Shown in pieces: positions 1 through 64,000 of a stretch of DNA of 64,000 nucleotides; positions within the stretch are counted from its first letter, which is position 1; each line of letters begins with the position of its first letter. This DNA is from Mesostigma viride (Eukaryota; Streptophyta; Mesostigmatophyceae; Mesostigmatales; Mesostigmataceae). The DNA is taken from the NCBI GenBank assembly GCA_009746045.1, contig RPFO01000041.1, positions 4,864,420-4,928,419 of the forward strand, read 5' to 3'. Position numbers and translations under genes: made by a program. A model generated the notes under the pieces. That model was not told the DNA's origin and did not search any database. It saw nothing but the letters and a program-made list of their open reading frames with translations.

Positions 1-835
1 GAGGGAGGGAGGGATGGATGGGTACACTCAATCCTACCGGTCTAAGCTATCAAGGAGACAACCAGCGCAGGCCAGAAATCGGGAGAATCCGGACCATGGT
101 AGCTCTAGCCTGCCGTTATCTTGTCCGCGTGTTCGAGTCGTTCAGGATGATGAATATGAATGGTGATGGAAATGTGTAGCCTTGTGCATTGAAATTATGG
201 CTGGCTTACATGTAGAGCGACTAGATGACCTAGACGGTGGGGCCGGAAACAGCTTGCTTGATCAGCTTGATCAGGGCGTGTGTTTCGAGCCTAACTGGCC
301 GGGAGTGTAAGCTATCTACAAAAACAATCCTACTCTATATCTAGGGTGTCCGCGACGTCGATATGCATAGTCATGTTGAGACAACCAGCGCATGCAGGCC
401 AGAAATCTGGAGAATCCGGACCATGGTAGCTCGAGCCTGCCGTTATCTTTTCCGCGTTTTCGAGTCGCTCAGGATGATGAGTATGAATGGTTGTGTGATT
501 CAAACATGCATATTTGACGAGCAGACCACTTTGATGGGACACATTTACGCAGCAATCAAAGATTTATTAACAACATAGCTACTCATACGTCTGCCTACAC
601 TATCAACCAACCAGGATCTTTGCTCTGCCTGCTTAAGGGCCATACCGCAGGTCACCACCGCTCCGTGGATCCACGCGACAAACTAAGTTACTCCTACACC
701 ATCAACGTGGTTTGTAGACCACCCTCTGATCCCGTATAGTGTTTCCAGGGAGATGGCATACAGGCCACGCACGCGGTGGCAGCAGTTGCCCGCATGGTGG
801 CACTACAGCCTACCGGTCGCAATTCCCCGCCCACT
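1..835. other. Downstream flank of NOP56 with a diverged tandem duplication
   Basis: No gene is recognised. About 51-170 and 376-500 are two diverged copies of one segment (shared core around AGGCCAGAAATC, CCGGACCATGGTAGCTC and CAGGATGATGA). A 33-bp piece of the same sequence returns at 4482-4514 inside a NOP56 intron. The NOP56 3'UTR should begin at 835 and run leftward; I cannot place its poly(A) site. Confidence 0.6.
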
Positions 836-1005
836 TCAATCGGAATCCTCCACCTTCTTCTTTTTCTTCTTTTTCTTCTCCGACGCCGGCGCTGGGGGTG
901 CTTCTTCCTCCACTGGCTTGCTCTTCTTCTTTTTCTTCTCCGACTTGGGCTCAGCTGGAGCCGCCTCCTCCGCCGCAGCCTCGCTCTTCCTCTTCTTCTT
1001 CTTGC
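836..1005 (-). CDS. NOP56: NOP56 coding exon 9 (basic C-terminal tail and stop)
   Basis: Acceptor GGGTCGCCAG, phase 1, 55 codons and TGA. It encodes alternating Lys runs and Glu/Ala/Pro segments ([32 protein letters not shown]), the usual charged nucleolar tail of NOP56. The assignment rests on composition, phase and position rather than on a conserved motif. Confidence 0.85.
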
Positions 1006-4000
1006 CTGGCGACCCACACGCCACAGCCGCCAAGAATGACATAATAATAATTGTAAGTGGGACAACTATCAGTATCAATTATACACCACAAATACTGAAC
1101 CCATATAATTAGCATGAAGTGCACAGTATCCAGATTTCCAAACGAGCACAAGCAACCACGAGGCAAAACAGATGAGGACTATGCATAAGTGAAAAGCAAG
1201 AGCGATCATGAGCAACTTATGAAACAGCACGCGCACGCCCAACAAGCACAAGCGTTCCTAATCAGCCTCTAGTTCTGCCTATCCATGGCTTAGATTGGGT
1301 AATGCAGTAGCTCAACCACCCAAAACTTTGCGGGGGCCACCCCCAGGGAACCTAACCAGTCAAACTACTGTGGACAAAAGCAGCCACTGCAAACCAGGGG
1401 GAAAAAAAAAAACGGCAAAAAAGAAGCACCACTCCCTCACGCAGCACGCATTCTCCTGGCATCTCGCCGCCAAATATTGGGCTCCATGCCTTCAAATAAA
1501 AGTTTTCACTGGTGGCAGCATAACTTGAACCTGCAACAATCAAACCCTGCCTCATTGCCCCTCCAAGGCTACCGGCCTTGCACCTTTATTAGGGTACCAT
1601 TCCCTATGGTTACGGCACCAAAGAGCCACTCAACTTTCAGAAGCGGTATATTAGGGTTACATTCCCCCTGGCTCCAGCATTAAGGGCTGCGTTACCCATA
1701 CTGCGAGCATCCTGCTAAGGATGCACTGTGTTACCATGTATCGAATGGTTGACTCTAGAGATTTGCCACTAGCGGTGGCCGCTGGTTATACCCTAGAGCT
1801 TCGGACGCTCCACACACCCCGGACCCCTTAATCACCTTCTTCGTACCTCGAAACACTCTATGCAAGTAATGCAAGTATCACTACAGGATGACTCTACAGT
1901 ATCACTACAGGATGACTCTACAGTATCACTACAAGATGACTGTACAGTATCACTACAGGATGACTCTACAGTATCACTACAGGATGACTCTACAGTATCA
2001 CTACAGGATGACTGTACAGTATCACTACAGGATGACTCTACAGTATCACTACAGGATGACTCTACAGTATCACTACAGGATGACTCTATGGTATTACTAT
2101 ACAGTGACTCTATAGAATTATTATTTAGTGCAACCGATGCTCTCTTAGTCTCCTCAGCCCACACTCACAGTCCACATCTGGCAGCGCCGAACTACCTAAC
2201 TATAATGATCTCAAGCTAGGTGGTGAGTGGTACCCTCCTCGGCCCCATGGCCGCCGGTGGCCTTGATCGCCTCCATCATCGTCCTAAACGCTTCATTCGA
2301 GTACTGCTACACTTCAAAACTAAACCTATTATTCAGATACAGAAAGATACCGGGGCAAGGAAAAGCCAATGGTCAGATGTGCTTAGATAGCGAAGGCTCA
2401 GGCACGTTGTCGATGGCAACTCACCCTCCTCAGCTCCCCGCCCCCCAGCGGCCTTAATTGCCTCCTTCATCACGTCCATGTTGCTGCGGGGGGTGGCGCC
2501 CTTCTCGTAGAAGGCCAGCCGCTCCTCAACCTGCTCCTTCATCTTCTCGCCAAAGATGGTCGTGCCCACCTCTGCGGCCAAAGAAAGGGAGGGGGGGGGG
2601 GGGGGGGGGGGAGGCGGCAAGTAGAACCATGTAAGGTAATAGAACCAGACAGGAACTTGCCCAAGATGGTGGTGCCCGCCTCTGCACAAGGGTATAGGAG
2701 CAGACAAATAGACCATTGTAAGTAGATTGAATCTGATGCTATCTAGCCAAAGATGTCGGTGCCCAGCTTTGTGGCCAGGGGACCGGGGCACATGGAGGTG
2801 CCCAGTGAAACCAATCAAGATAGCAGCACCCGGCACAACCTGGCCATGAATAATGGTGCATGCCCGCCTCTCGCCCAGAACGGGAGAAGGTGGCAATAGA
2901 CACATCCTATATACTAATTTAGCAGTGAGTAGGCATCTGGCACTATCCAGGGCATCGCGACTTCTCCGCCAATCCAAAAAGCCTGGAAATTACTGAACGC
3001 CAATACGAAAGAAGGGGACCAACTGACCACCAACCCGCGCGAAGCGCCTGGCGAGCGAAGCGAGCTGCGCTGAAAGCGCACAGCGAGCGCAGCGAGCGGC
3101 GAGCGGAGCGAGCACCGTACTGTTCAGCAGGCTGCGAGCGAAGCGAGCACCGTAATGCTCCCCTCTCCGGAGCGCAGACAAGGACCACGTACTACGCAGC
3201 GGGCAGCGGGCAGTCCCTCTACCGCCTAAAAGGTCTCTCTACCGCCCAAAAGTGACTTTTTTTGGCTGGGCGAAGCCAGCGAGTCCCACTAGTCACTGTT
3301 GTAAGTGAATAGAACGGGAGACGGTGGCAATAGACACATTACCGTTGTAAGTGAATAGAACGGGAGACGGTGGCAATAGACACATTACCGTTGTAAGTGA
3401 ATAGAACGGGAGGCGGTGGCAATAGACACATTACCGGTGTAAGTGAATAGAACGGGAGACGGTGGCAATAGACACATTACCGTTGTAAGTGAATAGAACG
3501 GGAGGCGGTGGCAATAGACACATTACCGGTGTAAGTGAATAGAACGGGAGACGGTGGCAATAGACACATTACCGTTGTAAGTGAATAGAACGGGAGGCGG
3601 TGGCAATAGACACATTACCGTTGTAAGTGAATAGAACGGGAGACGGTGGCAATAGACACATTACCGTTGTAAGTGAATAGAACGGGAGACGGTGGCAATA
3701 GACACATTACCGTTGTAAGTGAATAGAACGGGAGACGGTGGCAATAGACACATTACCGTTGTAAGTGAATAGAACGGGAGACGGTGGCAATAGACACATT
3801 ACCGTTGTAAGTGAATAGAACGGGAGGCGGTGGCAATAGACACATTACCGTTGTAAGTGAATAGAACGGGAGACGGTGGCAATAGACACATTACCGGTGT
3901 AAGTGAATAGAACGGGAGACGGTGGCAATAGACACATTACCGTTGTAAGTGAATAGAACGGGAGACGGTGGCAATAGACACATTACCGTTGTAAGTGAAT

Positions 4001-7000
4001 AGAACGGGAGACGGTGGCAATAGACACATTACCGTTGTAAGTGAATAGAACGGGAGACGGTGGCAATAGACACATTACCGTTGTAAGTGAATAGAACGGG
4101 AGACGGTGGCAATAGACACATTACCGTTGTAAGTGAATAGAACGGGAGACGGTGGCAATAGACACATTACCGTTGTAAGTGAATAGAACGGGAGACGGTG
4201 GCAATAGACACATTACCGGTGTAAGTGAATAGAACGGGAGACGGTGGCAATAGACACATTACCGTTGTAAGTGTAAGTAGGATCCATTTTCACTCATACC
4301 CTGCACAAAGCGGTTCACTCAATTCACAGACTGCATAAAGCGGTTCATAACATTCATAACCTGCCTAAAAAGGCGATGCCTTACTCGGCGGACACAGGGG
4401 TGGGGGGGTGGGGGTGGTTATGTGACCGGATACAGCATTTACTGTTGGCCAGTTTTCTCCTACCATTTCCGCCTCCTAGTATATCAAGGAGACAACCAGC
4501 GCAGGCCAGAAATCTAGTATATTCTTACGCCTTCCTTCCCTCCCTCATCCCTTGTTGCCCACTCACCTCCATCGTGTGCCGCGACCCTGCCGCCAGGAGC
4601 TAGAAAGACGTTTCATCTCCATCTCCGTCTCCACATCATGGAGGCTTCATGCTCACGTGGCGCGGTCTACGTGTCAATGAATTAATTTAATTAATTAAGC
4701 GGGTGTTGCCACTCACCGGAAAAAGGCCTGAATCGCGTGTTGCCACTCACCGGAGAAGGCGTCTATCCTTGACGCGATGGAGCACTTGTTGGCCAGGTAG
4801 CGCGAGATGCGGCCCTTGTTCTTGGCCTGTGCGCGGCCGATGAACGACGAGTGGTAGATGAGCCCGTACTTGGGCGTGTTGCCCTTGGTCTTGAGCGCGC
4901 TGTTGCGGGACAGGTGGCACGATTGCATGAAGCAGATCAACACGATCAGAGAGGACATGGCATCGAGAGGTCAACGTCATGCTGCAAGGGTGATCTGGAT
5001 AGACCGGGCTTGGGGGTGCTGCCCTCAGCTCTTGACACGTTTTTGCGGGCAGTGTCAAACGCGGCGAGACACGTGACAAGGCAAGGCATAACATAACAAC
5101 ACAAGATGTACCTGTTCCTTTTGACCCTGTTCCAACTTGACTGCTACTATGTTCCATGCACCGGAAGAGTGCCTCGGCACTCCTGGTTTCTGCCACGATA
5201 ACTACCTTCCTTGGCTAACACCCCACGATAAGAAGCGAGAAAGCTGTACAGTGGATATCATACTGTAACATTTTAGTAAGGACACTACAGTATAGTCCTG
5301 TCCCACCCACCGGAAGAGCGCCTTCTCCGCCCCAAGGATCTGCACGGTCGACGCCGGGTGCTTTGCGAGGTTGGTCAGCGAGCCCGCGTGGCTGATGAGC
5401 CGCGCTCCCACCACCTCGCCGATGAGCGCGGCGAGGTTGGGCGCCACGCTGTGCATTTTGTCGGTCAGGTAGGCAAATAGCTTCTTGCGGTACGCCGCCA
5501 TGTCGACCACGCGCTGCGCAAACGACATGATGTTGATCATGTCGACCGGCGAGATGTCTTGGCCTGTGGTGGGTGGGTGGGTTCCGGTTAAATGTGCATG
5601 TATGGGGGGGTTCCCTTAGATATAGAAGAGGGGAGGGGGTCCAATAGATGTGGAGAAGTGGGTGGGTGGGTTCCGATACACTAGTATGTGGAGGAGTGGG
5701 TGAGATACAGATATTAAAAAGGGGGGCGGGAGTCAAGCTAGTTGTAATAATGGCGCACATTGAAGTACCCATGGCAAGTCGATGACCGCGGCATGTGTGG
5801 TGCCCACGATGGAAGTAGCAGTCGAATTGATTGTCTTGCACTTGATTGTCTCGGCTACCCCGTCAAAGGTTAGTTGATATCACGTAGGCTGAGAAAGATA
5901 CCAAGCTCTCTTCTACCCGATAAAGGTTTTAATACCATGCTCATTTTCATTTTCAAATACCATCCTCCCTCTCCTCTACCCCTTCACGACAGACGGCTCT
6001 TAACCTGCCCTCTCTAAACCTGCCCGCTGTCAACCTGCCTGCAGTCATTGAAGCTCTGATCTACCCCACATAAATTAGCTCCCATCCACCAGTGACAGCT
6101 GGGCTACTCGGTTCTGGGGACAGCCGACCCAATACCGAGAACTGGACAGCCATTGGAGGTGAGGACAAGGCTTCCAATGCCTTCTCCTCGTCCCCCCTCA
6201 CTCACAAGGATAAAGCTCTCCACGGTAGAAACAAATCCTGTTGTCTCCTCTTTTCCATTATCCGTTAAAGATACACCACTCCCTCTAAATATACACTACC
6301 TCTGCAACTGCTGCACTACCCGCACGCACCCATGGACGCACGCGCCGCCTCGAGCACCTCCTGCGCCTTGTCCTCATCCCCCACAATCTCGGTCAGCCCA
6401 GGGAGCGACTCGTCGGACAGCGTCGCCTTGTCCTTGATGAAGATGGCAAGCTTGGCAAACGTGAGATTGTCGTTGACCACCTTGACCAGCTCGGGAAAGT
6501 GCCACGAGTACCACTCCCTGGGAGGGGGGGGGGGAGGAGAGGCATTTACAAGCATCAATGAGGAGACTCCCAGGCACAGAAGGGGAGGCGTGGGAAGGCC
6601 TTCCCAGACATATATGGGCAGGGCGCAGGGGGGGGGGAGGGAGGATTCACAAGCATCAATGAGGAGAGATTCCCAACACAACTGGGGAAGCATTCGCAGG
6701 CACAGACGGGCAGGGCGTCATGAGCAAAGGGTGCGAGTGCTAGGAGAGGTAAACTTGGCACCGCTGCATGTGGTTAGCCGATGTGGGGAGACGCCGCATA
6801 GTGGGTCCTGGGCAAAGAAAATGTGAGCTTGGGGGCAGGGGGGAAGTTCATATATTCTGTGGGCATGGTATATTCTGTGGGCATGGCAAGAAGGTCAGCT
6901 CTGGCGCCTGTCACTTGCGGGGGCGACGACACCACGAATGCCGTGTTCTGGTGGGGGGGGGAATCCCGTACTGGTGTCCATGCGGCGTGTAGACCCTAAC

Positions 7001-10000
7001 GTGGTGCTTTCCCCCCTTACAACGTCCACGTCAATTAGTGTGTGAAGCACTATTTTGCGAACTCACACTTATCAACGGACTTGGACGGTGTAGTTACTGC
7101 AAGATAAGCCATTGCTTATGAAGCACACATCCCCCCCCCCCCCCCTTGTGCAGTGACGAACAGTTGATGTCCTTGTCCAGCGTGTCAGCGAGGCAGATCG
7201 CCTGGGTGAACATGTTCTTCACCCACCCTTGTATATACAGTTACCTATTGTATACGTCATACAGTGACCTGTCACGTACGGTATGCGCTGCTGCGTCTCC
7301 TGCTTCCTCTTCTTCCCCCCCTCACCTGACGCGCATAACGAACGTGTTGATGTCCTTGTCCAGGGTATCCAGCAGGCAGATCGACTGGATGATCATGTTG
7401 TCCACGCGGTTCACGTTGAACTTGACCTTGGAGCGTGAGTACGAGTGCCCCAGGCCCAGCTGGGCTTTCTCAATGTCGCCCTCCTGGTCACATGCGCAGC
7501 ATTTGAATAAAAAATGACAGAATACATGAAGAAAGTTAGAACAAATAAAAGAGTACATAAAAGAATGTAAGAAAGAGCATCAAAGTACATAAACGAGTAT
7601 AAAGCAGACAAGGAGAGAAGTAGCCCCCTACTTTTGTTCCCCCTACGCTCCAACATGGACCAGGTTTACTTTTTCTTTACACAAATGCATGGGCGGCATG
7701 ACACGGGTGCTTCGTAGCATGGCGCAAGTCGATAGCGGCAACAGCCAACTGGCAAAGGCAGACCGAGGAATCTAGAGGGACCGAGAAAGGTCGACATCCA
7801 ACCACAGTTCGGCCAACTGGAAACGAAATAGACGCCAACACAGAGCTTTAGGTCTTTAATACAGCATCTGAAATGCAGCCGGGTTCCAACCAATCTTTAG
7901 GTCGTCAAGGGACGATCCAAAGGTGCAGGCGGGTGCCAAAAGATGCCCGAAATTGAGAACCTCAGGAGGCATTGGTCTCGATACTTCCGGGCATTAAGTT
8001 TTTTGCTATATCCCAACTCACCTTCAGGTCTTTAATGAAGCGTCCAAAGTGCAGGCGGATGCCTCGCGTGAGCTCCTGCACATAGTCGTTGCAGACGCAA
8101 GGTATGCTGGCCTCCTCCTGGATGGCAGAGCCTAGCTTGGAGTCCGCCACGCCCACCTTGAACTTGGCCTTCTTGGCCGACTTGACCTTGGGCAGGTTGA
8201 GTGTGAGGAAGTTCTGCAGGTCCTCCGTCATCAGGCCTGGGGGGCATCAAGGGGGAAGATGGTGAAGAGGCATATAAAGGGAAAAAAAGGAAATAGAGGG
8301 AGGGTTAATGAACTTGACCTTGGGGGGAGGTTGAGCGTCAAAAAGGTTCTGCAGATCTTCCGCCATCGGGACAGGCGAGGGCAGACAACGTAAGAATAGG
8401 AATGCAGAAACCAGGTGGGGGCCAGGGGGTCAAGTGATGAAGATGCCAGCATCCGTTGGTCAGTTGTGCCTCGAGATAGGTCGAGCTTTCAACACCGTGC
8501 CTTAAATAGTGGAAGGGGGGTGGGGCAGGGGCACCCCGGGGGGGGGGGGGGGGGGGAGAGAAGAGCTACCTAGTGGCTATGACTACGGCTTCGCAAGGCA
8601 GCCCCCTATGATTTTCTGCCTTAACGCAAGGTAGACGAGGAGAAAACGGAGGAAGGGAAGAGGAGAGGCTTGCTGGCGCGAGAAATTTAGAATGGGAGGA
8701 CAGCTGGAAAGGGAGGCTTCCGTTGACATAACCCACTTACACAAGAAATGCCGGAACCTGCCGCTTCTACAATTATTATTATTACTATTATCATTACTAT
8801 TATTGCTATCATAATAACTTATGGTAATTAAAACAACCACTAGATTATCCCAACACGGGTGACAGTGTACGGGAGCGAGCAAGGAAGGGGGTTTTGCACG
8901 GACCAACCAGGAAGGTCCGGCAGGAAATGATGCGTGGGCGATGGGCATAGCAGCACACCCAAGACCCAGGCAACAACAAAGCCCAGCGAGCACACTGGCA
9001 CCAAGCACATGCCCAGGGGGCAAAACCGACGACACTACAGGAATGGCCAGCAGTGCTGCCGGAGAAAGATCTACCCAGCGTTGTGGCTGCGAGCCCCCAT
9101 CCCAGGAAAACGGATGTATAACCCCTTGTACAGGGGTTGGCTTGAAGAGGAGTAGCCAATTGCCGTGTACCGACTAAACGCGCAGCTTCAAGCAACTTTT
9201 TGCCCTCCACGATGTTGCTTTTGTTAGTTATCTGACCACTTTGCAAGGAAGCAGAATGCAACCCGAACCATGGCCTATCAAATTAAATAAGCCCCATCAC
9301 AGCCCGAATAGGTGTTGCCTAGCAAAGTAGTTCTGGCGGTCCAGTTGGACACAGTCTGCAGCCCAGACACCCAAGCAGGCACCAGTTTCTACCCACATTC
9401 TTCATACTCACATCTACTAACAATGGCAACAGATAGCCGATCCCATGGCCACAAACGGCCGAGACTAGGCTTAACTATACAATGCATCAACTACTAGGTG
9501 GTTGGTTATACTTGCGACCGTGGCACACACACGCAGATAGGGACAGTGGCCAAGAGAGTTAAATGCATCGTTGAGCTGGAGAGGTGCCATGCAAACAAGC
9601 AACACCACGGTAGGACTCGGACCAGAGACCAGAACAGAGAGTTGTTGAATAAATATATCAGTAGTAGTACTTGATAAATAGATAGGTATCCACAGCAACA
9701 GCTGGGGAACAATGTGGACGAGAGCAGAGAGTCGTTAAATAAATAAATAAATAAAGACGTATCTACCGCGACCAACAGACCGAACAAAAAGCCACCACGC
9801 CAACCCCTCCACTTGCCCCGTCTGCATGCATTTACACCTGCTGCATCCCCCCACGTGCAGAAAAAGAAAAGTACACTACTAGGCTTGCACAACAACGTAA
9901 AATAAGTACGCAACCAGTCACCGACACAACCAGCCAGTGACAGCCAGCCAGTGACAGCCAGACAGTGACAGCCAGACAGTGACAACCACACACAAGGAAA

Positions 10001-10742
10001 ATTGCAAAACTTGGACACCTGGACAACGAAACACCCTGACAACCGGCCAACTGCACGCATGCATACATGCATGCCCACACAGACGCACCCTAGGTATTGG
10101 AAATAGCAAGCATGCGCTTGACGAAGACCATGCCTATCTGAACGGCTGGACAAGGGTGACTAAACCCCCAAAGGGACATGTTCAGGAGAACAACGGCGCC
10201 CACAAACGGTAGGTGGCGTTGAGCATGGCACATTATTGGACAATTAATGGGCCTTCCGCAGCAAACAGGCCCCATCGCACCTTCTGAGACCGCGTTTACT
10301 TGTTCAAGTGCATTGGCGGCGGATGAGAATGGCTTGAAGGCCGTAAGCTTAACCACTCGCCCGAACCGGTCCATGTCTAGCACTGATTCCTGCACCGCCG
10401 CGCCCGTCCTGTTCATCTCGTCCATTTCTAATACCTCGAACAGCGCATACCCGGAGGCGGATTCGAAGAGGACGAAAAGGTTCTCCTGCAAAAACGAGCA
10501 TTCACGCCAGGGGATTCGACAGATAAAGCCCCCGAGACTACAACATTCACAAACCCAGGTGTGTTGCACTGACCCATACAGAGCAAAGCACGCCACCCAG
10601 TACTCGGACAGGCCTGCGATTCTGCCCAATTCGGCGATCGAATGCCAATCTACGGCAACACTACACGTCGTCCATGCTCGTTAACAACCACACCTGTATC
10701 CATTCGCTAAGCTGTCACTACAACGAGATGCGTTCTTACCAT
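836..10742 (-). CDS. NOP56: NOP56, box C/D snoRNP core protein (9 coding exons)
   Basis: Core protein of box C/D small nucleolar ribonucleoproteins, which guide 2'-O-methylation and processing of rRNA in the nucleolus. In the known complex NOP56 pairs with NOP58 through a coiled coil, binds fibrillarin through its N-terminal domain, and contacts the snoRNA and 15.5K protein through the Nop domain. Joining nine exons (10742-10740, 10485-10281, 8236-8022, 7483-7326, 6517-6330, 5563-5311, 4899-4751, 2571-2425, 1005-836) gives 495 codons with every phase matching. The order is N-terminal domain (about residues 2-140), coiled coil (about 142-257), Nop domain (about 257-405) with [18 protein letters not shown] and [10 protein letters not shown], then a Lys/Glu/Ala tail ending VEDSD. 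Yeast NOP56 is of similar length. [12 protein letters not shown] and the KKE tail point to NOP56 rather than NOP58 or PRP31. All introns are GT-AG. Six of the eight contain degenerate copies of neighbouring exon edges. Identity is near certain; exact junctions are inferred by eye. Confidence 0.96.
1866..2120. repeat. 24-bp tandem repeat in NOP56 intron 8
   Basis: About ten copies of a 24-bp unit (core ACTCTACAGTATCACTACAG). The last copies drift. Because 24 is a multiple of 3, artificial open frames appear on both strands. The array lies between exons 8 and 9 and is intronic. Confidence 0.9.
2231..2288 (-). pseudogene. Echo of NOP56 exon 8 end and donor
   Basis: On the minus strand this reads [16 protein letters not shown] followed by GTACCA, matching the last residues of exon 8 ([16 protein letters not shown] then GTGAGT) about 190 bp upstream. 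It keeps the frame but the donor is weaker. It could be a decoy or alternative 5' splice site; most likely it is a decaying tandem duplicate. Confidence 0.8.
2425..2571 (-). CDS. NOP56: NOP56 coding exon 8
   Basis: Acceptor GGCCGCAG, donor GTGAGT, 147 bp, phases 1 to 1. It encodes [38 protein letters not shown] and a short Gly/Ala/Glu end. Three degraded copies of its acceptor side lie upstream in the intron (2655-2880) and one copy of its donor side lies downstream (2231-2288). Confidence 0.95.
3035..3150. repeat. GC-rich palindromic repeat cluster
   Basis: Repeated variants of GCGAGCGAAGCGAGC and of its near-complement, including GAGCGAAGCGAGCACCGTA twice, able to form small hairpins. It sits within NOP56 intron 7, between the echo at 2851-2911 and the 46-bp array. 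Similar short palindromes are a known mobile-like repeat type in some algal genomes; no element ends are seen here. Confidence 0.6.
3299..4276. repeat. 46-bp minisatellite (about 21 copies)
   Basis: Nearly identical 46-bp units starting TTGTAAGTGAATAGAACGGG. Variants are limited to AGACGG/AGGCGG and CGTTGT/CGGTGT. A single outlying copy of the unit's core (GAACGGGAGAAGGTGGCAAT) is at 2880-2899, fused to an echo of exon 8, and is probably the seed. Confidence 0.95.
4751..4899 (-). CDS. NOP56: NOP56 coding exon 7 (Nop domain)
   Basis: Acceptor CGCAACAG, donor GTGAGT, 149 bp, phases 2 to 1. It encodes [19 protein letters not shown] and [19 protein letters not shown], the end of the Nop domain. 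Its donor region is echoed about 34 bp downstream (around 4705-4728). Confidence 0.97.
5152..5185 (-). pseudogene. Echo of NOP56 exon 6 end and donor
   Basis: Reads SAEALFR then GTGCAT, against GAEKALFR then GTGGGT at the true exon end (5311). It lies 130-160 bp into intron 6 and retains a usable-looking GT. Confidence 0.7.
5311..5563 (-). CDS. NOP56: NOP56 coding exon 6 (Nop domain)
   Basis: Acceptor CCACCACAG, donor GTGGGT, 253 bp, phases 1 to 2, 83 full codons. It encodes [10 protein letters not shown], then [20 protein letters not shown] and [14 protein letters not shown], the RNA/15.5K-binding core of the Nop domain. A shortened copy of its end, with a GTGCAT donor-like site, lies at 5152-5185 in the next intron. 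Confidence 0.97.
5564..6329 (-). other. NOP56 intron 5
   Basis: No gene seen. 5564-5720 holds imperfect repeats of GGTGGGTGGGTTCCG-type sequence at the acceptor side. 5990-6045 has short CTGCC-rich repeats. The remainder has no structure I recognise. Confidence 0.6.
6330..6517 (-). CDS. NOP56: NOP56 coding exon 5 (coiled coil)
   Basis: Acceptor CCCTCCCAG, donor GTGCGT, phases 2 to 1, 62 full codons. It encodes [17 protein letters not shown], where the W-Y-S-W-H form is typical of plant and algal NOP56, and ends in ARASMG. The acceptor is preceded by a long C run (on the sense strand). Confidence 0.96.
6518..7325 (-). other. NOP56 intron 4, with acceptor-side duplication and exon 4 echo
   Basis: 6525-6720 is an approximately 115-bp tandem duplication that includes the G-rich (sense C-rich) tract before exon 5 and the repeated AAGCATCAATGAGGAGA. 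7148-7226 is a diverged copy of the last part of exon 4 (shared GTTGATGTCCTTGTCCAG). A C run at 7129-7144 precedes it, as the C run next to the real donor does. Confidence 0.75.
7326..7483 (-). CDS. NOP56: NOP56 coding exon 4 (coiled coil start)
   Basis: Acceptor GTGACCAG, donor GTGAGG, phases 0 to 2. It encodes [20 protein letters not shown] and [20 protein letters not shown], the most conserved NOP56 segment and the beginning of the coiled coil that pairs with NOP58. A decayed copy of its 3' half lies at 7148-7226 in the next intron. Confidence 0.97.
7849..7938 (-). pseudogene. Two echoes of NOP56 exon 3 end
   Basis: Two decayed copies (7849-7890 and 7899-7938) of the exon 3 end at 8022-8060. 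All three share AGGTCTTTAAT or AGGTCGTCAAG followed by a -CCAAAG/GAAA-TGCAG-CGG pattern. They lie in the downstream intron and carry no functional donor. Confidence 0.75.
8022..8236 (-). CDS. NOP56: NOP56 coding exon 3 (N-terminal domain, second half)
   Basis: Acceptor CCCCCAG, donor GTGAGT, phases 1 to 0, 71 full codons. It reads [18 protein letters not shown], then [17 protein letters not shown] and [15 protein letters not shown]. The [12 protein letters not shown] segment is the conserved 'GxxDxKLGxxI' block of the NOP56/NOP58 family. Decayed copies of both edges of this exon lie in the flanking introns (7849-7938 downstream, 8309-8370 upstream). Confidence 0.95.
8237..10280 (-). other. 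NOP56 intron 2 (2 kb)
   Basis: 8309-8370 is an echo of the exon 3 start (minus strand MAEDLQN and PPKVK, against LMTEDLQN and LPKVK) without a good acceptor. 8540-8557 is a G run. 8769-8815 is an ATT-rich microsatellite. 9640-9760 is a tandem duplication of about 75 bp. 9925-9990 repeats CAGCCAGTGA and CAGACAGTGA. No gene or RNA recognised in the rest. Confidence 0.7.
10281..10485 (-). CDS. NOP56: NOP56 coding exon 2 (N-terminal domain)
   Basis: Acceptor CGTTTTTGCAG, donor GTGCGA, 68 codons plus one base (phase 1). It encodes [18 protein letters not shown] through [11 protein letters not shown], the start of the NOP5-type N-terminal domain that contacts fibrillarin. The [13 protein letters not shown] and NAVSEG motifs are diagnostic of NOP56. 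Confidence 0.93.
10740..10742 (-). CDS. NOP56: NOP56 coding exon 1: the start codon only
   Basis: On the minus strand the sequence reads CTGAAA ATG then GTAAGA, a strong donor directly after the start codon. Joining ATG in phase 0 to the acceptor at 10486 gives [19 protein letters not shown], the expected NOP56 N-terminus. No in-frame ATG near the start of exon 2 would give the conserved first residues. The 5'UTR must lie upstream (above 10742). Confidence 0.8.
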
Positions 10743-12149
10743 TTTCAGGGCGTCTGCAATGTCCTCCGCACAGCGCCCTGTTGAAGAAGGCAGAACCCCC
10801 CTACTAGTGCCCCAATAGAACTCGTGAGCGATCCACCTCTACCACGGAAGTCGGCTGGTCATGGCCGCTTCGACACTACTCAAATGTGCGCTGGGTAGGC
10901 GACTTGGCTGCCAACAATCCTCATGTCGCACAGAAAATGTTACGGGGAAGCGGCAGAAGGAAAGGCCAAGGTGGCTCGCTGCAGGCGCCCGGAGCATTGG
11001 CACTGCAACCCCGCTTTAGCATGCCGCGCCGCATACGGGACTGCGCCGCGCCGAGCTCCATGCCAATCGAATCTCAACTAGTAGAATTGTACTTAATTAA
11101 TTTACTAAGATAGTACTGGCTATATTTGGAATAAACGTACACCTATTTACCTGGAAAATTTACTAAGATAGTACGAAATTGTTAATTTTTGGACGTCAGA
11201 GCTACCGGTTCAGTTCAGTTCAGTTCAGTTCAGTTCACACTTTAAAGCTGCACAAGATCGCAGCACAAGACCTGCCCCGGGCTATTTTCCGGGGAAATGG
11301 GTATTTTTATTAACCAATAGGAATATCGTTAGGTGAAGGGGACCTGCCCCTGGCTATTCCATCTCTGTTCATGCTCTGCTGCCCATGTTGCAACAACACA
11401 CCTACCTACCTATAGGTAATTAGCAACTCAGAGTTCAAATGGACCAATGCAAGTCGTAGAAGCGTACATACTTGCTGGGACGCGGTCTCAAGGGGCCACG
11501 CAGCCCCCCTGCACTGCCGCACTCTTCTACAGTGTGGGCGGTTCCGCTTACGGCACTGTAGATGCACTCTTCTACAGTAGATCGCACTCTTCTACAGTAG
11601 ATCGCACTCTTCTACAGTATATTTACACCGACATCAGTTGAGATACTTCAATCCGGAATCTCGGTAGTACGAAGCCACGAGAAATTAGATACCTGGGCGA
11701 CCTGGCAGTCAGGGAACGTTTCCCTCAATACTTTGTCGGCAAATCTGGCAGTTAACCCCGTATTTTGCTATGGCTACCAGAGCCAGTGTGGCAACTGGCA
11801 AGACAGTGCAGTTTGTGCGTTCTAATTGCGTCATTGCGTGTCATCCTCTTGCATACATATCAGCCCAAGAATGCTCATGGAAGCATTGATGAGTCGAGGC
11901 GCGGTTCCTAACAAAGTGCGGGAAGCTTGGGCCACGGGGATATAATTGGGCCCGAAGCAACTTCTTTTTGCGATGATGAGGCGCAACAAATTATTGGGCG
12001 CGCCACCGTACCGTTGTGCTAGGGAAGCTGTGTGTCAGAACTGCAGCAGCCAAATTATGGGTATGCAGGTCTTTTGTTGCGACGTCCCTACGAAATGGAG
12101 TCCTACTAGTAATCCCATCGCCCCTACAGATGACAGGGAATCGACTTAA
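10743..12149. promoter_or_regulatory. Intergenic region between divergent genes; probable shared promoter
   Basis: NOP56 runs left from 10742 and the WW/IQ gene runs right, so this 1.4 kb should contain both 5'UTRs and promoters. Seen: a repeated TTTACTAAGATAGTAC (about 11099-11180), five tandem CAGTT units (11211-11236), two copies of GACCTGCCCC-GGCTATT about 75 bp apart (11269 and 11341), and four copies of CACTCTTCTACAGT (11520-11618). No TATA box or initiator can be called confidently. Confidence 0.45.
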
Positions 12150-12360
12150 TTGGCATGGCGTTTTGGGCAGTGGATAGGTAACACAGAGAAGGCTGGTTAC
12201 TGGTACCAAGAGCCGGATATGTCGCCCGCTGTGGGGCCTCCCGCCGACGGCGACGAATGGAATCCAGCGGAGAAGCCTCCGGTAGAGCTCACCTGGACCC
12301 GATATGTCCAAGGGGAAGGCATCAATTCGCCGACGGCACGGCTACCATCCGACGTGGCGG
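12150..12360 (+). CDS. Candidate 5' exon of the WW/IQ gene (uncertain)
   Basis: An open frame rich in Trp, Pro and Glu (for example EWNPAEKPPVELTWTRYVQG) that ends at a donor-like GCG then GTACAT at 12361. An acceptor-like TTTTGGGCAG ends at 12170; alternatively translation could start at the in-frame ATG at about 12219. A TAA lies directly upstream in frame. Composition resembles the gene's real exons, but no family motif supports it. The phase at the putative donor (0 from the ATG) would fit exon 13671. Confidence 0.3.
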
Positions 12361-13670
12361 TACATGTCGTTGCTTCTTTGACACCGTAGCCTGGGCGTGC
12401 TGGCACTAACGCCTGATGTGTTGTAGTTACGTTGCCATCGTTGCGATCATTCGCGCGTCAGGCGGCCTTATAGCCCATGTAATTTCTGTGCGGCAGATGT
12501 GAATGTCCATCTATGGTTGTTGCTGACGGATGCCGGCGTCTTGCTGAGATGGTATTGGAACGCGCCGTGCAACTGGCACGTCCTATCTGCCTCGTGATGC
12601 ACGCCCTCGAGGTCCTGTGTGTAGGCACATGACACGATTCAGGCACTGCTTGCTATAATTAGTCTAGGTGCCCATATTTTTTTGCTCCTTGTTAGTGACA
12701 TCCTTCAGCTCTGCCCCACCCCTTTCTTCAAAGGACATGTTTGCCTTCCCCAGGCCCGGTAGCATACACATGTCAGCTCTGGACAAAAACTGAACGTAAA
12801 CTACACATACGACTGATTCCAGGCGGCGGGGTGGGGGTTGGGGTGGGAGGATGGTCCTGGTAGGGAGTACTCCCTCTCTTGATTGCTTCAGCTGCTATGG
12901 ATTGTGTGAGAAAAATCTCCCTCCCTCCCTCCCTCCCTCCCTCCCTCCCTCCCTCCCTCCCTTCCTCCCTCCTCCCTCCCTCCCTCCCTCCCTCCCTCCC
13001 TCCCTCCCTCCTCCTCCCTCCCTCCCTCCCTCCCTCCCTCCCTCCCTCCCTCCCTCCCTCCCTCCCTCCCTCCCTCCTCCCTCCCTCCCTCCCTCCCTCC
13101 CTCCCTCCTCCCTCCCTCCCTCCCTCCCTCCCTCCCTCCCTCCCTCCCTCCCTCCCTCCCTCCCTCCCTCCCTCCCTCCCTCCGTCCGCTCAGCTAGCCA
13201 TGCATCCACCCAATCACCCCATAGCGTGTGTTCCCAGTTCATGGGTCCGCTGCTCAAACACCCCCATTCAGACACTCTTGTACGTACAGCCCTAATGAAA
13301 GGCACCCATGAATTAAATGCTTGTACCAAGTACATGACCCCATCCCGGCTACCCAATCCACACATCCCTCTTTGTAGGCCTTCAGAAATGATTGGTTGCT
13401 TCTACCATTCATGTAACCTCAATTCTGTGCCCCCTATTATGCACACCACATTAGTTCTACTATATCTTTCACGTACCCCCACTCTTGCAACCATATTGAC
13501 ACACCCCTATTCGCAAGCCCCTTCTGGGTCAAAATGATTTCATCTACCATCCATCGACTCCCACTCCTGCGACCACGCCTCGGCTCCTGCTTTCCTCAAC
13601 CCCCATCCCTGCCCCTCCCCGTCCCTGCCCCTCCCCGTCCCTGCCCATCCCTGTCCCTGCCCCTCCACAG
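12361..13670. other. Probable 5' intron of the WW/IQ gene with a (CCCT)n tract
   Basis: 12918-13183 is a (CCCT)n run broken by CCT slips. It creates false poly-Pro/Ser/Leu frames on the plus strand and a Gly/Arg/Glu frame on the minus strand. 13600-13668 repeats CCCTGCCC and forms the pyrimidine tract before exon 1. A short plus-strand open stretch at about 12511-12620 (MVVADGCRRLAEMVLERA) is unassigned. Confidence 0.6.
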
Positions 13671-13764
13671 ATCAAGGCCAGGTGCAAACAGCTGGGCATC
13701 AACTACAGCCCCCAGGGGGCCCACCTGTGGATCGCAGAGGAGCTCAGCCGCGCGCCCCTGCCAG
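13671..13764 (+). CDS. WW/IQ gene exon 1: lead-in of first WW module
   Basis: Acceptor CCCTCCACAG, donor GTGATT, phases 0 to 1. It encodes CKQLGINYSPQGAHLWIAEE and ends in APLP, the linker that precedes a WW domain. Downstream echoes of its end and donor lie at about 13832 and 13938. Confidence 0.85.
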
Positions 13765-16700
13765 GTGATTCTTGGACCCCCTGGCCACGCACGAAACCCT
13801 GGTTGATGGTCATGGCACGGGTTGAACTTTGAACTGTGCGCCGCTGCCGGGTAATTCTGCCACGCCTATATACCTTTCTGACACCCTGTAGGTATACTAT
13901 CCCACCACCTGGCGGTTGCCTTGCGTCAATATCCTACTCCTGCCAGGTTATTCTGCCCCCCTTGCCCACTTTTGAACTTTCCATGTGATGTGATGTGATT
14001 TTTACTTCATGCTGTCACGCCACATCGCGGCGGATTCTTGGAGCGATCATTTCGATGCTGAACCCCCATGACCCATTTACTTGACAACTGTAATGCTGCC
14101 ACGCCATACCGCCGCAGACTCGTGGAGCGAGTATTTCGATGACGCCGGTTCCGGCCGCGTGTTTTACTACGACCATGAGCGAGGGGAGTCGCAGTGGGCG
14201 CACCCGCTGTTCGGCATGTTCAAGGCCATGTACCAGCGGGTACGTCTGTGCTCACTCGTGCATGTTCACTGTCTCTATAGTGACCACCCGCTGTTCGGCA
14301 TGTTCGAGGCCATGTACCAGCAGGTACGTGTGCTGAGTAGATAGTATGGCTTTGTTTGATTATATTCGTGTGGGTGCGCTGTCACTTATATCCGCATGCC
14401 CAAGGCTGTGCCAGGAAGTGTGTACCCATGCTAGGGCCAGGGTCTCTATATTGACCATTGTTATAGTGACCAGTTTATAGTGACCAGCGGCTGTAGTGAT
14501 AAATCAGCAGTCTCACCCTCAACAGTGCAGCACATCCAAGGCCATATGCCAGGGAGTGCATGTGCTAAATGGTGCGGTAGGTATATAGTGCACAACTTCA
14601 ATATAGGGCGCCATTCAGTGCCCTATATACCTGTGACTTGTCCCTTTGATGACAAGCAGCTTTGTTACAAGCATGTCTTAAGACATCATGCCAGGAGGGT
14701 AGATTTGAATTGTTGTTTGTTTTGCAGGCATGTGGCACGACCACCAAAATGTATTCTTTGTTTCTTCTCAATCGACGGAAAAAGGCTTCCCTTTCCCCTG
14801 TCCCCTTCTTGATTCTGCAGATCCTGGATGCGCCCTACCTGCACGAATACGTTTGCTCGGCCGTCTTAGGCTATTTCCCCTGTATTCCTCAGAATGCAGC
14901 CTTTCTTCCTCTCCTGAATCGACGGAAATGGTTTGCCCTTTCCGCTTTGTGCCCCTGCAGATCCTGGATGCGCCCCACCTGCACGCGTACTTCCGCCGGC
15001 TCTACACCCGTATCCGCGAACTGTGTGTCAAGGACCGGCGGCAGTGGGAGACGCTGCAGGTGGGTGCTGCGCACTCATGGGGCAATCAGGGTAGGGTCCT
15101 ATTTGGCCATAATTGGGCTGTAGCTTCCTTCAGAACTATTCAAGGACTGGCGGCAGTGGGAGATGCTGCGGATAATTTCATATTTCGTAGTTAATACTCA
15201 TGATTTCATGATCTAAGTACTACTAGAAAATCGAGCCAGCAACTGAACCGTGGTGCACATCAATCAACTCGCTAACTCATCAATCTCTTGTTTCCAGCTT
15301 TTATTACTTATTCTATCCCACTCCTGGTCCCTGCTTGTTCTGGCCACGCTGCCTCCACACCCCTGGCCCCCCCCAGATCTTGGTAACGGGAAGCGGCCAG
15401 GACGCCACCCCTGCCGAGGTGGAGGACATGTGCTCCTGGTTGGGCATTGACTTCGAGGCGGAGCCGCAGTTGGTGTGGATCGCCAAGCACGCCGCTGAGG
15501 TATAGTGACCGTGTAGAGTTACCACTACAGGTTATAGTGACCAGAGGTATATGGATTGCCAGCATGCCACCTAGGTATAGAGTCACCTGCCCATTAGAGT
15601 GAACCGAGGTTTTGCCAAGTATGACATGCCCTACAGCTGCATTCCCTACTCTACCATCGTGGCAATGATTGACGGATGGGCCGCTAGGCCTCTTGGTGTG
15701 GGTCGCTAAGCATGGCACGAACATATCGTCATGTAGGCGGAGCCACCAAGATTGTGGACGGCCTCTGGATCGCTAAGCGTGGCACATAGATGCAGCATAG
15801 ATAGGGGTCGCATGACCATTTTGAAAAGTATTCTTAGGATAATATTAATAATAGTCTTAGTTTATTCTCCTACATTCCTGACCCGACTCATCGGTCACTT
15901 CCTCGCTCTTCTCTCCGACGGTGCATCCTCTGTTCCCCCCCCGCCCTCCCGCCCCACCGCCCCACCGCCTTCTCCCCTCCTCCCAAACGTTCTTCTGCAG
16001 ATCGCCCTGCCTCCTGGCTGGGAGGAAGACCGGGACGAGAACGGCGAGCCCTTGTTCCACAACCTGCGCGACGGCTCGACAAGTGTCAAGCACCCAATGG
16101 ATGACTACTTCCTCGCGCTGGTACGGCAGGACTGTGTTCCGTGTGCAATATCCTACTGTACTGTGTGCCATGTGCATGCTGGTCGTGTCATGGGCACGCT
16201 GCTCGTGTCATGGGCACGCTGCTCGTGTCATGGGCACGCTGCTCGTGTCGTGGGCACGCTGCTCGTGTCATGGGCACGCTGCTCGTGTCATGTGCACGCT
16301 GCTCGTGCCATGTGCGTGCTGGTCGTGTCATGGGCACCGCGCACGCTGCTCGTGTCATGGGCACGCTGCTCGTGTCATGGGCACGCTGCTCGTGTCATGT
16401 GCACGCTGCTCGTGTCATGTGCACGCTGCTCGTGTCGTGGGCACGCTGCTCGTGTCATGTGCACGCTGCTCGTGTCATGGGCACCGCGCACGCTGCTCGT
16501 GTCATGGGCACGCTGCTCGTGTCATGGGCACGCTGCTCGTGTCATGGGCACGCTGCTCGTGTCATGTGCACGCTGCTCGTGTCATGGGCACGCTGCTCGT
16601 GTCATGGGCACCGCGCACGCTGCTCGTGTCATGGGCACGCTGCTCGTGTCATGGGCACGCTGCTCGTGTCATGGGCACGCTGCTCGTGTCATGGGCACGC

Positions 16701-19700
16701 TGCTCGTGTCGTGGGCACGCTGCTCGTGTCATGGGCACCGCGCACGCTGCTCGTGTCATGGGCACGCTGCTCGTGTCATGGGCACGCTGCTCGTGTCATG
16801 GGCATGCTGCTCGTGTCATGGGCACGCTGCTCGTGTCATGGGCACGCTGCTCGTGTCATGGGCACGCTGCTCGTGTCGTGGGCACGCTGCTCGTGTCATG
16901 GGCACCGCGCACGCTGCTCGTGTCATGGGCACGCTGCTCGTGTCATGGGCACGCTGCTCGTGTCATGTGCACGCTGCTCGTGTCATGGGCACGCTGCTCG
17001 TGTCGTGGGCACGCTGCTCGTGTCATGGGCACCGCGCACGCTGCTCGTGTCATGGGCACGCTGCTCGTGTCATGGGCACGCTGCTGGTGTCATGTGCACG
17101 CTGCTCGTGCCATGGGCACGCTGCTCGTGTCATGGGCACGCTGCTCGTGTCATGGGCACCGCGCACGCTGCTCGTGTCATGGGCACGCTGCTCGTGTCGT
17201 GGGCACGCTGCTGGTGTCATGTGCACGCTGCTCGTGCCATGTGCACGCTGCTCGTGTCATGGGCACGCTGCTCGTGTCATGGGCACGCTGCTCGTGTCAT
17301 GGGCACCGCGCACGCTGCTCGTGTCATGGGCACGCTGCTCGTGTCATGGGCACGCTGCTCGTGTCATGGGCACGCTGCTCGTGTCATGGGCACGCTGCTC
17401 GTGTCATGTGCACGCTGCTCGTGTCATGGGCACCGCGCACGCTGCTCGTGTCATGGGCACGCTGCTCGTGTCATGGGCACGCTGCTCGTGTCATGGGCAC
17501 GCTGCTCGTGTCATGGGCACCGCGCACGCTGCTCGTGTCATGGGCACGCTGCTCGTGTCATGGGCACGCTGCTGGTGTCATGTGCACGCTGCTCGTGCCA
17601 TGGGCACGCTGCTCGTGTCATGGGCACGCTGCTCGTGTCATGGGCACGCTGCTCGTGTCGTGGGCACGCTGCTCGTGTCATGGGCACCGCGCACGCTGCT
17701 CGTGTCATGGGCACCGCGCACGCTGCTCGTGTCATGGGCACGCTGCTCGTGTCATGGGCACGCTGCTCGTGTCATGGGCACCGAGCACGCTGCTCGTGTC
17801 ATGGGCATGCTGCTCGTGTCATGGGCACCGCGCACGCTGCTCGTGTCGTGGGCACGCTGCTCGTGTCATGGGCACGCTGCTCGTGTCATGGGCACGCTGC
17901 TCGTGTCGTGGGCACGCTGCTCGTGTCATGGGCACCGCGCACGCTGCTCGTGTCATGGGCACGCTGCTCGTGTCATGGGCACGCTGCTCGTGTCATGTGC
18001 ACGCTGCTCGTGTCGTGGGCACCGCGCCCGCTGCTCGTGTCATGGGCACGCTGCTCGTGTCATGGGCACGCTGCTCGTGTCATGGGCACCGAGCACGCTG
18101 CTCGTGTCATGGGCATGCTGCTCGTGTCATGGGCACCGCGCACGCTGCTCGTGTCGTGGGCACGCTGCTCGTGTCATGGGCACGCTGCTCGTGTCATGGG
18201 CACGCTGCTCGTGTCGTGGGCACGCTGCTCGTGTCATGGGCACCGCGCACGCTGCTCGTGTCATGGGCACGCTGCTCGTGTCGTGGGCACCGCGCACGCT
18301 GCTCGTGTCATGGGCACGCTGCTCGTGTCATGTGCACGCTGCTCGTGTCATGGGCACGCTGCTCGTGTCATGGGCACCGCGCACGCTGCTCGTGTCATCG
18401 GCACGCTGCTCGTGTCGTGGGCACGCTGCTCGTGTCATGGGCACCGCGCACGCTGCTCGTGTCATGGGCACGCTGCTCGTGTCATGGGCACCGCGCACGC
18501 TGCTCGTGTCATGGGCACGCTGCTCGTGTCATGTGCACGCTGCTCGTGTCATGGGCACGCTGCTCGTGTCATGGGCACCGCGCACGCTGCTCGTGTCATG
18601 GGCACGCTGCTCGTGTCGTGGGCACGCTGCTCGTGTCATGGGCACCGCGCACGCTGCTCGTGTCATGGGCACGCTGCTCGTGTCGTGGGCACGCTGCTCG
18701 TGTCATGGGCACGCTGCTCGTGTCGTGGGCACGCTGCTCGTGTCATGGGCACCGCGCACGCTGCTCGTGTCATGGGCACGCTGCTCGTGTCGTGGGCACG
18801 CTGCTCGTGTCATGGGCACCGCGCACGCTGCTCGTGTCGTGGGCACGCTGCTCGTGTCATGGGCACGCTGCTCGTGTCATGGGCACGCTGCTCGTGCCAT
18901 GGGCACCGCGCATGCTGCTCGTGTCATGGGCACGCTGCTCGTGTCATGGGCACGCTGCTCGTGTCATGTGCACGCTGCTCGTGTCGTGGGCACGCTGCTC
19001 GTGTCATGGGCACGCTGCTCGTGTCGTGGGCACGCTGCTCGTGTCATGGGCACGCTGCTCGTGTCATGGGCGTGCTGGTCGTGGCATGGGCACCGCGCAC
19101 TCTGCTCGTGCCATGGGCACGCTGCTCGTGTCATGGGCACGCTGCTCGTGTCATGGGCACGCTGCTCGTGCCATGGGCACCGCGCATGCTGCTCGTGTCA
19201 TGGGCACGCTGCTCGTGTCATGGGCACGCTGCTCGTGTCATGTGCACGCTGCTCGTGTCGTGGGCACGCTGCTCGTGTCATGGGCACGCTGCTCGTGTCA
19301 TGGGCACGCTGCTCGTGTCATGGGCACCGCGCACGCTGCTCGTGTCATGGGCACGCTGCTCGTGTCATGGGCACGCTGCTCGTGTCATGGGCACGCTGCT
19401 CGTGTCATGGGCACCGCGCATGCTGCTCGTGTCATGGGCACGCTGCTCGTGTCATGGGCACGCTGCTCGTGCCATGGGCACCGCGCATGCTGCTCGTGTC
19501 ATGGGCACGCTGCTCGTGTCATGGGCACGCTGCTCCTGTCGTGGGCACGCTGCTCGTGTCGTGGGCACGCTGCTCGTGTCATGGGCACGCTGCTCGTGTC
19601 ATGTGCACGCTGCTCGTGTCATGGGCACCGCGCACGCTGCTCGTGTCATGGGCACGCTGCTCGTGTCATGGGCACGCTGCTCGTGTCATGGGCACCGCGC

Positions 19701-22700
19701 ATGCTGCTCGTGTCATGGGCACCGCGCATGCTGCTCGTGTCATGGGCACGCTGCTCGTGTCGTGGGCACCGCGCACGCTGCTCGTGTCATGGGCACGCTG
19801 CTCGTGTCGTGGGCACCGCGCACGCTGCTCGTGTCATGGGCACGCTGCTCGTGTCATGGGCACGCTGCTCGTGTCATGGGCACCGCGCACGCTGCTCGTG
19901 TCATGGGCACGCTGCTCGTGTCATGGGCACGCTGCTCGTGTCATGTGCACGCTGCTCGTGTCGTGGGCACGCTGCTCGTGTCATGGGCACGCTGCTCGTG
20001 TCATGGGCACGCTGCTCGTGTCATGGGCACCGCGCACGCTGCTCGTGTCATGGGCACGCTGCTCGTGTCGTGGGCACGCTGCTCGTGTCGTGGGCACGCT
20101 GCTCGTGTCGTGGGCACGCTGCTCGTCTCATGGGCACGCTGCTCGTGTCATGCGCACGCTGCTCGTGTCATGGGCACGCTGCTCGTGTCATGGGCACGCT
20201 GCTCGTGTCATGGGCACGCTGCTCGTGTCATGGGCACGCTGCTCGTGTCGTGGGCACGCTGCTCGTGTCATGGGCACGCTGCTGGTGTCATGTGCACGCT
20301 GCTCGTGCCATGTGCACGCTGCTCGTGTCATGGGCACCGCGCACGCTGCTCGTGTCATGGGCACGCTGCTCGTGTCATGGGCACGCTGCTCGTGTCATGG
20401 GCACGCTGCTGGTGTCATGTGCACGCTGCTCGTGTCATGGGCACGCTGCTCGTGTCATGGGCACGCTGCTCGTGTCGTGGGCACGCTGCTCGTGTCATGT
20501 GCGTGCTGGTCGTGTCATGGGCACTGCGCACGCTGCTCGTGTCGTGGGCACGCTGCTCGTGTCATGGGCACCGCGCACGCTGCTCGTGTCGTGGGCACGC
20601 TGCTCGTGTCATGGGCACGCTGCTCGTGTCATGGGCACGCTGCTGGTGTCATGGGCACGCTGCTCGTGTCATGGGCACGCTGCTCGTGTCATGGGCACGC
20701 TGCTCGTGTCATGGGCACGCTGCTCGTGTCATGGGCACGCTGCTCGTGTCATGGGCATGCTGCTCGTGTCATGGGCGCCGCGCACGCTGCTCGTGTCATG
20801 GGCACGCTGCTCGTGTCGTGGGCACGCTGCTCGTGTCATGGGCACGCTGCTCGTGTCATGTGCACGCTGCTCGTGCCATGTGCGTGCTGGTCGTGGCATG
20901 GGCACCGCGCACGCTGCTCGTGTCATGGGCACGCTGCTCGTGTCATGGGCACGCTGCTCGTGTCATGGGCATGCTGCTCGTGTCATGGGCGCCGCGCACG
21001 CTGCTCGTGTCATGGGCACGCTGCTCGTGTCGTGGGCACGCTGCTCGTGTCATGGGCACGCTGCTCGTGTCATGTGCACGCTGCTCGTGTCATGGGCACC
21101 GCGCACGCTGCTCGTGTCATGGGCACCGCGCACGCTGCTCGTGTCATGGGCACGCTGCTCGTGTCATGGGCACGCTGCTCGTGCCATGGGCACGCTGCTC
21201 GTGTCATGTGCACGCTGCTCGTGTCATGGGCACGCTGCTCGTGCCATGTGCACGCTGCTCGTGTCATGTGCACGCTGCTCGTGTCGTGGGCACGCTGCTC
21301 GTGTTGTGGGCACGCTGCTCGTGTCATGGGCACCGCGCACGCTGCTCGTGTCATGGGCACGCTGCTCGTGTCGTGGGCACGCTGCTCGTGTCATGTGCAC
21401 GCTGCTCGTGTCATGGGCACGCTGCTCGTGTCATGGGCGTGCTGGTCGTGTCATGGGCACCGCGCACGCTGCTCGTGTCGTGGGCACCGCGCACGCTGCT
21501 CGTGTCGTGGGCATGCTGCTCGTGTCATGGGCACGCTGCTCGTGTCATGGGCACCGCGCTCGCTGCTCGTGTCATGGGCACGCTGCTCGTGTCATGGGCA
21601 CGCTGCTCGTGTCATGGGCATTCTGCTCGTGTCATGGGCACGCTGCTCGTGTCGTGGGCACGCTGCTCGTGTCATGTGCACGCTGCTCGTGTCATGGGCA
21701 CGCTGCTCGTGTCATGGGCATGCTGCTCGTGTCATGTGCACGCTGCTCGTGTCATGTGCACGCTGCTCGTGTCGTGGGCACGCGGCTCGTGTCGTGGGCA
21801 CGCTGCTCGTGTCATGGGCACGCTGCTCGTGTCATGTGCACGCTGCTCGTGTCGTGGGCACGCTGCTCGTGTCGTGGGCACGCTGCTCGTGTCGTGGGCA
21901 CGCTGCTCGTGTCATGGGCACGCTGCTCGTGTCATGGGCACGCTGCTCGTGTCATGGGCACGCTGCTCGTGTCATGGGCACGCTGCTCGTGTCATGGGCA
22001 CCGCGCACGCTGCTCGTGTCATGGGCACGCTGCTCGTGCCATGGGCACGCTGCTCGTGCCATGGGCACCGCGCACGCTGCTCGTGTCATGTGCACGCTGC
22101 TCGTGTCGTGGGCATGCTGCTCGTGTCATGTGCACGCTGCTCGTGTCATGTGCACACTGCTCGTGTCATGGGCACCGCGCACGCTGCTCGTGTCATGGGC
22201 ACGCTGCTCGTGTCATGGGCACGCTGCTCGTGCCATGGGCACGCTGCTCGTGCCATGGGCACGCTGCTCGTGTCATGTGCACACTGCTCGTGTCATGGGC
22301 ACCGCGCACGCTGCTCGTGTCATGGGCACGCTGCTCGTGTCATGGGCATGCTGCTCGTGTCATGTGCACGCTGCTCGTGTCATGTGCACGCTGCTCGTGT
22401 CGTGGGCACGCTGCTCGTGTCGTGGGCACGCTGCTCGTGTCATGGGCACGCTGCTCGTGTCATGTGCACGCTGCTCGTGTCGTGGGCACGCTGCTCGTGT
22501 CATGGGCACCGCGCACGCTGCTCGTGTCGTGGGCACCGCGCACGCTGCTCGTGTCATGGGCACGCTGCTCGTGTCGTGGGCACGCTGCTCGTGTCATGTG
22601 CACACTGCTCGTGTCATGGGCACTGCGCACGCTGCTCGTGTCATGGGCACGCTGCTCGTGTCATGGGCACGCTGCTCGTGTCATGGGCACGCTGCTCGTG

Positions 22701-25700
22701 TCGTGGGCACCGCGCACGCTGCTCGTGTCATGGGCACGCTGCTCGTGTCGTGGGCACGCTGCTCGTGTCATGTGCACACTGCTCGTGTCATGGGCACTGC
22801 GCACGCTGCTCGTGTCATGGGCACGCTGCTCGTGTCATGGGCACGCTGCTCGTGCCATGGGCACGCTGCTCGTGCCATGGGCACGCTGCTCGTGTCATGT
22901 GCACGCTGCTCGTGTCATGGGCATGCTGCTCGTGTCATGTGCACGCTGCTCGTGTCATGTGCACGCTGCTCGTGTCGTGGGCACGCTGCTCGTGTCGTGG
23001 GCACGCTGCTCGTGTCATGGGCACGCTGCTCGTGTCATGTGCACGCTGCTCGTGTCGTGGGCACGCTGCTCGTGTCGTGGGCACGCTGCTCGTGTCGTGG
23101 GCACGCTGCTCGTGTCATGGGCACGCTGCTCGTGTCATGGGCACGCTGCTCGTGTCGTGGGCACGCTGCTCGTGTCATGGGCACCGCGCACGCTGCTCGT
23201 GTCATGTGCACGCTGCTCGTGTCATGGGCACCGCGCAAGCTGCTCGTGTCATGTGCGTGCTGGTCGTGTCATGGGCACGCTGCTCGTGTCATGGGCACGC
23301 TGCTCGTGTCATGGGCACCGCGCACGCTGCTCGTGTCATGGGCACGCTGCTCGTGTCATGGGCATGCTGCTCGTGTCATGTGCACGCTGCTCGTGTCATG
23401 GGCACGCTGCTCGTGTCATGGGCACGCTGCTCGCGTCGTGGGCACGCTGCTCGTGTCATGTGCACGCTGCTCGTGTCGTGGGCACGCTGCTCGTGTCATG
23501 GGCACCGCGCACGCTGCTCGTTTCGTGGGCATGCTGCTCGTGCCATTGGCACGCTGCTCGTGCCATGGGCACGCTGCTCGTGCCATGGGCACGCTGCTCG
23601 TGCCATGGGCACGCTGCTCGTGCCATGGGCACGCTGCTCGTGTCATGGGTACCGCGCACGCTGCTCGTGTCATGGGCATGCTGCTCGTGTCATGGGCACG
23701 CTGCTCGTGTCATGTGCACGCTGCTCGTGTCATGGGCACCGCGCACGCTGCTCGTGTCATGGGCATGCTGCTCGTGTCATGGGCACGCTGCTCGTGTCAT
23801 GGGCATGCTGCTCGTGCCATGTGCACGCTGCTCGTGTCATGGGCACCGCGCACGCTGCTCGTGTCATGGGCATGCTGCTCGAGTCATGTGCACGCTGCTC
23901 GTGTCATGGGCACCGCGCACGCTGCTCGTTTCGTGGGCATGCTGCTCGTGTCATGGGCACCAGGCATCCGCTTGAAGAAGTAGCACGGCTTCGCGCTGCT
24001 ACCAGCAAAGTAGCGATGCAAATCCCACTCTCTGTCGGGTAAATGGCGTGGGAATGAACTGACTGACTGTTCTGTGGGAACGAACTGACTGACTTTGAGG
24101 ATTGCCACAGTTACGCTTGCCCTTGCGCATGCTAGCCTTAGACAATGCCCACAGTCATGCTTGCCCTTGCGTATGCTAGCATCAAACACCCCATGTGCGA
24201 CCTCTTTTTTGGCTTGTATGGCAGAAGTAGCCTGGCAGCTCTTGCCACCCTCTTATCGTACAGGAGCTAACCTCTACAGGGTTGCGTGTGCTGGCGCTTT
24301 GTCACACCTCGGCCTTGCTGCACCTTGCTGTTGGCAGATTGAGGAGGAGAGGGAGCTGCTGGCGTCGGAGCAGCCAAGTACCGACAAGAAAGGTGCGTTA
24401 GAGTGCCTGGTTTTTCTGCCCTGCTCATCTGCGTACTTATCAGTCACAGTATTATTAATGATAATGCCTGTTTTTATCTGCCCTGTTCTCATTGTGTATT
24501 CATCAGGAATGGGAGCTGTTTGCTCAGTCTGCATGTAACCAGGGACTCTCCCAACAGGGCCACGCTGACAGGACCGAATGTGTCCAGTTGGAGGTTAGAA
24601 AATCACGACATCGATGTCACAGGGTACACTCGGTTAGGCCATCTAACGGTTTTCTCCTTTCAATGCCGTTGGGCCACAGTCCTAGCGCTGCGCCTGCATT
24701 TCATCCTGTGACGCACAATCCTCTCTATCGTCATGGGATGATCTGTGTGCCCCCGGGCTTGTGTGTGGCGCTGCGCCTGTCGCTCGTGGCTTATTTTTCG
24801 TCTTACATCGCCTCCCCGCCATCCCTATCGCCTCTCCCTTGTTGATAGTTGCCTCTCCCTTGTTGATTTCCCCCTCTCCCTTGTTGATTTCCCCCTCTCC
24901 CTTGTTGATAGTTGCCTCTCCCTTGTTGGTAGTTTCCTCTCCCTTGTTGATAGTTGCCTCTCCCTTATTGATTGTTGCCTCTCCCTTGTTGATAGTTACC
25001 TCTCCCTTATTGATAGTTACCTCTCCCTTGTTGGTAGTTGCCTCTCCCTTGTTGATTTCCCCCTCTCCCTGGTTGATAGTTGCCTCTCCGTTATTGATAG
25101 TTGCCTCTCCCTTGTTGATTTCCCCCTCTCCCTTGTTGATAGTTGCCTCTCCCTTGTTGATTTCCCCCTCTCCCTTGTTGATAGTTGCCTCTCCCTTGTT
25201 GATAGTTGCCTCTCCCTTGTTGATAGTTGCCTCTCCCTTGTTGATTTCCCCCTCTCCCTTGTTGGTAGTTTCCTCTCCCTTGTTGATAGTTGCCTCTCCC
25301 TTATTGATGGTTGCCTCTCCCTTGTTGATAGTTGCCTCTCCCTTGTTGATAGTTGCCTCTCCCTTATTGATAGTTGCCTCTCCCTTGTTGGTAGTTGCCT
25401 CTCCCTTGTTGATAGTTGCCTCTCCCTTATTGATGGTTGCCTCTCCCTTGTTGATAGTTGCCTCTCCCTTATTGATAGTTGCCTCTCCCTTATTGATAGT
25501 TGCCTCTCCCTTGTTGATAGTTGCCTCTCCCTTGTTGATAGTTGCCTCTCCCTTGTTGATAGTTGCCTCTCCCTTATTGATAGTTGCATCTCCCTTGTTG
25601 ATATCCCCCTCTCCCTGGTTGATTTCCCCCTCTCCCTTGTTGAAAGTTGCCTCTCCCTTGTTGATTTCCCCCTCTCCCTTGTTGATTTCCCCCTCTCCCT

Positions 25701-28700
25701 TGTTGATAGTTACCTCTCCCTTATGGATAGTTGCCTCTCCCTTGTTGATAGTTGCCTCTCCCTTGTTGATTTCCCCCTCTCCCTTGTTGATTTCCCCCTC
25801 TCCCTTGTTGATAGTTACCTCTCCCTTATGGATAGTTGCCTCTCCCTTGTTGATAGTTGCCTCTCCCTTGTTGATTTCCCCCTCTCCCTTGTTGATAGTT
25901 GCCTCTCCCTTGTTGATTTCCCCTCTCCCTTGTTGATTTCCCCCTCTCCCTTGTTGATAGTTGCCTCTCCCTTATGGATAGTTGCCTCTCCCTTGTTGAT
26001 AGTTGCCTCTCCCTTGTTGATTTCCCCCTCTCCCTTGTTGATTTCCCCCTCTCCCTTGTTGATAATTGCCTCTCCCTTGTTGATAGTTGCCTCTCCATTG
26101 TTGATAGTTGCCTCTCCCTTGTTGATTTCCCCCTCTCCCTTGTTGATAGTTACCTCTCCCTTATGGATAGTTGCCTCTCCCTTGTTGGTAGTTGCCTCTC
26201 CCTTATTGATAGTTGCCTCTCCCTTGTTGATTTCCCCCTCTCCCTTGTTGATAGTTGCCTCTCCCATGTTGATAGTTGCCTCTCCCTTGTTGATTTCCCC
26301 CTCTCCCTTGTTGATTTCCCCCTCTCCCTTGTTGATAGTTGCCTCTCCCTTGTTGATAGTTGCCTCTCCCTTATTGATGGTTGCCTCTCCCTTGTTGATA
26401 GTTGCCTCTCCCTTGTTGATAGTTGCCTCTCCCTTGTTGATTTCCCCCTCTCCCTTGTTGATAGTTGCCTCTCCCTTGTTGATTTCCCCCTCTCCCTTGT
26501 TGATAGTTACCTCTCCCTTATGGATAGTTGCCTCTCCCTTGTTGATAGTTGCCTCTCCCTTGTTGAAAGTTGCCTCTCCCTTGTTGATTTCCCCCTCTCT
26601 CTTGTTGATTTCCCCCTCTCCCTTGTTGATAGTTGCCTCTCCCTTGTTGATAGTTGCCTCTCCATTGTTGATAGTTGCCTCTCCCTTGTTGATTTCCCCC
26701 TCTCCCTTGTTGATAGTTACCTCTCCCTTATGGATAGTTGCCTCTCCCTTGTTGGTAGTTGCCTCTCCCTTATTGATAGTTGCCTCTCCCTTGTTGATTT
26801 CCCCCTCTCCCTTGTTGATAGTTGCCTCTCCCATGTTGATAGTTGCCTCTCCCTTGTTGATTTCCCCCTCTCCCTTGTTGATTTCCCCCTCTCCCTTGTT
26901 GATAGTTGCCTCTCCCTTGTTGATAGTTGCCTCTCCCTTATTGATGGTTGCCTCTCCCTTGTTGATAGTTGCCTCTCCCTTGTTGATAGTTGCCTCTCCC
27001 TTGTTGATTTCCCCCTCTCCCTTGTTGATTTCCCCCTCTCCCTTGTTGATAATTGCCTCTCCCTGGTTGATAGTTGCCTCTCCCTTGTTGATAGTTGCCT
27101 CTCCCTTGTTGATAGTTGCCTCTCCATTGTTGATAGTTGCCTCTCCATCGTTGATTTCCCCCTCTCCCTTGTTGATAGTTGCCTCTCCCTTGTTGATAGT
27201 TGCCTCTCCCTTGTTGAAAGTTGCCTCTCCCTTGTTGATTTCCCCCTCTCCCTTATTGATAGTTGCCTCTCCCTTGTTGATTTTCCCCTCTCCCTTGTTG
27301 ATTTCCCCCTCTCCCTTGTTGATAGTTGCCTCTCCCTTGTTGATAGTTGCCTCTCCCTTGTTGATTTCCCCCTCTCCCTTGTTGGTAGTTTCCTCTCCCT
27401 TGTTGATAGTTGCCTCTCCCTTATTGATGGTTGCCTCTCCCTTGTTGATAGTTGCCTCTCCCTTATTGATAGTTGCCTCTCCCTTGTTGGTAGTTGCCTC
27501 TCCCTTGTTGATAGTTGCCTCTCCCTTGTTGATTGTTGCCTCTCCCTTGTTGATAGTTGCCTCTCCCTTATTGATAGTTGCCTCTCCCTTATTGATAGTT
27601 GCCTCTCCCTTATTGATGTCCCCCTCTCCCTTGTTGATAGTTGCCTCTCCCTTGTTGATTTCCCCCTCTCCCTTGTTGATTTCCCCCTCTCCCTTGTTGA
27701 TAGTTGCCTCTCCCTTGTTGATTTCCCCCTCTCCCTTGTTGATTTCCCCCTCTCCCTTGTTGATAGTTGCCTCTCCCTTGTTGATTTCCCCTCTCCCTTG
27801 TTGATAGTTACCTCTCCCTTGTTGAAAGTTGGCTCTCCCTTGTTGATAGTTGCCTCTCCCTTATTGATAGTTGCCTCTCCCTTGTTGGTAGTTGCCTCTC
27901 CCTTGTTGATTTCCCCCTCTCCCTGGTTGATTTCCCCCTCTCCCTTGTTGATAGTTGCCTCTCCCTTGTTGATTTCCCCCTCTCCCTTATTGATAGTTGC
28001 CTCTCCCTTGTTGAAAGTTGCCTCTCCCTTGTTGATTTCCCCCTCTCCCTTGTTGATAGTTGCCTCTCCCTTGTTGATTTCCCCCTCTCCCTTGTTGATA
28101 GTTGCCTCTCCCTTGTTGATAGTTGCCTCTCCCTTGTTGGTATTTGCCTCTCCCTTATTGATAGTTGCCTCTCCCTTGTTGATTTCCCCCTCTCCCTTGT
28201 TGATAGTTGCCTCTCCCATGTTGATAGTTGCCTCTCCCTTGTTGATAGTTGCCTCTCCCTTGTTGATAGTTGCCTCTCCATTGTTGATAGTTGCCTCTCC
28301 ATCGTTGATTTCCCCCTCTCCCTTGTTGATAGTTGCCTCTCCCTTGTTGATAGTTGCCTCTCCCTTGTTGAAAGTTGCCTCTCCCTTGTTGATTTCCCCC
28401 TCTCCCTTATTGATAGTTGCCTCTCCCTTGTTGATTTTCCCCTCTCCCTTGTTGATTTCCCCCTCTCCCTTGTTGATAGTTGCCTCTCCCTTGTTGATAG
28501 TTGCCTCTCCCTTGTTGATTTCCCCCTCTCCCTTGTTGGTAGTTTCCTCTCCCTTGTTGATAGTTGCCTCTCCCTTATTGATGGTTGCCTCTCCCTTGTT
28601 GATAGTTGCCTCTCCCTTATTGATAGTTGCCTCTCCCTTGTTGGTAGTTGCCTCTCCCTTGTTGATAGTTGCCTCTCCCTTATTGATGGTTGCCTCTCCC

Positions 28701-31700
28701 TTGTTGATAGTTGCCTCTCCCTTATTGATAGTTGCCTCTCCCTTATTGATAGTTGCCTCTCCCTTATTGATGTCCCCCTCTCCCTTGTTGATAGTTGCCT
28801 CTCCCTTGTTGATTTCCCCCTCTCCCTTGTTGATTTCCCCCTCTCCCTTGTTGATAGTTGCCTCTCCCTTGTTGATTTCCCCCTCTCCCTTGTTGATTTC
28901 CCCCTCTCCCTTGTTGATAGTTGCCTCTCCCTTGTTGATTTCCCCTCTCCCTTGTTGATAGTTACCTCTCCCTTGTTGAAAGTTGCCTCTCCCTTGTTGA
29001 TAGTTGCCTCTCCCTTATTGATAGTTGCCTCTCCCTTGTTGGTAGTTGCCTCTCCCTTGTTGATTTCCCCCTCTCCCTGGTTGATTTCCCCCTCTCCCTT
29101 GTTGATAGTTGCCTCTCCCTTGTTGATTTCCCCCTCTCCCTTATTGATAGTTGCCTCTCCCTTGTTGAAAGTTGCCTCTCCCTTGTTGATTTCCCCCTCT
29201 CCCTTGTTGATAGTTGCCTCTCCCTTGTTGATTTCCCCCTCTCCCTTGTTGATAGTTGCCTCTCCCTTGTTGATAGTTGCCTCTCCCTTGTTGGTAGTTG
29301 CCTCTCCCTTATTGATAGTTGCCTCTCCCTTGTTGATTTCCCCCTCTCCCTTGTTGATAGTTGCCTCTCCCATGTTGATAGTTGCCTCTCCCTTGTTGAT
29401 AGTTGCCTCTCCCTTATTGATAGTTGCCTCTCCCTTGTTGATATCCCCCTCTCCCTGGTTGATTTCCCCCTCTCCCTTGTTGAAAGTTGCCTCTCCCTTG
29501 TTGATTTCCCCCTCTCCCTTGTTGATAGTTGCCTCTCCCTTGTTGATTTCCCCCTCTCCCTTGTTGATAGTTGCCTCTCCCTTGTTGATTTCCCCCTCTC
29601 CCTTGTTGATTTCCCCCTCTCCCTTGTTGATAGTTACCTCTCCCTTATGGATAGTTGCCTCTCCCTTGTTGATAGTTGCCTCTCCCTTGTTGATAGTTGC
29701 CTCTCCCTTGTTGATTTCCCCCTCTCCCTTGTTGATTTCCCCCTCTCCCTTGTTGATAGTTGCCTCTCCCTTGTTGATTTCCCCCTCTCCCTTGTTGATA
29801 GTTACCTCTCCCTTATGGATAGTTGCCTCTCCCTTGTTGATAGTTGCCTCTCCCTTGTTGAAAGTTGCCTCTCCCTTATTGATTTCCCCCTCTCCCTTGT
29901 TGATAGTTGCCTCTCCCTTGTTGATAGTTGCCTCTCCCTTGTTGATAGTTGCCTCTCCCTTGTTGATTTCCCCCTCTCCCTTGTTGATAGTTGCCTCTCC
30001 CTTGTTGATAGTTGCCTCTCCCTTGTTGATAGTTGCCTCTCCCTTGTTGATAGTTGCCTCTCCCTTGTTGATTTCCCCCTCTCCCTTGTTGATAGTTGCC
30101 TCTCCCTTGTTGATAGTTGCCTCTCCCTTGTTGATAGTTGCCTCTCCCTTGTTGATAGTTGCCTCTCCCTTATTGATTTCCCCCTCTCCCTTGTTGATAG
30201 TTGCCTCTCCCTTGTTGATAGTTGCCTCTCCCTTGTTGATAGTTGCCTCTCCCTTGTTGTTTTCCCCCTCTCCCTTGTTGATAGTTGCCTCTCCCTTGTT
30301 GATTTCCCCCTCTCCCTTGTTGATAGTTGCCTCTCCCTTGTTGATAGTTGCCTCTCCCTTGTTGATAGTTGCCTCTCCCTTGTTGATAGTTGCCTCTCCC
30401 TTATTGATTTCCCCCTCTCCCTTGTTGATAGTTGCCTCTCCCTTGTTGATAGTTGCCTCTCCCTTGTTGATAGTTGCCTCTCCCTTGTTGATAGTTGCCT
30501 CTCCCTTGTTGATTTCCCCCTCTCCCTTGTTGATAGTTGCCTCTCCCTTGTTGATTTCCCCCTCTCCCTTGTTGATTTCCCCCTCTCCCTTGTTGATAGT
30601 TGCCTCTCCCTTGTTGATAGTTGCCTCTCCCTTGTTGATAGTTGCCTCTCCCTTATTGATAGTTGCCTCTCCCGTGTTGATTTGTAACGGCATGACCCCC
30701 CTGCCCTCCCCCTGCTTTTGAGCACCCATCGTGGCGCGGCACCAGTAGCGGGAATACGTCGCTTTATTTGGCTCATTGTGCTATTGTTCTGGGACGGCAT
30801 TCCCCTCACCCATCGTGCCTCCCTTTATGTGCCCCCAGTCCTGGCGCTGCGCCAGCAGAGGGAATATGTCCCCTTCCGTGACACGGCCGGGCAGACCTAC
30901 TACGTCCACTTTGGGCAGGGAGTGCAGACCTACTTCCCTCCCTGGGAGATTCGGTACCAGTGGGCCGCGCGCCGCATTCAGCGCGAGTGGCGTGCGTGGG
31001 TGGAGTGGGCGCGCAAAGTGGTGGCGGCAACGGTGACGATTCAGGTGGGCAGGTCACCTGGGGTTGGGGGCAAACACAGCAACAAGCATGTAGGCAAACA
31101 CAGTCTGTCTGTCTCACCTGCACACTCACACACACGAGCACACTTATTCACACGGGTGCATGCACGCAACAAATCGGCACATCTGGGCGCTTTGTTTATT
31201 TTGCCAATACTTATTTTCCCCCCCATTTCTCATGTGCGACGAGGTTCCCCTTTGTCACACACTCCGACCCCCCAACCCCACCCCCCCCCCCACCCATCCA
31301 CCCCCCACCCTTTAATGCCCCCCCCCCCCTGTTCACGTGCCCCCCAGCGCTACTACCGTGGCCACTTGGTGCGTACGGCCGTCGGCATGTGGAGGGAGCA
31401 ACGCGAGCTGCGGCGCCAGCTGGCGCGAGAGGAGCGCGCAGCCATCACCATCCAGCGGGCGTTCCGACGGCACCTCACACGGTTGGACATCCGGCTGGTC
31501 GCGCTGGAGGATGCATCAGCTACCATCATACAGTCCTACTGGAGGCACGTGGACAGCCCCCATGTTGCGCTGTATGAGGAGACTAGTACGCGGGACGCAC
31601 GTGGACAGCCCCCATGTTGCGCTGTATGAGGAGACTAGTACGCGGGACGCACGTGGACAGCCCCCATGTTGCGCTGTATGAGGAGACTAGTACGCGGGAC

Positions 31701-34700
31701 GCACGTGGACAGCCCCCATGTTGCGCTGTATGAGGAGACTAGTACGCGGGACGCACGTGGACAGCCCCCATGTTGCGCTGTATGAGGAGACTAGTACGCG
31801 GGACGCACGTGGACAGCCCCCATGTTGCGCTGTATGAGGAGACTAGTACGCGGGACGCACGTGGACAGCCCCCATGTTGCGCTGTATGAGGAGACTAGTA
31901 CGCGGGACGCACGTGGACAGCCCCCATGTTGCGCTGTATGAGGAGACTAGTACGCGGGACGCACGTGGACAGCCCCCATGTTGCGCTGTATGAGGAGACT
32001 AGTACGCGGGACGCACGTGGACAGCCCCCATGTTGCGCTGTATGAGGAGACTAGTACGCGGGACGCACGTGGACAGCCCCCATGTTGCGCTGTATGAGGA
32101 GACTAGTACGCGGGACGCACGTGGACAGCCCTCGTTATTTCATGGGAAGAGTGCTACTCCTAGTTATGCAATAGGAAGCATGCATACCCGGATAGCCCTT
32201 GATGGCGCTGGAGGAGGCGACAGCCCTGGTTGCGGTCCGTCGGTGACGACGGACCGTAGCTGTTTGTAGTGTATGCAAGCTTGTGGTGCTCAAGGATGTC
32301 TTGGCCAAAATCATACAGGCTCACTGGAGGCGTTTGGAATAGTGCTACATGACAGTCTTGCTATATAGTTTACTGTTATCATGAATTTGTAATATCTAAA
32401 AGGCATGTTGTGGATAGACTCTGTTTCTTTGTCATGTTCACTGCGTATGGATCGTTAGCCCCCCCCCTCCCGGGCCCTCCTAATGGAGGCGCAATAAAAG
32501 GCGCCATTGAGCCGCGATGGGGGTTCCCTGTATGCATGATTGGACCGCTTATTCCGGGTACAAGCTCCATAGCCCCACGTTGCCTCCAGACGAACCGTGA
32601 TTGTCTCCAGAGAGCCCATCAGCTCTCTTTCACTTTTCCGCATGGGATGGAGTAGGCCACCTCTGGCATCGGTCACCTCCCCCGATGTGAGATAGAGATA
32701 GATAACCGCTGCTATGTTGTCTGCCCACCAAGAATCGACAGGCATGCGACGTCGGGCAGCATGCCCCCTCGGGCAGCTCGCTTACTGCAGTAAAAGATTG
32801 AGCGCATTGATGTGTTGCCTTTTGTCTGTCATGTATGCGCGGACAGTGCCTGTCTACTTTACTGCGGTGCATCATGCTCAATACGCCCCCCCCCCCCCCC
32901 CCCCCCTTCACTGCATGCCGCGTGTGATGCAACCTTCTGGCAATGCCACCAGGGGCTACCTGGCGCGGCAAATGTACAAGCGACACCTGGCGGCGCGCAC
33001 CATCCAGACCGCGTGGCGGCGCCACATGGCGCAGGCAGAGGCGGACGCGCGTGCGCAAGCATACATGAACACGTGCGGCCTCTTCGGCTTGCCACCCATC
33101 AGGGTGCCGCATGAGCTGAGGTGGATCATGAAGGAGTTCCAGGCGGCGCCCCTGCCAGGTAGGGGCGTGGGTTCTTACCTCAGGTCGGCGCTTGGTTATC
33201 TGCCTTCGCTACTGCCAGGTAGGGTCATGGGTAAGTCAACTCTGATAGGCGCACAGTTATCTACCCTTTCCTATCAAGGTCTCTAACAACCCAGACCCAT
33301 GTCAAACATGTTTCTCTGTTGTGGCACGTCCCTCCTCCAGCGGGCTGGTCAGAACGGCCCAACCCCGCGTTCGACCCCGTCACCGGTGGCCGGAGGAGCA
33401 AGTCGTCAGGGCCCCTGGAAGACCTCGACGACGAGACCCTCGCGGCCGATGCGGCGCTGCGTGCGGCCCGCGGGGAGGCTGACGGGGCTGACTTGACCCC
33501 CCGGCCCACGCTGTACTTCCACGACCAGGACCGCGTGGCCAGCGACATCCACCCCCTGCTGGGGGCGTTCTCTGGGCTGTATCATAAGCTGGCGGTGGAC
33601 GAGCCGCACCCGGTCATGTGGGCGTGGTATAAATGTGTGTATTTCCGTCTCAAGCCCTATTTCGGGGATGACCAGCTCAAGTGGTACTCCATCAACTACC
33701 TGCCCAGGTGCGTTTGAGATTGATAGTGGCTACTGCATCGGTCGTAAGATTGTTACATTATTAGTTGCCCTATTTCGGGGATGACCAGCTCAAGTGGTAT
33801 TCCATCGACTAACAGTCCCCCGGTCAATGACGCGCTCCTTCCTCTTGACTGCATTACTGTCCACCTCTACTGTGTACCTATTCCGTCCTGACCCTCCCCT
33901 CCCACCTTTCCCACAGACAGACACACATGCATGAGCCCATTAAACACCAGCCTGATCCGTATGGACCCATCCTCCCCCGTCCTCATTTCTCCCTCCCCCC
34001 CCCCCCCCCCAGGCCGATGACGCGCTCCTTCCCCGAGCCGCAGGAGGTGCGGGACATGGCGGACTATCTGGGTATTGACCCTGTAACGGAGGGCCCGCTG
34101 CTGTGGGTGGCGCGGCAGAGCGTGCAGGTGGGTGCGACGTGGCTGCTATCACAGATATAATACAAGTGGCTGCTAAAATTCTAGTAAATAGAATATTGCC
34201 AGCATTATATAAATGGCACGGCACCCCCCTCCCTCCCTCCCTCCCTCCCTCCCTCCCTCCCTCCTCCTCCCTCCCTCCCTCCCTCCCTCCCTCCCTCCTC
34301 CTCCCTCCCTCCCTCCCTCCTCCCTCCCTCCCTCCCTCCTCCCTCCCTCCCTCCCTCCCTCCCTCCCTCCCTCCCTCCTCCCTCCCTCCCTCCCCCTCCC
34401 TCCCTCCCTCCCTCCCTCCCTCCCTCCCTCCCTCCCTCTCAACATCCCCACCCACCTCCAACAAAGAGGTTGGATTCGAATATTTTTTAGCCTACGACCC
34501 CGCCCTGACAGCTTGCTGCCCCAAACCTCCCAAGATGACCTGCTGCCCGAAAACCTCCCAAGACAACTCGCTGCCCCTAAGCCCCCCGTGACCACTCGCT
34601 GCCCTTGCTGTTGACAACCTGCTGCCCCCTTCCACACCCACCCTGCCCCATTCGACACCCGCCCTGTCGACTGGACAGCTGGCGCTCCCCCTGGGCTTTG

Positions 34701-37700
34701 AGGAGCGCGTGGACGAGAACCACAACACCTACTACTTCAACATCACGACTGAGGAGGTGGTGGCGAAGCACCCGGTGGACGCTGTCATCCGCCACATACT
34801 CACGCAGCAGCGTGCGCAGGCCCGCGTCCGCCAGAATGCGGTCGCCGCTGGGTTGCTGGTCGAGGCGGACCCAGGGGTGGGGGAGGACCGGCAGGGGGGT
34901 GGGGGAGGGGGCGAGGCCGGCGTCGGGGGAAAGCGGCGCAAGAAGAGGGTCGGCCCAGGCCGATACGAGATCAACCCGTGCGTTCATAGAAAACGAGTAG
35001 TGTGGTTTCTCACTCGTGGGGTCGCTCCATCTAGGAAAGAGGGCTATGGGCGATACGAGATTAGCCCGTGAGTAAAAGAAATGGGGTTGGTCATTAGTTG
35101 GGTCACTTGATCGTATATAGAGGGTTATTGGCGATACGAGATCGACCCATTGAAAAAAGGGAATGTGGTTCATCACTTACATATCCAGGATCCAGACGGA
35201 CCTGTTTCTCATATCACTTGCATATCTATGATCCAGACGGACCTGTTTCTCATATCACTTACATATCTATGATCCAGAGGACCTGCTTCTCATATCACTT
35301 ACATATCCAGGATCCAGACGGACCTGTTTCTCATATCACTTACATATCTATGATCCAGACGGACCTGTTTCTCATATCACTTACATATCTATGATCCAGA
35401 GGACCTGCTTCTCATATCACTTACATATCCAGGATCCAGACGGACCTGTTTCTCATATCACTTGCATATCTATGATCCAGAGGACCTGCTTCTCATATCA
35501 CTTACATATCCAGGATCCAGACGGACCTGTTTCTCATATCACTTGCATATCTATGATCCAGAGGACCTGCTTCTCATATCACTTACATATCCAGGATCCA
35601 GACGGACCTGTTTCTCATATCACTTACATATCTATGATCCAGACGGACCTGTTTCTCATATCACTTACATATCTATGATCCAGACGGACCTGCTTCTCAT
35701 ATCACTTACATATCTATGATCCAGAGGACCTGTTTCTCATATCACTTACATATCTATGATCCAGACGGACCTGTTTCTCATATCACTTACATATCTATGA
35801 TCCAGACGGACCTGTTTCTCATATCACTTACATATCTAGGATCCAGACGGACCTGCTTCTCATATCACTTACATATCTATGATCCAGAGGACCTGCTTCT
35901 CATATCACTTACATATCTATGATCCAGAGGACCTGCTTCTCATATCACTTACATATCTATGATCCAGAGGACCTGTTTCTCATATCACTTACATATCCAG
36001 GATCCAGACGGACCTGTTTCTCATATCACTTGCATATCTATGATCCAGAGGACCTGTTTCTCATATCACTTACATATCCAGGATCCAGACGGACCTGCTT
36101 CTCATATCACTTACATATCTATGATCCAGAGGACCTGCTTCTCATATCACTTACATATCTATGATCCAGAGGACCTGTTTCTCATATCACTTACATATCC
36201 AGGATCCAGACGGACCTGTTTCTCATATCACTTACATATCTATGATCCAGACGGACCTGTTTCTCATATCACTTACATATCTATGATCCAGACGGACCTG
36301 CTTCTCATATCACTTACATATCTATGATCCAGAGGACCTGTTTCTCATATCACTTACATATCTATGATCCAGACGGACCTGTTTCTCATATCACTTACAT
36401 ATCTAGGATCCAGACGGACCTGCTTCTCATATCACTTACATATCTATGATCCAGAGGACCTGCTTCTCATATCACTTACATATCTATGATCCAGACGGAC
36501 CTGTTTCTCATATCACTTACATATCCAGGATCCAGACGGACCTGCTTCTCATATCACTTACACATCTATGATCCAGAGGACCTGCTTCTCATATCACTTA
36601 CATATCTATGATCCAGAGGACCTGTTTCTCATATCACTTACATATCCAGGATCCAGACGGACCTGCTTCTCATATCACTTACATATCTATGATCCAGAGG
36701 ACCTGCTTCTCATATCACTTACATATCTATGATCCAGAGGACCTGCTTCTCATATCACTTACATATCTATGATCCAGAGGACCTGCTTCTCATATCACTT
36801 ACATATCTAGGATCCAGACGGACCTGCTTCTCATATCACTTACATATCTATGATCCAGAGGACCTGCTTCTCATATCACTTACATATCTATGATCCAGAG
36901 GACCTGCTTCTCATATCACTTACATATCCAGGATCCAGACGGACCCTGCGTCTTGGATGCCCGTGTGCTTCGCGCCGTACATGCATTGAATTGAAGCCGG
37001 CACATACCCTGCAAATGTGTACTTGCTGCTACTGCCACGCGGGTGCTGCAAATGCTTACTTCGTGGTGCTGGCACTGACAATGCTCGTTGCTGGTATTGC
37101 CACGTGGACACTCAACCGCTCACTGCCGCCACACGCCAGGAACATGAACCACTGGATGCCTTTCCTGGACAAGGGTGGTACCCTCTTTTACGTCCACTTT
37201 GGCCTGCGAGAGCAGACGCGGTTCCCCCCCTGGGACCTCACCTTCCAAGGTGCGGCGCGCAGGATCCAGCGCGCCTGGCGGCGCATGAAGCTGCGGCGTG
37301 CGCGCAAGGCGGCTGCCATCTTGACAATACAGGTGCGTGTCAAGAGTGTCAATCCCCGCGCAATCAGCACGCGCAAGGCGGTCGCAATCTTGACAATCTA
37401 GGTAGGCGTTCAACTGTTCATCCCGGCCCCATGACATTACCCTATGGTGAACCCTCGTTGACCGGAAGCATAAGAAAGCACATCATGGCCCTATGGTGGA
37501 CCCTCGTTGACCGGAAGCATAAGAAAGCACATCATGGCCCTATGGTGGACCCTCGTTGACCGGAAGCATAAGAAAGCACATCATGGCCCGATGGTGAACC
37601 CTCGTTGACCGGACGCATAAGAAAGCACATCATGGCCCGATGGTGGACCCTCGTTGACCGGAAGCATAAGAAAGCACATCATGGCCCGATGGTGAACCCT

Positions 37701-40700
37701 CGTTGACCGGAAGCATCAGAAAGCACATCATGGCCCTATGGTGAACCCTCGTTGACCGGAAGCATAAGAAAGCACATCATGGCCCTATGGTGGACCCTCG
37801 TTGACCGGAAGCATCAGAAAGCACATCATGGCCCTATGGTGAACCCTCGTTGACCGGACGCATAAGAAAGCACATCATGGCCCTATGGTGAACCCTCGTT
37901 GACCGGAAGCATAAGAAAGCACATCATGGCCCGATGGTGAACCCTCGTTGACCGGAAGCATAAGAAAGCACATCATGGCCCTATGGTGAACCCTCGTTGA
38001 CCGGAAGCATAAGAAAGCACATCATGGCCCTATGGTGAACCCTCGTTGACCGGAAGCATAAGAAAGCACATCATGGCCCTATGGTGGACCCTCGTTGACT
38101 GGAAGCATAAGAAAGCACATCATGGCCCGATGGTGAACCCTCGTTGACCGGAAGCATAAGAAAGCACATCATGGCCCTATGGTGAACCCTCGTTGACCGG
38201 AAGCATCAGAAAGCACATCATGGCCCGATGGTGAACCCTCGTTGACCGGAAGCATAAGAAAGCACATCATGGCCCTATGGTGAACCCTCGTTGACCGGAA
38301 GCATAAGAAAGCACATCATGGCCCTATGGTGAACCCTCGTTGACGGGAAGCATAAGAAAGCACATCATGGCCCTATGGTGAACCCTCGTTGACCGGAAGC
38401 ATCAGAAAGCACATCATGGCCCTATGGTGAACCCTCGTTGACCGGAAGCATAAGAAAGCACATCATGGCCCGATGGTGAACCCTCGTTGACCGGAAGCAT
38501 AAGAAAGCACATCATGGCCCGATGGTGAACCCTCGTTGACCGGAAGCATAAGAAAGCACATCATGGCCCTATGGTGAACCCTCGTTGACCGGAAGCATAA
38601 GAAAGCACATCATGGCCCTATGGTGAACCCTCGTTGACCGGAAGCATAAGAAAGCACATCATGGCCCGATGGTGAACCCTCGTTGACCGGACGCATAAGA
38701 AAGCACATCATGGCCCTATGGTGAACCCTCGTTGACCGGAAGCATAAGAAAGCACATCATGGCCCGATGGTGGACCCTCGTTGACCGGAAGCATAAGAAA
38801 GCACATCATGGCCCTATGGTGAACCCTCGTTGACCGGAAGCATAAGAAAGCACATCATGGCCCGATGGTGAACCCTCGTTGACCGGAAGCATAAGAAAGC
38901 ACATCATGGCCCTATGGTGAACCCTCGTTGACCGGAAGCATAAGAAAGCACATCATGGCCCGATGGTGAACCCTCGTTGACCGGACGCATAAGAAAGCAC
39001 ATATTGGCCCTATGGTGAACCCTCGTTGACCGGAAGCATAAGAAAGCACATCATGGCCCTATGGTGAACCCTCGTTGACCGGAAGCATAAGAAAGCACAT
39101 CATGGCCCTATGGTGGACCCTCGTTGACCGGACGCATCATAAAGCACATCATGGCCCTATGGTGAACCCTCGTTGACCGGACGCATAAGAAAGCACATCA
39201 TGGCCCTATGGTGAACCCTCGTTGACCGGAAGCATAAGAAAGCACATCATGGCCCGATGGTGAACCCTCGTTGACCGGACGCATAAGAAAGCACATCATG
39301 GCCCTATGGTGAACCCTCGTTGACCGGAAGCATAAGAAAGCACATCATGGCCCGATGGTGAACCCTCGTTGACCGGAAGCATAAGAAAGCACATCATGGC
39401 CCTATGGTGAACCCTCGTTGACCGGAAGCATAAGAAAGCACATCATGGCCCGATGGTGAACCCTCGTTGACCGGACGCATCAGAAAGCACATCATGGCCC
39501 TATGGTGAACCCTCGTTGACCGGAAGCATCAGAAAGCACATCATGGCCCGATGGTGAACCCTCGTTGACCGGAAGCATAAGAAAGCACATCATGGCCCTA
39601 TGGTGAACCCTCGTTGACCGGAAGCATAAGAAAGCACATCATGGCCCGATGGTGAACCCTCGTTGACCGGAAGCATAAGAAAGCACATCATGGCCCTATG
39701 GTGAACCCTCGTTGACCGGAAGCATAAGAAAGCACATCATGGCCCGATGGTGAACCCTCGTTGACCGGACGCATAAGAAAGCACATCATGGCCCTATGGT
39801 GAACCCTCGTTGACCGGAAGCATAAGAAAGCACATCATGGCCCGATGGTGAACCCTCGTTGACCGGAAGCATAAGAAAGCACATCATGGCCCTATGGTGA
39901 ACCCTCGTTGACCGGAAGCATAAGAAAGCACATCATGGCCCGATGGTGAACCCTCGTTGACCGGAAGCATAAGAAAGCACATCATGGCCCTATGGTTAAC
40001 CCTCGTTGACCGGACGCATAAGAAAGCACATATTGGCCCGATGGTGAACCCTCGTTGACCGGAAGCATAAGAAAGCACATCATGGCCCTATGGTTAACCC
40101 TCGTTGACCGGACGCATAAGAAAGCACATCATGGCCCTATGGTGAACCCTCGTTGACCGGAAGCATAAGAAAGCACATCATGCCCAAGCTATATAATGAT
40201 CACTTTCTCGACCACCCAGGTTGGCTTGAGTACGATCCACCCTGGCGCACCAAATAAGGGAAATGCATCTAGCACAAGCTACATAATGATCATGATCGCC
40301 TTTTGCCACCCAGGTTGGCTTGAGTACGATCCACCCTGGCGCACCAAATAAGAGAAATGCATCTTGCACAAGCTACATAGTGATCATGATCGCCTTATTG
40401 ACCATCCAGGTGGGTTATCAGTCCTGGCGGATCACACAAAGCAAAAATGGTGGGCAGCTGAGCTGGCATGCTGGATGTGACAGCAGGTAGTATGCTGGCC
40501 TCGTACTAGTGTGCCTGGCTGCCCTGGCAGTGGGTAGTAATGGCGGGGCAATAGATAACGTTTCGGGCCATCCCATGTATAGATAGGATGGTCTGTTGCC
40601 TGCCTGTTGCTGCTTGTTGTGTTGATTATAGTTGTCCCTATTGCTTAAAAGTGGTTCCTCTTTCGCACTGCTGTTTTCTTTCTGTGTAGTTCCCATAGCT

Positions 40701-43700
40701 TACAATTTCTAATGAATATGTATAGCGCTGATGCCTGTATTGTATGTGTAGCGCTCGCACCTACATTGGGCCACCGCGTCCCCCAAAGCTGCCTCCTTTC
40801 TCCCTCCTGTTTGTAACCGCCCACCCACGTAGTCATGCATTCGTAAAATTAAACACGGTACTCTGGAAGGGCGGGTACAAGCTGCATCACCTTGCCCCCG
40901 CGACTGACTTCACCCACCCAAATTGTCTGGCCATGGTTTGTGGACATGCATTGTTTTCTATGCTGCATTCGGGCAGGGTGCATACCGGCTGCATCGAATC
41001 CGCAAGAAGCTGCGCGCGCGGCAAGCGGAGCGTGCTGCCATCCGCATCCAAAGCGCGTACCGCCGCCACCTGGCACGCAAGCTGCTGAGGCTTAAGAAGT
41101 GGCAGCATAAAGCGGCCACCGCGATCCAGCGCAGCTACCGGTACGATTTTGGACCACGGTGGGAGACAATGTCTGTTGGCCTAGAGTGATTGAGGGGCCG
41201 TGTTGGTCTGCACGCATCACTTTCCTATCTTGCGCAGCTACCAGTACGAGCGGGATAAGAGTGTGAGAGGGTCTTTATTGATGATGACTGTTTAGTTAAG
41301 AATGTGAGAGGGTGTTTATTGATAATGATTGTTTAGTCAAGAACGTGAGAGGGTGTTTGGTGATAATGATTGTTTAGTTAAGGATGTGAGAGGGTGTTTA
41401 TAGATAATGATTGTTTAGTTAAGAACGTGAGAGGGTGTTTGGTGATAATGATTGTTTAGTTAAGGATGTGAGAGGGTGTTTATAGATAATGATTGTTTAG
41501 TTAAGAATGTGAGAGGGTGTTTGGTGATAATGATTGTTTAGTTAAGGATGTGAGAGGGTGTTTATTGATCATGATTGTTTAGTTAGGAATGTGAGAGGGT
41601 GTTTGGTGATAATGATTGTTTAGTTAAGGATGTGAGAGGGTGTTTATTGATCATGATTGTTTAGTTAAGAATGTGTGAGGGTGTTTGGTGATAATGATTG
41701 TTTAGTTAAGAATGTGAGAGGGTGTTTGGTGATAATGATTGTTTAGTTAGGAATGTGAGAGGGTGTTTGGTGATAATGATTGTTTAGTTTAGGGAGAACA
41801 GAAGTTAAGAATACGCATCTCCCTATGTCTTGCCACTGGTGCCCCATCAACTCATCAAAGGTGCAATGGTGAGCATTCACAATTACCTGTATGGATAGGA
41901 CGGGGGAGTCAGGGGATGTCTGTCTGGCCATCGGTGCCCTATGTGTCGTCAAAGCAAGTTGCAAGACCGCACCCCGGATGGGAGAACCCCCCCAAGATAG
42001 ATTCATCGTTTCCGGACAATGCAGGCAACCCATTATCGAAAATTCCAAAACTTTTGAGCCCCCCCCCAATGTTCAGCGAGGATGGGGTCGTTGGGGGATG
42101 TCTGTCAGTGGAGCGTGATGCAGGGATCATGGTCTTATCGAGGATGGGGTCATGGGGGATGTCTGTCAGTGGAGCGTGATGCAGGGATCATGGTCTTATC
42201 GAGGATGGGGTCATGGGGGATGTCTGTCAGTGGAGCGTGATGCAGGGATCATGGTCGTATCGAGGATGGGGTCATGGGGGATGTCTGTCAGTGGAGCGTG
42301 ATGCAGGGATCATGGTCGTATCGAGGATGGGGTCATGGGGGATGTCTGTCAGTGGAGCGTGATGCAGGGATCATGGTCGTATCGAGGATGGGGTCATGGG
42401 GGATGTCTGTCAGTGGAGCGTGATGCAGGGATCATGGTCGTATCGAGGATGGGGTCATGGGGGATGTCTGTCAGTGGAGCGTGATGCAGGGATCATGGTC
42501 GTATCGAGGATGGGGTCATGGGGGATGTCTGTCAGTGGAGCGTGATGCAGGGATCATGGTCGTATCGAGGATGGGGTCATGGGGGATGTCTGTCAGTGGA
42601 GCGTGATGCAGGGATCATGGTCGTATCGAGGATGGGGTCATGGGGGATGTCTGTCAGTGGAGCGTGATGCAGGGATCATGGTCGTATCGAGGATGGGGTC
42701 ATGGGGGATGTCTGTCAGTGGAGCGTGATGCAGGGATCATGGTCGTATCGAGGATGGGGTCATGGGGGATGTCTGTCAGTGGAGCGTGATGCAGGGATCA
42801 TGGTCGTATCGAGGATGGGGTCATGGGGGATGTCTGTCAGTGGAGCGTGATGCAGGGATCATGGTCGTATCGAGGATGGGGTCATGGGGGATGTCTGTCA
42901 GTGGAGCGTGATGCAGGGATCATGGTCGTATCGAGGATGGGGTCATGGGGGATGTCTGTCAGTGGAGCGTGATGCAGGGATCATGGTCGTATCGAGGATG
43001 GGGTCATGGGGGATGTCTGTCAGTGGAGCGTGATGCAGGGATCATGGTCTTATCGAGGATGGGGTCATGGGGGATGTCTGTCAGTGGAGCGTGATGCAGG
43101 GATCATGGTCTTATCGAGGATGGGGTCATGGGGGATGTCTGTCAGTGGAGCGTGATGCAGGGATCATGGTCGTATCGAGGATGGGGTCATGGGGATGTCT
43201 GTCAGTGGAGCGTGATGCAGGGATCATGGTCTTATCGAGGATGGGGTCATGGGGGATGTCTGTCAGTGGAGCGTGATGCAGGGATCATGGTCGTATCGAG
43301 GATGGGGTCATGGGGGATGTCTGTCAGTGGAGCGTGATGCAGGGATCATGGTCTTATCGAGGATGGGGTCATGGGGGATGTCTGTCAGTGGAGCGTGATG
43401 CAGGGATCATGGTCTTATCGAGGATGGGGTCATGGGGGATGTCTGTCAGTGGAGCGTGATGCAGGGATCATGGTCGTATCGAGGATGGGGTCATGGGGGA
43501 TGTCTGTCAGTGGAGCGTGATGCAGGGATCATGGTCTTATCGAGGATGGGGTCATGGGGGATGTCTGTCAGTGGAGCGTGATGCAGGGATCATGGTCGTA
43601 TCGAGGATGGGGTCATGGGGGATGTCTGTCAGTGGAGCGTGATGCAGGGATCATGGTCTTATCGAGGATGGGGTCATGGGGGATGTCTGTCAGTGGAGCG

Positions 43701-46700
43701 TGATGCAGGGATCATGGTCGTATCGAGGATGGGGTCATGGGGGATGTCTGTCAGTGGAGCGTGATGCAGGGATCATGGTCGTATCGAGGATGGGGTCATG
43801 GGGGATGTCTGTCAGTGGAGCGTGATGCAGGGATCATGGTCGTATCGAGGATGGGGTCATGGGGGATGTCTGTCAGTGGAGCGTGATGCAGGGATCATGG
43901 TCTTATCGAGGATGGGGTCATGGGGGATGTCTGTCAGTGGAGCGTGATGCAGGGATCATGGTCTTATCGAGGATGGGGTCATGGGGGATGTCTGTCAGTG
44001 GAGCGTGATGCAGGGATCATGGTCTTATCGAGGATGGGGTCATGGGGGATGTCTGTCAGTGGAGCGTGATGCAGGGATCATGGTCTTATCGAGGATGGGG
44101 TCATGGGGGATGTCTGTCAGTGGAGCGTGATGCAGGGATCATGGTCGTATCGAGGATGGGGTCATGGGGGATGTCTGTCAGTGGAGCGTGATGCAGGGAT
44201 CATGGTCGTATCGAGGATGGGGTCATGGGGGATGTCTGTCAGTGGAGCGTGATGCAGGGATCATGGTCGTATCGAGGATGGGGTCATGGGGGATGTCTGT
44301 CAGTGGAGCGTGATGCAGGGATCATGGTCGTATCGAGGATGGGGTCATGGGGGATGTCTGTCAGTGGAGCGTGATGCAGGGATCATGGTCTTATCGAGGA
44401 TGGGGTCATGGGGGATGTCTGTCAGTGGAGCGTGATGCAGGGATCATGGTCGTATCGAGGATGGGGTCATGGGGGATGTCTGTCAGTGGAGCGTGATGCA
44501 GGGATCATGGTCGTATCGAGGATGGGGTCATGGGGGATGTCTGTCAGTGGAGCGTGATGCAGGGATCATGGTCTTATCGAGGATGGGGTCATGGGGGATG
44601 TCTGTCAGTGGAGCGTGATGCAGGGATCATGGTCGTATCGAGGATGGGGTCATGGGGGATGTCTGTCAGTGGAGCGTGATGCAGGGATCATGGTCGTATC
44701 GAGGATGGGGTCATGGGGGATGTCTGTCAGTGGAGCGTGATGCAGGGATCATGGTCGTATCGAGGATGGGGTCATGGGGGATGTCTGTCAGTGGAGCGTG
44801 ATGCAGGGATCATGGTCGTATCGAGGATGGGGTCATGGGGGATGTCTGTCAGTGGAGCGTGATGCAGGGATCATGGTCTTATCGAGGATGGGGTCATGGG
44901 GGATGTCTGTCAGTGGAGCGTGATGCAGGGATCATGGTCGTATCGAGGATGGGGTCATGGGGGATGTCTGTCAGTGGAGCGTGATGCAGGGATCATGGTC
45001 GTATCGAGGATGGGGTCATGGGGGATGTCTGTCAGTGGAGCGTGATGCAGGGATCATGGTCTTATCGAGGATGGGGTCATGGGGGATGTCTGTCAGTGGA
45101 GCGTGATGCAGGGATCATGGTCGTATCGAGGATGGGGTCATGGGGGATGTCTGTCAGTGGAGCGTGATGCAGGGATCATGGTCGTATCGAGGATGGGGTC
45201 ATGGGGGATGTCTGTCAGTGGAGCGTGATGCAGGGATCATGGTCGTATCGAGGATGGGGTCATGGGGGATGTCTGTCAGTGGAGCGTGATGCAGGGATCA
45301 TGGTCGTATCGAGGATGGGGTCATGGGGGATGTCTGTCAGTGGAGCGTGATGCAGGGATCATGGTCTTATCGAGGATGGGGTCATGGGGGATGTCTGTCA
45401 GTGGAGCGTGATGCAGGGATCATGGTCTTATCGAGGATGGGGTCATGGGGGATGTCTGTCAGTGGAGCGTGATGCAGGGATCATGGTCGTATCGAGGATG
45501 GGGTCATGGGGGATGTCTGTCAGTGGAGCGTGATGCAGGGATCATGGTCTTATCGAGGATGGGGTCATGGGGGATGTCTGTCAGTGGAGCGTGATGCAGG
45601 GATCATGGTCGTATCGAGGATGGGGTCATGGGGGATGTCTGTCAGTGGAGCGTGATGCAGGGATCATGGTCGTATCGAGGATGGGGTCATGGGGGATGTC
45701 TGTCAGTGGAGCGTGATGCAGGGATCATGGTCTTATCGAGGATGGGGTCATGGGGGATGTCTGTCAGTGGAGCGTGATGCAGGGATCATGGTCGTATCGA
45801 GGATGGGGTCATGGGGGATGTCTGTCAGTGGAGCGTGATGCAGGGATCATGGTCGTATCGAGGATGGGGTCATGGGGGATGTCTGTCAGTGGAGCGTGAT
45901 GCAGGGATGTTGGCCGTGGTCTTATCGAATGGCCCGCACAAGGATGTAGGCCATTTTCTGTTTGTCTCATGCTTTGTCCGTACAGCGAGAGGATGTCATC
46001 ATGTGTGTGATATCGCCATCTCTTAGCATAGGTTGTCTATGGCGATATAGTTTATTTGCTTAGGTGAGTTCGTACCGTTATCGGCTTATTCATGGTGATT
46101 TAGTATTGTTATTGGCTTATAGGTGCTGAAGCTAAGGTCCATGGGAGTGCCTCCTACCAGAGAAACAAGTTTATTACAAATAGTGTGTGCAGGCTTCAAC
46201 AGTTGCGCCTAGCCACACCCTCAAATATTTGTACAAGTCATTGTCAAGTTAGGCCAGTTCACCATGCTGGGGCCCAGCACATGCCCGCTTGTTCCAATCG
46301 TGCCCCCAACAGCAGCGAGGGTGGGTGGGTGGGAGCTGCAAAAAGGCCTCCCTACGTTCACCACACCACTCTCAGGACGTGTGAAAATGAACAACAGAGC
46401 ATATGCTCTCAATGCGCCGCGCCCCCCTAAAAAGGGCGGGCACGGTTGACAGTAGGCACCAGTACGGGCGCAACACCAGTCCCCTTCTACTCTAGTCCTA
46501 TGTCACACGAGCACCTCACGGTAGAGCTACGCTAGACAGGCGGCAGATCGGCCCCCTTTGAGCCCACTGCAACATAACTACAAAATGAGCAGAGAGCTCA
46601 GAAAATTCATGGTGAGTTGGTATCAATATCGGCTTATTCATGACGAGTTGGTATCAATAACGGCTAGCCTCTGTACTGTGCTAACTCAGCCCGTCCATGC

Positions 46701-49700
46701 TCATGTCCATACGCACCCCATCCCCATGTCCCTGTACTGTGCTGACTCAGCCCTTCCATTACGCAAGTCTCTGTCTCCTTTGAATGCCCTCCTTTGTGTG
46801 TTCTCCTTTGTTCGTGCTGTATTTTCATCCCCTTTGCTCATGCTGCCCTGTCGGCGATGATTCGTGATGGATCCCAAATGGGCCAACGGGCAGGCGCCAC
46901 CTGGCGCGCCGGCGTGCCCGCGAGCAGCAGTTTCGTGCCCTTGGTACTGCCGCCGTCACCATCCAGCGTTGGTGGCGCGCCACCTGCCAGAAGTTAGCCC
47001 AGAGGAAAGAGGCCACGCAGGCAAGTTCTATATAAGCTCCTTCCATCCACCTTGTGCTTATTCTACTAGTACAACTAGTATCAATAGTACACAACTGGCA
47101 TCAATATATACAACTAGTATCAAAACATACAACTAGCATCAATACATGCAACTAGCATCAATAATACGCTGTCACGTGCTTTAACTAATGCTACGTGGAC
47201 TGAAATGAAAGGGGCTGTGTGTATGTACATACTTCCCCAGGGCTGATCCCGTAGTATCCTTCGCGGTATTGATTGTAATAGGATTGTTTTTACTTGCACG
47301 CACGTTCCATCGTCGCGTCAGAGGCGGCATGCCCCCTGTCGTGTGGCGCTGTGTGCATAGGGCCTGCGATGCATGTGGATCACAGTATGCACGTGCCGTT
47401 ACGGCATGCACGTGTAATGCCTGAAGCGTCATAGCCCAGCGTTAAGTGCACAGTGTCATGCTAAACCATGGCACTGTGGTACTGATGGCCAACTTAGAGC
47501 ACGACTGCCTCCACCGACAATGCGCTGCCTCCGGCATGATACCGGAAGTGCGCTGGTATCATCGGCAACATAATCCAAATACTAACTAAATAAGTAAATA
47601 GTTTTTGGTCGTATAAATTATAAATATGTAACTGGCTGTCCGCGAAACTCCCGGAGCTAGTGTATAGAGGGGGGGGGGAGGGGGATAGACCCCCCCACCC
47701 CACCCCCCTACCCCCAAAACTGGGGGGGCGGGGGGTAAAGGGTCGGATCCTTCCCCCCCCCCCCAAAAAATGGGGGGGGGGGGGGGGTTGGGGGGGTTTG
47801 GATGCAGACCCCCCCACACACACCCCTGAAAAAAAGGGGGGGGGGGGCGCCAGCCAAATTCTTGATTTTGGCTAAGGGAGCGGGTCCAAGAACGCATCCG
47901 TCGCGCCCATTCTCCTAGCCCTGGCTATGATGGTAGGCTGAGCACAGCGTGCCTCCAAATTCAGCCATATTTGTGGCATTGGAATTAACTTGGTTTGACT
48001 TTACCTACTTATTAGCCAATCACATTAGACAACTCATACCTTGACCATGACCATGTTGGACCGGCCGGGGCCGCGCGACTAATTAGCTCATAAGATTAAT
48101 TAACATTTGATTACCATGGTGCCTTAAATTAAAATTTAAATTAAATTAAATACCATGACTCCGTTGGGAGATTTAAAAAATTAAATTAAAAGAGACAATC
48201 ATTGGTAGACAATAAGGTGACACGACATTTATGCAGTCGGTCATGATGAGCGGCCGGCACTCCGAACCCTTTTTGAGTTCTTGAGTGACAGCAGTGAGTG
48301 ACCTGCAGAGCCCGGGAGCCGAATTCCCGCCTTCAAAGGTGCCCGGGAGAATTCCCGCATTGTAGCAATTCCTGCGCGATTCCCGCGGTGAACCCCAATT
48401 GAAAAAAAAAATTTGGGGGGGGGGGGTGACCCACCCCACCCCCACCCCCAAAACTGGGGGGGGGGTGGGTCGGGGGTCAAGACCCCCCCCACCCCCCACC
48501 CCCGGAAAACGGGGGGGCGGGGGGTGGTATACACTAGCTCCTGGAGTGTCACGGACAGCCAGGTAATACACCACAATGGTTTTGTACCAGAGGCAACTAA
48601 ACCTCAGAGAACCGATGTGTTTGACCCCCCCCACACACACCCTAAAAAAGAAGTGGAACCCTCTCTTGTACCATGGGAGAAAGCTCGCGTTGCCTCGTAC
48701 AGTAATAACTCGGTTGATAGCCTCTTTTCATGCAGGCTCGTTCCTAAAAAACTGACTTGGTGCTGCAAACCACCTATGCCCCTCCAAACCCTTTCCCCAC
48801 GATTTTTCCCTGCCCCCTACCTGCCTTGCCTCCCCTCTCTTCACCCCTCTCTCCTTCCCCTCTCTTCTCCACGTCCCTTCTCCACCTTGTCCCCTCCTCC
48901 TCTCTTCCCCCTCTCTCCCTCCCCTGTTTTCTGCCTCTGCTCTACTATCTCCTCTCCCTCCCTCTTCTTCCCGTTTACCGCCGCCGCCACCACCACCACC
49001 ACCACCACCACCACCACCACCACCACCACCACCACCACCACCACCACCACCACCACCACGCAGAAGCGGCGCCGCGCGGGCCTTGCCCGCGTGATCCAGC
49101 GCCACTGGCGTCGCTACACCGCGCGCAAGCGGGCAGCACGCATGCGGGCCGAGCGTTCCCGTCACCACGCGGCCGCGACCACCATCCAGCGGCACTGGCG
49201 GGGACATGCGGCGCGCAAGCTGGCGGAGAAGCTGAGGAATGGGCGCGACAAGTCCCTTTGGTACGTTAGGCATACCAGCTGGTTGATTCGGCTGTTTGTT
49301 TCTAGTATCAAGAAAGATACTTCTATTGTCTAGATAAGAGGAAAGTCATGAGATAGGAAATAAGTTATGAGAGATGAGCCGACCTGGCATGTGGGCAGAC
49401 CTGTGGGCAGACCTGTGGGCAGACTAGCCATGTGAGTTTTCATCCGGTATTTGAAAGCTTCGTGTACGGCAAGTTGCCTTACGTCGTCACCCACCTGATG
49501 CAGCCACTTGCTTATCAATGATTAAGGCAAGTTGATTCAAGACAAGCCCACGTGACGCAGTCACATGCTTATTAATTACTAAGGCAAGTTGCTTCAGACC
49601 AGCCCACTGGTATCGGGAGGCGCCCTGCTGGTTAACCCTTTTGAACTATTTGAAGACGGTTATTACGAGACAAATTTCCAGTTCTTCTGCATCCCCTTTC

Positions 49701-52700
49701 CTGTTTCCCAAGAGGCAAAATAAGTAGTTTATTTCTTTGATACAGGGCAGTCTGTTTTCTTCCTTTCACCTTTTCTCTTACAGGTGCACGCATTTGGTAT
49801 ACTTTTGGTATATTTTTGGTGTACTTTTGGTATACTTTTGGTAAACACACACGCACACATAAACAACATTATACACACTGCACAGGGACACGTACACATA
49901 AACAACCAGACATGTAGACAAGCACTCTGAGCTCACCTTCCAGCGTGGTCTTCAAAAGTCGTCTGCATGTTGTGCATGCTGCGCGCGCTAACCTGCATGT
50001 GGGGACTTGCATGCTGACCTGGCCCTGATACAATATGCGGGACCACCACCACCACCACCACCACCACCACCACCACCACCACCACCACCACCACCACCAC
50101 CACCACCACCACCACCACCACCACCACCACCACCACCACCACCACCACCACCACCACCACCACCACCACCACCCCACGGTCTACCCCACGCGGGCGTCCA
50201 CCTGGCAGCGCCACGCGCATCCAAACGTGCTGGCGGGGGTACCGTGCGCGCAAGTACCGCAAACAGCTCAAGGTGAGCGAGTGAGGCTGCGGGTGACGGA
50301 GGAAAGTGTAGAGGGTTCGGGAGATATGATGAGATATGATGAGATATGTAATGCAGTGGGTTCGGGAGATATGATGAGAAGTGCAGAGTGGGGATAAGGC
50401 AGATAGCTGTTGAGTGTGTTTCAGACCGAGCCGCTCGGGTACTTGATGGATCCTTGCTGCATTATTATTATTATTATTATATTTTTTTTTTTTTAATTGT
50501 TATTATTATTATTCACCGCTTTTTGTGTGCCCTCTGAAGATGGCCTGTAGGCAGCACACTAGTGCATGGCAGTCAAAGGGCCTGGCTTGCAGCGCTCCTG
50601 GGTGCATTGACAGGCACACAGCCAAAGTTCTATTGGTACAGCTTGTAGCTTTAGCTGAGCATGCCACCCAAGTCATGGGTTGGTGTAAATGCCGCCCCCC
50701 TCTTACACCCCCCGACCCCACCCCCCCTCTTTGGCATCTCCCAGTGCTGGCCCCTTTGTTATTTGGTCCCCTTCACTGTTGGGCCCCCTTTAATATTGGG
50801 CCCTCTTTATTCTTAAAACCAGAGGCGACCCAGTTTTTTAGCACGGTGACCAAGTGGGCACGTGGGATTATATAGTTTATATTTTAGATTTCCTTTCCGG
50901 TCTATCGCTGTCACGAATGATGACAATGGGCTGCTCATGTGCTTTCTTGTGTACATGACCCGTCCACAGCACCACCACACAACACCACCTTGTCCAGGTG
51001 CTGCCCCCCCTGTAGAAGCCGTCCTCATTATTCACCCTTCCATCCAAGTGCCCTCGTACGCGTCCACACCACACCACACCACTTCTAGTCGGACTCGTAC
51101 GTGCGCTAGTAGTCGGACCCCCCTTGGCCCAGGTGCTGGGCCCACACCTGATCTTCCTGGATGGATCGTACTCATACCTACTGAACCCATCCACCCCACC
51201 CTACCCCACACACATGGTCCAGGTGCTGGCCCCCCTGCGTGCTGCCCAGTTTGTGCCCCTGCGGCCGCTGTACCGCGAGCTGTTCATGCTGCCGCAACCG
51301 TTTGTCGACCCAAAGGTCGACCAGGTCATCATCAAGCGGGCGCTCGCGGGCATGGATGCGGTGAGCGGTTGCTTTGTCATAGATTATGCTGGCAACCCCA
51401 CCTCCTATTTTCATCTGCCCCAACACCCCTTTTTACATCCCCCATCCACCCTTCATTCTCAAGAGGAGATATAGGCTAGTGACTTTGGCAATCGAACTAT
51501 TCTTGAATTCCTATTTGGCATTTGCCTTTGTTGCCTTTCTCATTCTCGTAACTTGATCATTTCAATGAGCATAAATATCCTACCCACTCACAACCACAAC
51601 TGCAACCACGCCCACGCCAACGCGCACAACCACAACCACAACCACAACCTCAACTACAACCACGCCCACGCCCACGCCCACGCCCACGCCCACGTCCATG
51701 CCCACGCCCACGCCCACGCCCACCCACCCACCCACCCACCCACCCACCCACCCACCCACCCACCCACCCACCCACCCACCCAGCCACCCACCCAGCCACC
51801 CACCCACCCACCCACCCACCAACAGCTCTCGGACGCCGCGATCAAGGACCTCAAACAGATAATACAAATCCACAACAATATCAAATGATTATTAGAAATA
51901 TAATAATCGGATTTCTCTTGCTCCTGCATGCGAGGGAGACGAGATGACTACTTAAACCTGCCTTTGGCAGGGGCTCTACTCATTGTTTTCAATCAAATGC
52001 TGGTTTTCTTGGGAGCTCAAGTGTCATAATATCAAATGATGATTAGAAATATAACAATAATGATTAGAAATCGCTATTCCCACACACACACACACCACCA
52101 TCACCACCACTCACACAGCTCTCGGAGGCCGCGATTGAGCACCTCAAGCAGCACGCCAAGGAGCTCGTGCTCGAGAGAAAGGCAAAGGCGGAGGAGCACG
52201 TGGCCATGCGGCGCGAGTGCGGGCTGCTCAGTCGCCTGCTCAACCTACCGCCCAAGCACTGGCATCAGCCGCTGGAGGAGGGGGTGTGCGGGTGGCTGTC
52301 AGAGCCTGAGATGAAAAAGGTGGGTTGGTCATGTAATGCACTTAGTGATCAAGTGATACATTACAAGGCGTGTTGCACAGGACGCGTGAAGCCTCCCAAC
52401 GTGGTGCCAAGCTGAAGACGGTGAGTGGGAGCCGGATGAAGGTGAGCTCGAACCTTGCTGTTCCGTGCCTGCTTGCCAGTCGTTGCCTGCTCATCGCACC
52501 TTTTTTTTCCTGTTGCTTTTCAAACTTGTGTTGCTCATGCTAGTCGCGTGCGCCAGATCCATGCGTGCAGATACTGGCTTATTGCCAGAAATGTCTTAAC
52601 ACTAACGGGGTGTAGCTCATGTCCGTTGTGTGAGCCCGGTCCGTGCTGAACTCCCTGTAAACTCTTTTAGATTAGACCGGAGGCTTAGGGCCGGTCCGAT

Positions 52701-53413
52701 CCTATTCACGACTCCCCTCGGTTGTCTCGTTGCGTGAGCCCGGTCTGCGCTTAACTACCCATAACCCCCTGCTAATTGCTGGTCGTATCCTATTGCCGAT
52801 TCCCCTTGGTCAATGCCTCTTGGTTGTCTCGTTGCGTGCTCCAGGCTAACACGGAGCTCAAGCGGCTGCGCGCCGTCAAGAAACTCAACTCCTCCGTGCT
52901 CATCCTCGAGGTGCCATATATAGATCGCTTGAGGCTACCATATGTAGACAGCTTGAGGGTACCATATGTAGATCGCTTGGGGGCGCTATATATAGACAGC
53001 TCGAGGGTACCATATATAGATCGCTTGAGGGTACTATATATAGACAGCTGGGCACTGTAGCAAACTAGCAATACATGTCGACAAGTCATCACACAGTCAG
53101 CGCTTATCGTCTGCGCTTATCATAGACCATGGTGCTGAATTCTGGTGAAGCCATTGGGGATGTATTCCGTCCCTTTGTGTTCATCGCGATCTGTGCCCTG
53201 CCCATGCCACCACGAACAAAGCCAATGGGCATTTACCCTGCCTCTTTGGGTATGTTTGAGGTGTGTCCTCTTCCCCTCCTGCGTCCTATTGCCCTTTTAA
53301 TGATCTGACAAGGCCACTGGGATGCACGTGGCCCCCCCTGCAGGCCAAAGCCATGCTGGAGCATCTGTGGACCACGCTGGGTGTCAAGAAGAGCTACCGA
53401 GAGGCGTTTCAGG
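13671..53413 (+). CDS. WW/IQ-repeat scaffold protein with CEP164-like modules (21 exons, 3' incomplete)
   Basis: Twenty-one exons (listed separately) join with all phases matching to give 1074 codons plus one base; the start is unresolved and the end lies outside the window. Domains in order: WW module (exons 1-2), helical exon 3, LGID lead-in plus WW (4-5), charged linker (6), FPPW module with IQ motifs (7-9), a second WW module (9-10), second LGID plus WW (11-12), second FPPW plus IQ motifs (13-17), and a helical C-terminal part (18-21). About 13 IQ motifs of the IQxxxRxxxxR type are visible. The LGID...LVWIA...LP.GW order and the HPxD..F end match the N-terminal WW region of centriolar CEP164 as I know it. 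WW domains bind Pro-rich ligands and IQ motifs bind calmodulin or centrin, so a centriolar or axonemal scaffold is inferred. Exons make up about 8% of the span. Confidence 0.85.
13765..14117 (+). other. Intron 1-2 with donor and acceptor echoes
   Basis: Exon 1's CTGCCAGGTGATTCT is echoed as CTGCCGGGTAATTCT (about 13845) and CTGCCAGGTTATTCT (about 13946). 14008-14053 copies the acceptor and start of exon 2 but reads GCGGCGGAT where the real site has GCCGCAGAC, so the AG is lost. Confidence 0.85.
14118..14239 (+). CDS. WW/IQ gene exon 2: WW domain
   Basis: Acceptor ACCGCCGCAG, donor GTACGT, phases 1 to 0. It encodes DSWSEYFD, GRVFYYDHERGESQWAHPLF and MFKAMYQR. Both WW tryptophans and the central YY are present, so this is the most canonical WW domain of the protein. 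A mutated copy of its 5' edge precedes it (14008-14053) and a copy of its 3' edge with an intact donor follows (14282-14333). Confidence 0.92.
14240..14960 (+). other. Intron 2-3 with echoes of both exons
   Basis: 14282-14333 copies the exon 2 end and keeps GTACGT; shorter decayed copies follow near 14400 and 14533. 14760-14852 copies the whole 3' splice region and first codons of exon 3 with an intact CTGCAG. 14440-14500 has TATAGTGACCAG repeats. Confidence 0.85.
14961..15059 (+). CDS. WW/IQ gene exon 3: helical segment
   Basis: Acceptor TGCCCCTGCAG, donor GTGGGT, 33 codons, phases 0 to 0. It encodes ILDAPHLHAYFRRLYTRIRE and RRQWETLQ. Similar to the end of exon 10 (DEPHPV...AWYKCVYFRL). A near copy of the acceptor and first codons is at 14760-14852. 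Confidence 0.85.
15377..15499 (+). CDS. WW/IQ gene exon 4: LGID lead-in
   Basis: Acceptor CCCCCCCAG, donor GTATAG, 41 codons, phase 0 at both ends. It encodes EVEDMCSWLGIDFEAEPQLV then WIAKHAAE. The LGID...EP.L.WIA pattern corresponds to the segment before the CEP164 WW domain and to exon 11 of this gene. Confidence 0.92.
15500..16000 (+). other. Intron 4-5 with three echoes of exon 4 end
   Basis: TGGATCGCCAAGCACGCC at the exon end is echoed as TGGATTGCCAGCATGCC (about 15551), TGGGTCGCTAAGCATGGC (about 15699) and TGGATCGCTAAGCGTGGC (about 15766). The first keeps AGGTATAG. The end is C-rich before exon 5. Confidence 0.85.
16001..16120 (+). CDS. WW/IQ gene exon 5: WW domain (second Trp lost)
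   Basis: Acceptor CTTCTGCAG, donor GTACGG, 40 codons, phase 0. It encodes IALPPGWEEDRDENGEPLFH and SVKHPMDDYFLAL. The first Trp and the HPMDDYF end are kept; the second Trp position reads Val. The donor leads into the 20/27-bp satellite, whose open frames run on from this exon but are not considered coding. Confidence 0.92.
16165..23960. repeat. 20/27-bp satellite (7.8 kb) in intron 5-6
   Basis: Hundreds of copies of a 20-bp unit (GCACGCTGCTCGTGTCATGG) interspersed with a 27-bp form that has an extra CGCGCAC after GGGCAC. Common variants are TCATGG/TCGTGG, GTGTCA/GTGCCA and GGGCA/GTGCA. All three plus-strand frames stay open for the whole array because the unit has no stop codon in any frame; this is a property of the unit, not evidence of coding. 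Flanked by a donor of exon 5 and the acceptor of exon 6. Confidence 0.95.
23961..24337 (+). other. End of intron 5-6
   Basis: About 23990-24012 (CTTCGCGCTGCTACCAGCA) resembles the exon 5 end and donor (CTCGCGCTGGTACGGCAGG). 24050-24090 holds two GGGAA(T/C)GAACTGACTGACT copies and 24100-24185 two copies of CTTGCCCTTGCG-ATGCTAGC. Confidence 0.6.
24338..24392 (+). CDS. WW/IQ gene exon 6: charged linker
   Basis: Acceptor TTGTTGGCAG, donor GTGCGT, 18 codons plus one base. It encodes IEEERELLASEQPSTDKK. It is sandwiched between the 7.8-kb and 5.8-kb arrays and recognised by phase, splice sites and the similarity of HP.D..F..L-IEEE to the CEP164 continuation (HPCDE..., IEER). Confidence 0.75.
24393..24829 (+). 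other. Start of intron 6-7 with exon 7 acceptor echoes
   Basis: 24410-24510 is an approximately 60-bp tandem duplication. 24674-24705 contains CACAGTCCTAGCGCTGCGCC, matching the acceptor and start of exon 7 (CCCAGTCCTGGCGCTGCGCC) 6 kb downstream. A shorter copy is at 24765-24785. 24507-24540 may echo exon 6. Confidence 0.7.
24830..30686. repeat. 21-bp satellite (5.9 kb) in intron 6-7
   Basis: Two intermixed 21-bp units sharing CTCTCCCTTGTTGAT, followed by AGTTGC or TTCCCC. Units are about 280. Being a multiple of 3, the array gives long false frames on both strands: hydrophobic Ser/Leu/Val/Asp heptads on plus, NKGEATI heptads on minus. Single-base deletions (for example at about 27786 and 28940) shift frames. 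A higher-order repeat of 1154 bp is visible (27781 against 28935). Confidence 0.95.
30687..30838 (+). other. End of intron 6-7 with exon 7 echo
   Basis: 30727-30760 (CCATCGTGGCGCGGCACCAG, then TAGCGGGAATACGTCGC) copies the region around the exon 7 start (CCATCGTGCC... CGCCAGCAGAGGGAATATGTCCC). With the echo at 24674 it brackets the 21-bp satellite. Confidence 0.75.
30839..31044 (+). CDS. WW/IQ gene exon 7: FPPW module and first IQ motifs
   Basis: Acceptor GTGCCCCCAG, donor GTGGGC, phases 1 to 0. It encodes GQTYYVHFGQGVQTYFPPWE, AARRIQREWRAWVEWARK and ends TVTIQ. The intron splits an IQ motif directly after Q, as in the paralogous exon 13. Confidence 0.94.
31045..31347 (+). other. Intron 7-8 (303 bp), plain
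   Basis: Short CACA-rich and C-rich intron. No exon echo seen. The C-rich tract at 31265-31345 forms the acceptor region. Confidence 0.7.
31348..31544 (+). CDS. WW/IQ gene exon 8: IQ motifs, GC donor
   Basis: Acceptor GCCCCCCAG, 197 bp. It encodes RYYRGHLVR (completing the split IQ), AAITIQRAFRRHLTRLDIR and IIQSYWR. The best donor is AG|GCACGT, a GC-type site: joining to exon 9 gives IQSYWR-GYLARQMYKR, an exact IQ consensus. A GT alternative three bases on (CAC|GTGGAC) would break the phase. Confidence 0.88.
31545..32131. repeat. 52-bp tandem array starting at exon 8's donor (about 11 copies)
   Basis: Identical 52-bp units beginning GCACGTGGACAGCCCCCATG, the first of which starts exactly at the inferred GC donor of exon 8. 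Every unit therefore carries a copy of the donor sequence. Confidence 0.93.
32132..32952 (+). other. Rest of intron 8-9 with exon 8 echoes
   Basis: 32180-32212 (ACCCGGATAGCCC...GCGCTGGAGGAGG) and 32272-32335 (CTCAAGGATG, AAAATCATACAGGCTCACTGGAGG) are decayed copies of the last 60-70 bp of exon 8. The second can be read IIQAHWRRLE then stop. 32887-32907 is a C run. The rest shows nothing recognised. Confidence 0.75.
32953..33158 (+). CDS. WW/IQ gene exon 9: end of first IQ series and lead-in of second block
   Basis: Acceptor ATGCCACCAG, donor GTAGGG, phases 2 to 1. It encodes GYLARQMYKRHLAARTIQTA, WRRHMAQ, then HELRWIMKEFQAAPLP. The APLP-G split matches the exon 1/2 junction, so this exon joins the two duplicated blocks. 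Confidence 0.92.
33159..33340 (+). other. Intron 9-10 with two echoes of exon 9 donor
   Basis: 33186-33226 (CTACTGCCAGGTAGGGTCATGG) copies the exon 9 end and donor. 33248-33278 (GCACAGTTATCTACCCTTTC) is a further decayed copy of the same 60-bp unit. Confidence 0.85.
33341..33707 (+). CDS. WW/IQ gene exon 10: degenerate WW and helical segment
   Basis: Acceptor CCTCCTCCAG, donor GTGCGT, 367 bp, phases 1 to 2. It encodes AGWSERPNPAFDPVTGG, a Glu/Asp/Ala-rich insert, LYFHDQDRVASDIHPLLGAF and WAWYKCVYFRLKPYFGDD. It is a WW-like module with a long insert and no second Trp, fused to the equivalent of exon 3. Confidence 0.9.
33708..34012 (+). other. Intron 10-11 with a fused exon 10/exon 11 echo
   Basis: 33764-33833 contains CCCTATTTCGGGGATGACCA and GTGGTATTCCATCGACTAAC (exon 10 end), continuing directly into CCCCGGTCAATGACGCGCTC (exon 11 start). 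Both exon edges are thus present, adjoining, within one intron. Confidence 0.85.
34013..34127 (+). CDS. WW/IQ gene exon 11: second LGID lead-in
   Basis: Acceptor after a C run (CCCCCCCCAG), donor GTGGGT, phases 2 to 0. It encodes EVRDMADYLGIDPVTEGPLL then WVARQSVQ, paralogous to exon 4 with the same downstream phase. Confidence 0.93.
34128..34678 (+). other. Intron 11-12 with (CCCT)n and acceptor echoes
   Basis: 34227-34440 is a (CCCT)n tract. 34504-34625 has about five 27-28-bp units (GACAGCTTGCTGCCCC and variants) that resemble the exon 12 acceptor GACAGCTGGCGCTCCCC. Confidence 0.8.
34679..34977 (+). CDS. WW/IQ gene exon 12: WW-like domain and basic linker
   Basis: Acceptor GACTGGACAG, donor GTGCGT, phases 0 to 2. 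It encodes LALPLGFEERVDENHNTYYF, VVAKHPVDAVIRHIL, then a Gly-rich and Lys/Arg-rich segment (GGKRRKKRVGPGRYEINP). The first Trp is Phe and the second is missing. The RYEINP end is echoed twice downstream. Confidence 0.92.
34978..35160 (+). other. Echoes of exon 12 end
   Basis: GGCCGATACGAGATCAACCC (exon end) recurs as GGGCGATACGAGATTAGCCC with GTGAGT (about 35049-35072) and GGCGATACGAGATCGACCC (about 35131-35149). Spacing is near 85-95 bp, so this is a three-copy tandem duplication including the last exon codons and the donor. Confidence 0.88.
35165..36945. repeat. 40/41-bp satellite in intron 12-13 (about 44 copies)
   Basis: Unit TTCTCATATCACTTACATAT plus CTATGATCCAGA(C)GGACCTG. The 41-bp form has CAGACGG and the 40-bp form CAGAGG. 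A further switch is CTATGATCC/CCAGGATCC. Mixed phase gives several short false frames. Confidence 0.95.
37140..37332 (+). CDS. WW/IQ gene exon 13: second FPPW module and IQ motifs
   Basis: Acceptor CACACGCCAG, donor GTGCGT, phases 2 to 0. It encodes GGTLFYVHFGLREQTRFPPW, AARRIQRAWRRMKLRRARK and AAAILTIQ. Paralogous to exon 7 along its length, with the same IQ| intron position. Confidence 0.94.
37333..37430 (+). pseudogene. Echo of exon 13 end and donor
   Basis: 37369-37405 (ACGCGCAAGGCGGTCGCAAT, CTTGACAATCTAGGTAGG) copies the exon 13 end (GCGCGCAAGGCGGCTGCCAT, CTTGACAATACAGGTGCG). The donor GT survives; an in-frame TAG has arisen. Confidence 0.88.
37432..40180. repeat. 49-bp satellite in intron 13-14 (about 56 copies)
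   Basis: Unit begins GGCCCTATGGTGAACCCTCG. Main variants are CCCTATGG/CCCGATGG, GTGAACC/GTGGACC and GGAAGC/GGACGC. From about 39250 to 40090 the first variant alternates strictly, giving a 98-bp dimer repeat. Confidence 0.95.
40181..40976 (+). other. End of intron 13-14
   Basis: 40185-40410 has three approximately 84-bp copies (GGTTGGCTTGAGTACGATCC core), the last shortened. 40868-40893 (GGGCGGGTACAAGCTGCATC) echoes the exon 14 acceptor and start (GGGCAGGGTGCATACCGGCTGCATC). The rest has no recognised element. Confidence 0.75.
40977..41140 (+). CDS. WW/IQ gene exon 14: IQ motifs
   Basis: Acceptor TTCGGGCAG, donor GTACGA, phases 0 to 2. It encodes GAYRLHRIRKKLRARQAERA, AIRIQSAYRRHLARK and ATAIQRSYR. 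Paralogous to exon 8, again ending inside the Arg codon of an IQ motif. Confidence 0.92.
41141..41255 (+). pseudogene. Echo of exon 14 end
   Basis: GCGCAGCTACCAGTACGAGC at about 41235 matches the exon 14 end and donor GCGCAGCTACCGGTACGATT. The change CCG to CCA alters the last exon base. Confidence 0.85.
41256..41790. repeat. 41-bp tandem array (about 13 copies)
   Basis: Unit AATGTGAGAGGGTGTTTGGT plus GATAATGATTGTTTAGTTAAG, with TATTGAT/TATAGAT/TTGGTGAT variants. Lies just after the exon 14 echo in intron 14-15. Confidence 0.92.
42070..45908. repeat. 61-bp satellite in intron 14-15 (about 63 copies)
   Basis: Unit begins ATCGAGGATGGGGTCATGGG. Nearly the only variation is one position (GGTCTTATC or GGTCGTATC) and a single G deletion near 43190. 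The array starts with GCGAGGATGGGGTCGTTGGG, one diverged copy. Confidence 0.95.
45909..46893 (+). other. End of intron 14-15
   Basis: 46070-46125 and 46610-46665 hold related GT(A)TCGGCTTATTCATG repeats. 46670-46760 has a duplicated TGTACTGTGCT(A/G)ACTCAGCCC. No gene or RNA recognised. Confidence 0.6.
46894..47020 (+). CDS. WW/IQ gene exon 15: IQ motifs, GC donor
   Basis: Acceptor CAACGGGCAG, donor CAG|GCAAGT, a perfect GC-type 5' splice site. It encodes RHLARRRAREQQFRALG and AAVTIQRWWRATCQK. Reading past the donor meets TAA within five codons, so a splice here is required. Confidence 0.88.
47021..47627 (+). other. First part of intron 15-16
   Basis: 47065-47160 is a loose 18-20-bp repeat with ACAACTAGTATCAATA variants. 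The remainder (47160-47627) has no structure I recognise. Confidence 0.6.
47632..48562. mobile_element. 931-bp non-autonomous DNA transposon (MITE-like) with TIRs
   Basis: The left end CTGGCTGTCCGCGAAACTCC (continuing CGGAGCTAGTGTAT) and the reverse complement of the right end CTGGCTGTCCGTGACACTCC (continuing AGGAGCTAGTGTAT) match over about 35 bp with three mismatches. GTAA flanks both sides directly (47628-47631 and 48563-48566), a 4-bp target duplication. Inside each end lie long alternating G and C runs able to form hairpins or G-quadruplexes (47670-47850, 48405-48525). No transposase is encoded. It sits in intron 15-16 of the WW/IQ gene. The superfamily is not assigned. Confidence 0.85.
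48567..49063 (+). other. End of intron 15-16 with (CAC)n at the acceptor
   Basis: 48780-48975 is pyrimidine-rich (CCTCTC-type). 48987-49058 is (CAC)n reaching to the acceptor GCAG. A plus-strand frame is open through this tract into exon 16 and could give a poly-Thr or poly-His extension if the intron were retained. Confidence 0.75.
49064..49260 (+). CDS. WW/IQ gene exon 16: IQ motifs after a (CAC)n tract
   Basis: Acceptor (CAC)nGCAG, donor GTACGT, phases 0 to 2. It encodes GLARVIQRHWRRYTARKRAA and TTIQRHWRGHAARKLAEKLR. The (CAC)n run in front can be read as poly-His or poly-Thr but is placed in the intron. Confidence 0.92.
49261..50208 (+). other. Intron 16-17
   Basis: 49390-49430 has three GTGGGCAGACCT copies. 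49490-49600 is a tandem repeat of about 60-70 bp (GGCAAGTTGATTCAAGACA and GGCAAGTTGCTTCAGACCA). 49797-49845 has five TTTTGGTATAC-type units that resemble exon 16's donor (TTTGGTACG). 50041-50174 is (CAC)n. Confidence 0.7.
50209..50272 (+). CDS. WW/IQ gene exon 17: single IQ motif
   Basis: Acceptor CACCTGGCAG, donor GTGAGC, phases 2 to 0. It encodes ATRIQTCWRGYRARKYRKQL K. Also preceded by a (CAC)n tract (50041-50174) at short distance. Confidence 0.88.
50273..51222 (+). other. Intron 17-18 with exon 18 acceptor echoes
   Basis: 50320-50385 repeats GATATGATGA. 50460-50515 is an ATT/T-rich microsatellite. GTCCAGGTGCTGCCCCCCCT (50993-51012) and GCCCAGGTGCTGGGCCCACA (about 51127-51146) echo the exon 18 acceptor GTCCAGGTGCTGGCCCCCCT. 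Confidence 0.8.
51223..51360 (+). CDS. WW/IQ gene exon 18
   Basis: Acceptor CATGGTCCAG, donor GTGAGC, 46 codons, phase 0. It encodes VLAPLRAAQFVPLRPLYREL and VDQVIIKRALAGMDA. No known domain recognised. The acceptor and first codons are echoed at about 50990 and 51122. Confidence 0.85.
51361..52118 (+). other. Intron 18-19 with (CCCA)n and a full acceptor echo
   Basis: 51600-51820 goes from (CAACCA)n through (CCCACG)n to (CCCA)n. 51821-51866 is AACAG followed by CTCTCGGACGCCGCGATCAA, an echo of the exon 19 start (CTCTCGGAGGCCGCGATTGA) with intact acceptor. ATATCAAATGAT(T/G)ATTAGAAATATAA is repeated (51880 and 52028). Confidence 0.85.
52119..52319 (+). CDS. WW/IQ gene exon 19: coiled-coil-like
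   Basis: Acceptor CACTCACACAG, donor GTGGGT, 67 codons, phase 0. It encodes LSEAAIEHLKQHAKELVLER and KAEEHVAMRRE, helical and charged, then LPPKHWHQPLEEGVCGWL. An echo with an intact acceptor lies at 51817-51866. Confidence 0.88.
52320..52844 (+). other. Intron 19-20 with donor and acceptor echoes
   Basis: GGAGCCGGATGAAGGTGAGC (about 52429-52448) echoes exon 19's end GAGCCTGAGATGAAAAAGGTGGG with a good donor. 52715-52745 (CGGTTGTCTCGTTGCGTGAG) echoes the exon 20 acceptor region (TGGTTGTCTCGTTGCGTGCT), within an approximately 100-bp duplicated unit. Confidence 0.82.
52845..52910 (+). CDS. WW/IQ gene exon 20
   Basis: Acceptor CGTGCTCCAG, donor GTGCCA (weak), 22 codons, phase 0. It encodes ANTELKRLRAVKKLNSSVLI LE. 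The donor opens a six-copy 24-bp repeat in which each unit offers a GAGGGTAC-type or similar decoy donor. Confidence 0.8.
52908..53053. repeat. 24-bp repeat built on the exon 20 donor (6 copies)
   Basis: Units run GAGGTGCCATATATAGATCG, then GAGGCTACC, GAGGGTACC, GGGGGCGCT, GAGGGTACC and GAGGGTACT forms, each followed by ATAT(A/G)TAGA. The first begins at the last codon (GAG) of exon 20, so the donor itself is the repeated element. The frame stays open for 48 codons by virtue of the 24-bp length. Confidence 0.9.
53344..53413 (+). CDS. WW/IQ gene exon 21 (last exon in window)
   Basis: Acceptor CCCCCTGCAG, donor GTAGGG, 23 codons plus one base. It encodes AKAMLEHLWTTLGVKKSYRE AFQ. The donor and following bases are echoed several times up to about 53960. 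The gene continues beyond the satellite at 64000. Confidence 0.82.
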
Positions 53414-53998
53414 GTAGGGAACCGATTCATGTGGCAAATTAACATGTTCTGGCTTCCACCAGTTTTGGCTTCAATAAGGCATGGCAAGGTAGGGAACCGA
53501 TTAGCGTCCAGAATCAACAGGCTTAGCAGCCAGTTTTGGCTTCAATTAGGCATGGCAAGGTAGGAAACCGAGTAGTATTACGAATTAACAGGTGCAACAG
53601 CCAGTGTTGCCTTCAACAAGGTATTCTAGGGTAGGGGCCAAAAGATAGCTTACAAGTATCTCCAGTGCTTCCTTACCAGTATCCACATATTATAGCCAAT
53701 GTTGCCTCTAAGGAGAACTGCCGGTAGGCGGTCCACGGTAGGGATCTATCTGGGGCGCTGCAGCTTAGAGACGTGGGTAGCCTGCCATTCTCATATAATG
53801 ATACAACAATAATAAGTAATATTGATACAACAATAATAAGTAATAACGATAAAACAATAATAACTATCACAGCACAATAACCATCACATATCGACGTATT
53901 ACAGCCAGCATCCTGCTACCGGGGGCGTTCCAAGGTAGGCACTTGTTTAGAAGTACGCTGTTTACAAAGAACCTTCCAGGGTACGGAGATGGGGAGGA
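53414..53998 (+). other. Donor echoes of exon 21
   Basis: GGGTAGGGAACCGATT at the donor is followed by AGGTAGGGAACCGATT (53489), AGGTAGGAAACCGAGT (53559), GGGTAGGGGCCAAAAG (53629), and weaker AGGTAGGCACTTG (about 53931) and GGGTACGG (about 53979). They are mostly 70-75 bp apart, with TTTTGGCTTCAA-AAGGCATGGCA between. Confidence 0.88.
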
Positions 53999-53999
53999 A

Positions 54000-54301
54000 T
54001 TGCTGTACTAGTGGATGACGTCTGCCTGAAGCACGTTGTCTATTGCTGTACTAGTGGATGACGTCTGCCAGTAGCACGTTGTCTATTGCTGTACTAGTGG
54101 ATGACGTCTGCCAGTAGCACGTTGTCTATTGCTGTACTAGTGGATGACGTCTGCCAGTAGCACGTTGTCTATTGCTGTACTAGTGGATGACGTCTGCCTG
54201 TAGCACGTTGTCTATTGCTGTACTAGTGGATGACGTCTGCCAGTAGCACGTTGTCTATTGCTGTACTAGTGGATGACGTCTGCCAGTAGCACGTTGTCTA
54301 T
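54000..54301. repeat. 43-bp tandem array (7 copies)
   Basis: Unit TTGCTGTACTAGTGGATGAC plus GTCTGCCAGTAGCACGTTGTCTA; the variants CTGAAG and CTGTAG occur once each at copies 1 and 5. Located in the intron after exon 21. Confidence 0.95.
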
Positions 54302-54639
54302 CCCAATAATTCCATCAACATATAAAGATCATGTCACAAGTCTTCCGGGATTCCTAACAACTTGACTCCTGCCCTTTCATTTCACTTGTGCATTCTTCTG
54401 CCTTTACCTTCTTCTTTTGACTAGTCCTGCCCCCAGGCTTGACTCATTGAATATGCATGCCTGCTCTGAAGCCCGTGTACTCAAGCTTGACTCAAGTGCC
54501 TTCAAATTCCTCACTCAAACGTCTGACAAAATCGACCCAAATTTGTCTCCTTCCTTTAAGTTCCCCCCCTCCCCTTCCCCGCGCCCGGCCCCCCCCCCCC
54601 CCCCCCCCCCAAACACACACACACAGACACACACACACA

Positions 54640-54691
<52 letters not shown>

Positions 54692-54766
54692 GACACGTAC
54701 ACACATCTAACTAATGCCTTTAAATTGCTCACTCACATTTCCATCAAATTTCATCAAACTCGTCCC
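54302..54766 (+). other. Intron stretch with microsatellites
   Basis: 54589-54610 is a C run, followed by (CA)n, (CT)n and again (CA)n up to 54706. Two TCACT/CTCAA...CCTTCAAATT and CCTTTAAATT phrases (about 54498, 54717) suggest a local duplication. No exon found. Confidence 0.7.
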
Positions 54767-57700
54767 TCATTCTTGTCCCACCCCTGCACCTCTTATTCTT
54801 GTCCCACCCCTGCACCTCTTATTCTTGTCCCACCCCTGCACCTCTTATTCTTGTCCCACCCCTGCACCTCTTATTCTTGTCCCACCCCTGCACCTCTTAT
54901 TCTTGTCCACCCCTGCACCTCTTATTCTTGTCCCACCCCTGCACCTCTTATTCTTGTCCACCCCTGCACCTCTTATTCTTGTCCCACCCCTGCACCTCTT
55001 ATTCTTGTCCCACCCCTGCACCTCTTATTCTTGTCCCACCCCTGCACCTCTTATTCTTGTCCCACCCCTGCACCTCTTATTCTTGTCCACCCCTGCACCT
55101 CTTATTCTTGTCCCACCCCTGCACCTCTTATTCTTGTCCCACCCCTGCACCTCTTATTCTTGTCCCACCCCTGCACCTCTTATTCTTGTCCCACCCCTGC
55201 ACCTCTTATTCTTGTCCCACCCCTGCACCTCTTATTCTTGTCCCACCCCTGCACCTCTTATTCTTGTCCCACCCCTGCACCTCTTATTCTTGTCCCACCC
55301 CTGCACCTCTTATTCTTGTCCCACCCCTGCACCTCTTATTCTTGTCCCACCCCTGCACCTCTTATTCTTGTCCCACCCCTGCACCTCTTATTCTTGTCCC
55401 ACCCCTGCACCTCTTATTCTTGTCCCACCCCTGCACCTCTTATTCTTGTCCCACCCCTGCACCTCTTATTCTTGTCCCACCCCTGCACCTCTTATTCTTG
55501 TCCCACCCCTGCACCTCTTATTCTTGTCCCACCCCTGCACCTCTTATTCTTGTCCCACCCCTGCACCTCTTATTCTTGTCCCACCCCTGCACCTCTTATT
55601 CTTGTCCCACCCCTGCACCTCTTATTCTTGTCCCACCCCTGCACCTCTTATTCTTGTCCCACCCCTGCACCTCTTATTCTTGTCCCACCCCTGCACCTCT
55701 TATTCTTGTCCCACCCCTGCACCTCTTATTCTTGTCCCACCCCTGCACCTCTTATTCTTGTCCCACCCCTGCACCTCTTATTCTTGTCCCACCCCTGCAC
55801 CTCTTATTCTTGTCCCACCCCTGCACCTCTTATTCTTGTCCCACCCCTGCACCTCTTATTCTTGTCCCACCCCTGCACCTCTTATTCTTGTCCCACCCCT
55901 GCACCTCTTATTCTTGTCCCACCCCTGCACCTCTTATTCTTGTCCCACCCCTGCACCTCTTATTCTTGTCCCACCCCTGCACCTCTTATTCTTGTCCCAC
56001 CCCTGCACCTCTTATTCTTGTCCCACCCCTGCACCTCTTATTCTTGTCCCACCCCTGCACCTCTTATTCTTGTCCCACCCCTGCACCTCTTATTCTTGTC
56101 CCACCCCTGCACCTCTTATTCTTGTCCCACCCCTGCACCTCTTATTCTTGTCCCACCCCTGCACCTCTTATTCTTGTCCCACCCCTGCACCTCTTATTCT
56201 TGTCCCACCCCTGCACCTCTTATTCTTGTCCCACCCCTGCACCTCTTATTCTTGTCCCACCCCTGCACCTCTTATTCTTGTCCCACCCCTGCACCTCTTA
56301 TTCTTGTCCCACCCCTGCACCTCTTATTCTTGTCCCACCCCTGCACCTCTTATTCTTGTCCCACCCCTGCACCTCTTATTCTTGTCCCACCCCTGCACCT
56401 CTTATTCTTGTCCCACCCCTGCACCTCTTATTCTTGTCCCACCCCTGCACCTCTTATTCTTGTCCCACCCCTGCACCTCTTATTCTTGTCCCACCCCTGC
56501 ACCTCTTATTCTTGTCCCACCCCTGCACCTCTTATTCTTGTCCCACCCCTGCACCTCTTATTCTTGTCCCACCCCTGCACCTCTTATTCTTGTCCCACCC
56601 CTGCACCTCTTATTCTTGTCCCACCCCTGCACCTCTTATTCTTGTCCCACCCCTGCACCTCTTATTCTTGTCCCACCCCTGCACCTCTTATTCTTGTCCC
56701 ACCCCTGCACCTCTTATTCTTGTCCCACCCCTGCACCTCTTATTCTTGTCCCACCCCTGCACCTCTTATTCTTGTCCCACCCCTGCACCTCTTATTCTTG
56801 TCCCACCCCTGCACCTCTTATTCTTGTCCCACCCCTGCACCTCTTATTCTTGTCCCACCCCTGCACCTCTTATTCTTGTCCCACCCCTGCACCTCTTATT
56901 CTTGTCCCACCCCTGCACCTCTTATTCTTGTCCCACCCCTGCACCTCTTATTCTTGTCCCACCCCTGCACCTCTTATTCTTGTCCCACCCCTGCACCTCT
57001 TATTCTTGTCCCACCCCTGCACCTCTTATTCTTGTCCCACCCCTGCACCTCTTATTCTTGTCCCACCCCTGCACCTCTTATTCTTGTCCCACCCCTGCAC
57101 CTCTTATTCTTGTCCCACCCCTGCACCTCTTATTCTTGTCCCACCCCTGCACCTCTTATTCTTGTCCCACCCCTGCACCTCTTATTCTTGTCCCACCCCT
57201 GCACCTCTTATTCTTGTCCCACCCCTGCACCTCTTATTCTTGTCCCACCCCTGCACCTCTTATTCTTGTCCCACCCCTGCACCTCTTATTCTTGTCCCAC
57301 CCCTGCACCTCTTATTCTTGTCCCACCCCTGCACCTCTTATTCTTGTCCCACCCCTGCACCTCTTATTCTTGTCCCACCCCTGCACCTCTTATTCTTGTC
57401 CCACCCCTGCACCTCTTATTCTTGTCCCACCCCTGCACCTCTTATTCTTGTCCCACCCCTGCACCTCTTATTCTTGTCCCACCCCTGCACCTCTTATTCT
57501 TGTCCCACCCCTGCACCTCTTATTCTTGTCCCACCCCTGCACCTCTTATTCTTGTCCCACCCCTGCACCTCTTATTCTTGTCCCACCCCTGCACCTCTTA
57601 TTCTTGTCCCACCCCTGCACCTCTTATTCTTGTCCCACCCCTGCACCTCTTATTCTTGTCCCACCCCTGCACCTCTTATTCTTGTCCCACCCCTGCACCT

Positions 57701-60700
57701 CTTATTCTTGTCCCACCCCTGCACCTCTTATTCTTGTCCCACCCCTGCACCTCTTATTCTTGTCCCACCCCTGCACCTCTTATTCTTGTCCCACCCCTGC
57801 ACCTCTTATTCTTGTCCCACCCCTGCACCTCTTATTCTTGTCCCACCCCTGCACCTCTTATTCTTGTCCCACCCCTGCACCTCTTATTCTTGTCCCACCC
57901 CTGCACCTCTTATTCTTGTCCCACCCCTGCACCTCTTATTCTTGTCCCACCCCTGCACCTCTTATTCTTGTCCCACCCCTGCACCTCTTATTCTTGTCCC
58001 ACCCCTGCACCTCTTATTCTTGTCCCACCCCTGCACCTCTTATTCTTGTCCCACCCCTGCACCTCTTATTCTTGTCCCACCCCTGCACCTCTTATTCTTG
58101 TCCCACCCCTGCACCTCTTATTCTTGTCCCACCCCTGCACCTCTTATTCTTGTCCCACCCCTGCACCTCTTATTCTTGTCCCACCCCTGCACCTCTTATT
58201 CTTGTCCCACCCCTGCACCTCTTATTCTTGTCCCACCCCTGCACCTCTTATTCTTGTCCCACCCCTGCACCTCTTATTCTTGTCCCACCCCTGCACCTCT
58301 TATTCTTGTCCCACCCCTGCACCTCTTATTCTTGTCCCACCCCTGCACCTCTTATTCTTGTCCCACCCCTGCACCTCTTATTCTTGTCCCACCCCTGCAC
58401 CTCTTATTCTTGTCCCACCCCTGCACCTCTTATTCTTGTCCCACCCCTGCACCTCTTATTCTTGTCCCACCCCTGCACCTCTTATTCTTGTCCCACCCCT
58501 GCACCTCTTATTCTTGTCCCACCCCTGCACCTCTTATTCTTGTCCCACCCCTGCACCTCTTATTCTTGTCCCACCCCTGCACCTCTTATTCTTGTCCCAC
58601 CCCTGCACCTCTTATTCTTGTCCCACCCCTGCACCTCTTATTCTTGTCCCACCCCTGCACCTCTTATTCTTGTCCCACCCCTGCACCTCTTATTCTTGTC
58701 CCACCCCTGCACCTCTTATTCTTGTCCCACCCCTGCACCTCTTATTCTTGTCCCACCCCTGCACCTCTTATTCTTGTCCCACCCCTGCACCTCTTATTCT
58801 TGTCCCACCCCTGCACCTCTTATTCTTGTCCCACCCCTGCACCTCTTATTCTTGTCCCACCCCTGCACCTCTTATTCTTGTCCCACCCCTGCACCTCTTA
58901 TTCTTGTCCCACCCCTGCACCTCTTATTCTTGTCCCACCCCTGCACCTCTTATTCTTGTCCCACCCCTGCACCTCTTATTCTTGTCCCACCCCTGCACCT
59001 CTTATTCTTGTCCCACCCCTGCACCTCTTATTCTTGTCCCACCCCTGCACCTCTTATTCTTGTCCCACCCCTGCACCTCTTATTCTTGTCCCACCCCTGC
59101 ACCTCTTATTCTTGTCCCACCCCTGCACCTCTTATTCTTGTCCCACCCCTGCACCTCTTATTCTTGTCCCACCCCTGCACCTCTTATTCTTGTCCCACCC
59201 CTGCACCTCTTATTCTTGTCCCACCCCTGCACCTCTTATTCTTGTCCCACCCCTGCACCTCTTATTCTTGTCCCACCCCTGCACCTCTTATTCTTGTCCC
59301 ACCCCTGCACCTCTTATTCTTGTCCCACCCCTGCACCTCTTATTCTTGTCCCACCCCTGCACCTCTTATTCTTGTCCCACCCCTGCACCTCTTATTCTTG
59401 TCCCACCCCTGCACCTCTTATTCTTGTCCCACCCCTGCACCTCTTATTCTTGTCCCACCCCTGCACCTCTTATTCTTGTCCCACCCCTGCACCTCTTATT
59501 CTTGTCCCACCCCTGCACCTCTTATTCTTGTCCCACCCCTGCACCTCTTATTCTTGTCCCACCCCTGCACCTCTTATTCTTGTCCCACCCCTGCACCTCT
59601 TATTCTTGTCCCACCCCTGCACCTCTTATTCTTGTCCCACCCCTGCACCTCTTATTCTTGTCCCACCCCTGCACCTCTTATTCTTGTCCCACCCCTGCAC
59701 CTCTTATTCTTGTCCCACCCCTGCACCTCTTATTCTTGTCCCACCCCTGCACCTCTTATTCTTGTCCCACCCCTGCACCTCTTATTCTTGTCCCACCCCT
59801 GCACCTCTTATTCTTGTCCCACCCCTGCACCTCTTATTCTTGTCCCACCCCTGCACCTCTTATTCTTGTCCCACCCCTGCACCTCTTATTCTTGTCCCAC
59901 CCCTGCACCTCTTATTCTTGTCCCACCCCTGCACCTCTTATTCTTGTCCCACCCCTGCACCTCTTATTCTTGTCCCACCCCTGCACCTCTTATTCTTGTC
60001 CCACCCCTGCACCTCTTATTCTTGTCCCACCCCTGCACCTCTTATTCTTGTCCCACCCCTGCACCTCTTATTCTTGTCCCACCCCTGCACCTCTTATTCT
60101 TGTCCCACCCCTGCACCTCTTATTCTTGTCCCACCCCTGCACCTCTTATTCTTGTCCCACCCCTGCACCTCTTATTCTTGTCCCACCCCTGCACCTCTTA
60201 TTCTTGTCCCACCCCTGCACCTCTTATTCTTGTCCCACCCCTGCACCTCTTATTCTTGTCCCACCCCTGCACCTCTTATTCTTGTCCCACCCCTGCACCT
60301 CTTATTCTTGTCCCACCCCTGCACCTCTTATTCTTGTCCCACCCCTGCACCTCTTATTCTTGTCCCACCCCTGCACCTCTTATTCTTGTCCCACCCCTGC
60401 ACCTCTTATTCTTGTCCCACCCCTGCACCTCTTATTCTTGTCCCACCCCTGCACCTCTTATTCTTGTCCCACCCCTGCACCTCTTATTCTTGTCCCACCC
60501 CTGCACCTCTTATTCTTGTCCCACCCCTGCACCTCTTATTCTTGTCCCACCCCTGCACCTCTTATTCTTGTCCCACCCCTGCACCTCTTATTCTTGTCCC
60601 ACCCCTGCACCTCTTATTCTTGTCCCACCCCTGCACCTCTTATTCTTGTCCCACCCCTGCACCTCTTATTCTTGTCCCACCCCTGCACCTCTTATTCTTG

Positions 60701-63700
60701 TCCCACCCCTGCACCTCTTATTCTTGTCCCACCCCTGCACCTCTTATTCTTGTCCCACCCCTGCACCTCTTATTCTTGTCCCACCCCTGCACCTCTTATT
60801 CTTGTCCCACCCCTGCACCTCTTATTCTTGTCCCACCCCTGCACCTCTTATTCTTGTCCCACCCCTGCACCTCTTATTCTTGTCCCACCCCTGCACCTCT
60901 TATTCTTGTCCCACCCCTGCACCTCTTATTCTTGTCCCACCCCTGCACCTCTTATTCTTGTCCCACCCCTGCACCTCTTATTCTTGTCCCACCCCTGCAC
61001 CTCTTATTCTTGTCCCACCCCTGCACCTCTTATTCTTGTCCCACCCCTGCACCTCTTATTCTTGTCCCACCCCTGCACCTCTTATTCTTGTCCCACCCCT
61101 GCACCTCTTATTCTTGTCCCACCCCTGCACCTCTTATTCTTGTCCCACCCCTGCACCTCTTATTCTTGTCCCACCCCTGCACCTCTTATTCTTGTCCCAC
61201 CCCTGCACCTCTTATTCTTGTCCCACCCCTGCACCTCTTATTCTTGTCCCACCCCTGCACCTCTTATTCTTGTCCCACCCCTGCACCTCTTATTCTTGTC
61301 CCACCCCTGCACCTCTTATTCTTGTCCCACCCCTGCACCTCTTATTCTTGTCCCACCCCTGCACCTCTTATTCTTGTCCCACCCCTGCACCTCTTATTCT
61401 TGTCCCACCCCTGCACCTCTTATTCTTGTCCCACCCCTGCACCTCTTATTCTTGTCCCACCCCTGCACCTCTTATTCTTGTCCCACCCCTGCACCTCTTA
61501 TTCTTGTCCCACCCCTGCACCTCTTATTCTTGTCCCACCCCTGCACCTCTTATTCTTGTCCCACCCCTGCACCTCTTATTCTTGTCCCACCCCTGCACCT
61601 CTTATTCTTGTCCCACCCCTGCACCTCTTATTCTTGTCCCACCCCTGCACCTCTTATTCTTGTCCCACCCCTGCACCTCTTATTCTTGTCCCACCCCTGC
61701 ACCTCTTATTCTTGTCCCACCCCTGCACCTCTTATTCTTGTCCCACCCCTGCACCTCTTATTCTTGTCCCACCCCTGCACCTCTTATTCTTGTCCCACCC
61801 CTGCACCTCTTATTCTTGTCCCACCCCTGCACCTCTTATTCTTGTCCCACCCCTGCACCTCTTATTCTTGTCCCACCCCTGCACCTCTTATTCTTGTCCC
61901 ACCCCTGCACCTCTTATTCTTGTCCCACCCCTGCACCTCTTATTCTTGTCCCACCCCTGCACCTCTTATTCTTGTCCCACCCCTGCACCTCTTATTCTTG
62001 TCCCACCCCTGCACCTCTTATTCTTGTCCCACCCCTGCACCTCTTATTCTTGTCCCACCCCTGCACCTCTTATTCTTGTCCCACCCCTGCACCTCTTATT
62101 CTTGTCCCACCCCTGCACCTCTTATTCTTGTCCCACCCCTGCACCTCTTATTCTTGTCCCACCCCTGCACCTCTTATTCTTGTCCCACCCCTGCACCTCT
62201 TATTCTTGTCCCACCCCTGCACCTCTTATTCTTGTCCCACCCCTGCACCTCTTATTCTTGTCCCACCCCTGCACCTCTTATTCTTGTCCCACCCCTGCAC
62301 CTCTTATTCTTGTCCCACCCCTGCACCTCTTATTCTTGTCCCACCCCTGCACCTCTTATTCTTGTCCCACCCCTGCACCTCTTATTCTTGTCCCACCCCT
62401 GCACCTCTTATTCTTGTCCCACCCCTGCACCTCTTATTCTTGTCCCACCCCTGCACCTCTTATTCTTGTCCCACCCCTGCACCTCTTATTCTTGTCCCAC
62501 CCCTGCACCTCTTATTCTTGTCCCACCCCTGCACCTCTTATTCTTGTCCCACCCCTGCACCTCTTATTCTTGTCCCACCCCTGCACCTCTTATTCTTGTC
62601 CCACCCCTGCACCTCTTATTCTTGTCCCACCCCTGCACCTCTTATTCTTGTCCCACCCCTGCACCTCTTATTCTTGTCCCACCCCTGCACCTCTTATTCT
62701 TGTCCCACCCCTGCACCTCTTATTCTTGTCCCACCCCTGCACCTCTTATTCTTGTCCCACCCCTGCACCTCTTATTCTTGTCCCACCCCTGCACCTCTTA
62801 TTCTTGTCCCACCCCTGCACCTCTTATTCTTGTCCCACCCCTGCACCTCTTATTCTTGTCCCACCCCTGCACCTCTTATTCTTGTCCCACCCCTGCACCT
62901 CTTATTCTTGTCCCACCCCTGCACCTCTTATTCTTGTCCCACCCCTGCACCTCTTATTCTTGTCCCACCCCTGCACCTCTTATTCTTGTCCCACCCCTGC
63001 ACCTCTTATTCTTGTCCCACCCCTGCACCTCTTATTCTTGTCCCACCCCTGCACCTCTTATTCTTGTCCCACCCCTGCACCTCTTATTCTTGTCCCACCC
63101 CTGCACCTCTTATTCTTGTCCCACCCCTGCACCTCTTATTCTTGTCCCACCCCTGCACCTCTTATTCTTGTCCCACCCCTGCACCTCTTATTCTTGTCCC
63201 ACCCCTGCACCTCTTATTCTTGTCCCACCCCTGCACCTCTTATTCTTGTCCCACCCCTGCACCTCTTATTCTTGTCCCACCCCTGCACCTCTTATTCTTG
63301 TCCCACCCCTGCACCTCTTATTCTTGTCCCACCCCTGCACCTCTTATTCTTGTCCCACCCCTGCACCTCTTATTCTTGTCCCACCCCTGCACCTCTTATT
63401 CTTGTCCCACCCCTGCACCTCTTATTCTTGTCCCACCCCTGCACCTCTTATTCTTGTCCCACCCCTGCACCTCTTATTCTTGTCCCACCCCTGCACCTCT
63501 TATTCTTGTCCCACCCCTGCACCTCTTATTCTTGTCCCACCCCTGCACCTCTTATTCTTGTCCCACCCCTGCACCTCTTATTCTTGTCCCACCCCTGCAC
63601 CTCTTATTCTTGTCCCACCCCTGCACCTCTTATTCTTGTCCCACCCCTGCACCTCTTATTCTTGTCCCACCCCTGCACCTCTTATTCTTGTCCCACCCCT

Positions 63701-64000
63701 GCACCTCTTATTCTTGTCCCACCCCTGCACCTCTTATTCTTGTCCCACCCCTGCACCTCTTATTCTTGTCCCACCCCTGCACCTCTTATTCTTGTCCCAC
63801 CCCTGCACCTCTTATTCTTGTCCCACCCCTGCACCTCTTATTCTTGTCCCACCCCTGCACCTCTTATTCTTGTCCCACCCCTGCACCTCTTATTCTTGTC
63901 CCACCCCTGCACCTCTTATTCTTGTCCCACCCCTGCACCTCTTATTCTTGTCCCACCCCTGCACCTCTTATTCTTGTCCCACCCCTGCACCTCTTATTCT
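54767..64000. repeat. 26-bp satellite, at least 9.2 kb, running off the window
   Basis: About 355 copies of a 26-bp unit (CTTATTCTTGTCCCACCCCT plus GCACCT). Three 25-bp units lacking one C (about 54905, 54956, 55086) occur near the left end; otherwise I see no variant. Every frame is closed by the TAA-free but frame-shifting unit only occasionally, and no coding use is suggested. It lies in the intron after exon 21. Confidence 0.96.

Follow-up and report, generated by a model that had tools for sequence, protein, structure and literature searches.

Do the introns of two neighbouring genes of Mesostigma viride lengthen by duplication of the ends of their own exons? The question is raised by a stretch of 64,000 nucleotides (contig RPFO01000041.1, positions 4,864,420 to 4,928,419), here referred to as the window, which contains a NOP56 gene on the minus strand and a WW/IQ-domain gene on the plus strand. 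The initial annotation of this DNA described degenerate copies of exon ends in most introns of both genes and suggested a genome-wide process that keeps lengthening introns from their edges and leaves decoy splice sites. In the M. viride genome paper, introns average 1141.9 bp, the second longest mean among the species compared, and repetitive elements occupy 30.1% of the intron space (PMC6947507).

Old duplications within introns fade since both copies decay. Exons preserved by selection here provide a fixed standard of comparison, and the growth of single introns thereby becomes countable and roughly datable. If the pattern were genome-wide, the rates of intron duplication and deletion, and any preference for splice borders, would be measurable from one assembly. 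Gene finders may also meet good-looking false exon ends in such introns. The present analysis covers two adjacent genes of one assembly.

Genes in the Window

Splice sites served to rebuild the models of both genes, and the genes and copies are collected in Table 1. The introns of NOP56 are named N1-N8 and those of the WW/IQ gene W0-W21, of which W0-W20 are complete and W21 is partial at the window end. The WW/IQ protein is 100% identical to the public jgi/Mesvir1 model over the full query length, and the NOP56 protein is 100% identical to its jgi/Mesvir1 model over 89% of the query; the remaining part of the NOP56 query is the last exon, which is absent in the public model. The label Mesvir1 is taken here to mean Mesostigma viride. 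PDB entry 7mq8 contains a NOP56, the human protein, in which the copied exon sequence of NOP56 is conserved, and this conservation marks the exon as the source of the NOP56 copies.

Table 1. Genes, copies of exon edges and border-anchored arrays (window coordinates)
Feature	Position	Strand	Remarks
NOP56 gene	836..10742	-	9 exons, 8 introns
NOP56 exons	10740-10742 (ATG), 10281-10485, 8022-8236, 7326-7483, 6330-6517, 5311-5563, 4751-4899, 2425-2571, 836-1005	-	
WW/IQ gene	12219..53413	+	22 exons in window, single open frame
NOP56 exon 3 acceptor-edge copy	8312..8402	-	crosses border
NOP56 exon 3 donor-edge copies, two	7829..7937 (7884-7937, 7829-7882)	-	
NOP56 exon 4 donor-edge copy	7126..7224	-	includes 82 exon bases
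NOP56 exon 6 donor-edge copy	5150..5199	-	GT kept
NOP56 exon 7 acceptor-edge copy	4996..5057	-	
NOP56 exon 7 donor-edge copy	4695..4720	-	weak; p 0.0099, 4 exon bases
NOP56 exon 8 acceptor-edge copies, three	2656..2893 (2656-2700, 2728-2788, 2840-2893)	-	
NOP56 exon 8 acceptor-edge copy, fourth	4351..4412	-	distant, weaker
NOP56 exon 8 donor-edge copy	2210..2284	-	crosses border, GT kept
W1 donor-edge copy	13905..13969	+	weak; p 0.0019
W1 acceptor-edge copy	14004..14057	+	copies abut head to tail
W2 donor-edge copies	14271..14575 (14271-14348, 14482-14575)	+	14271-14348: period 84, abuts, GT kept
W2 acceptor-edge copy	14770..14866	+	AG kept
W3 donor-edge copy	15133..15173	+	similarity ends 2 bases past border
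W4 donor-edge copies	15550..15757 (15550-15604, 15661-15757)	+	
W6 far acceptor-edge copy	24672..24698	+	weaker; 23/27 bases identical, reached by 4/500 shuffles
W6 acceptor-edge copy	30687..30765	+	
W8 52-base array, 11 copies	31541..32131	+	from 4 bases inside exon before GC donor; border in every unit
W8 donor-edge copy	32243..32378	+	older, beyond array
W9 donor-edge copy	33207..33264	+	period 60, abuts, GT kept
W10 copy	33767..33853	+	upstream exon end joined to downstream exon start, spliced-like
W12 donor-edge copies	35014..35170 (35014-35095, 35130-35170)	+	
W13 donor-edge copy	37370..37434	+	period 69, abuts, GT kept
W17 acceptor-edge copy	50952..51040	+	AG kept
W18 acceptor-edge copy	51787..51858	+	AG kept
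W19 acceptor-side copy	52714..52743	+	intron sequence and one exon base
W20 24-base array	52905..53049	+	from 6 bases inside exon before donor
W21 donor-edge copies	53477..53756 (53477-53518, 53548-53589, 53686-53756)	+	

Exon-Edge Copies in the Introns

At least one decayed copy of the adjoining exon edge was detected in 20 of the 30 introns, about two thirds, in both genes. With queries that included flanking intron sequence, 34 copies were assigned to 25 of the 58 edges (p≤0.01), and six edges carry two to four copies each. Copies are present in six of the eight NOP56 introns, the number given by the initial annotation, and in 13 of the 21 complete WW/IQ introns, all 13 within W1-W20, as well as in W21; the WW/IQ count becomes 12 if W19, whose match holds one exon base, is set aside, and the earlier figure of about 16 of 20 was somewhat high. 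Thirteen of the 14 sites originally listed overlap a copy at p≤0.01, and the fourteenth, at 24674, is the weaker 27-base match in W6.

Whole-exon BLAST (E≤0.01; first WW/IQ exon left out) returned 11 intron matches in the window. All 11 share the strand of their exon and fall in the intron next to it, on the side where the matching edge lies, and for 10 of them the similarity ends no more than 2 bases from the border. Non-self matches outside introns in this search are between exons sharing WW or IQ repeats.

Edges of 60 exon bases were searched with arrays and homopolymers masked and W0 left out. Of the 27 donor edges, 10 had their top match in their own intron (0.49 expected), and of the 28 acceptor edges 8 did (0.50 expected), as compared with 0/27 and 0/28 for the wrong (opposite) edges of the same exons, and no 60-base edge had its top match on the opposite strand of its own intron. 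At p≤0.01 by shuffles, matches were obtained for 10/27 own donors and 7/28 own acceptors versus 1/27 and 0/28 wrong edges; the single wrong-edge match belongs to a 55-base exon, both edges of which are one identical query. When up to 70 exon bases were allowed, 17 of 57 edges matched their own intron at p≤0.01, against 0/57 for the reverse-complemented own intron, 8/285 for other introns (each edge paired with five) and 1/25 for exon interiors, and at p≤0.001 the corresponding numbers were 15, 0, 1 and 0. Since the nominal p≤0.01 was reached by 8/285 pairings in real DNA, a false call is possible at one or two of the 25 edges. The excess of own introns over the controls confirms that the exon-edge copies are real.

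Borders, Decay and Splice Sites of the Copies

Copying proceeds from the exon into its own intron and in direct orientation, most copies cross the border, and their decay is neutral-like. The alignments touch both sides of the border in 33 of 34 cases and in 28 of the 34 each side contributes 6 aligned bases or more, in agreement, for most copies, with the earlier description of them as genomic duplications across the border, not processed RNA. The six alignments without 6 bases on each side are those of N4, the N7 donor, W3, the W10 donor, W18 and W19, and the copies in N4 and W18 extend across the border once a longer flank is supplied. In the printed alignments, polypyrimidine tracts and the donor consensus are duplicated together with the exon.

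Identity is 78% in the exon part as well as in the intron part, as measured by local alignment, which favours the intron part. The exon parts diverge from their source by roughly 10-40%. Codon and splice-dinucleotide figures come from 20 of the 25 edges, each represented by its best copy; the N7 donor and acceptor, the W1 donor, the W19 acceptor and the W21 donor were omitted. Mismatches at codon positions 1, 2 and 3 were 48/295, 50/299 and 81/295 (chi-square p 6e-4), and 70 of 176 (40%) were synonymous versus 24% for random changes; two paralogous exons in the same gene gave a stronger codon bias of 13/57, 12/57 and 27/58. This pattern fits a neutrally decaying copy beside a source exon in which mainly synonymous changes accumulate. 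Frame-breaking indels were counted by eye in the exon part of at least 11 of 23 alignments. An assembly artefact was rejected as the general cause because of the divergence of the exon parts together with the codon-position bias.

Splice dinucleotides are kept in 11 of the 20 copies (donor 8/12, acceptor 3/8), close to the roughly 12 predicted from 78% identity, and therefore there is no sign that copies were kept or purged as splice sites. Copies with an intact GT or AG include those beginning at 14286, 14770, 33207, 35031, 37379, 50952 and 51787. The decoy sites reported previously are present as splice-site copies; a role as functional decoys is unproven and was set aside, as the retention is at about the neutral level and gives no sign of it.

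Local Direct Duplication in Introns and Intergenic DNA

Each of 29 intron regions was compared with itself. Forty-four direct matches were found, two of which are coding repeats, leaving 42 local direct duplications: 24 at exon edges (22 edges) and 18 wholly internal to introns. The same self-comparison gave three palindromes and one true inverted pair, which represents the ends of a transposon-like element. Periods range from 60 to 316 bases in 23 of the 24 edge duplications and from 58 to 232 in 16 of the 18 interior ones, with medians of 140 and 90, respectively (p 0.036; an edge value of 785, which has an array inside, omitted). Length-biased sampling at a fixed border would produce longer edge periods.

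The head-to-tail arrangement was checked at 19 of the 25 edges (N7 donor and acceptor, W1 donor, W8, W10 acceptor and W19 left out). Five of the 19 copy pairs abut head to tail with 0-8 bases left; in two the stretch in between is also repeated, and in 12 it has no detectable partner. A strictly tandem origin is consequently demonstrated for five to seven pairs; the remaining pairs could go back to old tandem events or to local copying that left a spacer.

The two intergenic stretches contain two direct duplications, one of 114 bases at 91% and one of 18 bases, and no inverted one. Arrays occupy 26,112 of the 46,250 bases of complete introns. The intergenic and intron-internal duplications and the arrays thus indicate that local direct duplication is general in this DNA. 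Two donors are overlapped by arrays, which start 4 bases (W8) and 6 bases (W20) inside the exon; these carry little weight as evidence, with about one such overlap expected by chance (hand estimate).

Origin of the Copies

The best explanation, to which we assign a probability of about 0.75, is that local direct duplications of about 60-300 bp span splice borders, after which the outer site is used, the inner copy decays and the exon is preserved. Duplications of this size would arise often in this DNA, and one that spans a border would leave the intron with a second donor or a second acceptor. Splicing from the donor farther upstream, or to the acceptor farther downstream, would yield the original exon, and the other copy would become intronic. 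Such an event would be nearly neutral because use of the outer site leaves the protein unchanged. The inner copy would then be free to decay, and would remain recognisable meanwhile because selection freezes the exon. Repeated events at some edges could give rise to two to four copies or to a minisatellite, so that introns would lengthen and exon edges would keep a fossil record. The underlying DNA error may be slippage, template switching in cis or unequal sister exchange; the older copies would also be of head-to-tail origin, and splicing would have to ignore the copies in the intron. The counts of 42 direct versus one inverted duplication, of 0/55 wrong edges and of 33/34 copies touching both border sides speak for local duplication, as do the interior and edge duplications, which have the same kind of period. 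The copies in W10 and W3, which are rather young by identity and lack the expected intron part, count against it, as do the 12 of 19 pairs with a partnerless stretch between the copies and the interior/edge ratio, which is below the simulated one (see below).

Other sources of the copies were considered. Short consensus words are common to splice sites, and chance or shared splice-site composition could draw on them; it was rejected, its probability being negligible when exon-only edges match at 17/57 in their own introns, 0/57 in the reverse complement and 8/285 in other introns. Double-strand-break repair with templated insertions would copy nearby sequence into introns, and it agrees with the local sources and with the unmatched stretch between copies in 12 of 19 pairs. 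Templated insertions at break repair are expected in both orientations, against which stand the strongly one-sided orientation (42 direct, 1 inverted), the ground of its rejection, and the order exon-border-intron kept by the copies; we consider it unlikely. The copies would also be highly unlikely as traces of the birth of the introns by tandem duplication of an exon segment. This is a known model, in which direct repeats of exon sequence flank the intron (PMC3443670), but it expects the end of the upstream exon beside the acceptor and the start of the downstream exon beside the donor, without intron sequence. Most of the copies observed cross the border, and a distance of about 60-330 bases separates most of them from it (the W8 copy beyond the array and the weaker copies of N7 at 4351 and W6 at 24672 are farther away), so the intron existed before the duplication. 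The model was rejected since the intron side of the border is part of most copies, and the initial view that direct duplications lengthen existing introns and do not create new ones is upheld.

Reverse transcription of transcript pieces into introns is favoured by a single stretch, the 87-base copy in W10 that joins two exons without the intron. It scores 297 against the spliced junction versus 221 and 107 against the two unspliced borders. At the other junctions, among the three best matches each, only the W2 donor copy exceeds a score of 130 while reaching at least 10 bases across (182; 11 bases), and it is an ordinary donor copy. The W10 donor and acceptor both contain CCCAGG, and if a donor copy and an acceptor copy lost the DNA between them by a small deletion at this shared motif, an identical junction would result. 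The W10 copy may derive from a spliced-transcript template, from donor and acceptor copies fused by deletion at CCCAGG, or from chance abutment. In 28 of 34 copies, the acceptor half of W10 among them, 6 or more intron-side bases are aligned, and the BLAST intron matches adjoin their source in 11 of 11 cases. Processed RNA was rejected as a general source, exon joining without the intron being confined to W10 (2 of the 34 entries), and RNA-derived copies are regarded as quite unlikely.

A Possible Preference for Exon Borders

Edge duplications are over-detected because the exon copy does not decay. Therefore detection was simulated by planting 420 interior and 420 edge duplications in real introns and rerunning the same search; an earlier implant run in random sequence gave detection rates alone. 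At a divergence of 0.22 per copy, the simulation recovered 0.67 of edge and 0.27 of interior duplications. Uniform duplication predicts an interior/edge ratio of 2.2-2.6, as compared with 0.75 observed, and this discrepancy makes uniform duplication plus detection bias insufficient. Better visibility at exons was accordingly rejected as the full account, being two- to threefold short.

Expressed as a share, edges were predicted to hold 30-32% of the duplications, and 24 edge versus 18 interior duplications were observed (binomial p 2e-4 to 7e-4). Inclusion of nine interior and two edge-anchored arrays (period ≥19, hand-counted) gives 26/53 at edges (p 0.003-0.007). The simulation contained no deletion, which can remove an interior pair through either copy and would narrow the gap; a guessed edge share of 37% that allows for deletion gives p 0.006 and 0.049. 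The copies at one edge are not independent, the 24 matches coming from 22 edges, and interior events may be hidden by the long intron arrays. The edge excess of about two- to threefold is a possible one that tells against the simplest reading, and is treated here as a lead, not as a result.

An edge-preferring process tied to the border, which would add sequence mainly at intron ends, is the less probable alternative that this excess suggests, and the two to four copies at six edges point in the same direction; examples would be repeated exchange of the conserved exon with its copies, or breakage or pausing where exon and intron meet. It is likewise doubtful, though conceivable, that Mesostigma introns grow preferentially at exon borders, with recurrent border-spanning duplications throughout the genome building introns partly from exon edges and conserved exons preserving a datable record of growth. 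The original proposal of lengthening from the edges is therefore supported at most as a possible two- to threefold preference, as the same kind of duplication occurs inside introns (18, against 24 at edges) and in intergenic DNA (2).

Relation to Known Systems

Insertions in neutral DNA commonly take the form of short tandem duplications and minisatellites. The duplications described here belong to the same mutation class, and arrays make up more than half of the intron length. What sets them apart is that the signal is taken from exon edges, where the source persists and decayed events become visible. Tandem exon duplication, known from mutually exclusive exons, also copies exon sequence into the neighbouring intron. 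It involves a whole exon with both splice sites and an open frame, whereas the copies in the window have part of an exon, one splice site and, in many cases, frame-breaking indels.

Introns are also gained by tandem genomic duplication, for which Gao and Lynch (2009) is a further reference. This route has been described (PMC3443670), with cases in Drosophila (PMC2891723) and potato (PMC4974935). As in the present copies, exon sequence and its splice signals are duplicated locally in direct orientation, and some of the added sequence turns intronic. Unlike in these cases, the duplicated piece here mostly spans an existing border, and the old intron becomes longer without a new one being formed. 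A literature search found no paper on decayed exon-edge copies that lengthen introns; it left subscription papers mostly uncovered and is no proof of absence. A word search found no occurrence of "intron" in the main text of PMC7027972.

Short direct repeats of 4-30 bases that pair the 5' with the 3' intron border are read as insertion footprints (PMC11782384). They resemble the copies in being direct repeats at exon-intron borders, and differ in that here one border pairs with copies inside the intron. Introners (PMC9860276) likewise shape introns across a gene set, but are copies of one element in many genes, whereas the copies in the window, in the comparison of edges across introns, derive each from its own exon.

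Gene Models and Protein Relatives

The public protein models run through splice donors in both genes. Mv13200, the model listed for NOP56, extends through the donor at 2424 into intron 8, and Mv13201 passes the donor of the last exon of the WW/IQ gene in the window and terminates in intron sequence (53414-53440). By eye, the paralogue Mv09011 extends beyond the end of Mv13201, and therefore the annotated C-terminus of the latter may be wrong. The WW/IQ protein (12219-53413) was searched against a database of 5.8 billion, with scoring limited to the 7995 candidates with the most words in common; among these, only four matches were found at E<=0.001, two of which carried the Mesvir1 label (read as Mesostigma viride).

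Splice Donors, Repeats and Duplications

Two introns of the WW/IQ gene begin with GC instead of GT, and the 26-base array in its last intron continues beyond the window end.

Splice donors and tandem array of the WW/IQ gene
Feature	Position	Strand	Detail	Location
GC intron start	31545	+	GCACGT	WW/IQ gene
GC intron start	47021	+	GCAAGT	WW/IQ gene
26-base array	54769-64000		~355 copies, 99% match	W21, last WW/IQ intron, cut by window

Below NOP56 lies a 114-base direct duplication (55-164 versus 378-491, 91%), overlapped by a 33-base stretch (48-80) that has an exact match roughly 4 kb away, at 4482-4514 within intron 7 of NOP56.

Intron W10 of the WW/IQ gene contains an intron-less junction of two exon ends (33767-33853), the sole copy of an exon edge with a spliced look. 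A transposon-like element was observed in W15 (47629-48565); comparison of the intron with itself revealed 38-base terminal inverted repeats (89%), and the element contains G- and C-rich tracts and, by eye, has GTAA at either flank.
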